Origin: Apostichopus japonicus
Lineage: Eukaryota > Echinodermata > Holothuroidea > Aspidochirotida > Stichopodidae
Reading direction: 5' to 3'
NCBI RefSeq assembly: GCF_037975245.1
Contig: NC_092564.1
Location: forward strand, 11,505,984 to 11,569,983
Length of the DNA stretch: 64,000 bases
A program made the position numbers and the translations under genes. Of this stretch, positions 1 to 64,000 are shown piece after piece. The notes under the pieces are model-generated. The model saw only the letters and a list, made by a program, of their open reading frames with translations. It was not told where the DNA came from and did not search any database. Position 1 is the stretch's first letter. The number at the start of each line of letters is the position of its first letter.

Positions 1-172
1 CATCCGTTTGGCTTGTCTCGTCTTTCTTGGACATAACTGTTTGACAGAAAGCCCCCCATTTTGTGGAGACTGGCTCAGACGTATCCCAAGTTTGGTCTAT
101 CATGTCACCTCCTGGGGCCGAGCTAGGATCAATCGCCCAACTGCAAATATTGTACACGTTGTTGGCCCATTC
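1..172 (-). CDS. GH81 C-terminal exon, cut by window edge
   Basis: Acceptor tttttttcag|GAA at 173. It reads [12 protein letters not shown] and continues open for 57 codons to the first base of the window. It joins WYVDQ of the previous exon in phase 0. The stop codon and any further domains lie outside. Confidence 0.85.
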
Positions 173-3100
173 CTGAAAAAAAGAATCAAAAAGGCATCAG
201 AGAGTTATGAGGTATGAAAGTAAGGAGGGCCTGGTCTCGAACAATTTTCACGACCAACTTTTGGGTCCTACCCTATAGTATGCGGAATATCGCTCTAAAC
301 CAATAGGACCTTACTTGTATTTAAACATGTATTTGCCTGCATGTCGAGGTCCAAATATCCAAATACCAAGTGACTTCTGGTAAAGCTGGGGTCTTACCTG
401 GTCCACATACCAATGGGAGATGGACATAATTGGTATCAATTGTATTCCTACGAGACACGCGTGACGCTGTGGGAACTGGTCGGGATCACACTCCCAGTTT
501 ATCATGTAGTAAAATATGCCATCTTCCTGTAGTTGTCCCAGAACGCCGTACTTCTTTATAGGCTCTGGGAAGATGTGGCGATTATTTTCTCGGACGGTCC
601 AGTAGTAACGAACTGCCCGCAGCTCAGTTGCCAACATAAGACGGCCAAACGATTCCATAACGGGATCGTTCATAGCACTTCCAAGAGCACCGAGGGCGTG
701 GTAACAGTTGATGGCCTAGGAAAATAAGAATATGATGTCCAGTGGACAGTTCCAAAGGTATGTACAAGGAAGGGAAGGGATGGATGTGATGGGACAGAAT
801 AGGAATTCGTCACTCATCCACAAGATTGATTTATATTTCACTAGACTGCGTGTAACGTGAGTTTCCATCATCCTGCATCGGGTCATTTGACTATTGTTAT
901 AGCTTTCATCAAAGGAAATTTTGACCGAAATTGTCTACCAACTTCTTCCCTATTTAGCTATTAATGAGCTAGTTTGTCTAGCAACATTACTGAGTAGAAT
1001 TGATCAGTTCAACAAGCCTCGATTCCAGCCACTTGAAATAATTTCCTCTTATGTGGCAATTCAGATGACTTCGTACAAGTATACCCATTGCGTTTAATCA
1101 ATGGGAAGTGTTTGCGAACATTTGTTGCGGGATTGTAAATATTAAAACAACGTGACATCGTTGACCTACGATTTACCACCATCGGCACGCCCCCACACCC
1201 CATCAGAGGTCTAAGTCAAAGGTCACCAGTGCATTGTTTTAAAAACGTAAAACTCTCAAGGGGGCTTAAAAATTACAAAATATCTTAACATTTTAATCAT
1301 GACTGCTTAACAGAAGTAAATGCTGTGTGGTTGACAATGGAACTGTTTGACCACAATTGGCCTTTCTCTTTAGGGATGTGGGGGGGGGGGGGGGGCGCAT
1401 ATTTGGGGATAATGAAGATTACATCATTAGTCGAAAAATCGTACCTCACTAGCTGATTCTTCTTGTCTAGCGCCTCCACCGATCCCAGTAGCCCATGATG
1501 ATCCAAAATACCAATCCTTCTGCCTTACAGTTGGGAAATACACATCTTTCTTACTTGGATTCCCGATATCTCTGGCGAGTGACGTAATGCGAATTCTGTT
1601 ATCTGTGCGAGTAAAGTTTTTGAAATCACAACAAATTTCAACTAGCAAAAATGTGCCGTCTAATTGTGTGTCAAGAAGGGCTGTGAAACAAATTTTTCAG
1701 CTCTTATATTATATATATAATATTTAAGTATGAATAAATTTATTCACATACCTTGTGCATCTCTGTACCATATATATTCTGTAGCATATATATATAGCCT
1801 ACACTCAACTGATACAGTGGCTTGAATATTCATAAAGCAAGTCTCATGTCATGCAAGTCAGAGCAGCCAAACGAGAAATGGAGTTCAGTAAATAGGAACG
1901 TCAAAACGTGTCATCATAATATTATTGCTTTTTAACTATTGTGTTTAGGGGAGAGTAGTTTGATGGGCGGCAATTTACAGCTCAAGTTTACAATTATGAT
2001 ATTAATTTTCTGCATTGACAAATGTGTAATCTCAAAGAAAGTGTACTGAAGAAAATGGGGCAGAGGGTAAAGACCCAAACTGTATGATACCCGTGGGATC
2101 GATCAGAATTGTTTTTCAGTCACTAAAGGCCTACGTCTAAAATAATGACTAAGTTGCAGTCATTCTGATCGTAGTTCAAAGTAAGTCTTTAGTAACGTCA
2201 GCATCTTCCGAAGAACTTGTCCGTTATACTCACCTTCTTTGTTAGCCCATTCTGGATAATATTTAGCGTAGTAGGCAATAGCGTAGATCCAATATCCAAT
2301 ATGAAAGTGGTGATCCGCATAGGAAACAAAGCCAAAGTTTGTCCAAGGAAAGATAGGTTCGTTTAATCCAGCACTACGCATGTACATACCTCCCCACACA
2401 GTATCATACCTAGTAAGGAAAATGTGTATGAGAGACCAAGCATTGTTCAGTCTCTTTGGTCTTTAGCTTAAACATTAGCAGCCATGATTATATGACAACA
2501 AAGAGTATGTTAACTGACTTTTCGGAGAATAAATTAACGTCAACATATCACCCCACCAACACCCAAGCGCACCCCGTTCCCAAACACCATTGTATCATAA
2601 AGGGACCTCTATTCTAAAGGTTTCCAGTGTGGGCGGAGGGTTATCGTATGGCGATAGTCATACCTGAACACGTTTTCGACTGGTAGACCACTCGTTATGC
2701 CAAGCCAAAGATCTAGGCATGTTCGCAAGGATTCATCCAGTTCCACATAATGATTCGTTCCAAAGGCTCTGGATATGGTTGCTAGACGGGTTACCATAGA
2801 GATACTTTTACCCGCCCAATAACTTTGAGCTCCTGATTTGGTACAATCCTCCACCAGCGTCTCAAATGCAGCGTCTTTTTCAATTGACGCGAGAATGTGC
2901 TGTTGGGTAGAAAACGATTGAAATTAAAGAGTACGTACCAGTGGATATGATGATTGGTTTGGAAATTGATTGGAACGGAGCAACTTATTATTGTTGGGGA
3001 AACGGCCAATATATACTTGTCTCATTCTCTTGTTCTTTGTTCAACCCGACTTTCAATTTCAGGAAGAGAGAGGAGGGGGGGGGGGGGGTGGCTACCGTAT

Positions 3101-4506
3101 TCTTTTGTGAGAGCATGTGTGTGTGAGTGGGGAGAAATAGGAGAGAATGAACGCCATTGCTATTACTACTAACCTAAAGAGAATGCTTAAATAATCGTGA
3201 CCCTCTTTTTAAAGGGTTATTCTTCTACTACCCATAGATAGGCCGATCTAAGGATCTGCTTAGGACGTAACGTTTCTCGTATATCAAAGGAATTTCTTCT
3301 AGCACAAGACTAAAGGGTGACTCCCCACCCCGTTCCTCTGCGTTGCTTCTACCTTTTCATGGTATCTCATATGTAAGGAACCTGTATGACTTTCATATTA
3401 TTTTTCGTTAACAAAGTGGTTGGAATTTGAAAAAAGAGTTTATTTTGATGGTGCAAAAGTATTGTCTAAGGATCTTTACGCATGATCTTTACGGCTACAA
3501 CATTATCATATAGTAAGGTCCTGGCATGAGATCCCAAAGGATTAAAAAGGTTCAAGAATCCTATATCACGTCTCTCCAAACACCGTCAACATTTACAAAG
3601 TAACAGTACAAAGTATTAGTTTTAACTCGATAGCAATGTCCAATTTACTTACATTCAAACGGTCAGGAGTACTCTTGATTCTGTTCACAGCATCCATATC
3701 TGGTTCAAGGCTTGATATCGGGAGCTCTTCTTCCAGGATCCATCGGTCTCCCACGTGACCTTTAAACCCCCATGGGGTATCTATGAGGTTACTTGCCTCT
3801 AGTTGCTCATCCTGAAAGAAAGAGGATACATGATGAGTAGGCCTAATACTAATAAACGAACATGTGAATAACAATGGTCCACACAATTCCAAAGAATTGT
3901 AGTGCTAGCGTCTGTGCTTGTATTTGAGTACATTTTCCGTACTCATACTCATGGATTTGTACTCCAGTTGTACTAATTTGCACGCTCCCCAGCTCACCGG
4001 TCCACCGAGCCACCGGCCCACCGGGCATGCCTAAATGCCCGTGTGGCCAGTCCGCCACCGTTGACTGCTTTGTGGCCGTTATTTCCGGCGTAGGTTGACA
4101 TTTTTTCTTTATCCAACTGTAGTGAAAACCGCAAATAAATTAGTAGTCTTTCTATAGCGTGGATCCGGCCATGCGCAAGTTTCGTTGATTTTTTTGACAT
4201 CAATTTTAATTACATAATACTCACGTGATGAGGTAGTGCTACCATTAGTAAATCATGATTGGGATTCTGTCCGAAGAAATCTTCTCCTCGTTTATTCCAA
4301 TCATAGCTAATTCGTCCGACGTCTCCTTCCACACAAAAACGTGTCTTTGGTTTATAGGAGTAGACCCCTGCGTATTTATCTAATCTTTCCGCCATCGTGT
4401 AGTCCCCTTTAGCACTGGTACCTAGCAACGATTAAAAGCAACCAAACTGGTAAAGAAATAGCTGTGGACGCTTAAGATCAAACACTTTAACAGTACGTAA
4501 CGGTAC

Positions 4507-4587
<81 letters not shown>

Positions 4588-7500
4588 TTATATATATATA
4601 TATTTATATATTTATATATTTATATATTTATATATTTATATATTTATATATTTATATATTTATATATTTATATATTTATATATTTATATATTTATATATT
4701 TATATATATTGATGGGCTGATAGTGAATCAATTTTGTATAGTAACTACTAATCTCTTACCAAGGCTCTATAACTTGATTGACTTTTTTGGAAAGTGCGGT
4801 ACCTTACGCAAATAAAAATGATTGAAATTGCCCACACACACACTTTGGAAAACATTTTGCTAAGGAGCATTTTTTTAGCCTTTCTTGATCTGCTAATTGC
4901 ATATATGCATAACACACAATTTTGCGAATTCTTTTTAACACGTGGCCTCCTCCCCATCCATTTAGAAGTTAGTACAATTAATCAAAACATATCAACAACT
5001 TTGGGACATTGGCCGTTTTCCATGAACAATTCCCTGTTTCCTAAGTTGAATATATCTTGTTTGATATTTACCTGCATAGACAAGTTGCATATGTCCAGTA
5101 AACATGCCACCGGCTTGTGGTTCAAATTCAAACAACCCGTCATCATTGATTTCAACTACCATGTCCTTGTCGAAATAAGCCACAAATTTCCGAGTATTGG
5201 TTAAACCAAGTCCTCCTGGTTCGTTTAGTTCAAATATGAAAGATTTTGCTGTAATGGAAATATCTTGGGTGGTCTCTGGAACCCACGGACATTTTATCTA
5301 ACGTGTAAAAAAAAAAAAAAAAGAAGTTGAATGTAATATTAAAGTAAGATACAACTATTGTTTCAATAGCCAGGTACACAGCTAAGCTTAGATGCACGGA
5401 TTGGCTTCAAACTCGAGATGCATCCATCCGCTTTCATCGCCTTCAGAGCCGACCTAAATTCTTAAGCCTTTTACCAGGGTGTCATCTTTAATGCTACATA
5501 AAGCTCTGTTATCACGTCCCTTCAAACCACTCTACCCTCCCTCATTTCACCCTGTGGGAATTGGTTCAAAAAGCGAAAACGTTTGAGAGGATCCACTTCT
5601 ACTGTGTGTAGGTCAAGGTATTTTTGCTGGGAGTTATAAGTTTTCAAGCATGCAAGCGTTGGTTTGCAACGACATGTTATTGAATTTTCGACATTCGCTC
5701 ATATGCAAATATATACGCATAATAGGATGGTAAAAAAATACACCTGGCGATTTAAATCAAACATGTCCGCACACCAAAGAATATTTAGTTGGTTAAGAGA
5801 AGGGAACGAGCAATAGGATGGGACACTATTTGGGTCTCGTAATTTGAGTGAAATAAATCCAAATGGTGTATCACCATTCGGTCTATTAAAGTTTGCTATA
5901 TGTAATAGGCTATAAGTCATAGCCTAATAAAGCATCCTAAATGGCTTTGTATATATACTAGTTTGTACGGACACCACCTTCAGCAAGGTACTGTACCTGT
6001 TCCATCGCTGCAGATAAGATATTGGGAATCATGACTATGTTCGTAGTTTCGGCAAACGAGAGACACACTAGTCTGTATGTAGAGAGGTAGAGGAACACGT
6101 CTCACATACCCTAGCCTGGCTACGAGACTGATACCATTGCCAACTGTGTCCAATACAATACCATACATCACCCCAGCTATGTATAACGACTAAGATAGAC
6201 TTATTAGACTCGAGTATGGGCATTAATCATATTCACATTATATTGTTTTATTCACTTTACAGTGGCCATATTTATGTTAATTTATGTTTTTATGTTCTTT
6301 TTGTTGTGGTTTATTATACCCTGTCTTATATCATGTTTTACTTTTACTGCTGTTGTTATTACTTTGAGGTTTTCTTAAGTTTGGTAATTTTATATTCCAG
6401 ATTTTGGTTCTTTTGTACAGTGCTCTTGAGCATGTTTTACTTTTACTGCTGTTGTTATTACTTTGAGGTTTTCTTAAGTTGGGTAATTTTATATTCCAGG
6501 TTTTGGTTCTTTTGTACAGTGCTCTTGAGCATGTTTTATTTTATGATAACAGCACTATAATATATGGTATTTATATATTTATTGCAAGGGCAAAATTCAT
6601 TGAAAATATCCGAAAGTATGTGACCTCAGTTAGATGAAGCTCAGTCCAGAAAGATGCCCTAAACGATGTGGCTATACTTGGGAAACTTTTGCAATACCTC
6701 AAAAACAAACTGGCTTCATAAATGAAATTAGAGATTTGTTTGAATTCATGGGAAATGCACTGATTGGCGTGTTCCATACCCCATAATACATCATGGCTCA
6801 CAATGGGTATATCTAGGCCTGAGTAGGGTATCTAAGCCATGTTATGGAAGTAAAACGAAGCTTTCGATCAAAGTTAATTTGATAACTTGATAACTAACTA
6901 ACTTTATTTCTTGAATAAGCGTACCTCTTTTGGTTGACGCCTCCAGTTCCACGGCTCTGACTTTATTATAAACTGACCATGTACGTTGGCTGCAAAATAA
7001 GTGACCTCACTAGTGGGTGTTAACGTAAAGACGACATTCATCCCGCCATCGATCAATTGGCAAACGTCCGGGGTGCAGGGGATCCATTCATGATCAGCCG
7101 TCCAACCATCAGATGCGACTAACATGTAATCAATCTAGAGGTGAAGTAAAACAAGATGATATAAGTATACTATCTCCTCTTGTTCTCCTTTTAAATACTT
7201 ATCAATTGTTGCTAAATGTTCTTACCACGAGGAAATGGCAATGATACGGGCCTACATGGACCCACCTGTTATTTTTCTTTCTTTCTGCGGGACAGATATT
7301 ACCAAAACTATACTTTTCTGACAATTTCAGGCATTCATTAGTTTACAGCTCATGTTGGTCGGGGAAACTACTGGAGGGATCCTATCACAATAATTCTTAA
7401 CTTCATAGTAACGCATCAAGTTTTTGTCTTTCCAGAATTATAGTAAAAAGAACGAGACCGTGGGAGATGGAAACCATGTAATGTCTTTAATTTTGAAATA

Positions 7501-9121
7501 TTTTTACAGAAGTATAGGAAAATCTATTGGCTATGATTATTGGTTTTATGTGGATTGCCAAAAACATGATTACGATGATGTTTTAAGAGTTTTTTGGAGG
7601 GAGCAGGGGGAGGGGCTGACATGTGTTTGGCATCAACAGCATTTCCAATATACATACTTCGTCCAGAAACTGTGCAGCATTGCTCAGTGAGAGTGTGACA
7701 TCAACCATGGCATCTGATAAGTCATTTCCATGACACTGAGCATTTGTTATGGTAGCGGTACCGTAGAACCACACGGGCATTTTACCAGCGTACATGGTAA
7801 CCATCGAGGGAGTGCTGACACAGGTTGTAAGGGCTGGGTTTGGTATGTACCAGTAGGTGTAATCGCTCTGAGGGATCACTAACATATTCACGATGTTAAT
7901 GGCGAACGCCATCGTGCCATTTGCATCCGGTATGTTGATGGTAACAGTCATACCGTCACTGGCCAAAGTGCATACAGTTTCATCACACATCTTCATTTGA
8001 CTAGAGGAATCCCACCTGCAGGTTGAGAACGAAACACGAATGGGTTCAATGCTTCTACTGATATAATATTAAACAATTACAATGTAAGAATGGGTTCAAT
8101 GCCTCAATGCTTCTACTGGTATAATCTTAAACAATTACAATATACGAATGGGTTCAATGCTTCAATGCTCAATGCTTCTACTGGTATAATATTTAACAAT
8201 TACAATATACGAATGGGTTCAATGCTTCAATGCTCAATGCTGCAATTATTCTACTGGTATAATCTTAAACAATTACAATGTACGAATGGGTTCAATGCTT
8301 CAATGCTCAATGCTTCAATGCTTCTACTGGTATAATATTAAACAATTACAATATACGAATGGGTTCAATGCTTCAATGCATCAATGCTTCTACTGGTATA
8401 ATATTAAACAATTACTATGTACGAATGGGTTTAATGCTTCAATGCTCAATGCTTCAATGCTTCTACTGATATAATATTAAACAATTACAATGTACGAGGT
8501 GCAACGAATAGCAAAGAAGATGATGAATTATAAGGAGACCAAAAAAATTCAGAGTAATTCAGATTAGTGGCAAAACAGAGAATGGAATTGTACGCAGTCG
8601 AAAAATGAAAAAAATATGAGGAGTGTTGAATGATACTTTAGAAACAGGGCTTGCGGTAATTTTTGTTGAACATTTTCGAAATATTAAAAGCATTGCGATG
8701 TCGGCACAATCGTGAATATGTAGGTGTTCCTAGCTCCAAAGTTCATAAAAGGATTGAATAAGCCATTTTTTTGGGCGAGTATTGTTTATAATGATGATCA
8801 ATTTTTAAACCCGATTGCTTCATTTAATACGAAATCTTACTCTGATTCGACGGCAGCAGCATATTGTACGTCTGTGAGCATAGGAATCCGTTTAGTTGCG
8901 TGCACCACAAGGGATAAGACACCCTCGTCGCTATTACACGACACTTCAGTATAGGCAGTGCCATCGTCAGCCTCTGTCGACATGAAGTAAACATATATTT
9001 AGAAATCAAATGAATTTTATAGTTTGTGTTATACATGAGAGTAACGTTGAGGAGATTAACCCAGAGCAGTCACATTTGTAAATAAAGAAAAAGAAGGAGA
9101 AGAAGGAAATGGAAATATAGT

Positions 9122-9217
<96 letters not shown>

Positions 9218-12200
9218 TATACGTATTTGAAATTGTAGTGAGTTGGAAGAACAGTGAAATATTTCCAGCCTCCACCGGGATTCGAACCCGGGCATCCCGC
9301 TTTATATGTGGACACCTAACCACTAGACTATGGACGCTGATTGTCTGATTGTATGTCCAGAGGTTTTAAACCGGTAAGGAAGGTGGTAATTCCACTGTAG
9401 GCGTATGTCGTCGGTATCGAACAATACTAGTTCTATTTTTGGTGACATATTTTGCCTTACTCTATAGATCAAACATGATGGCGATGCTAACCAACTCGAA
9501 ATCATTTGTGATCCCTAAAGCCGGATCTCGAAAGAGATACTTTTAACAGACTTTGTTAATGAAACGGAGGTAATAATATATATAAATCTAACAGGTAACA
9601 CCACTGGCGGATCCAAGGGGGGGGGCCAAGGGGGGCCATGGCCCCCCCCCCCAAAGGTGAGCCAAAAAGTGTTTCCGAACATCCGCTAAATCATATGATT
9701 GGAAATTAAAAAAATCGAGAGGAATAGCAGTGGTAGACTAGTCTAAATCTTTTCGTTTTCTGTTTTAAAATTAAATGCAGAGCTCCCAACTGACCCGTAA
9801 TTCGCGGGAATTAGACCCGCATTCTAACACCCAAACCCGCTGACCCGCACAAGCGTCCGAAAAAACCGCATTGTAATTGGCAAGTATACATAACAAAATA
9901 TGCATCAAATTTTGACTTAGCAACCATCATTTCTTTAGCATTTAGCATAATAGAGTATAAAACCTCCTTTACAGCATCATTTGAACCTCAAATTAGCCTA
10001 TAATTCTTTTCATTGGGGCGAGCAGCGAACATTTTCATGCCACGGGAAAGAATGAATTATCACCTACTATTCAATTTATTGATGTTACACACAAAAAAAT
10101 GCATATTTCTCAGAAAATTTTGGGTGACAAAAGCCACCATTTTACATGTAGGCATCACCAGGATTCCAAAAAAATCAAAAGTTCCTTATACCCCTCCCCC
10201 AGGACGGCGATTCGTGGCATGGACCAGCATTTGCCTTCTCAAGAGTTGGGAGCTATGTAAATGTATGAGCATGAGGATTTACAGTTTATAACACCATTTT
10301 GCAGTTACAGGCTGGTTGTAAGAAATTTATAACCTATAGAGAAATAAAATTTCTTGAGAAAGATGATCCCAACTTTGTTTTATAAATATTTTAGAAAATT
10401 ACACCTGGGAAACATTTTTTTAGAAGTAAATTAACATCACCATTGTACACTTTTGTCTCACCAAATTGCATCTGAGGGCATTCAGCAATAGCAAATTTTC
10501 CTTAGACCCCTCCCCCATATCACTCTAATGCCACTTTGGCCCCTCCCAAACAAAGGCCCTGGATCCGCCAGTGGGTAACACAGGCAACTAAAAATTACAT
10601 TGTGACAAACGTTTTAACTTTGCAAGATAACATTCTATTCTGCGCATGGACCATGATATGTACGTACTTGTTTCTTCCTCTGGACACTCATAGCTCACGT
10701 TTTCACCGTTGATGGCGGTGAGACAATATGGTGTAATGATAGGGTTTGCATTGTTGAAGATATGGGTCAGCATCGCGCTACCTCTGACCAATGGTAGCTC
10801 TAAACTGCCTTGATCGTTTTGATACATGAAGTCAGCATACATAATATCGAAATCAACCATTTCAGCATCGCCAGAATCTTGAATCCCGACTCGAATACCA
10901 GTCAATCCTGAAAGTGAATTTGATTTTGAAAATCAAATCAATCAATAATACAATTTAAACCTTGGATCCACCCCCTGTACCGTGTATTACAAGATGACTT
11001 GAATACCCTTCCAACTGTTCCACTCCTTACAGATCCTTGACAATACCAATCGTAACCCGATGGTGTAAAGACATTTGTGGCCCAAGAGGACGATCTAACA
11101 CCTCTGCCGCCACTCTTACACCATTACCACCATCACTAAGATACGACTACACCCGTGCCAAATCACAATGGCAGCCGTACGGAAGATGCCCGGGTTAATT
11201 CTATTTCAGTTTTTAATTTGTCAAAAAAATGGCTGTACCCACTTACTGTGGTTCTGAATTATGACAGACGAGCTTTATAGATTTAATGTGCACAACACAG
11301 CATCTCAAGAAGAAAAATTATAGGCCTATTCCGATCTAGATTTTCAAACACTGTTAAATTTGCAAAGTAAACAAATCTAAACATATCTAACACATCCTGT
11401 CGACAGCTTAAATTGTTGTTTGTTTTGTCAAGACTTGAACTTACTTTTTACTCTACAGACAAAGGCTTAATCAAAACATATTTCCTAATTTCGATCTGTT
11501 TTCTATTTATGGAAAACACAGCAACTCGACAAGTTGACTCCAGTTTTTTTTTTAAAGATTGCAATGGCTAGATCAGCTTTACAAATAAAATTTTGACAAG
11601 TAATTTGTCTTTGACTTGTTGTCAAGTTTATATGAAAACTCAACAATTTGACTTCCTGTCAAAAGGCACAAATTTGTTGCAAGTCGTCTACTCTATTAAA
11701 AGATCCACTTTTGGTTTGTGATGTCGTTTTATTGTATCACAATAATAATAATAATAATAATAATACAATACATCTCACGTGTCCCTTCAGGACCACGGTA
11801 ATTGTCAGTGCAATGTAATTTCGTTACAAGGGAAGGAAACTTAACCTGTGTAATGCATACTTATAGTTTGCAGATATGATTGAACTGACTTCCAATCTAG
11901 AGATTTGACATTGTAATGTCAGACAAAATAAATGAATTTATATAAGACTGCATGGGAATAAACAATGAGTCAGGCCTCCTGGAGATTACGTGATCAAGGA
12001 AAAGTGATTTGTCATTCTATAGATTGATCACGCTCTCAAACCATGGACTGCATGCAATTAACTCGTGCATGGTGAGTTTAATGGATTATTAATAAGCAAT
12101 AGAAGTCAAAGTTGTTTATTTGACTTTGTGTTTGAGTATTGTTTGAGGACGTACATGTTTCCTCACGATGGCCTTTATCTCGTGGTATCATTCCTATACC

Positions 12201-15200
12201 CGCCGACGCACGACAGTTTATTGAATGGTTAATATATGTTTGATTAAAACAATGCGCGTGCCCAAATATAACAATTGATTTTGTTTGACTACTCGTGAAG
12301 GTGTTCTTCCGTTAAGACTGTGTTCACTAGGGCACAACTTCTACAATTTACGAGTTTACAAACTTATGCCATATTTTAAATTTGAAGTATAACTAACCCA
12401 ATAACCCCTGAGATTGCAACATTTATGTCACCTCATTGTAAGAAAACAAATATAGTAACTATTAGAGTATATATTTGTGTTATAAACAATAAATTGTCAA
12501 GTGATCTCAAAATTTATCAGGAAAAGTTGATATCTCTTCGCCTTCTTTAGCTTTCTGATATGATGCTACAAAAACCGATTTGATAGATCTCTTGGACTTT
12601 GGAAGATAATAAATTATGTCTATGAAGATTTTATATTCCATTTTTACAAATTTTGTGCCTATTTCGTACATTATTAGATGAATATCATGACAATAATAAA
12701 AATTCAAGAAATATACGATACACCGGGTCAAATTTTCATTCATAGTGTAACATTCTATTTTTGAGTGACACCTTGTGACACATTGAGTAATGCAATACTA
12801 TTACGTTGCAATGTTCACTGCACTACATGTGTTATGTCGCTGTAATGTGTGATGGACTGCATTGTTTTTTCCAATCAACTTTCACTGTATTAATTATAAC
12901 ACATCAGTGTATGACCGTGGACTACACTGCCATCATGGTGTAATTGTTCTTTTTTTTTTGCATTACTGTGTCTTCACCATGAATGGCTATACCTGAATTC
13001 ATAATACAGTTTTGTCGGTATAGTTTCGTTCATTTTTACACTGTTTGTAAGATTATCTATTTGTACAGATACCTTAAATATCAATATTATAGCACCTTAC
13101 ATGATAATGATGAGATTTCTGACTTTCTTTACCAAAAAAAAATGGTTTGACTCAAACACCGAATCTCATTTTCACGTAGAACTGATGAGAAATACACTAA
13201 TTTTCCTATTTTTACATACCAGAGAAAGTTGAGAGTGGAGATCCATCTGGCCCAGAATTTGTCTGCTGCATGCCCCCTCCAATTTCAGTTATTTTATCCC
13301 AAGGCATACCGTCCCTTCCAGGTGTCAGCTGATAAAATTCATCGGTTCTCGCGGGATCTGTCCATCTGTCTAAGGTGTAAGACTCATATATTATCCCTCT
13401 CTCGTCCATGATAGCTGTGTAGAATATTCAACAAAGAATATATAGTCATTCTTCTTTCTTTCAACGCGCTTGTATTATCATAACACGTTTCCTAAGAAGT
13501 TGTGTGTAACTAAATAGTGTCGATATATAGCTATATTGGACATCATAACACAATTGAAAAAAAATGATAATGTGTACATTGAAATGAGTTTAAGTTGTAG
13601 AATTAGTCCTTTCTAGGAGAAATAAAACCAAACAAATATAATTATCTGATAGATGAAAAGTCTGCAGACTGTAGCCTGATCTTTGCTCTTTATCACTTCA
13701 CATTTATGAGCGTTATTGTCGATGGCTGATGCTATTGTCAATATTGTTGTTCAGTGATGATGCATGGTGATGCTGTCGGGTGAGTTTGTTTATATTTATG
13801 GCTTGTGTTCGCCTGCATATAAGCTATATCATTTAAATACAAGTAATGGCCAGAGAAGCTTTACCAGGGAAAGATACCAACTACTTTCTGGCCTCGCGCT
13901 CAATAACGTTATGCAACAGTGGTATCATAAGTCTATATAGATTTTCCAACTGGTGGGTGTCAGCAGTGGGATTCTGCACACGTTCACAATTCATTAACAA
14001 ACTCGTACAGTATGCAACATAATTCCTAATCTGTGAGCTAAAGAAAGTTTTAAGGTGAACGTTTGGAAAGGTAGCGGAACATTATCATGTAACCACGAAT
14101 GATATTCATTCATTTATTTGTTTTTTTCACATAAATATTACAATGTGAATGGAAGTCTTCTGAAAAGCCTATGCTGGCTTAACAAAACAGAAGACTCCCA
14201 TGAAGAAAAGATAGAAAATAGTGAAAATAATGTTAATAACAATACGTAAACGCTTCAATATGTGAATATGCTGCTATGCGACTATGCAGCTAAATCATAA
14301 TTAATAAGACATGATAATTTCTTTAGTAAGACATTTACTAAATGTGATATAACCTACACTTACCCGAATGAGGGAACAACCGTATTGGAGATGGCCCAAT
14401 GTTAATTTGGTTTGAAGCAAAGTGTCCTGTCGGCAAGGCAGTCTGTTCTCTAAGATTACCTGTCCTAACTGGAGGACAAACGTCATTGAGGTCCGTAGAG
14501 GTTCCAAATATACCAGAAACATCTTTCATTGAATAAATCGAGTCTTGTAGTTGTATACACGTAGGTGGCAGTCCGCCCATGTCTGTCGAAATAAACAATT
14601 AAACTTGCTTTATACATTTCATATACTTTGATCTGATCTTGTTTCTGTTAGTGTTATGCTATATTCAATTTTGTATTAGTTCAGAAATATCAAACTTTCA
14701 CGTTGAGTTACACTATGCACAAAGAGAAAATTAACAAGATATATACAAATGATGACGTATGTGAGTTGTCATCCATAAGCCCTCGTGGGTTTCTCCCACT
14801 TTTGTGGTCGCTTAATCGTCGTAATCATAACTGCTGACTATTATTATTATGATATTATTATTATTATTATTAATATTATCATGGTACTTGAGAAGTATAT
14901 GAGCAACCTCTTTAGCTCTCACCTCCACATCTGCTCTCACAATCATCTTCACTCCTGAAATTATTGCCATTTCCTTCACAACCTCCGTATTCGAATACGT
15001 CACACTTCCCGGAGGGTGTATCGAAGTACCATCTGAGCTCTACTGCGTCACAGGGACCGACCTCAGCCGGAAGTGTACATACGTCTTCCACTGTCGAGCA
15101 ATTCGTTAAAGTACTTTTAATTGGGTACCATTCTCTGTATGCTATTACAGTGTTATACAGACAATACAACATATCAACCCCTTAGCAACCGTTTCCCCTT

Positions 15201-16290
15201 TAAAAAAAACCAATCGTTGCTCTACCTCTTGGTTTTGTTGTTGTTATTTTAATACCGTGCATTTTTACTGATCCCCCCCTCCTAGGGGTCAAACAGGGCA
15301 CCCATTATATTCATATTACAGTGTTGGTACGGGATTTCGTGTGGATGGAAACTAAGGGGAGACGGAAGAGGGGTTGGGCAGGGCCACGGGCCACTGATAC
15401 AGGGGGCATGGGGAAACGAAAAATAAATTCAGACATTCTTCCAAATGTCTTACATTAAATAAACTAAGCTAAACAAATGAAAGCTTATACTATACAAATG
15501 TGGTTAAGATTATGGAAATTATAGCTACCATTGTTTTCATCTAAACACTTCTATCTACAACTTTGGTGTCCGGTCCCTTATAACAATGTTAAACTTCGCG
15601 GTGAGTGATCCGCCGAACATGTTCCTTATATTGTAATGAAGCATTAACAAGTTAAAAGGGCATTAAGACTATCAGTTTTTTAATAAGTCATTTTGATGAA
15701 AATTGGGATCTCGGTATTTTTTCAACGGGAACCTGACGTTTCCTTTACAAATAATGGCATCTAAATTGCTCCAAAGATTCATCCTGGACGATGGTAAACA
15801 GAATCATTGGACATCAGTGTCATTATTCTGGACCTTGGTGTCGGAAATCTTGTTAAGTTCGTCTATTATGTAATGATATGCAAAAGTGTGACATCATCAG
15901 AATATAAGCTCATATTTTCCCCAGAATACATATCATACAGGTCACGTGAGTTTCGTGACCTGTGACTTGTCCCGAGACAACTTACTTTGTCCGTGACAAA
16001 TCTCTTGGCATTCTTCTCTGGTCATAAAATTATTTTCGTTTCCTTCACATCCTCCGTAAATGAATTCTACACATTCTTCTCGAAGTGGGTCGTATGCCCA
16101 TCGGGGCATGTAGGCTTCACATGGACCGGATGTTATAGGAAGACGACAGTTACCGCCTAACGTCAACAAAGAAATGTGGAAACACATACATAAGGCAGGA
16201 AAAATGAAAAATTGTACAAAAAACATACAACAAACATTTATATATTCATATATATGTAACCGTATATATATATGAATATATAAATGTTTG

Positions 16291-16325
<35 letters not shown>

Positions 16326-16368
16326 AATATAAATAAATATATATATATAAATGTATGTAATATAAATA

Positions 16369-16425
<57 letters not shown>

Positions 16426-16852
16426 AATTAATTTTGCATGTTAACACAAAGTTTTCAATAACACGTGAGAAAGCAAAATATTTGACATTTAAAAAGACGT
16501 TAACAGTAATACACCCACCTATCTCCGGCGAGGATGAAGGGGTTCCCTCAAGAGGTTCCGCGTCTTCAGACGTATCCCTGAATCCATAGTAGCAAACCAA
16601 AATAAAAGCCGTAGCAACAATAAGCACCCCCAGTACGATGAAGAAAGTTGTCCAGCCACTTTTCGACTTTGTTTTACTCTCATAACTTTCGGCTGGAACA
16701 CTCATTTCATATTTTTCGTTCTTTTCCATGATGTACTTTAGAGAAACTAATTCTGCGTTCGACTCGACGGGATTGTGTTTATTGCATAAGTCAATAAATT
16801 TTAGATTCGTACATGCGTCAAGGTGTGCTCGAGTCGAAAGGTCTGTTGTCAA
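1..16852 (-). CDS. Membrane-anchored Kunitz-Kunitz-GH81 endo-beta-1,3-glucanase (17 exons, 3' end outside window)
   Basis: GH81 enzymes hydrolyse internal beta-1,3-glucan bonds (laminarin, curdlan, fungal glucan). Exons, 5' to 3': 16852-16519, 16156-15986, 15090-14923, 14582-14364, 13414-13220, 10907-10668, 8973-8841, 8015-7658, 7134-6925, 5297-5072, 4421-4225, 3811-3653, 2899-2664, 2409-2234, 1602-1445, 715-398, 172-1. Every junction is GT/AG and the phases agree throughout, giving about 1,182 codons from the ATG at 16729 without a stop. Order: tail and transmembrane helix (about residues 27-49), Kunitz 1 (71-127), Kunitz 2 (128-183), GH81 from about residue 225 onward. GH81 marks include PLVRG, LPHH, the DHHFHIGY motif and [11 protein letters not shown] followed by QEESASE. 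There is no cleavable signal peptide; the helix would act as a signal anchor with the enzyme outside the cell. The first five junctions are all phase 1, which suits shuffling or alternative first exons. The enzyme family is very likely; the exact 5' start is less sure. Confidence 0.9.
398..715 (-). CDS. GH81 C-terminal core exon
   Basis: Encodes [12 protein letters not shown], completing the QEESASE-AIN motif across the intron, then [20 protein letters not shown] and [13 protein letters not shown], all typical of the GH81 end region (MLATExRaxxxYW, GIQxLPitPxS). Acceptor tcctag|GCC, donor GACCAG|gtaag (phase 0). Confidence 0.93.
1445..1602 (-). CDS. GH81 catalytic exon 2 (Glu pair)
   Basis: Encodes [28 protein letters not shown] and QEESASE. 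These match the GH81 run RDIANPS, yFP, DWYxGHSWAxG and NQESSSEA. Two Glu four residues apart sit where the family's proposed catalytic base lies, so the active site looks intact. Acceptor cgcacag|AT, donor AGTGAG|gtacg. Confidence 0.95.
2234..2409 (-). CDS. GH81 catalytic exon 1 (Asp of DHHFH)
   Basis: Encodes YDTVWGGM and then [17 protein letters not shown], the strongest GH81 fingerprint (YDxxWGG ... YNDHHFHYGYfxYA). The Asp of DHHFH is the proposed general acid in the family. Donor AAAGAAG|gtgagt, phase 1. Confidence 0.95.
2664..2899 (-). CDS. GH81 helical-core exon
   Basis: Acceptor acccaacag|CAC, donor TTCAG|gtatg (phase 2). It encodes [20 protein letters not shown], matching the GH81 'aYf.GKxlxrxxrLalIAxe' helix of the (alpha/alpha)6 barrel, and ends VENVFR before the YDTVWGG of the next exon. 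Confidence 0.9.
3653..3811 (-). CDS. GH81 exon after LPHH
   Basis: Exactly 53 codons, phase 0-0, acceptor ctttcag|GAT, donor TTGAAT|gtaagt. It encodes a segment with [12 protein letters not shown] and continues the GH81 frame. Confidence 0.85.
4225..4421 (-). CDS. GH81 exon with LPHH motif
   Basis: Encodes [10 protein letters not shown] just before its donor CATCAC|gtgagt. This is the conserved GH81 segment 'ellmfALPHH'. Acceptor ttgctag|GT (phase 1), phase 0 at the end. Confidence 0.9.
4508..4707. repeat. (TA)n followed by (TATATT)n microsatellite
   Basis: About 200 bp of pure TA dinucleotides passing into a 6-bp TATATT unit, inside the GH81 intron between exons 5072 and 4421. Confidence 0.97.
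5072..5297 (-). CDS. GH81 central exon
   Basis: 226-nt exon starting after a long polypyrimidine tract and ttag|ATA; donor GCAG|gtaaat (phase 1). It encodes CPWVPETT, then a strand segment (KFVAYFDKD) and [11 protein letters not shown], in the position of the GH81 'f.G.vqlA' segment. Confidence 0.83.
6332..6540. repeat. 99-bp tandem duplication plus partial third copy
   Basis: The block starting catgttttacttttactgct recurs at 6431 with only a couple of changes, and the start of a third copy follows at 6530. It lies in a GH81 intron. The apparent ORF across it is only this repeat. Confidence 0.93.
6925..7134 (-). CDS. GH81 exon between beta-domain and central region
   Basis: 210-nt phase 0-0 exon, acceptor cctctag|ATT, donor AAAGAG|gtacg. 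Frame continuity places it in the GH81 region before the central core. Confidence 0.83.
7658..8015 (-). CDS. GH81 beta-domain exon (largest)
   Basis: 358-nt exon with acceptor cctgcag|G and donor GACGAA|gtatg (phase 0). It encodes a beta-rich segment with several cysteines and aromatic residues. It lies immediately upstream (on the minus strand) of the smaller exon at 7134 and its phase matches exactly. Confidence 0.85.
8039..8497. repeat. Minisatellite, about 7 copies
   Basis: Units of about 55-75 bp built from 'gggttcaatgcttcaatg', 'cttctactggtataat' and 'aaacaattacaat'. Copies differ mainly in the number of 'tcaatgct' sub-repeats. It begins 24 bp beyond the acceptor of exon 7658-8015, within that intron. 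Confidence 0.95.
8841..8973 (-). CDS. GH81 beta-domain exon
   Basis: 133-nt exon, acceptor tcgacag|AG, donor CAGA|gtaag (phase 2). The phases match both neighbours, completing an AAG codon upstream and a GAG codon downstream. It has no ATG, so a simple ORF scan misses it. Confidence 0.83.
9121..9338 (-). mobile_element. tRNA-derived SINE with (TA)n tail
   Basis: On the minus strand the tRNA-like head starts near 9338, with an A-box-like TAGTCTAGTGGTTAGG and a B box GGTTCGAATCCC. The acceptor-like ends pair 6 of 7 (AGCGTCC/GGAGGCT). The anticodon arm does not fold well, so this is a SINE head rather than a tRNA gene. A tail of about 35 bp follows, then a TA microsatellite of about 90 bp (9121-9212). 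A second copy of the tail lies at 49345. Confidence 0.8.
9602..10573. mobile_element. Non-autonomous hAT-type DNA transposon (972 bp)
   Basis: Terminal inverted repeats CACTGGCGGATCCA at both ends, flanked by a perfect 8-bp target duplication GGTAACAC (9594-9601 and 10574-10581). An 8-bp duplication and a CANTGGCGGATCC terminus are typical of hAT elements. The interior has no long ORF, and long G and C runs lie next to the left end. It lies inside a GH81 intron. Confidence 0.88.
10668..10907 (-). CDS. GH81 beta-domain exon with PLVRG motif
   Basis: Encodes [16 protein letters not shown], matching the GH81 signature in which a pLvrG segment precedes a 'vTaxy' strand. Acceptor tttcag|GA, donor ACAA|gtacg (phase 1). 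Confidence 0.87.
13220..13414 (-). CDS. GH81 N-terminal beta-domain exon
   Basis: Phase 1-1 exon of about 65 codons that continues the open frame into the GH81 beta-sandwich region. Acceptor acacag|CT, donor TCTG|gtatg. On its own it has no diagnostic motif; the assignment rests on frame continuity and position. Confidence 0.8.
14364..14582 (-). CDS. Linker and start of GH81 module
   Basis: Phase 1-1 exon of 73 codons between Kunitz 2 and the clear GH81 core. The segment [10 protein letters not shown] fits the place of the conserved IPTNKFYxNL motif that opens GH81 domains. The first part is a cysteine-containing linker I do not recognise. Acceptor tcgacag|AC, donor TCGG|gtaag. Confidence 0.8.
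14923..15090 (-). CDS. Kunitz domain 2 exon
   Basis: Second BPTI/Kunitz domain, also a single phase 1-1 exon, with six cysteines in canonical spacing and the motif [11 protein letters not shown]. The P1 residue (VGPCDA) is Asp. The close match to domain 1 in exon limits and in the EGN-NNF segment points to tandem duplication. Acceptor gacag|TG, donor GGAG|gtgag. Confidence 0.93.
15986..16156 (-). CDS. Kunitz domain 1 exon
   Basis: A complete BPTI/Kunitz domain in one phase 1-1 exon. Six cysteines have the canonical spacing 8-15-7-12-3, with the family motif [11 protein letters not shown] around the fourth. The P1 position after the second cysteine (SGPCEA) is Glu, not the Lys/Arg of trypsin inhibitors. 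Acceptor cgttag|GC, donor CAAA|gtaag. Confidence 0.93.
16238..16425. repeat. TA-rich microsatellite
   Basis: Alternating TA with occasional interruptions, between the Kunitz 1 exon and the proximal anchor exon. Confidence 0.95.
16519..16852 (-). CDS. Proximal first exon: cytoplasmic tail and transmembrane anchor of the GH81 protein
   Basis: Encodes a polar N-terminus, a hydrophobic helix ([20 protein letters not shown]) and a short acidic/proline/serine stalk, ending G|gtgggt in phase 1, which fits the Kunitz exon at 16156. Three in-frame ATGs are possible: 16852, 16729 and 16705. The one at 16729 (context atcATGG) gives a tail of about 26 residues, closest in size to the other anchor exons. 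No clear TATA box was found upstream. Positive residues (KTKSKS) just before the helix favour an N-in, C-out orientation. Confidence 0.75.
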
Positions 16853-19800
16853 TACCTCTCTGGACTAAATTGTCAGGACCAAACTACTGTAGTAAATGTC
16901 AAGATTTACGTAACGTTGTTATCTCGCTGATGACACCATTGTAAATCGATACGAGGTGACTTTTGGACCTCGATAAGAAACCAACAAATAAAGGAAATTT
17001 ATACCAGCGTGCAATCTCCAATTCGTGACCTTTGTCACTTTTTGTGATCTTGAATCCAATTAATCAATAAATATGTATTCATCATATTTAGCGTTACACG
17101 ACTTACCAAACAGAGAATTGGAGACACAAGTCTAATAATAATGACAAAATTTAGCATCTAAACCTCCTTTATTTTTACCTTAGTTTCTCAAATGGGGAGG
17201 AATAATTTCCTAACCATGTGTGGAAATATTTCACAAGTTACGTTGCGCAAATATTATTCCCCTCCTTCAGGTCTTCGTACACCCTCCCGCCCCCCCCCCC
17301 TCCACCCCTCATCCCATCTCATAATTCATAGCTACAGGCCAGTGTTAAGATCAACTCAAAAGAAGGTATTTACCTACATTACTAACAAACAAAAAACACA
17401 AAAGAAATGGTGAACAATCCTTCAATTCACAGTATGAAGCAGAAGGTGGGTTTTTGAAGCTCAATTGTCTTCTGAATACCAAAATGCATCATGTTCATTA
17501 TGTATATATAGAGTAACATAACCATACACTAAAATATGTTTTACACCGTGGTCGTACCAGCATATTGGATATTAAAGACAATGTGCACAGAGCACAATCA
17601 TCTCACTCCTTCCCGGGATCTAATATTAAAATATTGGCGACGATGAATGAATATGTCATGTATCATTACCTAACCCCACCCCTCACCCTTCCCACCACCA
17701 CTGAATCCTCCCATCCCCACCTCCACCCCTCTCTCTTCACCTCTCTCTCTCTCGCTTTCCAGAAGACAACGCATCTAATAAACAAAACAAACTTGTATAC
17801 TTTAAAGGAGAGATAAGAATATAATGAGTACGGTTGTTTACACTGTGGCTAAGCGTACAAGTCAAGAAACTAAAGCTTGTTACTGTATGTATATATGCTG
17901 ATGTACTACACTCAAGGCCTTTGTTTGTACATGTCGAAAAAAAAGCAGAACAGTCAATAAACAGTATAATAAAACAACTAACCGTACGACAAGACAATTA
18001 ACAGAACAAAACAGTAATGTAACGTAACATTTATGATACAATTATATAATATTGATATACATATCTGCATCAACATCGTCACCGCCAACAATAATTTTAG
18101 TCATCAATGAGTATTCCAGAGATTTCTCACATCTTCAAAAAACCGGAATGGCTCTAAAAACGTAACGAGCACTCATTTTCTTGTTCGTTTTTGTCCCTGG
18201 ACTTTAGCACATCGAGACTACAATTCTGAATTAAGCCCCTCTGAGTGGAACGAAGCAAATAAATAATTAATGTCTGAAATAACTATAGTGGCATTACTAG
18301 AACCATTTAATTTTTAACTAAAACAAATTAAATTTGCTCAGTTTGAAAGAAACAATTTTCGAGCTGTATTTTCACATTGTCGAATGGTATACACAGTGTA
18401 TATGTTCAAATGATAATTTCTTTGAACAATATTAGTCATTTTGCAGTTCTTATTGCGCAAACGTATCTAGGATGGGGAAAGTTTTCTGTTAAATTTATCA
18501 TTTTCGGCATTCATTCATTTGACTGACTTCATATAGTGTTGCTAATATACGTGACTTAATGATTAACTAGGGTTCATAAATTGACGAGACTTATAAACCT
18601 CCATTCGTAACGGTATTGCTGAATAGTAAGTTCTTCTCGTTATGGTTTCACGTATAGGACTTACTTCATATGACAGCCAAAGCAGAGTTTCCCCCGTTCT
18701 TCAAGATCATTCTGCCCTCGTTGCCACGTAACATTAAAAACAATGATAATAAGACCTACAACAAATATGTCTTGAAGAAGACCAGCCTTCTCTTGTCCAG
18801 GCTCAAGCAATCTTCTCCCCGATAAGAAGATAACACGGTTAGTAATCGCATATCATGCTACAGGACAGGATAATACTACCTCTATCACAAACTGAGATAT
18901 GACTTCGAATATAAGTTGATCATTATTTAGGATTAAAAGTTCTTATTTATGATTTAATTGAAACGTCTTGGTGACCTCAAAGGTCATATTCCTAAAGGAA
19001 AGATGTTCTTTTAATGTTTATTATCCATTTTATCCAGTTAATAAGCGCCAATTTTCAAGGAGTCTTATGCTAATTGTAAGCGTTATACAGGCGTCTGGTA
19101 TTAATGGGGCTCGCAGTGCTAAATATCCTGTCATCAACTCAAGCAATTAGAGATACTAAATTGGTATGCTGCTTTAATTAGCAATGTCGCAACAAATGTT
19201 TTAAGTGCAGAGAAAACTCCCTGCTCTTCCAAGAAAGGGCAACAGGTTCCATTATATAGACCTACCACATTTTCATATGGCGGAGATACCTAGCCTATAG
19301 CAAACTTTTGCAAAAGAATCGGGTGTGAAGTTGTTTTTTAATTATTGTAACATGAAATGTTATTCATTAGTATGTTTATGTTTAATTTTTTTAGGAAACA
19401 GTGGAATGTCCGGAAGTCTATAATTTAATGGTTTTCTTTCTTTTCTGACACGGTTACATAAAGAATTGCATAGAAAGTTACCCCCCCCCCCCCACCGGGC
19501 CCTTTCGCCTTCTTTCAGTCTCTCTATCTGTATCCTCAATTTCTCGCTTTCCAATCTGATTTGCAATATCCCATGAGAACGATGAAGGTTGTTGTGGACC
19601 CTTTGCGTTCCACATTGTGGAACGCCAAAAGGTCACATGGTACGTTATCGTGTACCTGTTTATTACCATCTTGTGTAAGCACGAACATGTTACACAAAGT
19701 GAAAACATACGCACGATTCACATGCAGTCCTTAGCCTATACTTTTTTTATCGTTGTTTTTTCTTCTGCACCGATATTTCTGTGTAGACATTTCAAGAGTA

Positions 19801-20930
19801 GCTCCGATACTCGTCTCCCGGGTTCCATCTCTCGAAAAATCCTGGAATCCGCCACATGTATATAAAGCATGTTTGTCAGAATGTTCTGTTGTAAGACCCG
19901 ACACAAGTATAGTTTACAATTTGAGCTGAGAAATGGTAACCAAATTTACCTATATATAGGGTTGGCTTGCACATATGAAAGTCAACACCAGGTATATTAA
20001 GCACATTTGCAGAGATGGTAATGCACTTATTAAGTTGTTAGGATGTCTTTAGTTTTGATTACATGGTCGCTTCAAGGAATTAATACAGCTGTTAACATGT
20101 AATTTAGTTAAAATTAGTGAGCCTATTCATTGAGCATTACAACGGATTGAGTCACGAAGTATTGTTTGTATAGAGGGAGCTAGTCTTCAACTCAAATTCG
20201 ATTTTACATTTATTTCTAAGAGGTTTCTAGGCAAAATATCTATAATTTTATTTAAATAGTACGCGTGGCTCATTAATTTGTTTCACAACGTTTCGGGAGA
20301 TTTGTGTGATAAACTTGTACCGTACGTATTTAGTTTCCCAAAAGGGAAAACTATTGAGTCACTCTTACCAACCTTGCAAATTGTGAGGGGGAACGAGGAT
20401 TGCAAAAGTCGGCAATGACTATAACCCAGATTGCAAAGTCGGTTAGTACTATTACGGTTAGGTTCGTCCAACACGGTAGGATACAGTTGTAATGTAAGCC
20501 GAAGCCAAAGTGAATTAATCAGGTCACACATCAGGAGTCTATGCATGCTAAGTTCTTTACTACCGCCCTCACAACCTTTCGGGGAAACATTCTATATAAA
20601 ATAGTTTTGACTATGGACTCGTTCGTGTTCTTTAGAATTTGTTCGTTATCAGTAAAGCCCATGAAATTACGAGGTTTTATAGGTTGTAATTGTTATAATC
20701 AGGGTTGTGAAATTATACATTTGAACAAACGTAAACAGGGTTGAGCCCGAGCCAATGCTAAAAACAAATGAAATATGCGGCGAATTTCACATGTGGGTTT
20801 ATACACTTGAGACAATCGTCAATAGTGCAACGTTATCAAACATAGGCTATATATTGCTCGTGCGATGGACGGTGTTAAGAAAATGAATGTTAACTAATTT
20901 TATCATTTTGTCTGTACTTACAGGGCCGAT
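16853..20930. other. No gene seen (upstream or long-intron DNA)
   Basis: AT-rich sequence with pyrimidine-rich patches (17270-17310, 17680-17760) and a poly-C run near 19480. No coding exon with credible splice sites was recognised on either strand. If the distal anchor exons are used, all of this is intron. Confidence 0.5.
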
Positions 20931-21151
20931 CCAAGATTTCCCCATTTATGGGCGTATGGGGATCTCCCCAGATGTTCTTCTTTTAGATGTGCAGTGGTGT
21001 ATTCTGAGGCATATTCTATAAATTAGGTCTATAATTAGGTCTACACGCAAGGTCTTCAGCTTATAACCACATGTAATATTTTATGTGGGCTGGGATGGGG
21101 AGCCAGGGGGAGGGGGGCGGTATATACACTGACCCATTGGATCCGCGCCTG
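20931..21151. mobile_element. Small hAT-like MITE, degenerate ends
   Basis: The left end CAGGGCCGATCCAA and the inverted right end CAGGCGCGGATCCAATG are imperfect inverted repeats of the hAT type. The interior carries the usual G-rich stretch. Only a short CTTA match is seen as a possible target duplication. Confidence 0.5.
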
Positions 21152-22918
21152 CTTAAGAGTTCTGCTTATTCGGTTAATTATTGAATCAGTAAAATATACA
21201 TGAGCTCAAAAACTCACGTCGCATTTACCCCGCCCCAAACAGTCCCTGGTTTATTTGCTGTCTCTTCATTTGACGACTTATCATTCACGATAAAGGGGAA
21301 GGGTGGGGGGGGGGGGGGGTTGTGGATCACCCAAGTCACACATGACACGAAATCCAAGAGATTTGATCCACTCTCAACGCTAGTCCAGGACGTACATCGA
21401 GACTGTAATTGGATGATCATGTGTGGAGGTATTTCCCCGCTAAATTAATTTACATTAATAATGTAAAGAATCACGTGGTTCAATAAAGGTTTGCCTTTAG
21501 TCAACACAGTCTTATATAGTTTCGTATAATGTCAGAATTTTAATATATGTCGCACAGTCATAAAAGTTCACACATTTGGTCAAATGTTTTGAAAAGTCAC
21601 AGCAGCGCTGCAAAAACTCAACATATGCAGAGGCAAAAACAAACACACCGTAGTATATAAGCTTAACACGATTGAAAAAAAAAACGAATTCTGTACTAAG
21701 GCTTGTAAATTGGTCGATGATAGTTCTTTGCAATCGTTTTAAGTTATTTTACAACACCTTTATCTCTTTTTTCTTTTTATTCATTAATTTCTATATATTA
21801 ATTTTTATTTTCATCTGTTCTATTATGTTAGACTCACTTTGTGCGTGAATTTTGATAGTTTCCATACTTTGTATAGTAAATATCTCAACAATCCACCTCA
21901 TTAGCTTAACTAAATCAGGATTTCTCTCAAATAGTGAGGAAGCAGTTCCAAATGTAGGTATTCTTTTATAATTCCTTTTAAACTGTGACAAATAGGCTAC
22001 TTATCTGAAAAGAAATTTAGTATAGAGACTATAAATTTCCCAAATGGTATACCTTATACGTAAGTAACGTTTAGGTGAACTGATTTTTGGTGGGAGGCTG
22101 TCTTGGTATTTTTAATCTAGTATTTAATTTGGGCTAGAATCGTTAGTAAAATTTATTTCTTTCCCCAGCCGGCACAAAAACCTACTTCAAATCTTAAATG
22201 TCAATATAAACTATCAAAAACACAACACCTACATACAAAGAAGGTGGCAGTAAAAATTGTTTGTTTGGGCCACACTACCTTAGTGAAATACTGTATGTTA
22301 TTATCGTGAACAAAACAACAATTATAACGATCTGTACGATTTTACGAAAGTTACAAAAGGATGATATCATTAGGTGTAATTGTGCAAGTATAGTTGTACT
22401 CTGATACTCGGGATAAAATAAAATGCCATATCCTGCACTAGTATAGCATAAACAAGAGGCCTTTGCCAAAACGGCTACCAAAAACGAACGGGAATATTGG
22501 AATATTACGCTATGTAATGTCTCGGCGATATATTTTCTTCATCAGCATAGCCTAAATAACAGAAAAGTCACATTTAACGAAAAAATAGCTTAAAGAAAAC
22601 TTTGCCTAAGGCAGACATTGTATTATTTGTTATTACTGATGTAATTACTCATAGACGGCAACATTAAAAATATTAACAATTAATTTTCTTTTTGTAGATA
22701 CGGTATATAGCCATATGATATATACAACATAATTAATTGTGTAATTAATTTAGCTTCATATGTAGTAAAGACAAAGCTACAACTCCCTCATTTTTCCTGA
22801 GGCAGTTTCGTACTTTAAACTGCTTCTTTCATTATAAAAGTATCACGCCATCATTTTCAAGATCTTGAAATGATAGTGCGCTGCTGCTACCACGGCAACG
22901 AACGGCTAGTAAAATTCA

Positions 22919-23137
22919 TAGATGAACAGTTTTTCTGTAGTTCCCTCCGTTTATATGCAAATTAAGTTCACATCCGTCTTTGTTCCTTTGCTGGTCATTT
23001 GGTACCCCGGTGTTTATGGTTGTTATATTGTCAAAACGTAAAAGCATATTATTTCTGTCTTGATGGGATGAGAACCTTTTATTTACGCGATTTTGTAAGC
23101 AGTTGTTGTCTTCACCACACGGTAGCTCAGGGAACCT
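22919..23137 (-). CDS. Candidate terminal exon, unknown product
   Basis: A good acceptor (gttgctatttcag|G) opens a frame of about 72 codons ending at TGA (22917-22919 region). The product is polar, with three cysteines (FPELPCGEDNNC at the start). It needs an upstream exon ending in phase 2. The MAKL anchor exon at 26744-26929 offers such a donor (ACGTG|gtaacg), which would replace its stop by Trp. The frame is also open for about 20 codons upstream of the acceptor, which weakens the case. No known family was recognised. Confidence 0.3.
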
Positions 23138-23139
23138 GA

Positions 23140-25555
23140 AATAGCAACAGAAATAAATATTGATATAGCTAAACGACTTTGCATTCAGTTACGTAAACAC
23201 TAGCCCAATTTAGGTACAAATACTGCAAAGTGCGTTCACGAAAAACATATTGAAACACAATTTATATACCAATTAAGACTCATGAACAAAAGGAAACTTC
23301 AATATAGGATATAATAACAATGGTACTTCAGATTCATCAACCGTCAACTTAAAAATAAAGTGTAACTGTTGACTCTAACCGTGCTGAGAGTAAACTGTGT
23401 TTGATCATATAGTCATCAAACCATGTAAAGAAACTTGACTTGAAGACCGCCAGGAAATTTCTTAAATGATCGTATAGGAACAATATATCTACGAACCTAT
23501 TACACAGCGGGATTATGTATGAAACACTTCAAAGAATTAACATTAACTCATGATATGCAAGGGTCTTGTGTAACAAACGCAGTGCTATGCATTCAGATAG
23601 TGGGTGTTAATTCGTATATCTAGTGCATTTGTTGGAATATGAAACTCTGGGTAGCGGACTAATTATAATTTGCTCTGAGAGATTTGCGGACATTCCTGTT
23701 GCTTCGGAGCGCAGGTGGACAATAGGACGGTTCGCACGCGGATCTTCTGCTGCCTGTTAATAAAAACTCACAACAACCCAAATAATGCGGCCCGCCTTCT
23801 TTTTTCTTGATCTAAACGTGATTCAATTTATCCTATGAAATTTTTAAATGTGGAATTGCAACATGTACATGAACTCGCCGCCATAACGATAAGATTGAAC
23901 AAAAAGTATAGTGTTTTCCATTAATGTCACAAAAAAAAAAGATTTAAAGGTTGACTTTAAGCAGAATTTTGTTGCTATGCCAAATTGCAACAAATATCAA
24001 AAAATCAATCAACGAACCGATAAACAAATCAATCAATAAATGAAACAATGGACATTTGAGTGTTATCTTGTTTGTACCTATACTCAGATACTTGATATAT
24101 TCATGTTTAAGACAATGCTAAACGTCTGGGATGCTCCTTTAAGTCTTAATCAATGATGACTTCGGCTCTTCAGTCCTGTTATAAAATTTTAATGTTAATC
24201 CTTTTGTTTTAACTCAACCAATGTTCCTTTAATTTCATACCGCAACATCGCAATTACATATATGATATCTAATACAAATCATTTGAGTTTCTAATAGAAT
24301 GCAAACATGTTATTTCGAGGAATTTAGATATTTGTTAAGTATATTGCGTTTTATATTGCCGACGAGGACCATGACCAAAAGTGCGCTACTGCCCAGCTAC
24401 TTTGGTTGATCGGCCACTGATGTTTCAAGTGCCCGAAAGTCTAAAAGTCTATGGTATAAAAGTAAAAGCTGGGCTTAAATTCCCAGAAAAGCGTTCAACA
24501 GGTAAACTGTGTGTAGGCCTACCACACTTTCATAGCAGAAACACTGAACCTATCTTACGTTGCATTGACGGACGGATCTGATGTTCACCGTTGAGAAATA
24601 ATTATGAGCTTATTGCTATAGATACTTAATAGAGTTCACAGACCATTGATGTGGACATTTGATCGAATCTGATAAGACATTAATAAAATATAGTGCTGAT
24701 ATCGAGCTCCAAGAATTGAAAAAGAAGAATATTAGAGATTATTCTTCATTTGTTGGCCTAAAGACTGGTTTTGACCAAGGAGAGGGCTGCTGTGACGTGT
24801 ACCGACAGTTAGTAGCAAATCCAGTTTGCAGAAAATTCGATACTTTTATGGATGATAAATTGTTCTCTACTTTTAATTTGAAAACACAATGTTAATATCG
24901 TCCTCCCAACTGACACTACATATGGATGTTTGCATACGAACCTCTTTTTTACACCTGAAAACCCCATTACTACGTATAAGGTACAACATGATAGGTGGTA
25001 TGTGACTTCATCACGCTTAATGTTCTTCGAAAGATTTACTTTCCTTTTATAGTAATATTGCTATTAAATGTATTTATACATAGAAATGTGATACATTGGG
25101 ACTGTTTGCACGGTTGCCAAGGATTTCTTTTTTAAATTTAGAAATTCATTGTAAGAAATTTTATAATTCCATATGCCTTTTGTTATCGTCATTAAGTTTT
25201 TGAACAGTTAAACGAAATAACTTGTCAGTTCCATTGCCACGACTAGGACATCACTGACTCTACTGTTGCCAGATGCATTAATCTGTAGTATGTTTTTCTT
25301 TGTATATTACCACACTACAGAATGATATATCAATGTAGTAGGACCTAAACAATGATGACGAACATTCCTAGCAATTCCTGTAAACAGTCTGTTATATCAG
25401 CTTTCACCGCTGAAATATCCCATTAATATTTATCCCAAGTCTAGTTTCCGACAAGAGATAAAATGGCAACTAACCACCCTTATGTGCTTATCCTACTAAT
25501 CTTAATTAGGTTATACTGTTTCTATACTTACATTCGTAAAAGGTTCGGTTTTTCA
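23140..25555. other. No clear gene
   Basis: Mostly AT-rich spacer. A GC-richer island at 23590-23760 has short open frames on both strands (see findings). A 78-codon plus-strand ORF at 24659-24895 has no supporting splice or homology signal. Confidence 0.4.
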
Positions 25556-25747
25556 CTAATCCGTGGTATCGGTTCGCGTCAGTCCGGTATACAAAATGTA
25601 AGCAAAAATTAAACCGATTAATAGGAAACAAAGCGACACAATCAGACTGGTCCCTACATTGGGTTTATTTTCTAGGTAATTAGTCGATTTGCTCTTATCG
25701 ATATTACCACTTTGTGAGTGAGATGGGTTCATTTTCAACTTCGCCAT
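25556..25747 (-). CDS. MAKL anchor exon A (63-residue single-pass membrane peptide)
   Basis: From the ATG at 25747 this reads MAKLKMNPSHSQ, a polar tail, a helix (LIVSLCFLLIGLIFAYILY) and TGLTRTDTTD followed by TAG. The layout matches the other anchor exons: tail, helix, then G-L-T. A strong donor (ACGAAT|gtaagt) lies about 30 nt past the stop, so as read it encodes a 63-residue membrane microprotein with introns in its 3' UTR, or else a decayed alternative first exon. An ATG 13 codons earlier is also in frame. Confidence 0.5.
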   Translation of the reverse strand: MAKLKMNPSHSQSGNIDKSKSTNYLENKPNVGTSLIVSLCFLLIGLIFAYILYTGLTRTDTTD

Positions 25748-26743
25748 GTTCCTTTTTGTCCACCTATATATTATTTTCTCGCCCAAGTTGTGTTGTTCGT
25801 TAAACTATAAGAGACAGTCTCATGTATTACATGTAAATGGATAAGTATACGGGGTAACATGTTGAACACGCTAAACCTATTATCTAGTTTGGCGTTCATC
25901 TTAATTGATTGTTAGTAATTTAAGGCGTGTTTAACTTGAGTAGATCATCAACTAGATTCGTGTTTGTCTAAAGACTTTTATATGGTCTGCTCAAGAAGCG
26001 ACGAATTTGTTTGAACGAGTCTATTTCGATAAATTAAGGAAGTATAATACAGGTTATTTCTTTCAAAAGTAAAAACAACATATCAGTATTCATTAATCTT
26101 CATATGGTGGAAATTCGTAGAGTCTGTTCTACGCTTATTCCAGCAATCGCAAACCGTCTATTTTCAGAATAACATTCGCTATAGGTTTGGGTCAATCTGT
26201 CAGTCAATTCACCAAAGTTGGTCTAAATAAAGTATTTGTAGTTATATATAGCTAACATGATGATTTTAGTGCTGATTTGTACAAGCAAAAATTTTCAACA
26301 AAAGGTTTTGCATATAAGATTTTGAATTCGAGAATACGAAAATAATATTTCCGAGAAGATATATGATAAAAAATATGGACGTAGTACAAACCTTGACCGA
26401 AAATTACGATCTACCAAAGTTTAACACTTAAACCGTCAATGTTTACATAAAATATGCAAACCCACAACAACGTAGCGAAATGTAAAGTTTTATGTTAGTT
26501 CCCACAACCACCCTTCTACTCGATTGCAAATGATTTTCTTGCGTGCACATGTCAAATAAATCATATAGTCTCTTTGCCGGGGATTTCAGCCATTCGCCCT
26601 ATCTTGCAATCTTAGAAATGTTATTTACAGTCGTGGCCTCCGATATCTTGCTTGAAATAAATTACTTAAAGGCTACTTGTTAAATTTTGTTTTACTTACT
26701 TTTTCGGTTAGAATTTTCTTTATATGTTTTCCAGCTCGTCCCG

Positions 26744-26929
26744 TTACCACGTGTCCGTTAAACCAACGTAAAGAATCCACACTATGAACCCAAGTATAAC
26801 CAACAGACATATCAGAGTAAGGGAGCTGGCAGGTAAATTACAAGAATTGTCAAGTTTATATCCGTGACTTCCATTGTTTGACTTTTTCCCACTTTCAGCT
26901 CCTGTAAATGCGGTCTCTAATTTCGCCAT
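26744..26929 (-). CDS. MAKL anchor exon B (61-residue single-pass membrane peptide)
   Basis: ATG at 26929. MAKLETAFTG, a polar tail, a helix (LTLICLLVILGFIVWILY), then VGLTDTW and TAA. It is a paralogue of the unit at 25.6 kb: same MAKL start, nearly the same length, same GLT plus T-D-T end. A phase 2 donor (ACGTG|gtaacg) overlaps the stop, and a stronger gtaagt lies about 45 nt beyond it. Whether it is spliced or translated as a 61-residue peptide cannot be settled from sequence. Confidence 0.5.
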   Translation of the reverse strand: MAKLETAFTGAESGKKSNNGSHGYKLDNSCNLPASSLTLICLLVILGFIVWILYVGLTDTW

Positions 26930-27026
26930 TTTTAGATTTATTAGCGTACGTCGGTTTCTGATATTTTTGTGGTTCCGTTAAAGTAGTCGAATACTGTGAT
27001 CGAAATGAATTAAAATCAGTGACTGA

Positions 27027-27032
27027 TTTATA
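27027..27032 (-). promoter_or_regulatory. Possible TATA box for anchor exon B
   Basis: Minus-strand TATAAATC about 100 bp upstream of the ATG at 26929. AT-rich context makes chance matches common. Confidence 0.25.
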
Positions 27033-29105
27033 AATTGCTGAAGTAATGCCTTTAAACCGTCAAAAATAACACCTTTCTTTTTATCAGGTCGCAAGCTCAT
27101 CAAGTCAATATTTTTACTAGGGGAGAGGTTGCCTCATTTTTACATCAACTCTTCGGATCGAACTCCACTCTACCAAATCAATCGCCTTTATTTATACTTG
27201 GGATTAGGATTAAAGGATAAACACTGTAATCTAGTTCCTTACTTGTGAATGTTCGATAAATGAATAAAATTCACCGGACAAACAGTTATGCCCATCGGCG
27301 TACGGGGCGAGAGGTTTGGAAGATCACCCCCCCCCCCCCCCAAATAAAAGTAAGTGTCGAATTCAGGCCATTTGCTCTCTACTTTTCGGGGCAAATTTAA
27401 CCAAAAATTCAGGTCATGATGTTTGCCAATCAGGGAAAAGTTTCAGGGCGCTCACCTTCCGCCCCCCCCCCCCCGCTCCCTGTATAATTGAATAAGAGGA
27501 AGAGGAGCAGGCAGAAGAGTAGAAGAATTAGGAGTAGGAGGAGGAGAGAGAGAGGGGGAGGGGACGAGGGAGGGGGAGGCGGATGTTGGTCGGTAAAGGA
27601 GGGGACGAGTCAACGAGAAGACACTTTATACAGATCACATGTTAAAGATCAACTTAATTGCCAGTAGAAAGAAAGAGTGATATCGGTCAAATATATATTT
27701 ATTACACTCTCAACATTTGATCAGCTCGACAAAATAGTACCTTACTATAAACCGTTAATAATTATAGGCTACAACGTCCATAAGTTTCCATATCTTTCCT
27801 CTGTAGGAGGGCCTTCATTTCCGGGCACATTTGCTTTCAAACATAACAGGTATGGCCTTATGCCGATTTCGTTGGCGCTGCACCAGTATCTAATCACTAC
27901 CTCAATATCATATCTTCATTTTCCATATAGTCTTATATAAAATATACGCGAATGTTTATCCCTCTCTCCAAATCATAATGTATGAGGGGGGGGGGGGGGC
28001 TACATAGATCCCTAACCCATGTATATTCGCGGTGTTACCCCATGCACGTCTAAAACCGGCCTCAGTATTGTTCTTGATTCCTCTTAAAATATGTAATATT
28101 AAGTACAACAGGATAACAGGATTCATTTGCCCTGTCCTCCCTCAATCGCTACTTTACATGTTAAACCGAAGAAGGACTGCGTTAATGATAGGAATTATTA
28201 ATGGTGACATTTTAATGAAACTTGAATGAAACGGAAATATTTTCATCATGTAATCGAATTCAAATTTGATGTGTTTCTTTTTCTTTTCGATGAAGGAATC
28301 GACTGAGAATTACTGCAAAATATTACATTTATTGAAGAATAAAATATAGTTAAACAAACACAGTTAAACATGTAGATTGTTAAAGAAAATTCAGAAACTA
28401 TTATTTTAGCATACAAAGATCATGAATCGCCACGTATATGTCGTAGGCAACACTCATCAAGGGATATATACCCTCCGGGTTGACGTCATTAAGCGAACGT
28501 CTCTATATAAGTAAAACAAATAATCTTTATTCTGCAATACAGAGACATTTAAAAGTTTATTGCGTAATTTGTTCGTTTCGTGGAATTTTGGAGAAAGTGA
28601 AATTGAAATCCCCCGCAATTGTATCAACCGAGTCTTGCTTAACTCAAATGGACTCTATCTTCATTGATCAGTACCTTCATAGCTTCTTCTCAATGATTAG
28701 GAGTCCCATTCAGGTTCTTGAATTTCATTCAGTAAAACACGTGTGAAGTGACCAGATTCACATCTCATTAAAGGTCTATAAAAATGGCAGTTTTCATCGC
28801 TTCGCGAATCTTGGAGAATGTCTGAAAAAATCCAACGGTATCATTCGTCGTCTTCAGGAATCTATGGCGTAAAGGAATAACAAAAACAAAATGACATATA
28901 CTTATCATTGTCACATTATTGTGGTATGTGAAACACATTTGGTTCAAAAAGGTTATGCCACGGGTTATAAAATACCATGGTCTGTTTTAAAAAAAAAATT
29001 GAAATAGTGACAATATTAACATGCAATCACATGAAACTCACTGATCTATAGAGCAACCGATGATGTAACACAGGTGAAGGGCAGACATGTGATACATTAC
29101 TACAT
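27033..29105. other. No gene seen; purine-rich and poly-C tracts
   Basis: Contains poly-C runs near 27330 and 27465, a GA-rich tract at 27485-27610, and a poly-G run near 27990. No supported exon. Confidence 0.5.
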
Positions 29106-29720
29106 AACACAACCTCTAATGGTACTCCATGGAGCTGCAGCAACCATACATGGTAACTCTATCGTCCAACAACTCCCCATAGTGATTAAATCCATGTTGC
29201 TGCAACATTAATGGTTTCACTATGATTATTGCAGCCGTCCATCATATGGTAACATAATGGTGTTAAAACATTCGATAGTAGTTTCTTAAAACCACCATGG
29301 TACCTCCATGGTGATGTTACCCTACCTAAAGTAACTCCATGGAGCTGCATTCTTAAATGGTGACGTCACGGCGTTGAAGCCGTCCTTAGAAACCCTACGA
29401 TGCTACAACCCTCCATGGTAACTCGATGGTGGTAAAACCACCCATGGATACGCCATTATGCAGCATTCCTCCATGATAACTTCATATAACTAGAACCCCT
29501 CCACCTTTCATGGTGCTACCACCCTCCATGCCAACTGCATGGTACTACAACCCTCCATGGTAACGTCATGGTACTACAACCTCCCATGGACTCTCCATGC
29601 TGCTGACACTCTCCATGGTTATGCCATGCATGGTGCAACAGCCGTCTACGGCACCCTCCGCATTGTGCTACAACCCGCCATGCTAACTCAGATGTGGTAA
29701 ACAGCTACAAGCCTTTATGC
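29106..29720. repeat. Degenerate CCATGG-rich tandem repeat
   Basis: Units of about 30 bp of the form 'ccctccatggtaactccatggtactacaa', strongly diverged, repeated across about 600 bp with many CCATGG palindromes. Confidence 0.85.
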
Positions 29721-30904
29721 ATGTCCAATCCACCTGAACAGTTCCAAAGACACCTTTCGTGCTTGTTACTTTAATGAGAGATTTTAAAATTTTGTAACTA
29801 GTTTCTTTGGAAATTAATTATACACCCGTAGATTACAGGGCTCTTTAATCATACACCAAATATAATGACAGAAAGGAAATAAACACGACAGAAATATAAA
29901 CAGGCTTAGCGAATGTAAACAAAGCTCCCATGTTATCTTAGGTAACAATCCCTTTAACGATAACACTATACAACTGCATCCCACACGATTACTGACGTAA
30001 GCTTGTCGTTGGTAAATGCTTCACCGCATGACCTCTGCCTTGATAACCTCATACTAACACATTCAGCGTTTACTTTGAAGCATTTTAATAGACAATTAAC
30101 TTGTAATAGAAAGTAAACCACTTGGTCTCAATTGCACATATGCAGAAAGATCTAGGAAGCACGTACAGGCTACAAAGTCAATGGTAATTTTGTTGAAGCG
30201 ATGTTATGCTAAAAATATATCTATTTTCCCTTTTTCTCCTCAAACTCTAATGTTATATCTCTCCTCCCGCCCCCCCCCCCCCCCATTCTATCTCTTGGAT
30301 ATGTTATGTGTATTCCAGTAATTGTTCCTCCTTTATGATTTATAGAATATTCTAATATTGTAGAATTATAATATTTATGAAGGACGTACAGAATGATGAA
30401 AGTAATAAAACAAAAAACAACAATGAAACGATTTGCACTGAATATTCTTTCGAAACACATCATTATATATGATCAAACAAATATAACATTAAATGGTCGG
30501 CGTGGGCCGGTGATGGTTGAGCAGGAAGTGGGGATATGATATTTAGATGTTTAGATAATATGTTATGTCGAACTGGGGAGGGGGGGGGGGTGTCTAAGGG
30601 GAGCTTTAGATGCAAAATGTTGTTTTATTTTTGCAACGTTTGAACCAAGTTGAATGATTTTCAAATACTAAGGTTTGTACTGTATATAAAGTCATATGTA
30701 TTTATGTACTGTACACTATGGATGTCTGTAATATTCGTCTGTCAGTGAGGGGGTGGGGTGATTACGTCCCCTCCCTCCGATGTACACCATGGTTAAGTCC
30801 ATGGTTATAAGGGTCTGAGAGACCTGTATCCATTATGCAGCAATAGAAATGAAAGTCCAAACTTTTATCGCAAAGTTGAGTTTGGAATTTGTATCATGTA
30901 CTAC

Positions 30905-31310
30905 AACATGTCTGCTTGCAACAGAACCGACGTAACGTCCGGTCGGAGGACTATCTTTAACAATCGTGCTTGCAACTGAAACGACCGACTGTTTTCAACA
31001 TTCTTGCTGATAGCCAACAGAATCGACCGTGTTTAATAGATCTCCTTGAATATGACTTATGGGCCAACTGAACTACGGTCCTTTACCATTCGATCCTATA
31101 ACCCTACCGACCGACCGTCTTTAACATTCCTGTACATGACCCAGGAAACCGATGGTCCTTAACATTCCTGCTTATTATCCAGCCGACAGATCGTTTTTAA
31201 TATTCCTGCTTGCTAATACTATTAGTCAACTGTCCACCTCTTTAACATTCCTGCTGATAACCCAGCCAACCGACTCGTCACAGTTAATATCCTGCTAATA
31301 AAACCGCAAA
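30905..31310. repeat. Degenerate repeat, about 55-bp unit
   Basis: Recurring 'ctttaacattcctgct', 'gataacccagccaac' and 'cgaccgac' blocks, about seven diverged copies. Confidence 0.85.
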
Positions 31311-32285
31311 GACCATAGCTATACGGTTTTTTAATTAAGACATTTTTGTTTAAAATTGTAATGGAGATTAATATGATGTTTATTCAAACTTGTTGTTTTA
31401 GAGCACATCATCTCAAGTACTGTCTTTGTACATATAGTCAGACACATCAGGTTGCTTAGCAACCAAACCGTCATACGGTATCAACTTCGGTTTCAAGAAA
31501 GCTCTCCATCTAATCATGCATGCTATATCGACCGAATGTTGTTTATTAAGCAATGCATCTTCTTCGGTCGAAGAGAGTATATGTTAGGCCCAACAATCTT
31601 TAGAACTATCACAGGGCAAAACAGTTCTGTTCCAGATGTCTCATAAAGGAACAAACAAAATAATACTTTCATTACTGCGTGTTGATACTTCAGTAATAAG
31701 TACCTTCAATATCATTTAAAAGGAAACTATAGTTCTAATGCTCTAGCATCTATTTTCACCATCGGCCTTAAAGTATACACTATATATTCAACTAGGCATC
31801 TCTTTATATTAATTCTTAAAGATATACATGTTTTCTTATGATGACATGTCTGTATGTAGCGAGTATTTCAATCTAGTAACGGTAAGTGTTCAAATGAGAT
31901 GTTGGATCGCTTAAAGCTAACCTAGTAGTGTATTCATCTTGCTGATGGTGTTTCCGTTCATTAAAACATTACCTCTGGATAACTTTCAAGAGTCATGTGG
32001 TTAGATAGCGATTAAATAGAATAAAACACTCTATCGATATTAAGGGACTGAGTAAGACCTAAAAGCAGTGAAAATGACTGTCCTTACAATGTGATCGGTA
32101 TGATTAACGTGAGTTTTTTTTTATCTATTCACAATGATCGGTACAAGATTGAGTTTTGTAATCTGCCACTATATAGAATGAAGTAAAAAAAAATAGTTGA
32201 ATCAGATTTTTCTTTGGGGGGGGGGGGGAGGGGGTGATAATAACCAGTTGTGACTGATAATTTCCAGTCTAAGTTTTCCACTCAC

Positions 32286-32516
32286 CCTGTATGGATACAG
32301 GAACTTTCTCCATCTTCTTCCAGCTCTCCCTTCTCCTTCCGGTCCAGGCATCGTCACACCAAAGTAAATCACTGTCGCGTATACGCACGCAATGATGAAA
32401 ACACAGAATACAACTATGTATGTTGGTCTATTTCCTCTTTGCCACGCTGGCTTCATCCATATCTCAGCAACCTCTTCGTCTTCCTCCTCTAGATCACCAC
32501 TACCGATGCTCGACAT
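32286..32516 (-). CDS. Anchor exon C (acidic tail and transmembrane helix)
   Basis: ATG at 32516. An acidic tail (SGDLEEEDEEVAEIW), then a basic stretch, a helix (YIVVFCVFIIACVYATVIYFG) and VTMPGPEGEG leading to a strong donor CAGG|gtgagt. That donor is phase 0, unlike the phase 1 of the distal anchor exons, so direct splicing to Kunitz 1 would shift frame. A weaker phase 1 donor (TTTG|gtgtga) follows the helix. A TATA-like element lies about 40 bp upstream of the ATG. Likely an alternative first exon or the start of a separate type II protein. Confidence 0.6.
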
Positions 32517-32550
32517 CTTGAGAGGCAGAGATCAGATTTGAGCAACAACG

Positions 32551-32562
32551 ATATATATATAG
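32551..32562 (-). promoter_or_regulatory. TATA-like element for anchor exon C
   Basis: Minus-strand TATATATATA in a GC-flanked context (GGCTATATATATATCG), 35-46 bp upstream of the ATG at 32516. The implied 5' UTR would be very short. Confidence 0.45.
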
Positions 32563-33250
32563 CCGGACGAGTGAGTGGATTATCTCCGGTTAAAAATCAA
32601 AGCACAAACCTGCTAAGAGTGAAAGCCTGAACGATCGATCGAGAGATTTGTTCAGAAGGACTAAAATCTGCCCTCGTCTTTCAGAACATATTTAAAATTC
32701 GTCACTTAGATGCATCGCTCCTTCAGGCGAGGAGATAGATATGTTGACGTGATTTATGTCCTAAACTGAGATAGGAATGACTCGTGCGGGTAAAAAATAT
32801 ACATAAAATTAATCATTGACTTCGGTGTTCGTGTTTCAATAGATTTGACTCTATACAGTGAGTGAGAGCTTGAAGGTATAACGTTATATATATTGCACAG
32901 CGGATCTTAGACTTTCGTTTTGTTTGTATTATGTGTAAATAACCTCGCCAAAATCATGCAAGGAGTGAAATGGCCAACCGGCGACGGTTGTGTAAATTGT
33001 ATGAATTTAAAGAGACCGTATACTATATATATATATATGATTAAAAGTGTTGTTATATAGGCAATATCCTGTACTTTATAGACGTTCTGTTATGGGCTAT
33101 GGACATACCGATCAACGTCAACTATGCCTCACTTTTGTGTATATAGTTTGAAATTATTGGCGTAGTTTAGTACCTTGTGTAACTATGACAACATAAGTCA
33201 TGAACCGTTCTATTTATAGAGATGAAAGCTCAGTGATTATGAAGAAACGT

Positions 33251-33350
33251 TTTCATACCATGTCATAATGTGAGTGCGTGAAATAGATTATAACAGACTA
33301 TTGTAGTTTCATACCATGTAATCATGCGAGTGAATGTAATAGATTATCAC
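33251..33350. repeat. Tandem duplication, about 50-57 bp
   Basis: 'tttcataccatgt.ataatg.gagtg' to 'aatagattat' occurs twice in succession. Confidence 0.8.
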
Positions 33351-33369
33351 ATTGTGTAAAAGTAAGTTG

Positions 33370-33408
33370 GCCTGACGTTTCGATCCTAGCAGGATCTTCT
33401 TCAGAGGC
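33370..33408 (-). ncRNA. Degenerate hammerhead-ribozyme-like motif
   Basis: Minus strand: CTGAAGA core, stem II GATCC/GGATC with one extra A before it, GAAA, palindrome ACGT and GTC, closed by a GCCT/AGGC stem I. This has the layout of the minimal, dimer-type hammerheads known from Penelope-like retroelements, with a one-base insertion. A second, broken copy lies at 42957. Confidence 0.5.
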
Positions 33409-33625
33409 TAAATGACAGGTAACAGTAACAGAAGGGACACAAACACGCACAGAATACAGACAGGTTAATGAGCACGGTGAACACGATGAGATACATGTAA
33501 GGGATTAGTAGACAAGGGATGGAGAGAAGAAAGCAACAAGGGAAGACTGGAGAGGTAGGAGATAAACAGTGGAGGGACAAAGGGAGGATTAAAGGAACGG
33601 GGTAGGGAATAAACTGGAGAAGGAC

Positions 33626-33872
33626 AAAGACAGAAAGGTGTGGAGAGAAAGTAAAAAAGGGGTGGAAGAGAGCTGTGAGAAGAGGAGTGATGGAGAGGGG
33701 GGGGGGGGGGAGAGGGAACAAAGGGAGAAGGGGGGGGCAGAGGAAAAGTTAGTCATATTCTTGCTGAATGGTGAGCCCATGAGGTTGAATGGTGCGAAGG
33801 CGTTGCATCCACAGCCTCATGGGCTAACTTCCAACCCTCTTTTCCCTTTCTCTCCACACCTTTCTGTCTTTC
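33626..33872. repeat. Inverted repeat with 26-bp perfect arms
   Basis: AAAGACAGAAAGGTGTGGAG plus GAGAAAG-type continuation at 33626-33651 is repeated exactly in reverse complement at 33847-33872. The arms continue imperfectly inward for about 17 bp. A separate 11-bp inverted repeat (AGCCCATGAGG) forms an inner hairpin at 33774-33826. The left arm lies in a purine-rich tract. Confidence 0.85.
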
Positions 33873-36800
33873 ACGTTAATTTTACTTTCGGTTACATTCT
33901 TGTAATCTTTGTTCCGCAATATATACGCTGGGGAGTAATATATGTAGTCGGTTTAGGTTACCTAACTTGATGCTTCCCCCTTTGTTGTAAATAGCTCATA
34001 ATATGTTTTCTTATGTAAATAATGAGATGCGTAAAAGTTTATCTCTGAAAGCGTGGTCACATCTAACAAAATTATTATTGACCTGTTGAAATATCTTGCA
34101 AACAATCGTTCCTTAAAAGTTACAAAAGATCTCACTAAATTCACATGTAAGCACCCTTGATTCCTTGTATACCCCCCCCCCCCCCGGCAGGTAGTCGATA
34201 ACATCCACAAACCGAACCCCTCCCAATTACAAAAGAAAAACAAGGCTTGTATGGACATCAATATCAACCCAAATACTAATACATACACAACAGATGATTT
34301 TTTTAATGTTTACTTGTACTGTATTCCAGGTTTACAGTTCTTCGTCGGTGAAAATTTGATTTAGGGTTAAAGGAGAGGAACTTACGAGGAAGGAGGGAAG
34401 GGAGAGGAGGTAGGGAGGGGGAGGGGATGGGTGGGGCAAGGTTGGTCAGTGCGTTAACGTATATAGATACTAAAACTGCGAACAGGAACCGGATAGGGTG
34501 ACGATGTTGTGAATTAAAACATTTCGAGTCATCATAACATGGTGACGTCATCTAGATTTGCGATTGGAAAGTCCCTGAAATAAACCCTTCCAGGAACTTT
34601 CCGTATATATCATTGCGAAATTTAAAACGGTTCAGACTAAATGTTAGTTGACTGATCTACTGACTATAGATCACTAGAAGCTACTAGTAGAGTCCATCAC
34701 TTCTGAGGGGACTAGTGCGGTGTCCCTTCTACGGTCCCCACCCTTATACCCATCACCTCTCCCTTATAAAAAAGAAAAAAAAGAAATGAAAGAAAGCACC
34801 GGGGCTCTGATTTCGGATTTTATTTCTTACACTTTCTATATCTTATATACATTCAAAAATTCGTGGATATTCATGATAGTGTCGTAATAAAAGTCCATAC
34901 CATATCATTCCTTCCTATTAAACTCATTAATTTAAAACTTGACAAGCAACAAAAGAATAATTATGTTATAGAGAGATCGTTAGATCTCGTGAAACATCAA
35001 ATAGTTATCAAGGGTTTGTTGACCTTTAAATTATCTGTAAAAAATACTGAATGTAACTAAAACAAAAACCTGGAAAAAAAGGCAAAATATTAATATATTC
35101 TTTCGTCACTTTCGATAATTTGAAGTTCCCCGTATAAAGTCGTACGTTTGTCTTAAGGCTGCAGGTAATACATCAACATGATTTAAAAAGGTACCAAAGG
35201 ATTCTTCAACAAACTCATGAATGATTTTCTTTGCTATATATGAAAGATTTTACATGAATCCATCGGTGAAAAAATTGAATTTCTTAGTCCGTGTAACAAC
35301 GTTAGGCAGAATTTTTGTAATGCAACGTATACTGTGAAGGGGGGGGGGGGGGTATTGGGGCGAGAAAATGTGTCCTAGTCCAGTCCATCCCGTGTTCATC
35401 ATAGTTGTGTCACTAATTTAAGCTATCGAGAAGAGAGAAGAGGAGGGGAGGAGAGGGGGGGGGGTCCATGTCACTGTACTTTTGGCTTATTCCATCTCCC
35501 ACGTCCTTTGTTTAATCTTCACAAGCAACTTATTTCACCTATACACTGCTATTACAATTATTCATTGGGAGTAGGGAGGGGGTGGGGGAGGGGACACTAT
35601 TAAGGTGGTGAGATTCTCTCTCCAGAATGTTACCGATTTGCTTGATTAGGAAATATTGAAGAAACTGTTTGGTTTATTTGTGTTTGTGACTAAACATCAG
35701 TTGTTAAAATAATTACAGACCTATCTATTTTGTTTCGTCCTGTATCATGTCTGTAGTAAATCCAAACCATTGATTGTATTATCTTTTGAATACATATAGA
35801 TATTAAATATGAAAATTAAATTGCTAATCAACATCATTTATATACCGCCCGGAAAATACAATATATTCGAGATGATTTTATACCAAGAAACATGTCAACA
35901 TAAGCAACAAGACGAATTCATATTAGTTGGTGATATTTCATCTGGATCATCCTCTCACTACCCTAAAATGTCTGCTCTTAACGATGAGAGATCTTATCAA
36001 CTTTCTTATCCTGCTTATATCGTTCTCTGTGGCTGATAAAGCCACATTATACCAATCATGTTATTTGGCAGTTGTTCTCTAACTGGAGAAATTCCTTTTG
36101 TGGACAGAAGGAAATTATTCCACATGCAACTGTTAATCAAATCCAAAACTCTCAGTAAAACTGTTTAGTACGTACATTTATATAGAATTAAAGGTTCTAA
36201 TCATTACACATGTTACAAAAACGAAATAATAAATATATTTCAGGGATGATACATCTTTACGTTTTTTTACTCAAGGTAGATGAAATTTAATGTGTTTTTT
36301 CTTTTGCGATAAAGGTTTACAGCTGATCGGCAGATGAAGATTTCTCTTGGATGATTTGATCTCTAGTTTCTTCCGAGTCGATGAAGATGAGGAAAAGCCA
36401 GCCAATGTCGATGAAATTGAGAGAGAGATGAAAACCGAAAGAAATCTTCTCGATCAAATGATGAGAAACTAGATTCTTTATTGGTATATTATCCCATCTG
36501 TATGATTATTGATATTTTATATTGATTTCGTATTGATTCTGTTTATGGTTGTTTCTCATCATTTCTAGCACCATACGTCGCTTCGATCCATTGTGTCCGT
36601 CCGGCACTCCGTCATACCTGATCAATCTGAAATGAATTTATGAAAGGAAGTTATTTTCATTAACTGCAGAAACGAAACTTTTTTGACAGCCTATAATAGA
36701 TTTCTTCGGTTGCTATAGCAATATTAATGTTCATTGACCGATAAGCTCGTCGCGAACTGCCCGACGGATCACGAGCCTAGCCGACTCAACTCGACCGTCG

Positions 36801-39800
36801 TTACGTGAAAAACCGTCATAGCCGAGCAGTACGCTTCGGTTTAAGACTATACGACTGGTAACGATATTGCCAGTTGCCCCATTATATATACATTCAATCT
36901 CGAAGGTCTCAACAAACTGTTTTGCAATACTATACTTTGTAATAATTAAGCACACAGTCACGGTGATAATGTGCCGTTTTGGCCAAAATTTGTGGCCAAA
37001 TCGCAGGGATCAAACGAATGAAGAATTCAAATCAAAACAAAGGTGTCCTGTTCTTTGTAATTGGGTTTGTTCGAGGTAAAGACATTAATCGGGGCATTGT
37101 TGGAATACATACTTGTTACCAAATGACAGGTAAAGAACAATTCGATAGTGGTGCAAAGACGACAGGGTGTGTGTGTGTGGGGGGGGGGTGGGGAGGGGTA
37201 AGAGCGAGACGGGGGGGAGTGCGAGACTACAGCACGAGGTTAATTTGAGGCCCGGAGAAATATGTTTTTTGATTTGCATAATATACCGTATAAGAGTGAA
37301 ATGCGTGGGTGCTGTGACATAATATCATAGCGAGACCCGACCTGGTTCTCGACGTCTCTACGGTTCACAATTTATAACATCGTATAGAGACTCCACTATT
37401 GTTACATCTATTACAACATCATATAACCTATGGCACAGTGCCTGTTCGCCTGTGCCTGTGCCTGTTTAGCCACACCAAAGACAATACAACGCTTGCCAAC
37501 AATCTTTTAAATTTTAAAAGCGAGCTTAATCATTTAATTATCAAGCAAATAATTAATCCCCATCAATAAACAAACTTGATACGTTTGTCCCACTGACTTC
37601 TGGCCCAGTGCAGTAGTACAGCGTGCTTGTATATGCATAGGAAACAGTGACCAGTCATGGTGCGTCACCTGCAGTGAAGATGTAACCAATCACGTTGCTG
37701 CTTTCGGTCGTACGCTACAGTATAATTGTAGACCAAACTTACTTGTGTAACGTTTTGTCAGCGATAAAATCATGTATAGGTTACCGTGTATCCTAAAGTG
37801 TACAATATAACCGTTATCCTCAATGCTGATTTTGAAACGGTAACCAAACAAACAGATGCTTATCGAAACCACGGAACAATCCAAAGGTTGCTATTTCGAG
37901 GCAGTTCACCGTGACAGAATGAACTTTGAATTTTAAGTTTATTTATCATGTTTGTAATTAACTTACATGCTACCGCATTAAGTAACGTACCGAAAACACG
38001 AATATGAATGGTTGACGAGCACTGCGTTTAACACTACATACTTCAGTTTCGCGAAATTGTGGCCTCACTCAGAGATTTATGAATATGTATCATGATTCTT
38101 TTACATGATTGTCATCACGTGACGACACTCCTAGTGTATGAGCTCTGGAACTGAGAAATGGTTCAATGAACATGACGCCATGTTTGATTGTGTCTATACA
38201 TAGCTATGCTGACCGAATTTCTTCGAAACTTTTCCATCCTTACCATCTTAATTAACCTGATAAATACCAACAAGAAATTAATTTAGAAACAGGGACATGA
38301 GATCATTTAGTGTAGAATCATCTCAAGAAGTAACGATATTATGAAAATGTTATTAATAAAGGTGAACACAATTATCAATATCTCTACTTCTCCGATAATA
38401 TTCTATAATCGCAAACAACTATAGGCCATTAGCATGACTATAGGTGACATTAATTTAAGCAATAAAGTTAAATTCGACAATTTTGACAGAAGAGATGCAG
38501 TTGTATAGACGACGAAGTTCAGAAGGTATTTCTGGTAATTCTGTATGAATCTCCCACTATCACAAATACAAGCATCACGTAATGGAATTTATCTTATAAC
38601 CTTGATTAATAATTCATTAATACGTGTACTGATTTATCAGATTGATAATGCTAACACGCTTTTAGCAGCTTGTGTGGTGTCTAGATGACCTTTGGTTTGT
38701 TAAAGATAGCAAAGTTAAGACAAGCTACTGTAAGGTTGAATTAATAAAAACAGGGATTTATTAAACATCAGCTGATCACCAGCTGGTTACCTAAATAGAT
38801 CGACGTGGTTATTCACATTAATTTATCTCAATTTTTTAGGTTTACATTTTAAATGATATGCCCGGTAATAATCCAAAACATCCCTTACACTGATCGCGAG
38901 CTTGATCATACATGGTTGCCCATTTTAGACATTACTACATGAAATTATTCAAATTTAATTAATACCCACAACCAGGTTCTAAGAAGGGCGCTATGAAAAT
39001 AATAACATCTTGCCCCCTTTTTTTAAGCCATTGTAAAGTCATGTTACAAAATTGAAAATGAATATTCATTCTTCTTTATTCAAATATTTCCTCGTTCCCC
39101 TTAATTGGCCCTATCGCTTAACGTACGCTGCCTACGAGCTTCCTAACAATATAGCTGATAGAATTGAATTCTCCGCGAAGTCACTCTAGTGTGCAGCTAT
39201 AGTACTACAGTGTTACTTTCGTTGCTATTAACGTTGTTAACTATATAAAAGTTAACCATTAACGATAATTAGCTATTTCAGTTAATGCCAATAAAAACAT
39301 ACTCCCGATTTGTCACACAGCTCCTCCCCAGACCATTCCCCCATTCCTCTGCAGGTCCTTTCTGGACAATACTGTGCATCTTGCAGAAAGTCGAGGTTAT
39401 TAATACACTGCCGATGTCACGACTTAGATACGGATCGCTCTGGTCTATGTAAATCAGTGCTGACACATCCATCCTCCTACATACTCCCTGCACATACATT
39501 TACATACAAATTCATAAGCACCTCCATTTGATAAAGCAGTATTACATCATGAGGGAAAAGAGAAACATTTCAGTATCGTAAGAGAATCCAAGTCATCAAA
39601 GAAGACCCATCGACCAATTGACCGAGGGAGCAAACCTTGTAACTTTAAAGCGTGAGCTGTGGGATTCACTACTAGAGTGAAGATGACTCCATGGAAGTTT
39701 GTTATAGTCTGAGGAGTAATCACGGCGGCAGGGATTTCCTGTCCCACAGAAACTGTAACCCCTCCCCTCCACCACCTCGACCTTATAATACCCTCGCCTC

Positions 39801-41178
39801 CAATCATTAACTCTATATTGTTATTTGTGTGTAATATATTTATACCAGATAAACAATTGAGCTGCTTTTTTAACTCATCGGTAAACGGCGTTCATTAGAC
39901 AAGAAAGAAGCTGGTCTGTGATGAAGTTTTGACAGTTGTGGCTCAAAATCGTTACTCTCTTGTTATCAGGATTCATTATTTTTGTCTTGATTTGTGCTTG
40001 AAATGTGACGTTTGCATAGTTGTCAATGTTCTCTTCAATATGAATGTTAGCAATGCCGTGCAACTAGTCTTGAAGTAGATTATTTCATCTTCCAGTGGAC
40101 AATAATAGACTTTTTCAACTCAATTGCCATAATGACATCACTAACTCTGCTGTTGCCAGTTGCATTCATAAAATATGATCATATTTAAATATCTTGTATC
40201 TCCACGACACAAAAAAAATGCTCTAAAGATGAAGTTATGACATAAGTTATAGCAGAAGAAAATTCCTAGCCATTCTGGTATGTAATGGAATTTATCCACC
40301 AGTGTTACTTTAATAATTCTATGATTTCATGCACAACCGTATAGCAACCCTAATACAAACGACCTCAATAGCATGGCCCAGCTCTATACCAATAATAATT
40401 GATGTGTGTGTTTCATAAACACATACAGCAAATATATACTGCTTTAGTACAGTCTAAAGTAGGTTTAAGATGATTCAATTATGCTTCAATTACAAGTTAA
40501 AAATATTTGTTCTCCGAGATTCGACAGCGGGAGATTATCTTTCCAATTCTTCAAATAGTAACAAAGATGTCAAACTACCGTGAGTTAGTACTCACGAAAT
40601 CATCTTTAACCATAGTTTCCACTACGAGTTACCTATAGACAGATCAGTTGAAGAAGTAACAGTATTAAAGTCAAAAGCAATGGCTCCCAATTTGTCTTTG
40701 AAGAAGATCCTCGAATCATCAGGCCCTCTGACTTTTATGCATTTACCTACATAGGCTATTTGAAGTTGCTATAGCAGTTTGCTAACTGAGGTTTCCCTTT
40801 TATGAATAAAATATCGTAACATGCTTTGATGTATAGTATACAATACACCATTATCCACTAACTAATAGGCAATGCACTTCAATATGAGGAAATAAAATAA
40901 AAAAACGGGGGGGGGGGACTAATGGCCCAAGGAGGTAAGGGCGTAGGGATTGGGTAGCGATTTTAAAACCGTTGGTCTATTGCTAAATGCTATATCAGAC
41001 CGTAAACCTTCATTTTTCTCCGGCTGTAAATATTATACAATAATGGAAACAAGCCATTTCGTGACTTATTTCATGTTTTCCAAACAATGGCTCCCGGTCC
41101 ATAGGATACCATTATCGCCTAGGATACAACTTACACGTATACATAACAAACACAAAAATGAAAACATAAACATCTTAC
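33873..41178. other. No firm gene; weak coding-like pieces
   Basis: Long AT-rich spacer with poly-G/C runs (34174, 35339, 35456, 37178, 40907) and a GA-rich patch (34370-34440). Two minus-strand open frames (39547-39786 and 39875-40060) look mildly coding-like but show no domain. A short acidic frame on the plus strand at 36335-36474 ends in TAG. Confidence 0.4.
39547..39780 (-). CDS. Candidate exon, unknown product
   Basis: Minus-strand frame of about 78 codons ending TGA; a possible acceptor (gggttacag|TT) lies near 39750. The product is beta-like and hydrophobic in the middle (FHGVIFTLVVNPTAHALKLQ), with no recognised domain. A second open frame lies just upstream at 39875-40060. Both could be debris of a gene or chance. 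Confidence 0.2.
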   Translation of the reverse strand, partial: SRWWRGGVTVSVGQEIPAAVITPQTITNFHGVIFTLVVNPTAHALKLQGLLPRSIGRWVFFDDLDSLTILKCFSFPS

Positions 41179-41335
41179 CGAAAGTACGAAAGATTGGCAT
41201 TCCCTCGGTAAGGCCATACCATAATACAACGACAATAACAGCTAGTATCATTAAGAGACAAATTGTTACTACTATTCCCGTGTACCCGAATGGATGGTAT
41301 CCATCGAAAACTTCTACCTCCTTATCAGATGGCAT
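41179..41335 (-). CDS. Anchor exon D (PIFRTFG type)
   Basis: ATG at 41335. Tail MPSDKEVEVFDGYHPF, helix (IVVTICLLMILAVIVVVLWYG), then LTEGMPIFRTF and donor TTCG|gtaag in phase 1. Splicing to Kunitz 1 (GC GGT AAC TGT) completes Gly and keeps the frame. It is clearly paralogous to the exons at 45.1 and 48.6 kb. Inferred role: alternative N-terminal anchor for the GH81 protein, across an intron of about 25 kb. Confidence 0.7.
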
Positions 41336-41895
41336 ATTGAGTAAATTGAAAATTCCAATTAAAACAAAGGTAATTCTACAAATCAAACAGCTTTATTCGG
41401 TATATTCAATGATCAATTCAGACCCAAATCGATGCGTTTAGAAGATTAGCCTAATGAAAACGTTACTTGTAAAATGGACAGAGAGACGGACAGCCTTCTT
41501 ATAATGGTCACGAAGGGGTGCTCAGTTATTAATAATCACTCAAGCAGTCCACACGATAAATTAGGATGGCATAAGAATTCATATAAGGAATTCGTCGTTC
41601 ACACGTTGGTCTTATCCCATCAATTTTGCATATTGAGTTTAGCCAAGACTGACCTATAAGTGTGCAGAGTTTCTACTTTCATTTGGTATTGGTCACTATT
41701 TTGATGAATATTCATGAAATTATTACTAGAAATAATTCAGATGAAATAGTTATATACGGGTAAGTGTAAAGACAGAATTGTATAATTACTTGAGGATATT
41801 TCTACAATTAGAGAATTCCGACCGTTAGTTGTTACAGTATTTGACACGGGAGTTTAGCCTGCAATGGATCATCCGATAGGTGAATTCCGAAAGTG

Positions 41896-42172
41896 CAAGG
41901 GCGGTGGAACCGGGGGGGGGGGGGCACAGGGGGCACGTGCCCCCCCACTTTTCCTCAGGTTAAAAATGTGCCCTTTTTCTACATAAAAATTGAGGTGTCT
42001 CAAGTTAGCAAGAGGCCAGGGAACCAGAATGAACACTCGGGAAGGGCCGTTTCCGGGCCATCTGAGGGGTTTGTAAAACCAAAAATTTTCTTGTACGCTC
42101 CGCGCCAACTGATGGTGGCGCTCCGCTCACATAGTCGTGCATACAACTTTGCAAATCCTGGCTACGCCCCTG
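41896..42172. mobile_element. hAT-like MITE (277 bp)
   Basis: The left end CAAGGGCGGTGGAACCGG and the inverted right end CAGGGGCGTAGCCAGGATTT are hAT-type termini. The interior has the usual G-run and GGGGGCACGTGCCCCC palindrome. No clear 8-bp target duplication. Confidence 0.65.
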
Positions 42173-42956
42173 ACTTTTAATGAATTTCTGTGGGTCAAAC
42201 TCAAAGCTATTTCGAATGGAAAAATTTGTAAAGATATTAACGAGAAATAAACTCTAATTCCGAAGATTCCTACATTAGCAACTAGCATGATTTCACCTCA
42301 TTTTGTCTCAAAAGAAAACTTGTTCCTTGTTTCCCATTTTGCACATTGGATATTGCAGTGCTAGTATGCATATTTTTCTTTAGGGTGGGGGGGGGGGGCG
42401 TTGATGGAGTGATGTGTATACGCAAATAAGATAATACAATAAGAGTTATAATGGGTACTAAATGTAAGGCTGCATCAGTCCAATCGAATTTCTGCAAAGT
42501 GCCCTTTGATGTCGGTGCCCCCCAGATTAAAAGTGCTTCCGCCGCCCTTGCGAAAGTGTCTACCCCCCCCCTCGTCCACCACCCTTCATTTACATTTCGA
42601 AAAAGCTTTCTAAGTATGTCTTTAACTGCAGTGTACTCTTCAAATTAACTACATTCCTTATGTTCTGAGGTTACTAACAATTATCAAATATATAAGGGGG
42701 TGAGGGCGGGATGAAGAAGGGGTGTTTCCTCTTACATTACACTAAGAAAACGTTTGGGCAAAATGTTACACAACACTGAAGTGATGATGCGACTGACGTC
42801 ACAGAAGTAATTAACTATACAAGCTGTCTGAGTTTTGATGTAACTATTCTCGCTATAACAAATGTTTGAACAGACTCCATATTGTTCCTTGACGTTGCGT
42901 GAGGATCATAAAGGGGTTGAAACACTTTAAAAACATCACAGGCTAATAAAGTTAGA

Positions 42957-42999
42957 GAAGGCCTGACGTTTCGATCCTAGCATGATCTCCTTCTAAGTC
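42957..42999 (-). ncRNA. Broken hammerhead-like motif
   Basis: Same orientation and sequence family as the motif at 33370 (GGATCGAAACGTCAGGCC retained), but the CTGANGA core has mutated to TAGAAGG, so it should be inactive. Confidence 0.45.
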
Positions 43000-43751
43000 C
43001 AACATTGATCAAGTCTGTAACTATGGAAACAAAATACAACACTTAATCGGAACTTACGTACATTTTGCATCCAAGCACCCTCCATTTTCACAAAATGTAA
43101 CCAAGGGAGGAGTGGTCATCCCTCCTCCTAATATCCCTCCCCCACGACATAACATCCCATCCCCTCTCCTCCCCTAACGAATGCAAACCAGTGAATGCCC
43201 CTCTGTTTTCATATACCAAACATATTGAGTTTACTATTCATGCTATGGTACTTTTGTGGATAGGTAACAGAATTTCAGAGGGTCTTTACATATTAGCAAT
43301 AGCAACTTGAGTAATACAAGCGGGTAGTATAACGTTCACGCGAACAAGATGCCATGTGAAGGAAAACTTCATCGGTCCCTTATTGTTTCATGTAACTATG
43401 TCATTAAGTCACTGGTGCAATCATACGACAGGACATGATTGTTTGGTGTAGCAATAAACAGTAAGGTAATTGCATTAAAGTGATATTCCAGTGGGATCCA
43501 ATGTAACATATACGTAGGAGAAAGTATTGCGGCCCTAAACACGAGATGTGGTTGATTGAATGTAACCTAGGTTCTTCCGGGAGTTGTTTACCGTAGATGT
43601 TATCACAACAGATGTTCTTTAAAAGCTTTACTTTCATTTAATAACCAGCTTGTAGAATTATCCTTAAAACGTAATACATTTGGAATGTTAATCGGAATTG
43701 GAAATCTTAAAGTGTTCTTGGTATCTTGCATTCCATCGCAATGATGCAACT

Positions 43752-43880
43752 TGTTTGTACATATATTTTGTCCTCTGTGAATAAGTCAGTTTGATATGTT
43801 ACAAAAACAAACAATATGTTTGACATACACTTTGTCCTCTGCGCATAAGTGAGTTTAATATGTTATAAAAAATAAATCAA
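43752..43880. repeat. Tandem duplication, about 65 bp
   Basis: 'tttgtcctctg.g.ataag' to 'aatatgttataaaaa' occurs twice. Confidence 0.8.
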
Positions 43881-45031
43881 ACCACTTTCAGTTCAATTTT
43901 CGTCATGAATATAATTCACTCTATTAAAATAGGTTGTAATTTACTTTTATAAGTAATAGCAAACATACATGTTATTGACTTTACATAATAAATACACCAT
44001 AATACACGCCATGGCTGGTATGGAAGGGTGGGAGGTGGGGAGGTTGGGAGGGTTCGGAAGGAAGGAGTGGTGCAAAGTAAAATCATGAAGTGAAGTATAC
44101 TATAATAAGTCGTTCGTTCATGAATCCTTTTCAGTTCCTACCCCCTTACCCCTCCTCATTCACCAAATTTCATTACTGAGTTCCTGCCTGCTCAACGGTT
44201 AACTCCTTCTGTATTGATTCTCTCTGCAAAGAAATCTTTTAAAATTGAAACAACCTTTAGTCGATTTAAACTTTGAAAGCGTATAGGAAGTATGAAGCAC
44301 AACTTGTCCCCTGTCACGATCTCATCATAGTTTCAATCTCTGTTTTACGCAATTGTTTCAGCAAGGGACCTAACTTCCCACCAGGAACAATCCTGATGCT
44401 AACTTTGGTTATGCTTATATTAATTTATAATATATCTGTAACAGACAGCGCACCTTTGCCTGTTCATGTATATAGCCTACTTGTTCAAAAGAGGTAGCGG
44501 TATGGGGTGGGGGGGGGGGAGCGGAACGAGGGCGTGCAAGTAGACCGACAATTCATATCCCTAACAAACTAATATCAAGGTATCATGTGTTTATATAGCA
44601 ATGCGATATTGTTACATCGGTATACACTATATAAGATATATATTGTATTTATATACTGTGCTCGCAAAGGCCTTTCCATTAGACTGGAAAACTAAGTAGT
44701 CTTTATTATTTTTAAAAAGCTTACCTCGTTATAGTTACAGTGTTGTAGTGAACACCATGCAGGCAGGAGCGTCAGGTATGTTGTCGATAAATTCTCAGTA
44801 ATATGATGGATTATACAAAGTATCGTATTGCCTAAGTTTTAGACTATAGGTGTGAGTTTATCTAAGGTTTGAGATCCAGAGTGGCAATACATACTTGCAA
44901 GAAAGTAAGTTATTCGTTAACCATGACATCTCATAGATGGCCAATGATTTGGCAGGACACTATTTAGATTGAATTATCTACTGTTATATTTCAGTATGTC
45001 TATAATAAAGTACACGAAAGACTCTGCTTAC

Positions 45032-45167
45032 CAAAGGTACGAAAGATAGGAAGTCCTTCCGTAAGTCCATACCATAACACGACTCCCGTAGTGCCTAAAA
45101 TCATTAAAATGCATAAAAACACTACTACTTGAACACTAGAGATCGATCCGTTCTCATTGTCGGCCAT
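45032..45167 (-). CDS. Anchor exon E (PIFRTFG type)
   Basis: ATG at 45167 (MADNENGSISSVQ), helix (VVVFLCILMILGTTGVVLWYG), then LTEGLPIFRTF and donor TTTG|gtaag in phase 1. It is 136 nt, the same length as the unit at 48.6 kb. The stretch WYGLTEG-PIFRTF is almost identical to anchor exon D, while the tail differs. A TATA-like box lies about 120 bp upstream. It was too short for standard ORF cut-offs. Confidence 0.72.
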
Positions 45168-45287
45168 TATAAATATTATTGAATCTGACAGAAACTTTGC
45201 TTGAAATCTGCTCTTTAATTTGGTGTCTCTGTTTGTATCAAACAGTAGCTAAGACCAAACTAATCCAGCTGATGGGTAGAAACTGCG

Positions 45288-45295
45288 TTTTTATA
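45288..45295 (-). promoter_or_regulatory. TATA box candidate for anchor exon E
   Basis: Minus-strand TATAAAAA (GACTATAAAAACGC), about 120 bp upstream of the ATG at 45167. Confidence 0.45.
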
Positions 45296-45299
45296 GTCT

Positions 45300-48200
45300 C
45301 AACCTCTTCTTATACATAATTATGTCTGTATGTCCTTGCACCGTATTCGTGGTTATCTCATAACTAAGATATCTAATTAATAAAACCTATAATAGTCCGA
45401 CGACTTTGTGTTTATAGTGAATATTCAAGCATATAAGTGACCAAACGGCACCCTTGTAATATTTATCGTTACACGTGATCTTAATAGGCGGGACTTTTTG
45501 TTGTCCTATTCAAGGTCAAGGACAGCTTAATTGTATTCATAATCGAGTGAACTGCTGCTTCCAAGCTTGTTATTTATTGTGTGAATATTCATGTCCTAAA
45601 TGACCACGGGTATATAGTCATACAAATTATATTTATCAGTTAGTTTACCTTAATACTTCTTAAATGGCTATAGATTCAAGGTCAATTGTAGATTAAATAA
45701 TCGTAGAGATAGAAGAGATTACAGCATCGTTGCTTCATTGTTCATTTTAATATGAACAATGTATTATGTACAGAGAGCTGCACAACACTGTTCTTTCGGC
45801 AACTGTACAATAGGTGAATCATGCACTAACATACGTGACAGTTTGATTCCACATTTATGCTTGCCAGTAAAAAGCAACGTATATACTATACGTTTGATTA
45901 TATAATCGGTCTTTCGTTTTTTTTAATTAAAGTATAAATTATCGCATACTATATGCTAGATAAACAATTTGTCATGAGCACATGACCTGCCCCGCTGACG
46001 TCTTGTTTAGCTATTCATATATAAAAAACATTATGAATTCGCATACTCGTGATTTTTATATCAATCACATAAGAAATGTTATCACTGGGAAATGGCTGTA
46101 TTTCAAAAAACTAGGTTGATCACACCCCCGAGTCCCCTGGCACGGCCCCTCCCACACAACAAAGGCTATATATATATATTATGATTGCTTCCTTGAGCGC
46201 AGGCAGTGCGCCTTATAAGGGTGTCCGTTTCTTCCCCAGAGACAACATTTATGAAATGTAACAAACATGCTCTATGAGTACTAGCTATATTATATATCCA
46301 TATGAGTTAACGATATGAGAGTATAGGCCTACGTTAGGCTTTTGTAATGACCTGTTGCATAAATGATAAAGCTGGGCATCTGGGATATAGAGTTTGCGAA
46401 TCCATATTAAAATCGAACGTTTGGAAACGTATGCAGTCACGTTGCCCGCATAGCGGACGTGCATTACTTTTGAAACCGGTTAGCTGCATCCGTTAGAATA
46501 TGGTACATATCCACACCTGCTACGATTGTAAGCAGGTTATAAGCAGCCACGTAGCCAGCATACTGACTCGGAGGGGCACGAACAGGAGAGAACAATAGTT
46601 GTGTCCTGTAACTTGTGACGTTTGGTGCAGCATCATTATACATCATGGCTGTACAGACGAGGGACGTTAGTCTCCCTGGGTCATAGAGGGGCAGTGAGGG
46701 GGGGGGGGGGTGGCGGCCTCTGTGTCCCGGCCATGCTACGGGCCTGTGGAAACTTTTTTATTTAAGGTCATTCCGTTTTTACAAAGAATGACGTATAACC
46801 CAGACCATGGCAACGGACGGTACCAGTTATGAGTAATGATGCGGGAAAGGAAAGAGTGAAGAAAACATGATCAGAATAATTATCAATTCCGGAACGAGTA
46901 TTGTACGAGTCAGTAAGACTGTAGATCAATCACTAGTCCATTCTATGGAATAGCAATATGTTGTGCTGACCATGCAGAGTCTGCATAACCGACAGATACC
47001 ACCATGGAGAAGCTAGTTTAGGTACTGCGATATTGCTATATATATCACAACAAGAAATCGAAATATTTTCACTCCCTGTATGAAATAGTTGGAATTTCTT
47101 GTCTTAAAATTCGATTATTAAATCTTTAATACGTTAAATAAAACATTTAAAAATAAAATTGGAAGAATTCACTATAGATATGTTAGTTATGATCATACAT
47201 AATTATTACTAATTAGTAATGAAATTGTTACGTATATATAACTTTTGCTTTCACTTGCTGTTATAGGGGAAGATAACGTTGAAAAAAAGGCTTGTATATT
47301 TTACGGTTCAAGTTCACTTTTTTCATGAAAATGTCTGTACAACTGCTGACCATTTCGACGTAAATAATAATAATGAAAACATTTACAAAAACTATAGCAA
47401 ACACACCGTGTGTGTATATGGTCAAGAGAGGGTATATGTTACAGCAAGTTCATCATTTCATATATGCGTTGCAATATACACTTCTTATTTAAGTCTTTCA
47501 TTCTAGCCTGACAATTAGTGAGAATATGTCGACACAATGTTATAACACATAGTGAGATGGTTATATCAGAATAATCACATAACTTGTTAACACCAACGCT
47601 TGCATGTCAATGAAAAACCGATGTCATGCCCGCCCTTTACTCAGGGATCCAAACTTAAGATATTCTGATAAAGTTAAAGACCTGCTGTCGAGACTGAAAG
47701 CGCAAAGAAGTTATGGGCTAGAAACGGGATTCGAACCAGATCATTACCTATGGATACACGTCATGTTTTGCAGGACATTGTTTCGATTACCGTTCAGTAT
47801 CCAACCAATATTTCTTTGCACTTCCCACGCAGTAACCTTTTTTTAGGGTTATCTGCTGTTATGTTAGTATGTGGCACATGCCTTATGATGAAATTAATAA
47901 TAGTTATAAGCACCACCTTGCGTGGACCTATAATTATAGACCTTAATATTGTAGCCTTAATATGCCTAAGAAGGCACGTTTTGACCTCTACATTTAATAT
48001 ATTTTTCCGGGGGGAGGTGGCGGGGGTCTCTCCCAGACTCCCAAAGGACCACAGACACATTTTCTTAAGTGGCTTGATCCGTCGCTGCTACCTCAGGTAT
48101 TACACTAACCTAAACTAATCTAGCCACCCATACTTGCACATATACGATAAATGAGCACCACGGAAAACAGTTGCGATATCCCGTAGAATAACGCCTCGCA

Positions 48201-48567
48201 AAGAAAATGAACACATTACCACACCAAACAAAAAAAAGAGTGTATATATATATTTATATTTAGGCCTAAGTAAGCATTTCTCGACTCTTGTAATGACTAA
48301 AATGTGTCAACAGTCTCAACTTGTTGCATGCATTATATTTACATTCATTTCCCTTTTGTTTTCCTTTTCTTGATTGTTGCTTTGGTCATTACAACTTATA
48401 AACAACATTTGGTTTTCTTGTGCCAATTATTATGTGTACTTTTGTTACATTCTATCACAACCCCCCTTTATTAGTTTTTGCATGCATGATAAAAAAATAT
48501 AACACCAACAAAATATGTGGAAGGTTAATGAATAAATAATAGTATATATTGACGTGTTTATACTTAC
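45300..48567. other. No gene seen; hAT end fragments
   Basis: AT-rich spacer. Possible hAT terminal fragments sit near 46680-46755 (with a poly-G run) and 48000-48096 (inverted end CAGCGACGGATCAAG). A B-box-like GGTTCGAATCCC on the minus strand near 47725 has no matching A box. Confidence 0.4.
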
Positions 48568-48703
48568 CAAAGGACCTGAAAATCGGTAGCTCATTGCCTT
48601 GAACTCCCCAAACGGTTATAAAAACCAAGACACCAAGAATAACTAGTACACTCAATAGAACAATCAGCGTCTGACCAGCATCAGATTCACCCGAGTCACC
48701 CAT
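48568..48703 (-). CDS. Anchor exon F (PIFRSFG type)
   Basis: ATG at 48703 (MGDSGESDAGQ), helix (LIVLLSVLVILGVLVFITVWG), then VQGNELPIFRSF and donor TTTG|gtaag in phase 1. Same length (136 nt) and exon phase as anchor exon E. It is the most distal unit found; further units could lie elsewhere only if shorter or more diverged. A TATA-like box lies about 200 bp upstream. Confidence 0.72.
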
Positions 48704-48901
48704 TTTGATTTATATTAAATAATAAGTTTTAGTTTGATGACATTCATAAAAACGGATTCAATTCCCTGAGTTACGATAATAATAATAATTATAATAATTC
48801 TAATTATTATTTTTGACTGAGGCCTAGTACTAGTTAGTCGTAATACTTTGGCTGCAACGAGACTTGTATGACAATGAAGTTGGCTTCAATGTTCTTCTCC
48901 C

Positions 48902-48909
48902 TTTATATA
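48902..48909 (-). promoter_or_regulatory. TATA box candidate for anchor exon F
   Basis: Minus-strand TATATAAA followed by GGGAG, about 200 bp upstream of the ATG at 48703. Confidence 0.4.
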
Positions 48910-49344
48910 TGACTAACCTTTTGTTTTAAATTCTAACGTTATCTTTGGTTAAAGAGTCCAAATGTACAAATTAATACACCGTTTCATGTTGTTGGGTGAT
49001 ATAAAAAAAATGAATATTCATAAATTATGATTAGTCAGCAAACAGTAGCAGATATGTAATACTACATGTCTGGAGTATGTTTGCTTTACTCCGCGCCACC
49101 TTATCCATATTTTCGACTCATTTTCCTCTGAGATACGATTCGGCGTTGACTCGTTGAGGAGGTTATGTTGCCACACTGTATTCTGTGTTGAATATGATAC
49201 CAAGATGAATTGAAAAGACACACACCGTTATAATGAAGATGAAAGCATACTTCATGCGTAAGAATTAAGAGTTAACGAAGTATAAAATCCTTCAACTAAA
49301 ACCTTTTTGTCTCGGCAACATATGCAAAATATGTTTAGTAAAAA

Positions 49345-49412
49345 CATTGTAGTGAGTTGAAAAACCAAGAACAGTGAAATTTTTTGCAGCCTCCACCGGG
49401 ATTCGGCCCGGG
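49345..49412 (-). mobile_element. SINE tail, truncated copy
   Basis: Matches the minus-strand SINE at 9232-9290 from 'attgtagtgagttg' through 'cagcctccaccgggattcg'. The tRNA head is missing; the hammerhead-bearing element starts where it should be. Confidence 0.75.
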
Positions 49413-49562
49413 ATATATAATCAACTATTAAAGATCAATAAACCAGACAAATTTCTCTTCACGACCGGTTTCGTCCTTTTTGGACTCATCAGATGAAGGT
49501 AGGAATCGAACCCAGGGCCTTAGAGTAACAGATCTAAATCCGTACCACTAAGTCACTGTGAT
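49413..49562 (-). mobile_element. tRNA-like element carrying a hammerhead ribozyme
   Basis: On the minus strand a tRNA-like head (A-box-like GACTTAGTGGTACGG, anticodon-like stem TTAGA/TCTAA, perfect B box GGTTCGATTCC) runs directly into an intact hammerhead and an AT-rich tail. The layout is that of a SINE whose body is a ribozyme. Pol III transcription is inferred from the A and B boxes. Confidence 0.65.
49457..49498 (-). ncRNA. Minimal hammerhead ribozyme
   Basis: All core positions are present: stem I CTTCAT/GTGAAG (6 pairs with one U-G), CTGATGA, stem II GTCC-AAAAA-GGAC, GAAA, self-complementary stem III ACCGGT, and the cleavage triplet GTC (cut expected between 49463 and 49462). The palindromic stem III implies activity as a dimer, as in Penelope-like and SINE-like hammerheads. 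Confidence 0.82.
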
Positions 49563-50779
49563 TCTACTATATAGTGTAACGCTCGTCATCGGTGTTCTAT
49601 ATCTGTCAATGAAAGCGTATTATGAACGTGATATATGAATGAAAGTGTTACATATAAGAGAATCTAACTACAGCATGTTTGCCCCCCCACCCCCCCCCCT
49701 TTGCTTGTCGTAATTATGAAAGTTTCCCATTTGCGGTTTGCATGTGATTAAAATGTCGCTTATATAAACAGCTAACAAGTATCGGTGACAACGTTTCAAA
49801 ACTTACTGAAACGAATAGTTATTTTAGCGTCTATTTGGTGAAACAAATCTAGAAAAGCTATTTTTGGATCAGTTACAACCTTATGTTGATATCACTTGGG
49901 AGGTCTGGCATAGCCACCAGAAATTAGAGTCAATATTGTATACCGACCGACCGACCGACAGCAAGCAATGTATATGATTTGAAAAGTGTATTTTTGTGGT
50001 TTCATATAGGTGCATGAGGTATATATAGTTCTTTTCTTCAAATTAATTTTCTATTTATATATATTTTTCTTTTTGGTATATGAGGGGGTCACTAGGCATT
50101 GATTTCAGTCCGTATTAAGTAGGCCTACATGTGTATATAAACAATTCACGTGTTCAAAGTACATTGTTCTAAAGATAATCTTATCAATTGTGAATTATTA
50201 ATTAAACGTACTATAATTAAGATTGTCTGCATTGTCAGTATCTGTGGCAAACTACAGATAGTTTATAAGGGTTGCAGGCTACGCCTATACTTTATATTTT
50301 GACTTACCTATATAAAGTATTGTAAAATGCAAACTATAAATAACATATTGACCGAGGGGAAAGAAGTAACTTCAATTTCAAGTATCTATGAAATAGCAGT
50401 ATGAAGTAAATATCAGGAATCATCATACTACTGTTATTAATAAAGTATTTTGTGAGTTCTGAAAAATTAAACTAATTAATTACGAAATCTATTGCATATA
50501 TGTTTATTTCTCTTACACAAAAATATATAAATGGCTCATATATACGGGCCTAGGGGAATTCAATACGAGACAGTTGATTTATTATTAGTAAATGCGAGTC
50601 GCGTATGTTTCATCGATAAGTATACCAGTAGGTACTCTCATTAACAAACCCGATCTTTTACACAAATTGACCATAAAGTTTTCAAACCGTGCACAGTCAG
50701 TGTCCAGTGACTGGTTAAAACGTCAAACCTGTTACAAGACGGACACAAAATGGTCCACCTGGGATTGAGGTTTTCTGTA

Positions 50780-51360
50780 TATATTTTTGTTTCTTTATTT
50801 TTATTCTTGCGATGCTGTCTTGAGCGATAAGGATATCCAGAACTTCAGAATTTCCATCCAAAGTTAAGGAATTTCGCTCTCAGCATCGTTTGGATTTTTA
50901 CTCCAAAACTTATTTTAGTTCATACGTGACTGAGGGGGGTAGATGTTAGAAATGAATAAACTATACGCTTTCTCCAGATATAACTCCTTCTCAAGACCTA
51001 CCTGAGAGTCTATACATATCATTATCCCAGAATTAACTGTAATGGTATATCGGATAGAGGGTGTATCTCCATGAACAAAATAACACACCTAGGCGCTGAT
51101 CGCCTGGCCCAATGCTCTGAAAACAGCTGAGCATATTTGTTTCTTTATTTTTTATTCTTGCGATGCTGTCTTGAGCGATAAGGATATCCAGAACTTCAGA
51201 ATTTCCATCCAAAGTTAAGGAATTTCGCTCTCAGCATCGTTTGGATTTTACTCCAAAACTTATTTTAGTTCATACGTGACTGGGGGAGGTAAATGTTAGA
51301 AATGAATAAACTATACGCTTTCTCCGGATATAACTCCTTCTCAAGACCTACCTGAGAGTC
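50780..51360. repeat. Direct duplication, about 230 bp, offset about 350 bp
   Basis: The blocks 50780-51012 and 51132-51360 are nearly identical (tttctttatttt ... tacctgagagtc), differing by a few bases. The intervening segment 51014-51131 has a relative at 52690-52815. Confidence 0.93.
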
Positions 51361-52039
51361 GGTTAAATTACTTTTCATGTTCTAGTTGCGTGATTGACTA
51401 TTTATCTATGTATTGCCCATAGAAACTAAGTATGACTACCCTTTCCAAGGGGTGCGGGCGCTTTCATAAAAAAAAAAAATTCCTCAGAGTGATATGCTCA
51501 GCCGACTTATTTTCAGATAACTATCTGGCCTTTTTGATAAAATGACTGAAAAGTCAAATCTACAGCTTCATCTATGAAAACGTTTTACGAGTCTTGGGTT
51601 CATAATAAGTATAATACGACTTTAACTTTCTACCTATGTTTGAACAATTTCCCTGCGAGGAGTGAAAATAGTTCCGAAAAGAAAATATGTTGCCAAAATT
51701 CCATTTCGGGTAGCATTGACGGCGACACCTAGCGGCACACCTTCAACATTTATTTCAGTTAAAAGTTATCACGGCTGACGCTATACTGGTTTTATGAGGG
51801 TGTGAGAGCTCATTGCAGCTTTTAGCTGCAGCAGATGACGAGAGAGTCGCTAATTCACATTTAATCCGATTATATTGCCATTGTATCAAAGGGGTCAAAA
51901 TGATCCCAGAATTGCAGGTGGCAACACAAGTGGCTTTTAATGCTTAATACTTCATTGTTTCTCCATCTGTGTTTCACTACAAAATGTATATTCACTAAAA
52001 TGTTATACAAAACAACATAGGCACATTTTAAGGTGATAT

Positions 52040-53260
52040 ATGAAATCATATATGATGTAAAACTCCTTTTCATAGTCATCATGAGTGCGAATGGCAGCCA
52101 TGAATTCCGTTTCCATGGTAACGTGATGCGTGCGCAATCGTAAACTTACAAGGATCGCAGGGTTTCAAAGAACAAAATATTTAGCATGTATTGCTCTCAG
52201 GTGTACTTTCGTTGAAGTGTATTCATTCATTCACCCTTCCGGACTTCCATTGTTCGTCAAGGCTTGAAAAGACGAAATACAATAATATCATTGATGTACT
52301 TTGGGAATTAAAGGAGTGTAGTTAATATTGTATTATGTTACCTTAAAGCTCAAATTGTCCGTATCTAGCTTAACGGCTTAGCGCAGTGTCCTGATCGCCA
52401 CTGCATTAAAAGTTATATGCCAACCACTGTCAGCCATGAATTAAGTTTCCATGGTGACATAATGAGTTCGCCATATTACGTAAGAAGAGTCGGAAGGGTT
52501 CACAGCAACAAAGACATGTATTGTTGTCACATGTACTTTCGTTGAAGTGTATTCATTCATCCTTCCGCGTCTTCACTGTACTCTGTCGGAGCCGGCATAG
52601 ACGACGAAAAATAAACGTACCTATGTCATTTTGCATTAAAGCAGTCCAGTAAGACTTAAATACGTAGCTACGTCATAACTCAGTGCCTGTGTCTATACAC
52701 CTAATTATCACAGGATTAACTGTTACTAGTGTTAGTGTACATCGGATAGAAAGTGCATCTCTATATGAACAAAATAGCACTGATCGCCTGGCCCAATGTT
52801 CTGACAATAGCTGAGCATGAGTTATAATACAAATACTGTTAGCCGTTCCCATGGTGACGTAAGATGTGCGCCATCTTTAACTTAGAGCGGTTGCGTGTAT
52901 GGAAACAGCATAGATGGTCCTCTATTGTTCTGACATGTACTTTCATAAGAGCGTATTGAGCCATCCCTCAAGATCGTTCGGTAGGGTTCTATTGTTAGTT
53001 AGGGCTTGAGTAGGCGACGTAAGAGGAACCCATCTACGCAGGTTGGGACCGAACGATATCTACTTAATATGGATATATATGTAGGCCTATATGAAGTGAG
53101 TTACGTTGTTTGTCCCCGTATCTATCATATCGGCGTGGGTACTGTCCTTAACATTGCTTTGAAATTTGTTATATGGTAAATACTGCCATACCGTTTCCAT
53201 TGTGACGCAATGCGTCCGTTATCGTGAACCGACATAGGCACAAAATGGTAGTGCCTTAGT
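52040..53260. repeat. Degenerate tandem array, about 340-400 bp period
   Basis: Four spaced copies of a 'gtttccatggtgacg.aatg.g..cgcc' block (near 52108, 52447, 52843, 53193), each followed by 'tgacatgtactttcgttgaagtg' and 'attcattcatcc' and preceded by a 'gatcgcctggcccaatg' block. Not coding. Confidence 0.85.
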
Positions 53261-54910
53261 TATAATCCCAGAATTTTTAATTAAGAAAATACTCCCGATG
53301 TATGAAATATTGAATAGAAGAAATAAGGAAGCTGTAAAATAGGTAAGGATTTTGAAATAGGTTTTTGTAATTTAATATTACATACCAGTATGATATGAGA
53401 ACCTTGCACATACCAAGTAATTAAACACCGACAGATAGTAACACAGAACTGTCAATGCTTATAGGCCTATCGATGGCTGATATACAGTAGAAGGCACAAT
53501 GCAATTACCTATGATTTATGCTCACTGCATGAATGTATTACTTCATAATAAACCTGTTGGTATATTTTTCTATAATTGTTTGCTTCAAAGTTGGGTACGT
53601 CAGCCTAAATTCATGTAGAATAGTATGCAATGTATTATTATGCAAATCATGACTCCATGATTTTTGGTTTTGACAACGAAACAAATCGAATTAATTATCG
53701 ACGGAGCATAACCTGACACATTTCAAGAAACGGCTAAACTTGACCATGAAATCAAAGGCTGAAACAGAAAATAATATAATAAATATTAATTTTAAAAAAC
53801 TGCTATAGTTGCAACGAGTTTAAAAACAACCATGTAAAACAATTTTTGAAAAATGCATAATGGATTAGCAGCTCATTGAGACAAAGTTTCTGCTAATCTA
53901 CGAATTCAAGAATGATGAAAGAGAACAATAGTAAAAAATCTTCAATTGTTATGTGTTTTTAATTGAATAAAGAGGAAAATGAAATAAAATAAAAGACTAT
54001 ATCAGTCAGATAAAGTTATCAAAGTATTGATTGTTTTTTACAAAATATACTGAAAAATGTGATATAGATTTTTTTCAAACTGTGAGATATATTAAAACAC
54101 CAGTTGAGACAATTATTTTAGGCACGACAAAATCTATAATTGAAACAGGATGATACGCCATGATTCAGTCAATTTAAATGTTAGCAATGCATTCTTTGGT
54201 AAAATAAACTTTTGATATATATTTCCGAACTTTTGCATTCCTTTTAAGGTGATTAGCGAAGACAGACTACTTAATGTTGTACAGAAAGTATTTATTATAA
54301 ACTCGAAATTGTATTTATATAAATGTTGTAAACGTAGATAAGTACTTTCATAGACTGCTCAACGTATTTAGTATATTATTAAGTAACGTATATAAGGACT
54401 AGATCCCGACCTCTCGAAATCAGGCACTTCGTTCCCACACAATTTATGGGTTTAAAATTATGATTACTTTACAGTTTGACGCATTTCAGGCGAGTAAAGG
54501 AAGTATGTATATATATATTTACATACATACATATATATATATATTTATTCAAAGATAATGATACAAGCAACATGAATATTGCACAATATAACTTGTGTCA
54601 GTATTTCGAAGACATCGCCTCCTTTATATATTTCATTGATACCGCAAACTACAATTATGGCGCAAATTCAAACACGATTTCCTCAGGTCAAGGAGTAAAA
54701 GCTACAGTTTTATACACTAACAGAAAATCTTAATTATAAATACATCACTAATGTGTTGGCCACCGATAAATATCTTAGCATCTTGCATCAAAGCTCAATG
54801 CTTGTCTTAGTTCATTGATAATTTTTCAAATCATTCTCTAAACCTTGCTGCTCATTTGACATGAAAAATATAATATCATCAAGACGAGAACGCCACTTTG
54901 GATTCATAAT
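53261..54910. other. No gene seen; possible receptor 3' UTR end
   Basis: AT-rich. A minus-strand AATAAA at 54544-54549 could serve the receptor gene, about 720 bp past its stop; this is a weak guess. Confidence 0.3.
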
Positions 54911-54912
54911 TT

Positions 54913-55290
54913 AACCCTTCAACATCCTCAACAAGATACGATCTCGAATATCATGTTTGTTACTTTCACATCTTTCATACTGTACTTGGATTCATCATAT
55001 CATGATACATATTCATTAGCCTACTCATAGAAAGGAGGCAAGCTATCTACTGAAGTCTGTCGAAAGATCAACGTCATTCTGCATCTTCTTTTCATCAGAG
55101 AAGATGCTCTCTATATTGAATTGAACCCTTCGACATCCTCATCAGATATTTTGTTACTTTCACATATTACATATTGTACATTGCCTTGACACAATCACAT
55201 CAGATTTTAACCATGTTACTACTCATTAAATATGAGCCAAGCTAGTTGCTGAAAGGTTGTCGAAAGATTATCGTCCTTCTGTCTGCATAC
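54913..55290. repeat. Tandem duplication spanning the receptor stop codon
   Basis: Blocks starting 'aacccttc.acatcctc' at 54915 and 55124 run in parallel through 'ttgttactttcacat' to 'tgtcgaaagat..acgtc.ttctg'. The second copy covers the last codons and stop of the receptor; the first lies in its 3' UTR. Confidence 0.8.
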
Positions 55291-56328
55291 TGTTCAAGCG
55301 TGAGTGTCTAGCTGGTTTTAAAACTAATTCATTTTCATAAATAGGTTCATGTTCCCCATCACATTCATCTTCGGCCATCCCTTCATCCTCGAATCGTGTC
55401 AATAACATATGTCTATCTTGATGTGAAACAGAATCCGGGACCGACAATCCCTTTTTGAGCAAAGCAGCACGAAGATGCCGAATTCGTTTATTTCTAGTCC
55501 TTTCATATTGTGAAATATCGCTTGCCTCCTCCCCTGGGTCCTTAATCGAGTTGATCTCGGAGAGTGAAACATTCATATCTGCTTCAGGGGGATGAATTAT
55601 ATCACAGCTCTTAACTGCTCTTGTTCTACTTAAACCACGTTTTCTTCTCTCTATATCCATTAACATTTTAAATTTGATCAATTCTGGTTTTGGTTTTAAT
55701 GTTGGTTTTCTGTTGAAACGTTTATTCTCTTGTGCAGTTTTGGTTGGAGAGATAATAGCCCGCATATCTGAACATGATGATGACAGAGGAGTAATGGGAC
55801 ATCCTGCTCCTGCCAACCTTCGCTGTTGCTGCCTCGAGAGGAAGGTCCGTCTCGTTGCGAACCGCCTCTTCCATTTCAAGACAGATTCGTTTACGTAAGA
55901 GTTCTCGTCGCTTCGTCTATCTTCCGTCTCAGTCCAAGTTCTAACCATGAATGATGACTCGCAGTTGTCTGGCCTGATTGCGTACTGACTATGGACAGAC
56001 CCTTGCCTCGACAAATGGTCGAGGTGCTCGTAGGGTTGTGAGTATTCTTCTCCATCAGAGTCTGCCTCTGTCTTTATCTCTGGAATGTTCAGGTAATCAT
56101 GGTCACCACTCTCGTCATCTCCCTCCTCCTCCTCTTCGCTGCTATGGGAGGTTGATCTTGGCAGTGAATCTCGAGAAATTCGAGTGACGTAAGATGACAA
56201 ACCAAATAAATGTGAAACGGACAGCGGGGCTAAAAGAGGATACTCTCCGGAACTTCTCTGACTTATCGGAGGAGGAAAGTCACACCATGGAAGGACCGTC
56301 GTCGTTTGGTCAACGTCTGTGTTAAATC
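55268..56328 (-). CDS. Receptor exon: large cytoplasmic tail and stop
   Basis: 1,061-nt terminal exon, acceptor cttttacag|GA. It encodes about 353 residues, low-complexity acidic near the start (SSEEEEEGDDESGDHD). Candidate SH2/PTB sites are DYLNIP, QPYEHL, QYAIRP, SYVNES and IYENEL. Three of these (YLN, YVN, YEN) fit the Grb2-type YxN pattern. No kinase or other catalytic domain is seen. Confidence 0.9.
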
Positions 56329-59300
56329 CTGTAAAAGTCAAGACAAATACCTTTCACCATTAGGAACATTATATCGTTCTTCCATCCGATTGTTATATAC
56401 GGACATTCTAAAGCAGTTACTTCTTTTTCTCTCAACAGAGCTGTAGTTTGCACTCGCACCAAAAGATTTAATCACTTGGCAATCAAGCTTGAAAATCTTA
56501 AAAACTGACATTGTACCGTGTTATATGCATTTACGATTAGACCAACGAAAACCTATATAAGTATTATACCAAGTAAACACGTATTTTTGAATATTCATCG
56601 CAACTGTAAGATGTTGTTAGGCAAGTAAGAAGGGAACTCTCGATTCTAAAGACTGAACATTAACCATTTTAGAAAATCCTCAAATCTGATCGATTTGCTT
56701 CCTTCCTGTTTCCTTAATCAAGTTGATTTCGGAGATTGATAGGGAGCAATTTGGCCATTTTTAACCGGCGATGTTCACTGTACACGTGACTTTGACTTAA
56801 TTGTTAACCAACATTGCCTTAAGTTACATTGAAAGTGGATTCCTGGGATTGATCAATGCGTTACTATTATTATTTTGGTGGGCGATTTATTGCAAAATGC
56901 TGTTGTTACCGTTGACCTCCCTGAACTTTCGAGAACAGGATGTTTTATGTTCATAGGACTTACAAAAGTTGTTAGAGAAGTCCGTGACATACAATATTTG
57001 TTAACACACATACACAAACACCCACTCAAACAAAGAATATGTTTCTTCCCATGCAACGCAAAATATCCACCTCATGTTATTGTGCCCTGTGTCCCGTGCG
57101 CCCCCCCCCCCCCCTAACGCTTAGGCACACCAACCCACCCAATTTCAGAACCAATATAAGGCTTCACTTGGGGAGCATGTGTGGTAATATTTCTTGCACA
57201 AATTGTCAATCGAGTAGAATATCTCATCATCAGTACAAGAATGCATAGGGATGTGATAAAGCAGGCTATTCTCATATCAGTATACACATGTGAATACACA
57301 CTTGCATTGACAAAGTTTAACAAGAACAGCTATATACATTTGCATTCGTATAATTAACATAACTATTCTGTTGTCTTTACAGTACAAATCATCGTATGTC
57401 GATCCGGATCGTTCGCCTCACAGTATTCAGGCGTTTATATAAACTAAGTCAACAGAACCTAAACAGTAAGTTTCATTTGTTGACAGTGTGCTAAAGGTTA
57501 CTGACTGGAGTAGCTAATTAAATAATGATTAATTAGTCAAGTGGCTACTTCTAATATCTTTCATTCCCATTTTCGTATTTATACAAGATTCACCTGGTAG
57601 CCTTTTTCAACAAAGCTCTTGAAAATTTGATCATGCTTATAATGAATGTATGAGGGAGCTGTTCGGTAGTGAATAGATATGGCACATAAACTGAAATATG
57701 AGATATGGTTCATCGTGAAGTACATCGGGGCAATGGAGACTTTAGAAAAGGAATTGTGAGGGTCGGTAGACCCTGTGGATGAATAAAACAATCGTTGATG
57801 TGTTATTAAGTAATCCAAGTGAAGTTTAAAACCTTACCCGAATCATCGGCTCCTTCGTCATAACGTTCTGATTTCCTATCGAGAGGAAAAGACCAAAAAA
57901 AAGAAAAGAAAAGATGTAGTGATTTATAGTTACTTTAAGTCAATAACAATGCCGTCAGTACTTTATTGCGTTGCAATATTGAAATCTTAGAATTTTGAAA
58001 TATTGAAATATTGAATCTTATTATTGAAATATTGAAATCTTAGAATTGAAATCTTAGAATTTACCTGCGATAACGCTCGAGAAGTGGTTGGACGAATCCG
58101 TTTCTTTTCAGATAGAAACCAGCAATGACACTCCCAACAGAAACCCAAGTAAACACAGATACAACCAAAAGAGCAACCATGTAACCTGTAGAGGACAAGA
58201 GGATGGTTGATGACTTAATGACATTCTGATTACAGTATGACAAATAAGCTTTCTACATTGACATGCTAGATGAATAATTTACTTTCAACTTATTCTGTCT
58301 AGTTCCTTTGCGGTTGATGTTACAAATATCATACGGAACAGGAATATATAGCTAGTTTGATATTTTAAAACATGTATTGTAGTACGTTTCATTTTGCTAC
58401 AATATTTCACATAAGCATAAACATATGAATATTACTAAGGTGAATAAACGCATTTCTGTGCTTACTTAATATTATGATTTAAATTATTATATGTAATATT
58501 TCCCAGGTACACGAGACTGGTGAAAGGCCTCCTAATCCGTTTTGGGGTCCTGTGACAATTTCGTAGACAACACACTTTCGTATACAATCTTTAAGACAAA
58601 CTCTAAATTCTTCAAGGCTTTGTCGGTAGCATTTTGTTCACATAAGGCCTATACCCAATAGATCTATCCACTTTTACCTCTGCTTATTTTCAGGCAAATT
58701 CAAAGAAAAGAACAAACATTTTCAAATAGTTGGTCCTGCATGAGCATATGAATCCCGGCATATTTTCAAATTTACTGAACTCAATATTAGAGTAAACCGA
58801 AGCAGGAATGCGGACTCTATAGTTTACCTGGACATTCGCATTTGTTAGATTCACCGTTACAAACGCAGCCAAGAGCTCCCCTCAGCCCGCAACCAGAGAT
58901 GCAAAATCCCGCCGTTTTATTACTAGCTCGGTTTGTCATAGTAGTGGAGGACTCTTCATCATCGTCGTTGGGCTTCAAAGGAACAAAAAGTAAAAAGTAA
59001 TAATGCAGTAAACAGTAATTATACATCCATTGTCTCATTGATTGAATGCTTAAAAGTAAAGTAAAGTAAAGTAAAATTTATTGATATTCATCATAAAATG
59101 ACAATATAATAAAATGGACTACAGCATCTCAAAAATAGGTTAAAAAAAGTTATCTATGTATCATACAATTCAAAGTCTTAATACTTCTAGGTAAAATTGA
59201 TCGCCTAAACCGTTCTGTCCGCATACGTGGGATCGTGTAAAATCTACGTGGTTTCATGTAAAAATCAAAGAGAGGGTGATCAGAATCCTCGACTATAGAA

Positions 59301-62300
59301 GAAGCACACTGACGTATTATACGATCAATAAAATCATCGGTGATGGTAGAATACAACTTGATGGATTTATTCAAGTAGTCTAATTGTCCATTAGAACAGG
59401 ATGATAACCAAACTGGGCCACAGTACACAAGGAAAGACAACACCATTGTCTGAAAAAGCCAAAGCTGCTTATCAAAATCTAAGCCAAAACCGGCGAGCCT
59501 ACGAATACAATATAATCTCTGTTTAGCTTTTGATGCCATATTGTTCACGTGGGTATTCCAAGTAAGCGAGCTGCTGAAGGTTAATCCAAGATATTTAAAA
59601 TCTTAGTTGGTTGGTTGGTCCACCCATCCATCATCCCTCATTATTACCCAATCCTATGCGAGATTTATGTGGCGTAATACAAGGTATATAGTCACTAATA
59701 AACTGTAAACAAATATCGTGCAGCGGTGTACATTTTAAAACAAGTCACTCGAGACAGATATCCTGGGGATATACAAAAACTAAGGAACTTGATCCACTCT
59801 GATCAACCTCCTAACATTGATACATTAAACTAATGTGATTATGAAGACGTTACCTCAAATAAAGTACCATGTGTGAACCGAAATATAGACACGATACACA
59901 TGATCCTGGTTATTGGTTATTGATCGTGTATTGCAATTTATGTCTACTCACACAACTGTGTTCAATTCTGGTGTAAAACTTTTAATAAGTACGTCCTTTA
60001 TGCTACGTAAAAATGCAATGTACTTATGTTTAACTGCAGAGTTTATATACGTGGTTTAACAGAAATATCGTGAATAGAAATGCAAGGCCAGTGAAAGTAC
60101 ATTTTGAAAGATTGATAAAGGAATTTAAAATCTGCTAAAGAAAACATGTGAAACGATCAGTTTCTATTTATGTAATAACAGTCTTTGCATATCATTGCAG
60201 TAGTAGTATAGACGTAACATGTAATCATACATGATCATCAGTTCACTAAGTGGAACGAACACACGTTCTGTGTCAGCACAGCACATCTAAATACAGTATA
60301 CTATACATTAAATCAAATACGTCAATTATTATACGTAATCATTACGTAAGATATATCTCGCGTGGACAGTACTAACAGTAATAGAGAAAGAAAAGTCGAG
60401 TCAATGCGTATGTGGTGGGTGAGAGAAAACTTTCCCTTGTTATTAGCTGAACTAGAGTAACGTCCTTATTTCTTATCGCATTCACCTTTTTAAGCTGTCA
60501 ATTATGCATCTTTTAATTGTCCTTAATCATGATTATACAATCTCTCTGTTACCTCTCCATCGTAGTCACAAGCTCCGGTTACGGGGTCGCAATCTCCGTC
60601 TTGGCATGAGCAAGTCTGTCTGCATCCCCATCCGTAGTATCCTTTCTTACAGTAGTCTTTACAGTGGGTACCCCGCCTTCCTCTGGGACACGCGCAGTTG
60701 TGGCCACCGAAGGGTGAGCATACTCTTCCCCATGGACACGCTGCACTGTTGCATTCTTGCTTAGAAGCTTGAAACACTGAAGTAAAGAGAGGGCAGAGTG
60801 GATAGTGTAAATGTGAGTAATTGGTTGAATATAAGAAGATGAAACGACAAAGAAATATGACAAAGATGTGTTCTTCCTCTTCTTCTATTTGAGGGAAAGA
60901 GAGAGAGAGAGTCTTCCTCTGGGGCATGCGCAGTTGTGGCCACCGAAGGGTGAGCATACTCTTCCCCATGGACACGCTGCACTGTTGCATTCTTGCTTAG
61001 AAGCTTGAAATACTGAAGTAAAGAGACGGCAGATTGGATAGAGTAAATGTGAGTAATTGCATGGGTGAATTTAAGAAGATGGAACGACAAAGTAATATGA
61101 CAAAGATGTTTCGTGTTCTTCCTCTTCTTATATTTGATGTCAATCGATTCTCTTTGAGGGAAAGAGAGAGAGCCTTATGGTACCCATTTGACTTGCAAAC
61201 CCAAACTTTTCAGCAGAGATTCGCACAACTGATAAATGATCATATTTTGCTCGACTTTCCCTGATAAAACATTACCCTCTCATTCGAAACGGCAATACTT
61301 ACAGAATAGACGAACAAATACGCGGCGCTATTCATAAATAAAGTGAAAAGATACGCAATCACCCTGAATGCACTCTGAGGGTGCAGTACAGTACAACAGG
61401 GTGAAGCCTGTGCATTAATAGAGCAAAGGTGCTTACAGCAGTGATGGCGATGTTTTATAAAGATGTAAACATTATGAATTTCATATGCAGCCAACCTTGT
61501 AGACGAATCAATTGTAAAGAACCTAATGGAGAAGATGCATAACTTTGGTCTCTACCCTGTAGATAAACAATAGTTTAATATTGGTGGATAAATACATTTG
61601 ATTGGGTGGTTTGCACGTTGACGTCAGACAAAGGTTGTTGACGACAGTACCATGTTCTGTCGTACAGTACAAAGAAACAATTTGCTCATCCTTTATAGGG
61701 ATATTGTTCTTCTATTGTATAGGGAGGAGGGACATTAGTAGCAATATCACTTAAAGGTTTGTAACAGGTTTGATAGAACAAAAGTTAAATTGAGTAAAAA
61801 AGGGGGGGGGCTGGGGGGGAGGGGACTTTAATCAGCAGGGTATACAAGCGATGTAAGCATGTATATAAACTCCGACATGTTACCGGGAAAATCCCTGAAA
61901 TATTAATTTAATTTTGACTTTCCATGTGGGTTCAAGGAGCTATTGATAATATTCCAGGTCACCTCGGGTATCCCACTTACTACTTCACTCGTCGTGTATT
62001 ACTATGAGTTAACCCAGACAGGATATGAGCCTGGCTTCTAGATGTCGCTGAGTAATACGACTAATTTAAACTGGTTAGTGACACAAACCTTCCTACACAT
62101 CTTATTCGTTCGATTCAGGGTAAGTCATAACCTGAATATCGGTATGTGGTCACTGGTTACCATCAATCACTTAATTGAACAAGACGGTGGTGAAACGAGC
62201 GACCCTGCAGCAATGCACCCATATTACACAGGGTCAATCTCGTAACCCACCCCCTCCCCCCACCCGTTCCTGTCACCGTCCCTTTTAATGTCACTATAGA

Positions 62301-62995
62301 CATGACATTCCCGATGGTGCATTATATTCTGTTTCAAATTGGAATACAAATGAGCTTAGGTAATGAGAAACTGATCAAAGGGCATTCGATCAAACAGCAA
62401 AATTGTTCTTAAAGGTAGTCAGTATTGTCCACAAATTATAGCACGTTATAATTGCTAGAAGTTTTCAAAAAGTATTTTCCTTGAGGTCTTTACTCTCCAA
62501 ATCGTTCTCAGACATTTTTAAGGAACACACAAGATGACTGAATGTCCCAGTGAGGAAAATTTCCTCAACGGTTGTAATGAAAACATTTCAAGAATTTTGA
62601 CCAAAGGTGACCATATTTGAATATCTAGCATATTTGGGGCCAATACAGAATCCTTTAACAAAAGAAGGCCTTATAATAAATCTTTTTAACACTCGCTTTC
62701 GGTCCTCTACAGCGAAATCACACATGTATAATGACGTTTTGAATTGATAAATCATTTTTGTCATATTTTATCATGCGTTTAATGAATGTTATTATAGTCA
62801 ACCGCGTAATACTCAAGGTAAAGACATATTTTTTTCTCATATTTACACATAATTTCACTTGAGCTATGATGTCACTATGATGCAAATTAGATAAATAAGT
62901 AACTTTTCATGTTTATAAATGATCCATATTCACCTTTCACACATTTACCATCCAGCAACAGCCAGCCTGTACAACAGATCAGTTTTTCTTCATCT
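55268..62995 (-). CDS. EGF-repeat single-pass receptor (SREC/MEGF-like), 5' end outside window
   Basis: Exons, 5' to 3': 62995-62934, 60776-60553, 58972-58828, 58185-58065, 57875-57838, 56328-55268. All junctions are GT/AG and the phases fit, giving about 549 residues to the stop. Order: a CCxGW exon (LICCTGW ... GKCV), cysteine-rich EGF modules of the scavenger-receptor class F/MEGF kind, a further short EGF, a threonine/serine and acidic stalk, one helix, then a cytoplasmic tail of more than 360 residues. Known relatives bind modified lipoproteins, apoptotic cells or microbes. The tail has several candidate phosphotyrosine sites. The signal peptide and upstream EGF repeats must lie beyond 62995. 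The receptor class is likely; the exact orthologue is unknown. Confidence 0.82.
56329..57837. other. Receptor intron, no further gene
   Basis: AT-rich intron with one poly-C run near 57100 set in a G/C-rich 'gtgcccyg' context like that inside hAT MITEs. Confidence 0.6.
57838..57875 (-). CDS. Receptor micro-exon (38 nt)
   Basis: Acceptor cgatag|G, donor TCGG|gtaag. It encodes KSERYDEGADDS, with phases that join the helix exon and the large tail exon exactly. Confidence 0.75.
58065..58185 (-). CDS. Receptor exon: transmembrane helix
   Basis: 121-nt exon, acceptor tctacag|GT, donor CGCAG|gtaaat (phase 2). It encodes MVALLVVSVFTWVSVGSVIA followed by GFYLKRNG, with a basic juxtamembrane region typical of type I proteins. 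Confidence 0.88.
58828..58972 (-). CDS. Receptor exon: stalk and short EGF
   Basis: 145-nt exon, acceptor tttgaag|CCC, donor CCAG|gtaaac (phase 1). It encodes a D/E/S/T stalk, then CISGCGLRGALGCVCNGES and CECPG, a compact EGF-like unit directly before the helix. Confidence 0.85.
59052..59599 (-). mobile_element. 5'-truncated non-LTR retrotransposon (LINE) 3' end
   Basis: The minus-strand frame encodes the C-terminal end of a LINE reverse transcriptase: a YLGLTF...LTWNTHV segment, KAKQRLYCIRRLAGFGL, then LFQTMVLSFLVYCGPVWL. The frame breaks at a stop just 5' of the first segment, and the 3' end is a short (TTTAC)n tail. It lies in a receptor intron, in the same orientation as the gene. Confidence 0.85.
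60553..60776 (-). CDS. Receptor exon: EGF modules
   Basis: Acceptor tacttcag|TG, donor GGAGAG|gtaac (phase 0). The first half is a canonical EGF (ECNSAACPWGRVC ... CACPRGRRGTHC). The second is a laminin-type/MEGF unit (GYYGWGCRQTCSCQDGDC, then DPVTGAC). Confidence 0.9.
60912..61012 (-). pseudogene. Truncated duplicate of the EGF exon
   Basis: Repeats the first 100 nt of exon 60553-60776, including its acceptor, almost exactly, then breaks off into a GA/CT-rich tract with no donor. Flanking intron sequence is duplicated too (period about 236 bp). Splicing into it would add the same half-domain and then read out of the EGF frame. Confidence 0.85.
61171..62933. other. Receptor intron, nothing recognised
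   Basis: AT-rich with a poly-G patch near 61803. No exon with matching phase was found. Confidence 0.55.
62934..62995 (-). CDS. Receptor exon: CCxGW motif
   Basis: 62-nt exon after a long polypyrimidine tract (cctccag|A), donor AAAG|gtgaat. It encodes DEEKLICCTGWLLLDGKCVK, the CCxGW...GxC pattern that precedes EGF repeats in SREC/MEGF proteins. Its phase 1 end meets the next exon (TG) to give Val. Confidence 0.7.
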
Positions 62996-64000
62996 CTGGA
63001 GGAAAAAAAAAATGATGAAACCAAAATATGTTAAAGAGTTTTAAATGATGGTATTTAACTTCAAAACGACGATTCAATGAGAGTAAACTTTCGCTGATAT
63101 TGTGATAATGTAAGAAATCTGTGTTGTAATATTTCGTTCTCCTATATTGTATCATAAGAACAGGATTAAATAGAAATATCACTTTGAAATATCACGCATG
63201 CCGACCACTTTCATCAATTTGTTCGAAATTCATTTCAGAGTCACCTCGACAATGTACGTCCCATCAGATATCTTGGGCAAAAAGTGTCTAATAAATGACA
63301 GGGATTTGTTACTTCTATGGGAGTGGCCGATCAATGTCACATAGGACATCACTCACACGTGGGATTACGGAATACCTCAGACAGTGTGGCAGACGACGTA
63401 TTACACAACAAGGTATATGAACCGGGCAAAGGTAATGATAGCTATAAACTAGATCAGTCAAAACGATATCAACCGTCTGGGTGATGATGTAGGCAAATGT
63501 AAAATGTTTTCATCAGATGCAGACAGCGTACAATTGTTGGTATAAATATCGGTGTTGCTATGCAAAATTATGACGTCACCTGAGTATCCTCCAATCAGCC
63601 AACGCAAATATCGGATGCATGAATTAATTTAGGAAGGTTAAGGTCGATAACCAAGAAAGTATTGACATCTTTTCTGCTAAAATTAAGAATCGCTTGCATG
63701 ACTTGCTTATTTTAAGCTTACTGGGTGCACCTCAGTTTATAAATAGGCAGACCTTTGGCTAATTTGTTGGTTCACCATTTGACGGTCAAGCAGGGACACG
63801 ACTACGTATACTTCTGGAGGAGGGGATTAATAACCCTCTGCAACAAAATAAAATCAAGTGGAACACCCGCTTCCGCTACAGAGTATTCAAAACGACAACC
63901 ATTTTTGAAAATAATCAAGTTTTCGGAGATCCAATTTTTACACATCTCTAATTACACAACAAGCATTTTATAATATTCATCACGTAGGGGAGAGGGCGGG
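62996..64000. other. Upstream receptor intron, nothing recognised
   Basis: No signal-peptide or EGF exon with a phase 2 donor was found here, so the 5' exons probably lie beyond the edge. Confidence 0.5.

Follow-up and report, generated by a model that had tools for sequence, protein, structure and literature searches.

Clusters of multiple variable first exons have been described for UGT1, UGT2A, GCNT2 and the protocadherins, and those of UGT1 include pseudogene and relic exons as well (extracts of PMC1885805). The vertebrate GCNT2 (IGNT) locus is the closest known system to the one reported here, since it is in its variable exons that the transmembrane segment is encoded: similar first exons with their own promoters stand in tandem, encode N-terminal transmembrane segments and are spliced to the common constant exons of a sugar-metabolism enzyme, as is proposed for the present locus (extracts of PMC1885805). 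UGT1 and the protocadherins also have tandem variable first exons upstream of constant exons, as here (PMC1885805 and PMC3325998, in extract), and endothelin-converting enzyme 1 is a membrane enzyme with four isoforms that have different cytoplasmic N-termini (partial texts of PMC11515556 and PMC7406796). As for the glycoside hydrolase family GH81 in animals, it has been reported in annelid transcriptomes (extract of PMC11083476), and one animal assembly contains a GH81 ortholog that apparently derives from bacteria (extract of PMC12198962). Among the titles and opening lines of abstracts that were searchable, which cover few subscription papers, neither a glycoside-hydrolase anchor-exon array nor a Kunitz-GH81 protein was found. 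The window, the whole stretch of 64,000 nucleotides of DNA that was analysed, holds what, read from its sequence, is a real and unusual array of anchor-type first exons at a Kunitz-GH81 gene.

The constant Kunitz-GH81 gene

The gene model lies on the minus strand and comprises 17 exons, namely the anchor exon U1, the Kunitz exons K1 and K2 and 14 more, with AG/GT borders throughout.

U1, 16519..16729, minus strand: first exon of the Kunitz-GH81 model; 27-aa tail, helix, YYGFR, acidic stalk; phase-1 donor
K1, 15986..16156, minus strand: Kunitz domain 1; first constant exon; phase-1 acceptor (16156)
K2, 14923..15090, minus strand: Kunitz domain 2
Constant exons after K2 (14, GH81 domains), 1..14582, minus strand, in three sets:
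14582-14364, 13414-13220, 10907-10668, 8973-8841, 8015-7658, minus strand
7134-6925, 5297-5072, 4421-4225, 3811-3653, 2899-2664, minus strand
2409-2234, 1602-1445, 715-398, 172-1 (the last exon, its part within the window), minus strand

The constant gene is complete: the coding part of the last exon reaches 89 bases beyond the window start, and the joined exons form a single open frame of 1212 aa followed by TAA. In Pfam, this frame matched the GH81 C-domain (6e-48, 164.3 bits, cut-off 25.6), the GH81 N-domain (1e-10, 41.4 bits, cut-off 25.6) and two Kunitz domains (1e-39). Its segments YADHHFH and EESASEAIN align with YSDHHYH and QESVPESVN of 4k35, and the DHH and EES/SE segments are presumably the place of the GH81 catalytic residues (Asp, Glu). 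The encoded protein is probably a glucan-cutting enzyme, a predicted beta-1,3-glucanase. In a search of the whole genome (671 Mb) with the GH81 N-domain family, made exon by exon for the best candidates, the one match was the Kunitz-GH81 gene, which appears to be single-copy. The acceptors are in phase 1 in all exons from K1 to the sixth exon after U1. A start codon within the U1-K1 intron was considered and set aside.

Anchor units upstream of the gene

Between the Kunitz-GH81 gene and the next upstream gene, all seven minus-strand units that a first-pass annotation had placed over about 32 kb are present, their ORFs spanning 16.5 to 48.7 kb; distal to U1, the gene's own anchor exon, there are six further exons of the same make. 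The common plan is an ATG, a tail of 12-35 residues, one hydrophobic helix and an aromatic residue with G-[LVF]-[TQR]. The short tail, the helix and a post-helix motif therefore recur in all seven as had been described, but U1 carries YYGFR and not the G-[LV]-T or PIFRxFG segment ascribed to every unit.

U2, 25556..25747, minus strand: 63-aa anchor ORF, TAG end; strong donor 25532
U3, 26744..26929, minus strand: 61-aa anchor ORF, TAA end; strong donor 26700
U4, 32286..32516, minus strand: anchor exon; acidic distal tail, basic membrane-near part; strong phase-0 donor
U5, 41179..41335, minus strand: anchor exon, WYGLTEGMPIFRTFG, phase-1 donor
U6, 45032..45167, minus strand: anchor exon, WYGLTEGLPIFRTFG, phase-1 donor
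U7, 48568..48703, minus strand: anchor exon, WGVQGNELPIFRSFG, phase-1 donor

Every unit has an in-frame stop at most 150 bases upstream of its ATG, and the units therefore look like first coding exons. From 16.4 to 55.1 kb, the minus strand contains 12 ORFs with an ATG and a helix, seven of them with the post-helix motif, and the plus strand four, none with the motif. In 200 third-order Markov copies of simulated sequence, helix ORFs averaged 3.2 (maximum 8) and motif-bearing helix ORFs 0.01 (maximum 1), the motif being found in 2 of 640 simulated helix ORFs. Since the motif pattern was defined after inspection of the units, these strand and simulation contrasts weigh more than the pattern itself. 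When the region is widened to 104 kb around the locus, the helix ORFs that bear the motif number 7 of 25 on the minus strand, these being U1-U7, and none of 12 on the plus strand; the flanks, where further units were to be sought, hold none by this motif. An A at position -3 of the ATG is present in 7 of 7 units and in one of the nine remaining helix ORFs in the gap (Fisher 0.0014). These data support the view that U1-U7 form a single local family of apparently genuine first coding exons.

All units except U3 served as queries of the whole genome. U5 and U6 matched each other at E 3e-9, with nothing else above chance level; the only other genome match of U2 was U3, located 1.2 kb away (E 0.3, 37% over 59 residues), and U1, U4 and U7 gave no significant match besides themselves. 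Three further matches elsewhere in the genome, two of which were inspected, were at chance level (E 0.7-1.5) and were rejected as anchors. So far as seen, the anchor exon family appears to be local to the Kunitz-GH81 gene; scanned at E up to 1, the units gave sub-cut-off Pfam matches only. First coding exons that are paralogous to one another thus stand in tandem at this locus, all with the same orientation (U5/U6, U2/U3 and the strand count). The helix of U1 is identical to those of the other units at only 3-8 of 26 residues, so that it is the short motif and the position of U1 that speak for its relatedness to them.

Over 25 codons of U5/U6, changes have occurred at 13 of 18.3 synonymous and 7 of 56.7 nonsynonymous sites (pS 0.71, pN 0.12, Fisher 3e-6), and over 35 codons pS is 0.74 and pN 0.24, which indicates that U5 and U6 have evolved as coding sequence under purifying selection. 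The pairs with U7 are more divergent (pN 0.49-0.54, pS 0.77-0.94 over 25 codons). U5 and U6 agree at 32 of the last 40 exon bases, at 5 of 6 bases from intron +1 to +6 and at 25 of 94 from +7 to +100; for the pairs with U7 the counts are 17 and 19 of 40, 5 of 6, and then 25 and 26 of 94. The similarity among U5-U7 thus halts at the donor, which suggests a donor in use and a role for the piece preceding it. In the introns and the 600 bp upstream of U5-U7, no similarity above shuffles was detected, except between U5 and U7 upstream (0.035).

Upstream of the units, the palindrome TGAATATTCA occurs eight times in 104 kb versus 0.4 expected from dinucleotides, and four of these copies precede U5, U6 (two copies) and U7 by 251-415 bases.

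41705..41714, no strand: TGAATATTCA palindrome upstream of U5
45418..45427, second copy 45582-45591, no strand: TGAATATTCA palindrome upstream of U6
49011..49020, no strand: TGAATATTCA palindrome upstream of U7

As the motif was found after the fact, the fair null is given by 3000 random triplets of 500-base windows, in which a common 11-mer is seen in 0.9% and a common 10-mer in 2%. No word of at least nine bases is common to the upstream regions of all seven units, and U5-U7 alone share any. TATA scores are 0.009 for U6, 0.03 for U3 and, weakly, 0.07 for U7, with the other four not notable and a combined value of 0.01; neither TATA score nor common upstream words gave a notable promoter signal at U1, U2 or U4. 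The lack of a notable TATA site at U1, U2, U4 and U5, the stops in U2 and U3 and the different phase of U4 would suit distal units that are relics, i.e. first-exon copies from old tandem duplications, now unused or decaying. This is quite improbable, however, given that the protein of U5/U6 is kept while synonymous sites are saturated, and that the start context and an open helix are retained in 7 of 7 units.

Splice joins, partner exons and membrane orientation

The phase-1 donors at 16519, 41179, 45032 and 48568 and the phase-1 acceptor at 16156 were correctly given in the first-pass annotation, and a direct in-frame join to K1 is possible for four of the seven units (U1, U5, U6 and U7). To call these donors good was right as to phase and generous as to strength: with a matrix built without U1 they score 3.5, 3.6, 3.6 and 5.7, respectively, mostly under the 15 constant-exon donors (7.4-12.2 when included in the matrix, 5.3-11.4 leave-one-out). 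The donors of U2, U3 and U4 score 8.3, 9.8 and 8.7, but stand after a stop or in another phase, so that a match to the constant acceptor in the variable-first-exon sense is confined to the other four: the TAG of U2 is 24 bases before its donor, the TAA of U3 is 44 bases before its donor, and the donor of U4 is in phase 0, its splicing to K1 giving a stop after seven residues.

We read the locus as an alternative-first-exon cluster upstream of one constant Kunitz-GH81 gene, with a probability of about one half. Each variable first exon would have its own start codon and, we infer, its own promoter. U1 would give the standard type II form of a membrane-held Kunitz-GH81 beta-1,3-glucanase, whereas transcription starting at U5, U6 or U7 would skip the intervening units and splice to 16156, yielding forms with the same ectodomain and a different tail, helix and membrane-near segment. 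U2 and U3, with a stop before the donor, would give a short anchor peptide only, and U4 would either require an adapter exon or not feed into the Kunitz-GH81 gene. The local family, the in-frame join of U1 and the phase of U5-U7 bear out the cluster that had been proposed, whereas the joins of U2-U4 and the charges of U5-U7 do not; it is because of the stops in U2/U3, the phase of U4 and these charges that confidence is held at one half. Alternative first exons are the best, still unproven, reading for four of the seven units, and the other three need another explanation.

In a rival reading, each distal unit is a small gene of its own that encodes a single-helix membrane microprotein and arose by anchor-exon duplication; U2 and U3 would be complete 60-aa proteins, and U4-U7 would splice to short, mostly untranslated last exons. 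Under the usual 50-base rule for nonsense-mediated decay, the stops of U2 and U3, 24 and 44 bases before strong donors, are near enough to escape it, and the strong phase-0 donor of U4 also fits. The charges point in the same direction. In the 15-residue flanks of the helix, the net charge (tail side/C side) is +1/-4 in U1, +1/-1 in U2, 0/-1 in U3, +2/+1 in U4, -2/0 in U5 and U6 and -3/0 in U7, and the 15 residues before the helix contain one K/R in U5 and none in U6 and U7. The type II pattern therefore fits U1 and U2, fits U3 and U4 by a single charge, and does not fit U5-U7, for which the acidic tails and net-neutral C-flank lead the charge rule to predict an external N-terminus and a cytosolic enzyme. 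The idea that all of these units vary the anchor of an extracellular ectodomain is not supported by U5-U7, which break the positive-inside rule; with their acidic tails, they look more like N-out microproteins than like type II anchors. We nevertheless regard microprotein genes as rather unlikely, since tandem copies would be expected to share a second exon and none was found for U5-U7 (short ones could be missed), and since the conserved PIFRxFG block extends up to the donor, which suggests continuation into a conserved partner. Private exons, short or untranslated, are possible for U5-U7. Within the alternative-first-exon reading, we tentatively suggest swappable anchors, in which U1 would be type II, U5-U7, through their acidic tails, might have an altered orientation or undergo cleavage and release, and U2/U3 would give anchor-only peptides from the same array of promoters.

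The search for partner exons used an exon scan trained on the Kunitz-GH81 gene, in which the 15 constant internal exons total 16.6-30.2 leave-one-out, so that no true exon falls below 16.6; 14 of them clear the thresholds (the acceptor of e7 fails), and an earlier exon scan also recovered 14 of 15. In the 38-kb gap, U4 itself scores 29.3; besides U4, at least 16.6 is reached by three minus-strand candidates (17774, 39407 and 26993) and three plus-strand candidates, i.e. with no strand excess. In 18 kb beyond the gene, the minus strand has one candidate (18.5, 20 residues, phase 1-1), placed 3379 bases past the window start; the exons recognised on the plus strand there form a series that belongs to a different gene. 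Together with a same-strand candidate within a GH81 intron (4116-3998) and a weaker phase 1-1 candidate in the gap (46735-46517, score 15.0), these might be taken to indicate that U5-U7 are joined not to the GH81 exons but to a gene that has escaped recognition, situated in the gap, within an intron of GH81 or past GH81, all the more as the acceptors of 26993 and of the candidate beyond the gene are in phase 1. This is very unlikely, because the interval at 17774 is of low complexity (75% purine), 26993-26950 is located in the leader of U3, plus-strand candidates are equally many in the gap, and Pfam gave no family above cut-off for 10 longer gap ORFs (best E 0.004, 17.3 bits versus 27). The interval 17774-17696 was also considered as an adapter for U4, being open, with phase 0 in and phase 1 out, and would link U4 to K1 in frame; it is given no weight, as it is purine-rich and of low complexity and one such interval exists per strand.

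At the nucleotide level and by six-frame protein comparison, the segments of U5, U6 and U7 gave scattered short hits and no consistent common second exon. A scan for phase-1 acceptors after U5-U7, of unproven sensitivity since its K1 versus K2 control failed (one residue out of register), gave one pair above the null (39 versus at most 30 in six null runs), which was rejected as an exon because it is a 34-nt repeat, 94% identical. That no other downstream exons are visible, as had been stated, is upheld in that the gap contains none above background, to the sensitivity of the scan. On the same strand, GH81 is the sole gene body that can be recognised over the gap and on to the next gene, which is convergent, and by exclusion and by the family likeness of U1 the GH81 exons are the likeliest partner of the units.

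Comparison with known systems

Each GCNT2 variable exon also encodes much of the enzyme, whereas the units here encode a tail, a helix and a few residues only, the constant part being the GH81 hydrolase with the Kunitz domains; splicing is established for GCNT2, whereas here it is predicted from genomic sequence. Protocadherin clusters vary the ectodomain, and in endothelin-converting enzyme 1 the helix is common to all isoforms, whereas here the helix itself would change. The GCNT2 copies are highly similar, unlike the very divergent units of this locus, and in UGT1 the aglycone-binding domain varies and the anchor is constant, whereas at the present locus varying anchors would be combined with a constant ectodomain (extracts of PMC1885805). 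The DHH and EES/SE segments align with those of fungal and bacterial GH81 endo-beta-1,3-glucanases (4k35, 5xbz, 6fop and BH0236), which to our knowledge are without Kunitz domains or a membrane anchor.

The animal may thus be able to exchange the anchor by which the enzyme is held on its cells. If the swappable-anchor reading is true, promoter choice would set whether and how the Kunitz-glucanase ectodomain is held, and the anchors would evolve as their own family; the locus would also show how a glucanase of GH81, which is known chiefly from fungi and bacteria, is deployed at the cell surfaces of an animal. In the most familiar variable-first-exon clusters, it is what the protein binds or makes that differs between isoforms; here a secretory-pathway enzyme would change in its tail and helix only, and the layout would be put to another use, outside vertebrates. 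On the best reading, as yet unproven, the locus would be a new variant of the clusters of the UGT1, GCNT2 and protocadherin type.

Sequence upstream of the anchor units and scattered repeats

Between U7, the membrane-anchor exon unit farthest from the Kunitz-GH81 gene, and the next gene upstream lies a block of diverged repeats, and further repeats or possible mobile-element traces are found within the window and beyond its start, where the GH81 gene ends.

Features around the anchor units
55268-56353 and 58064-60996, minus strand: upstream gene that combines cysteine-rich, EGF-like exons with a helix and a long exon for a cytoplasmic part
50785-53222: diverged repeat copies with a unit of ~350 bp, between U7 and the upstream gene
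59150-59602: open reading frame, by eye a LINE-type reverse transcriptase end
33369-33402 and 42960-42993: two copies, 94% identical, of a 34-nt element containing GGATCGAAACGTCAGGCC
~1.0-1.4 kb beyond the window start, after the GH81 gene: tandem repeat with a unit of ~78 bp

The upstream minus-strand gene (55268-56353 and 58064-60996) appears MEGF-like by eye, and a Pfam scan of three pieces of it returned zero matches. The open reading frame at 59150-59602, which on visual inspection resembles the terminal part of a reverse transcriptase of LINE type, likewise had no match in Pfam. The 34-nt element is possibly a transposon end.

The intron preceding the first Kunitz exon

At 16157-16427, the intron preceding K1, the first Kunitz exon, is open in the K1 frame. 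ATGs occur there in frame, as does a stretch rich in F and L that might serve as a signal peptide in a transcript retaining the intron; more likely, this is an effect of the pyrimidine tract.

Kunitz domains here and elsewhere on the contig

A very large single-strand Kunitz array occupies ~76 kb of the same contig (23.27-23.35 Mb), and 50 of the at least 86 Kunitz-like matches in the animal's own genome, a total that is a lower bound, fall within it on one strand. In the GH81 gene, K1 (15986-16156, minus strand) and K2 (14923-15090, minus strand) carry Glu (GPCEA) and Asp (GPCDA), respectively, at one corresponding Kunitz position. Judged from these residues, the two domains are unlikely to be trypsin inhibitors, because Glu and Asp stand where bovine trypsin inhibitor has Lys.
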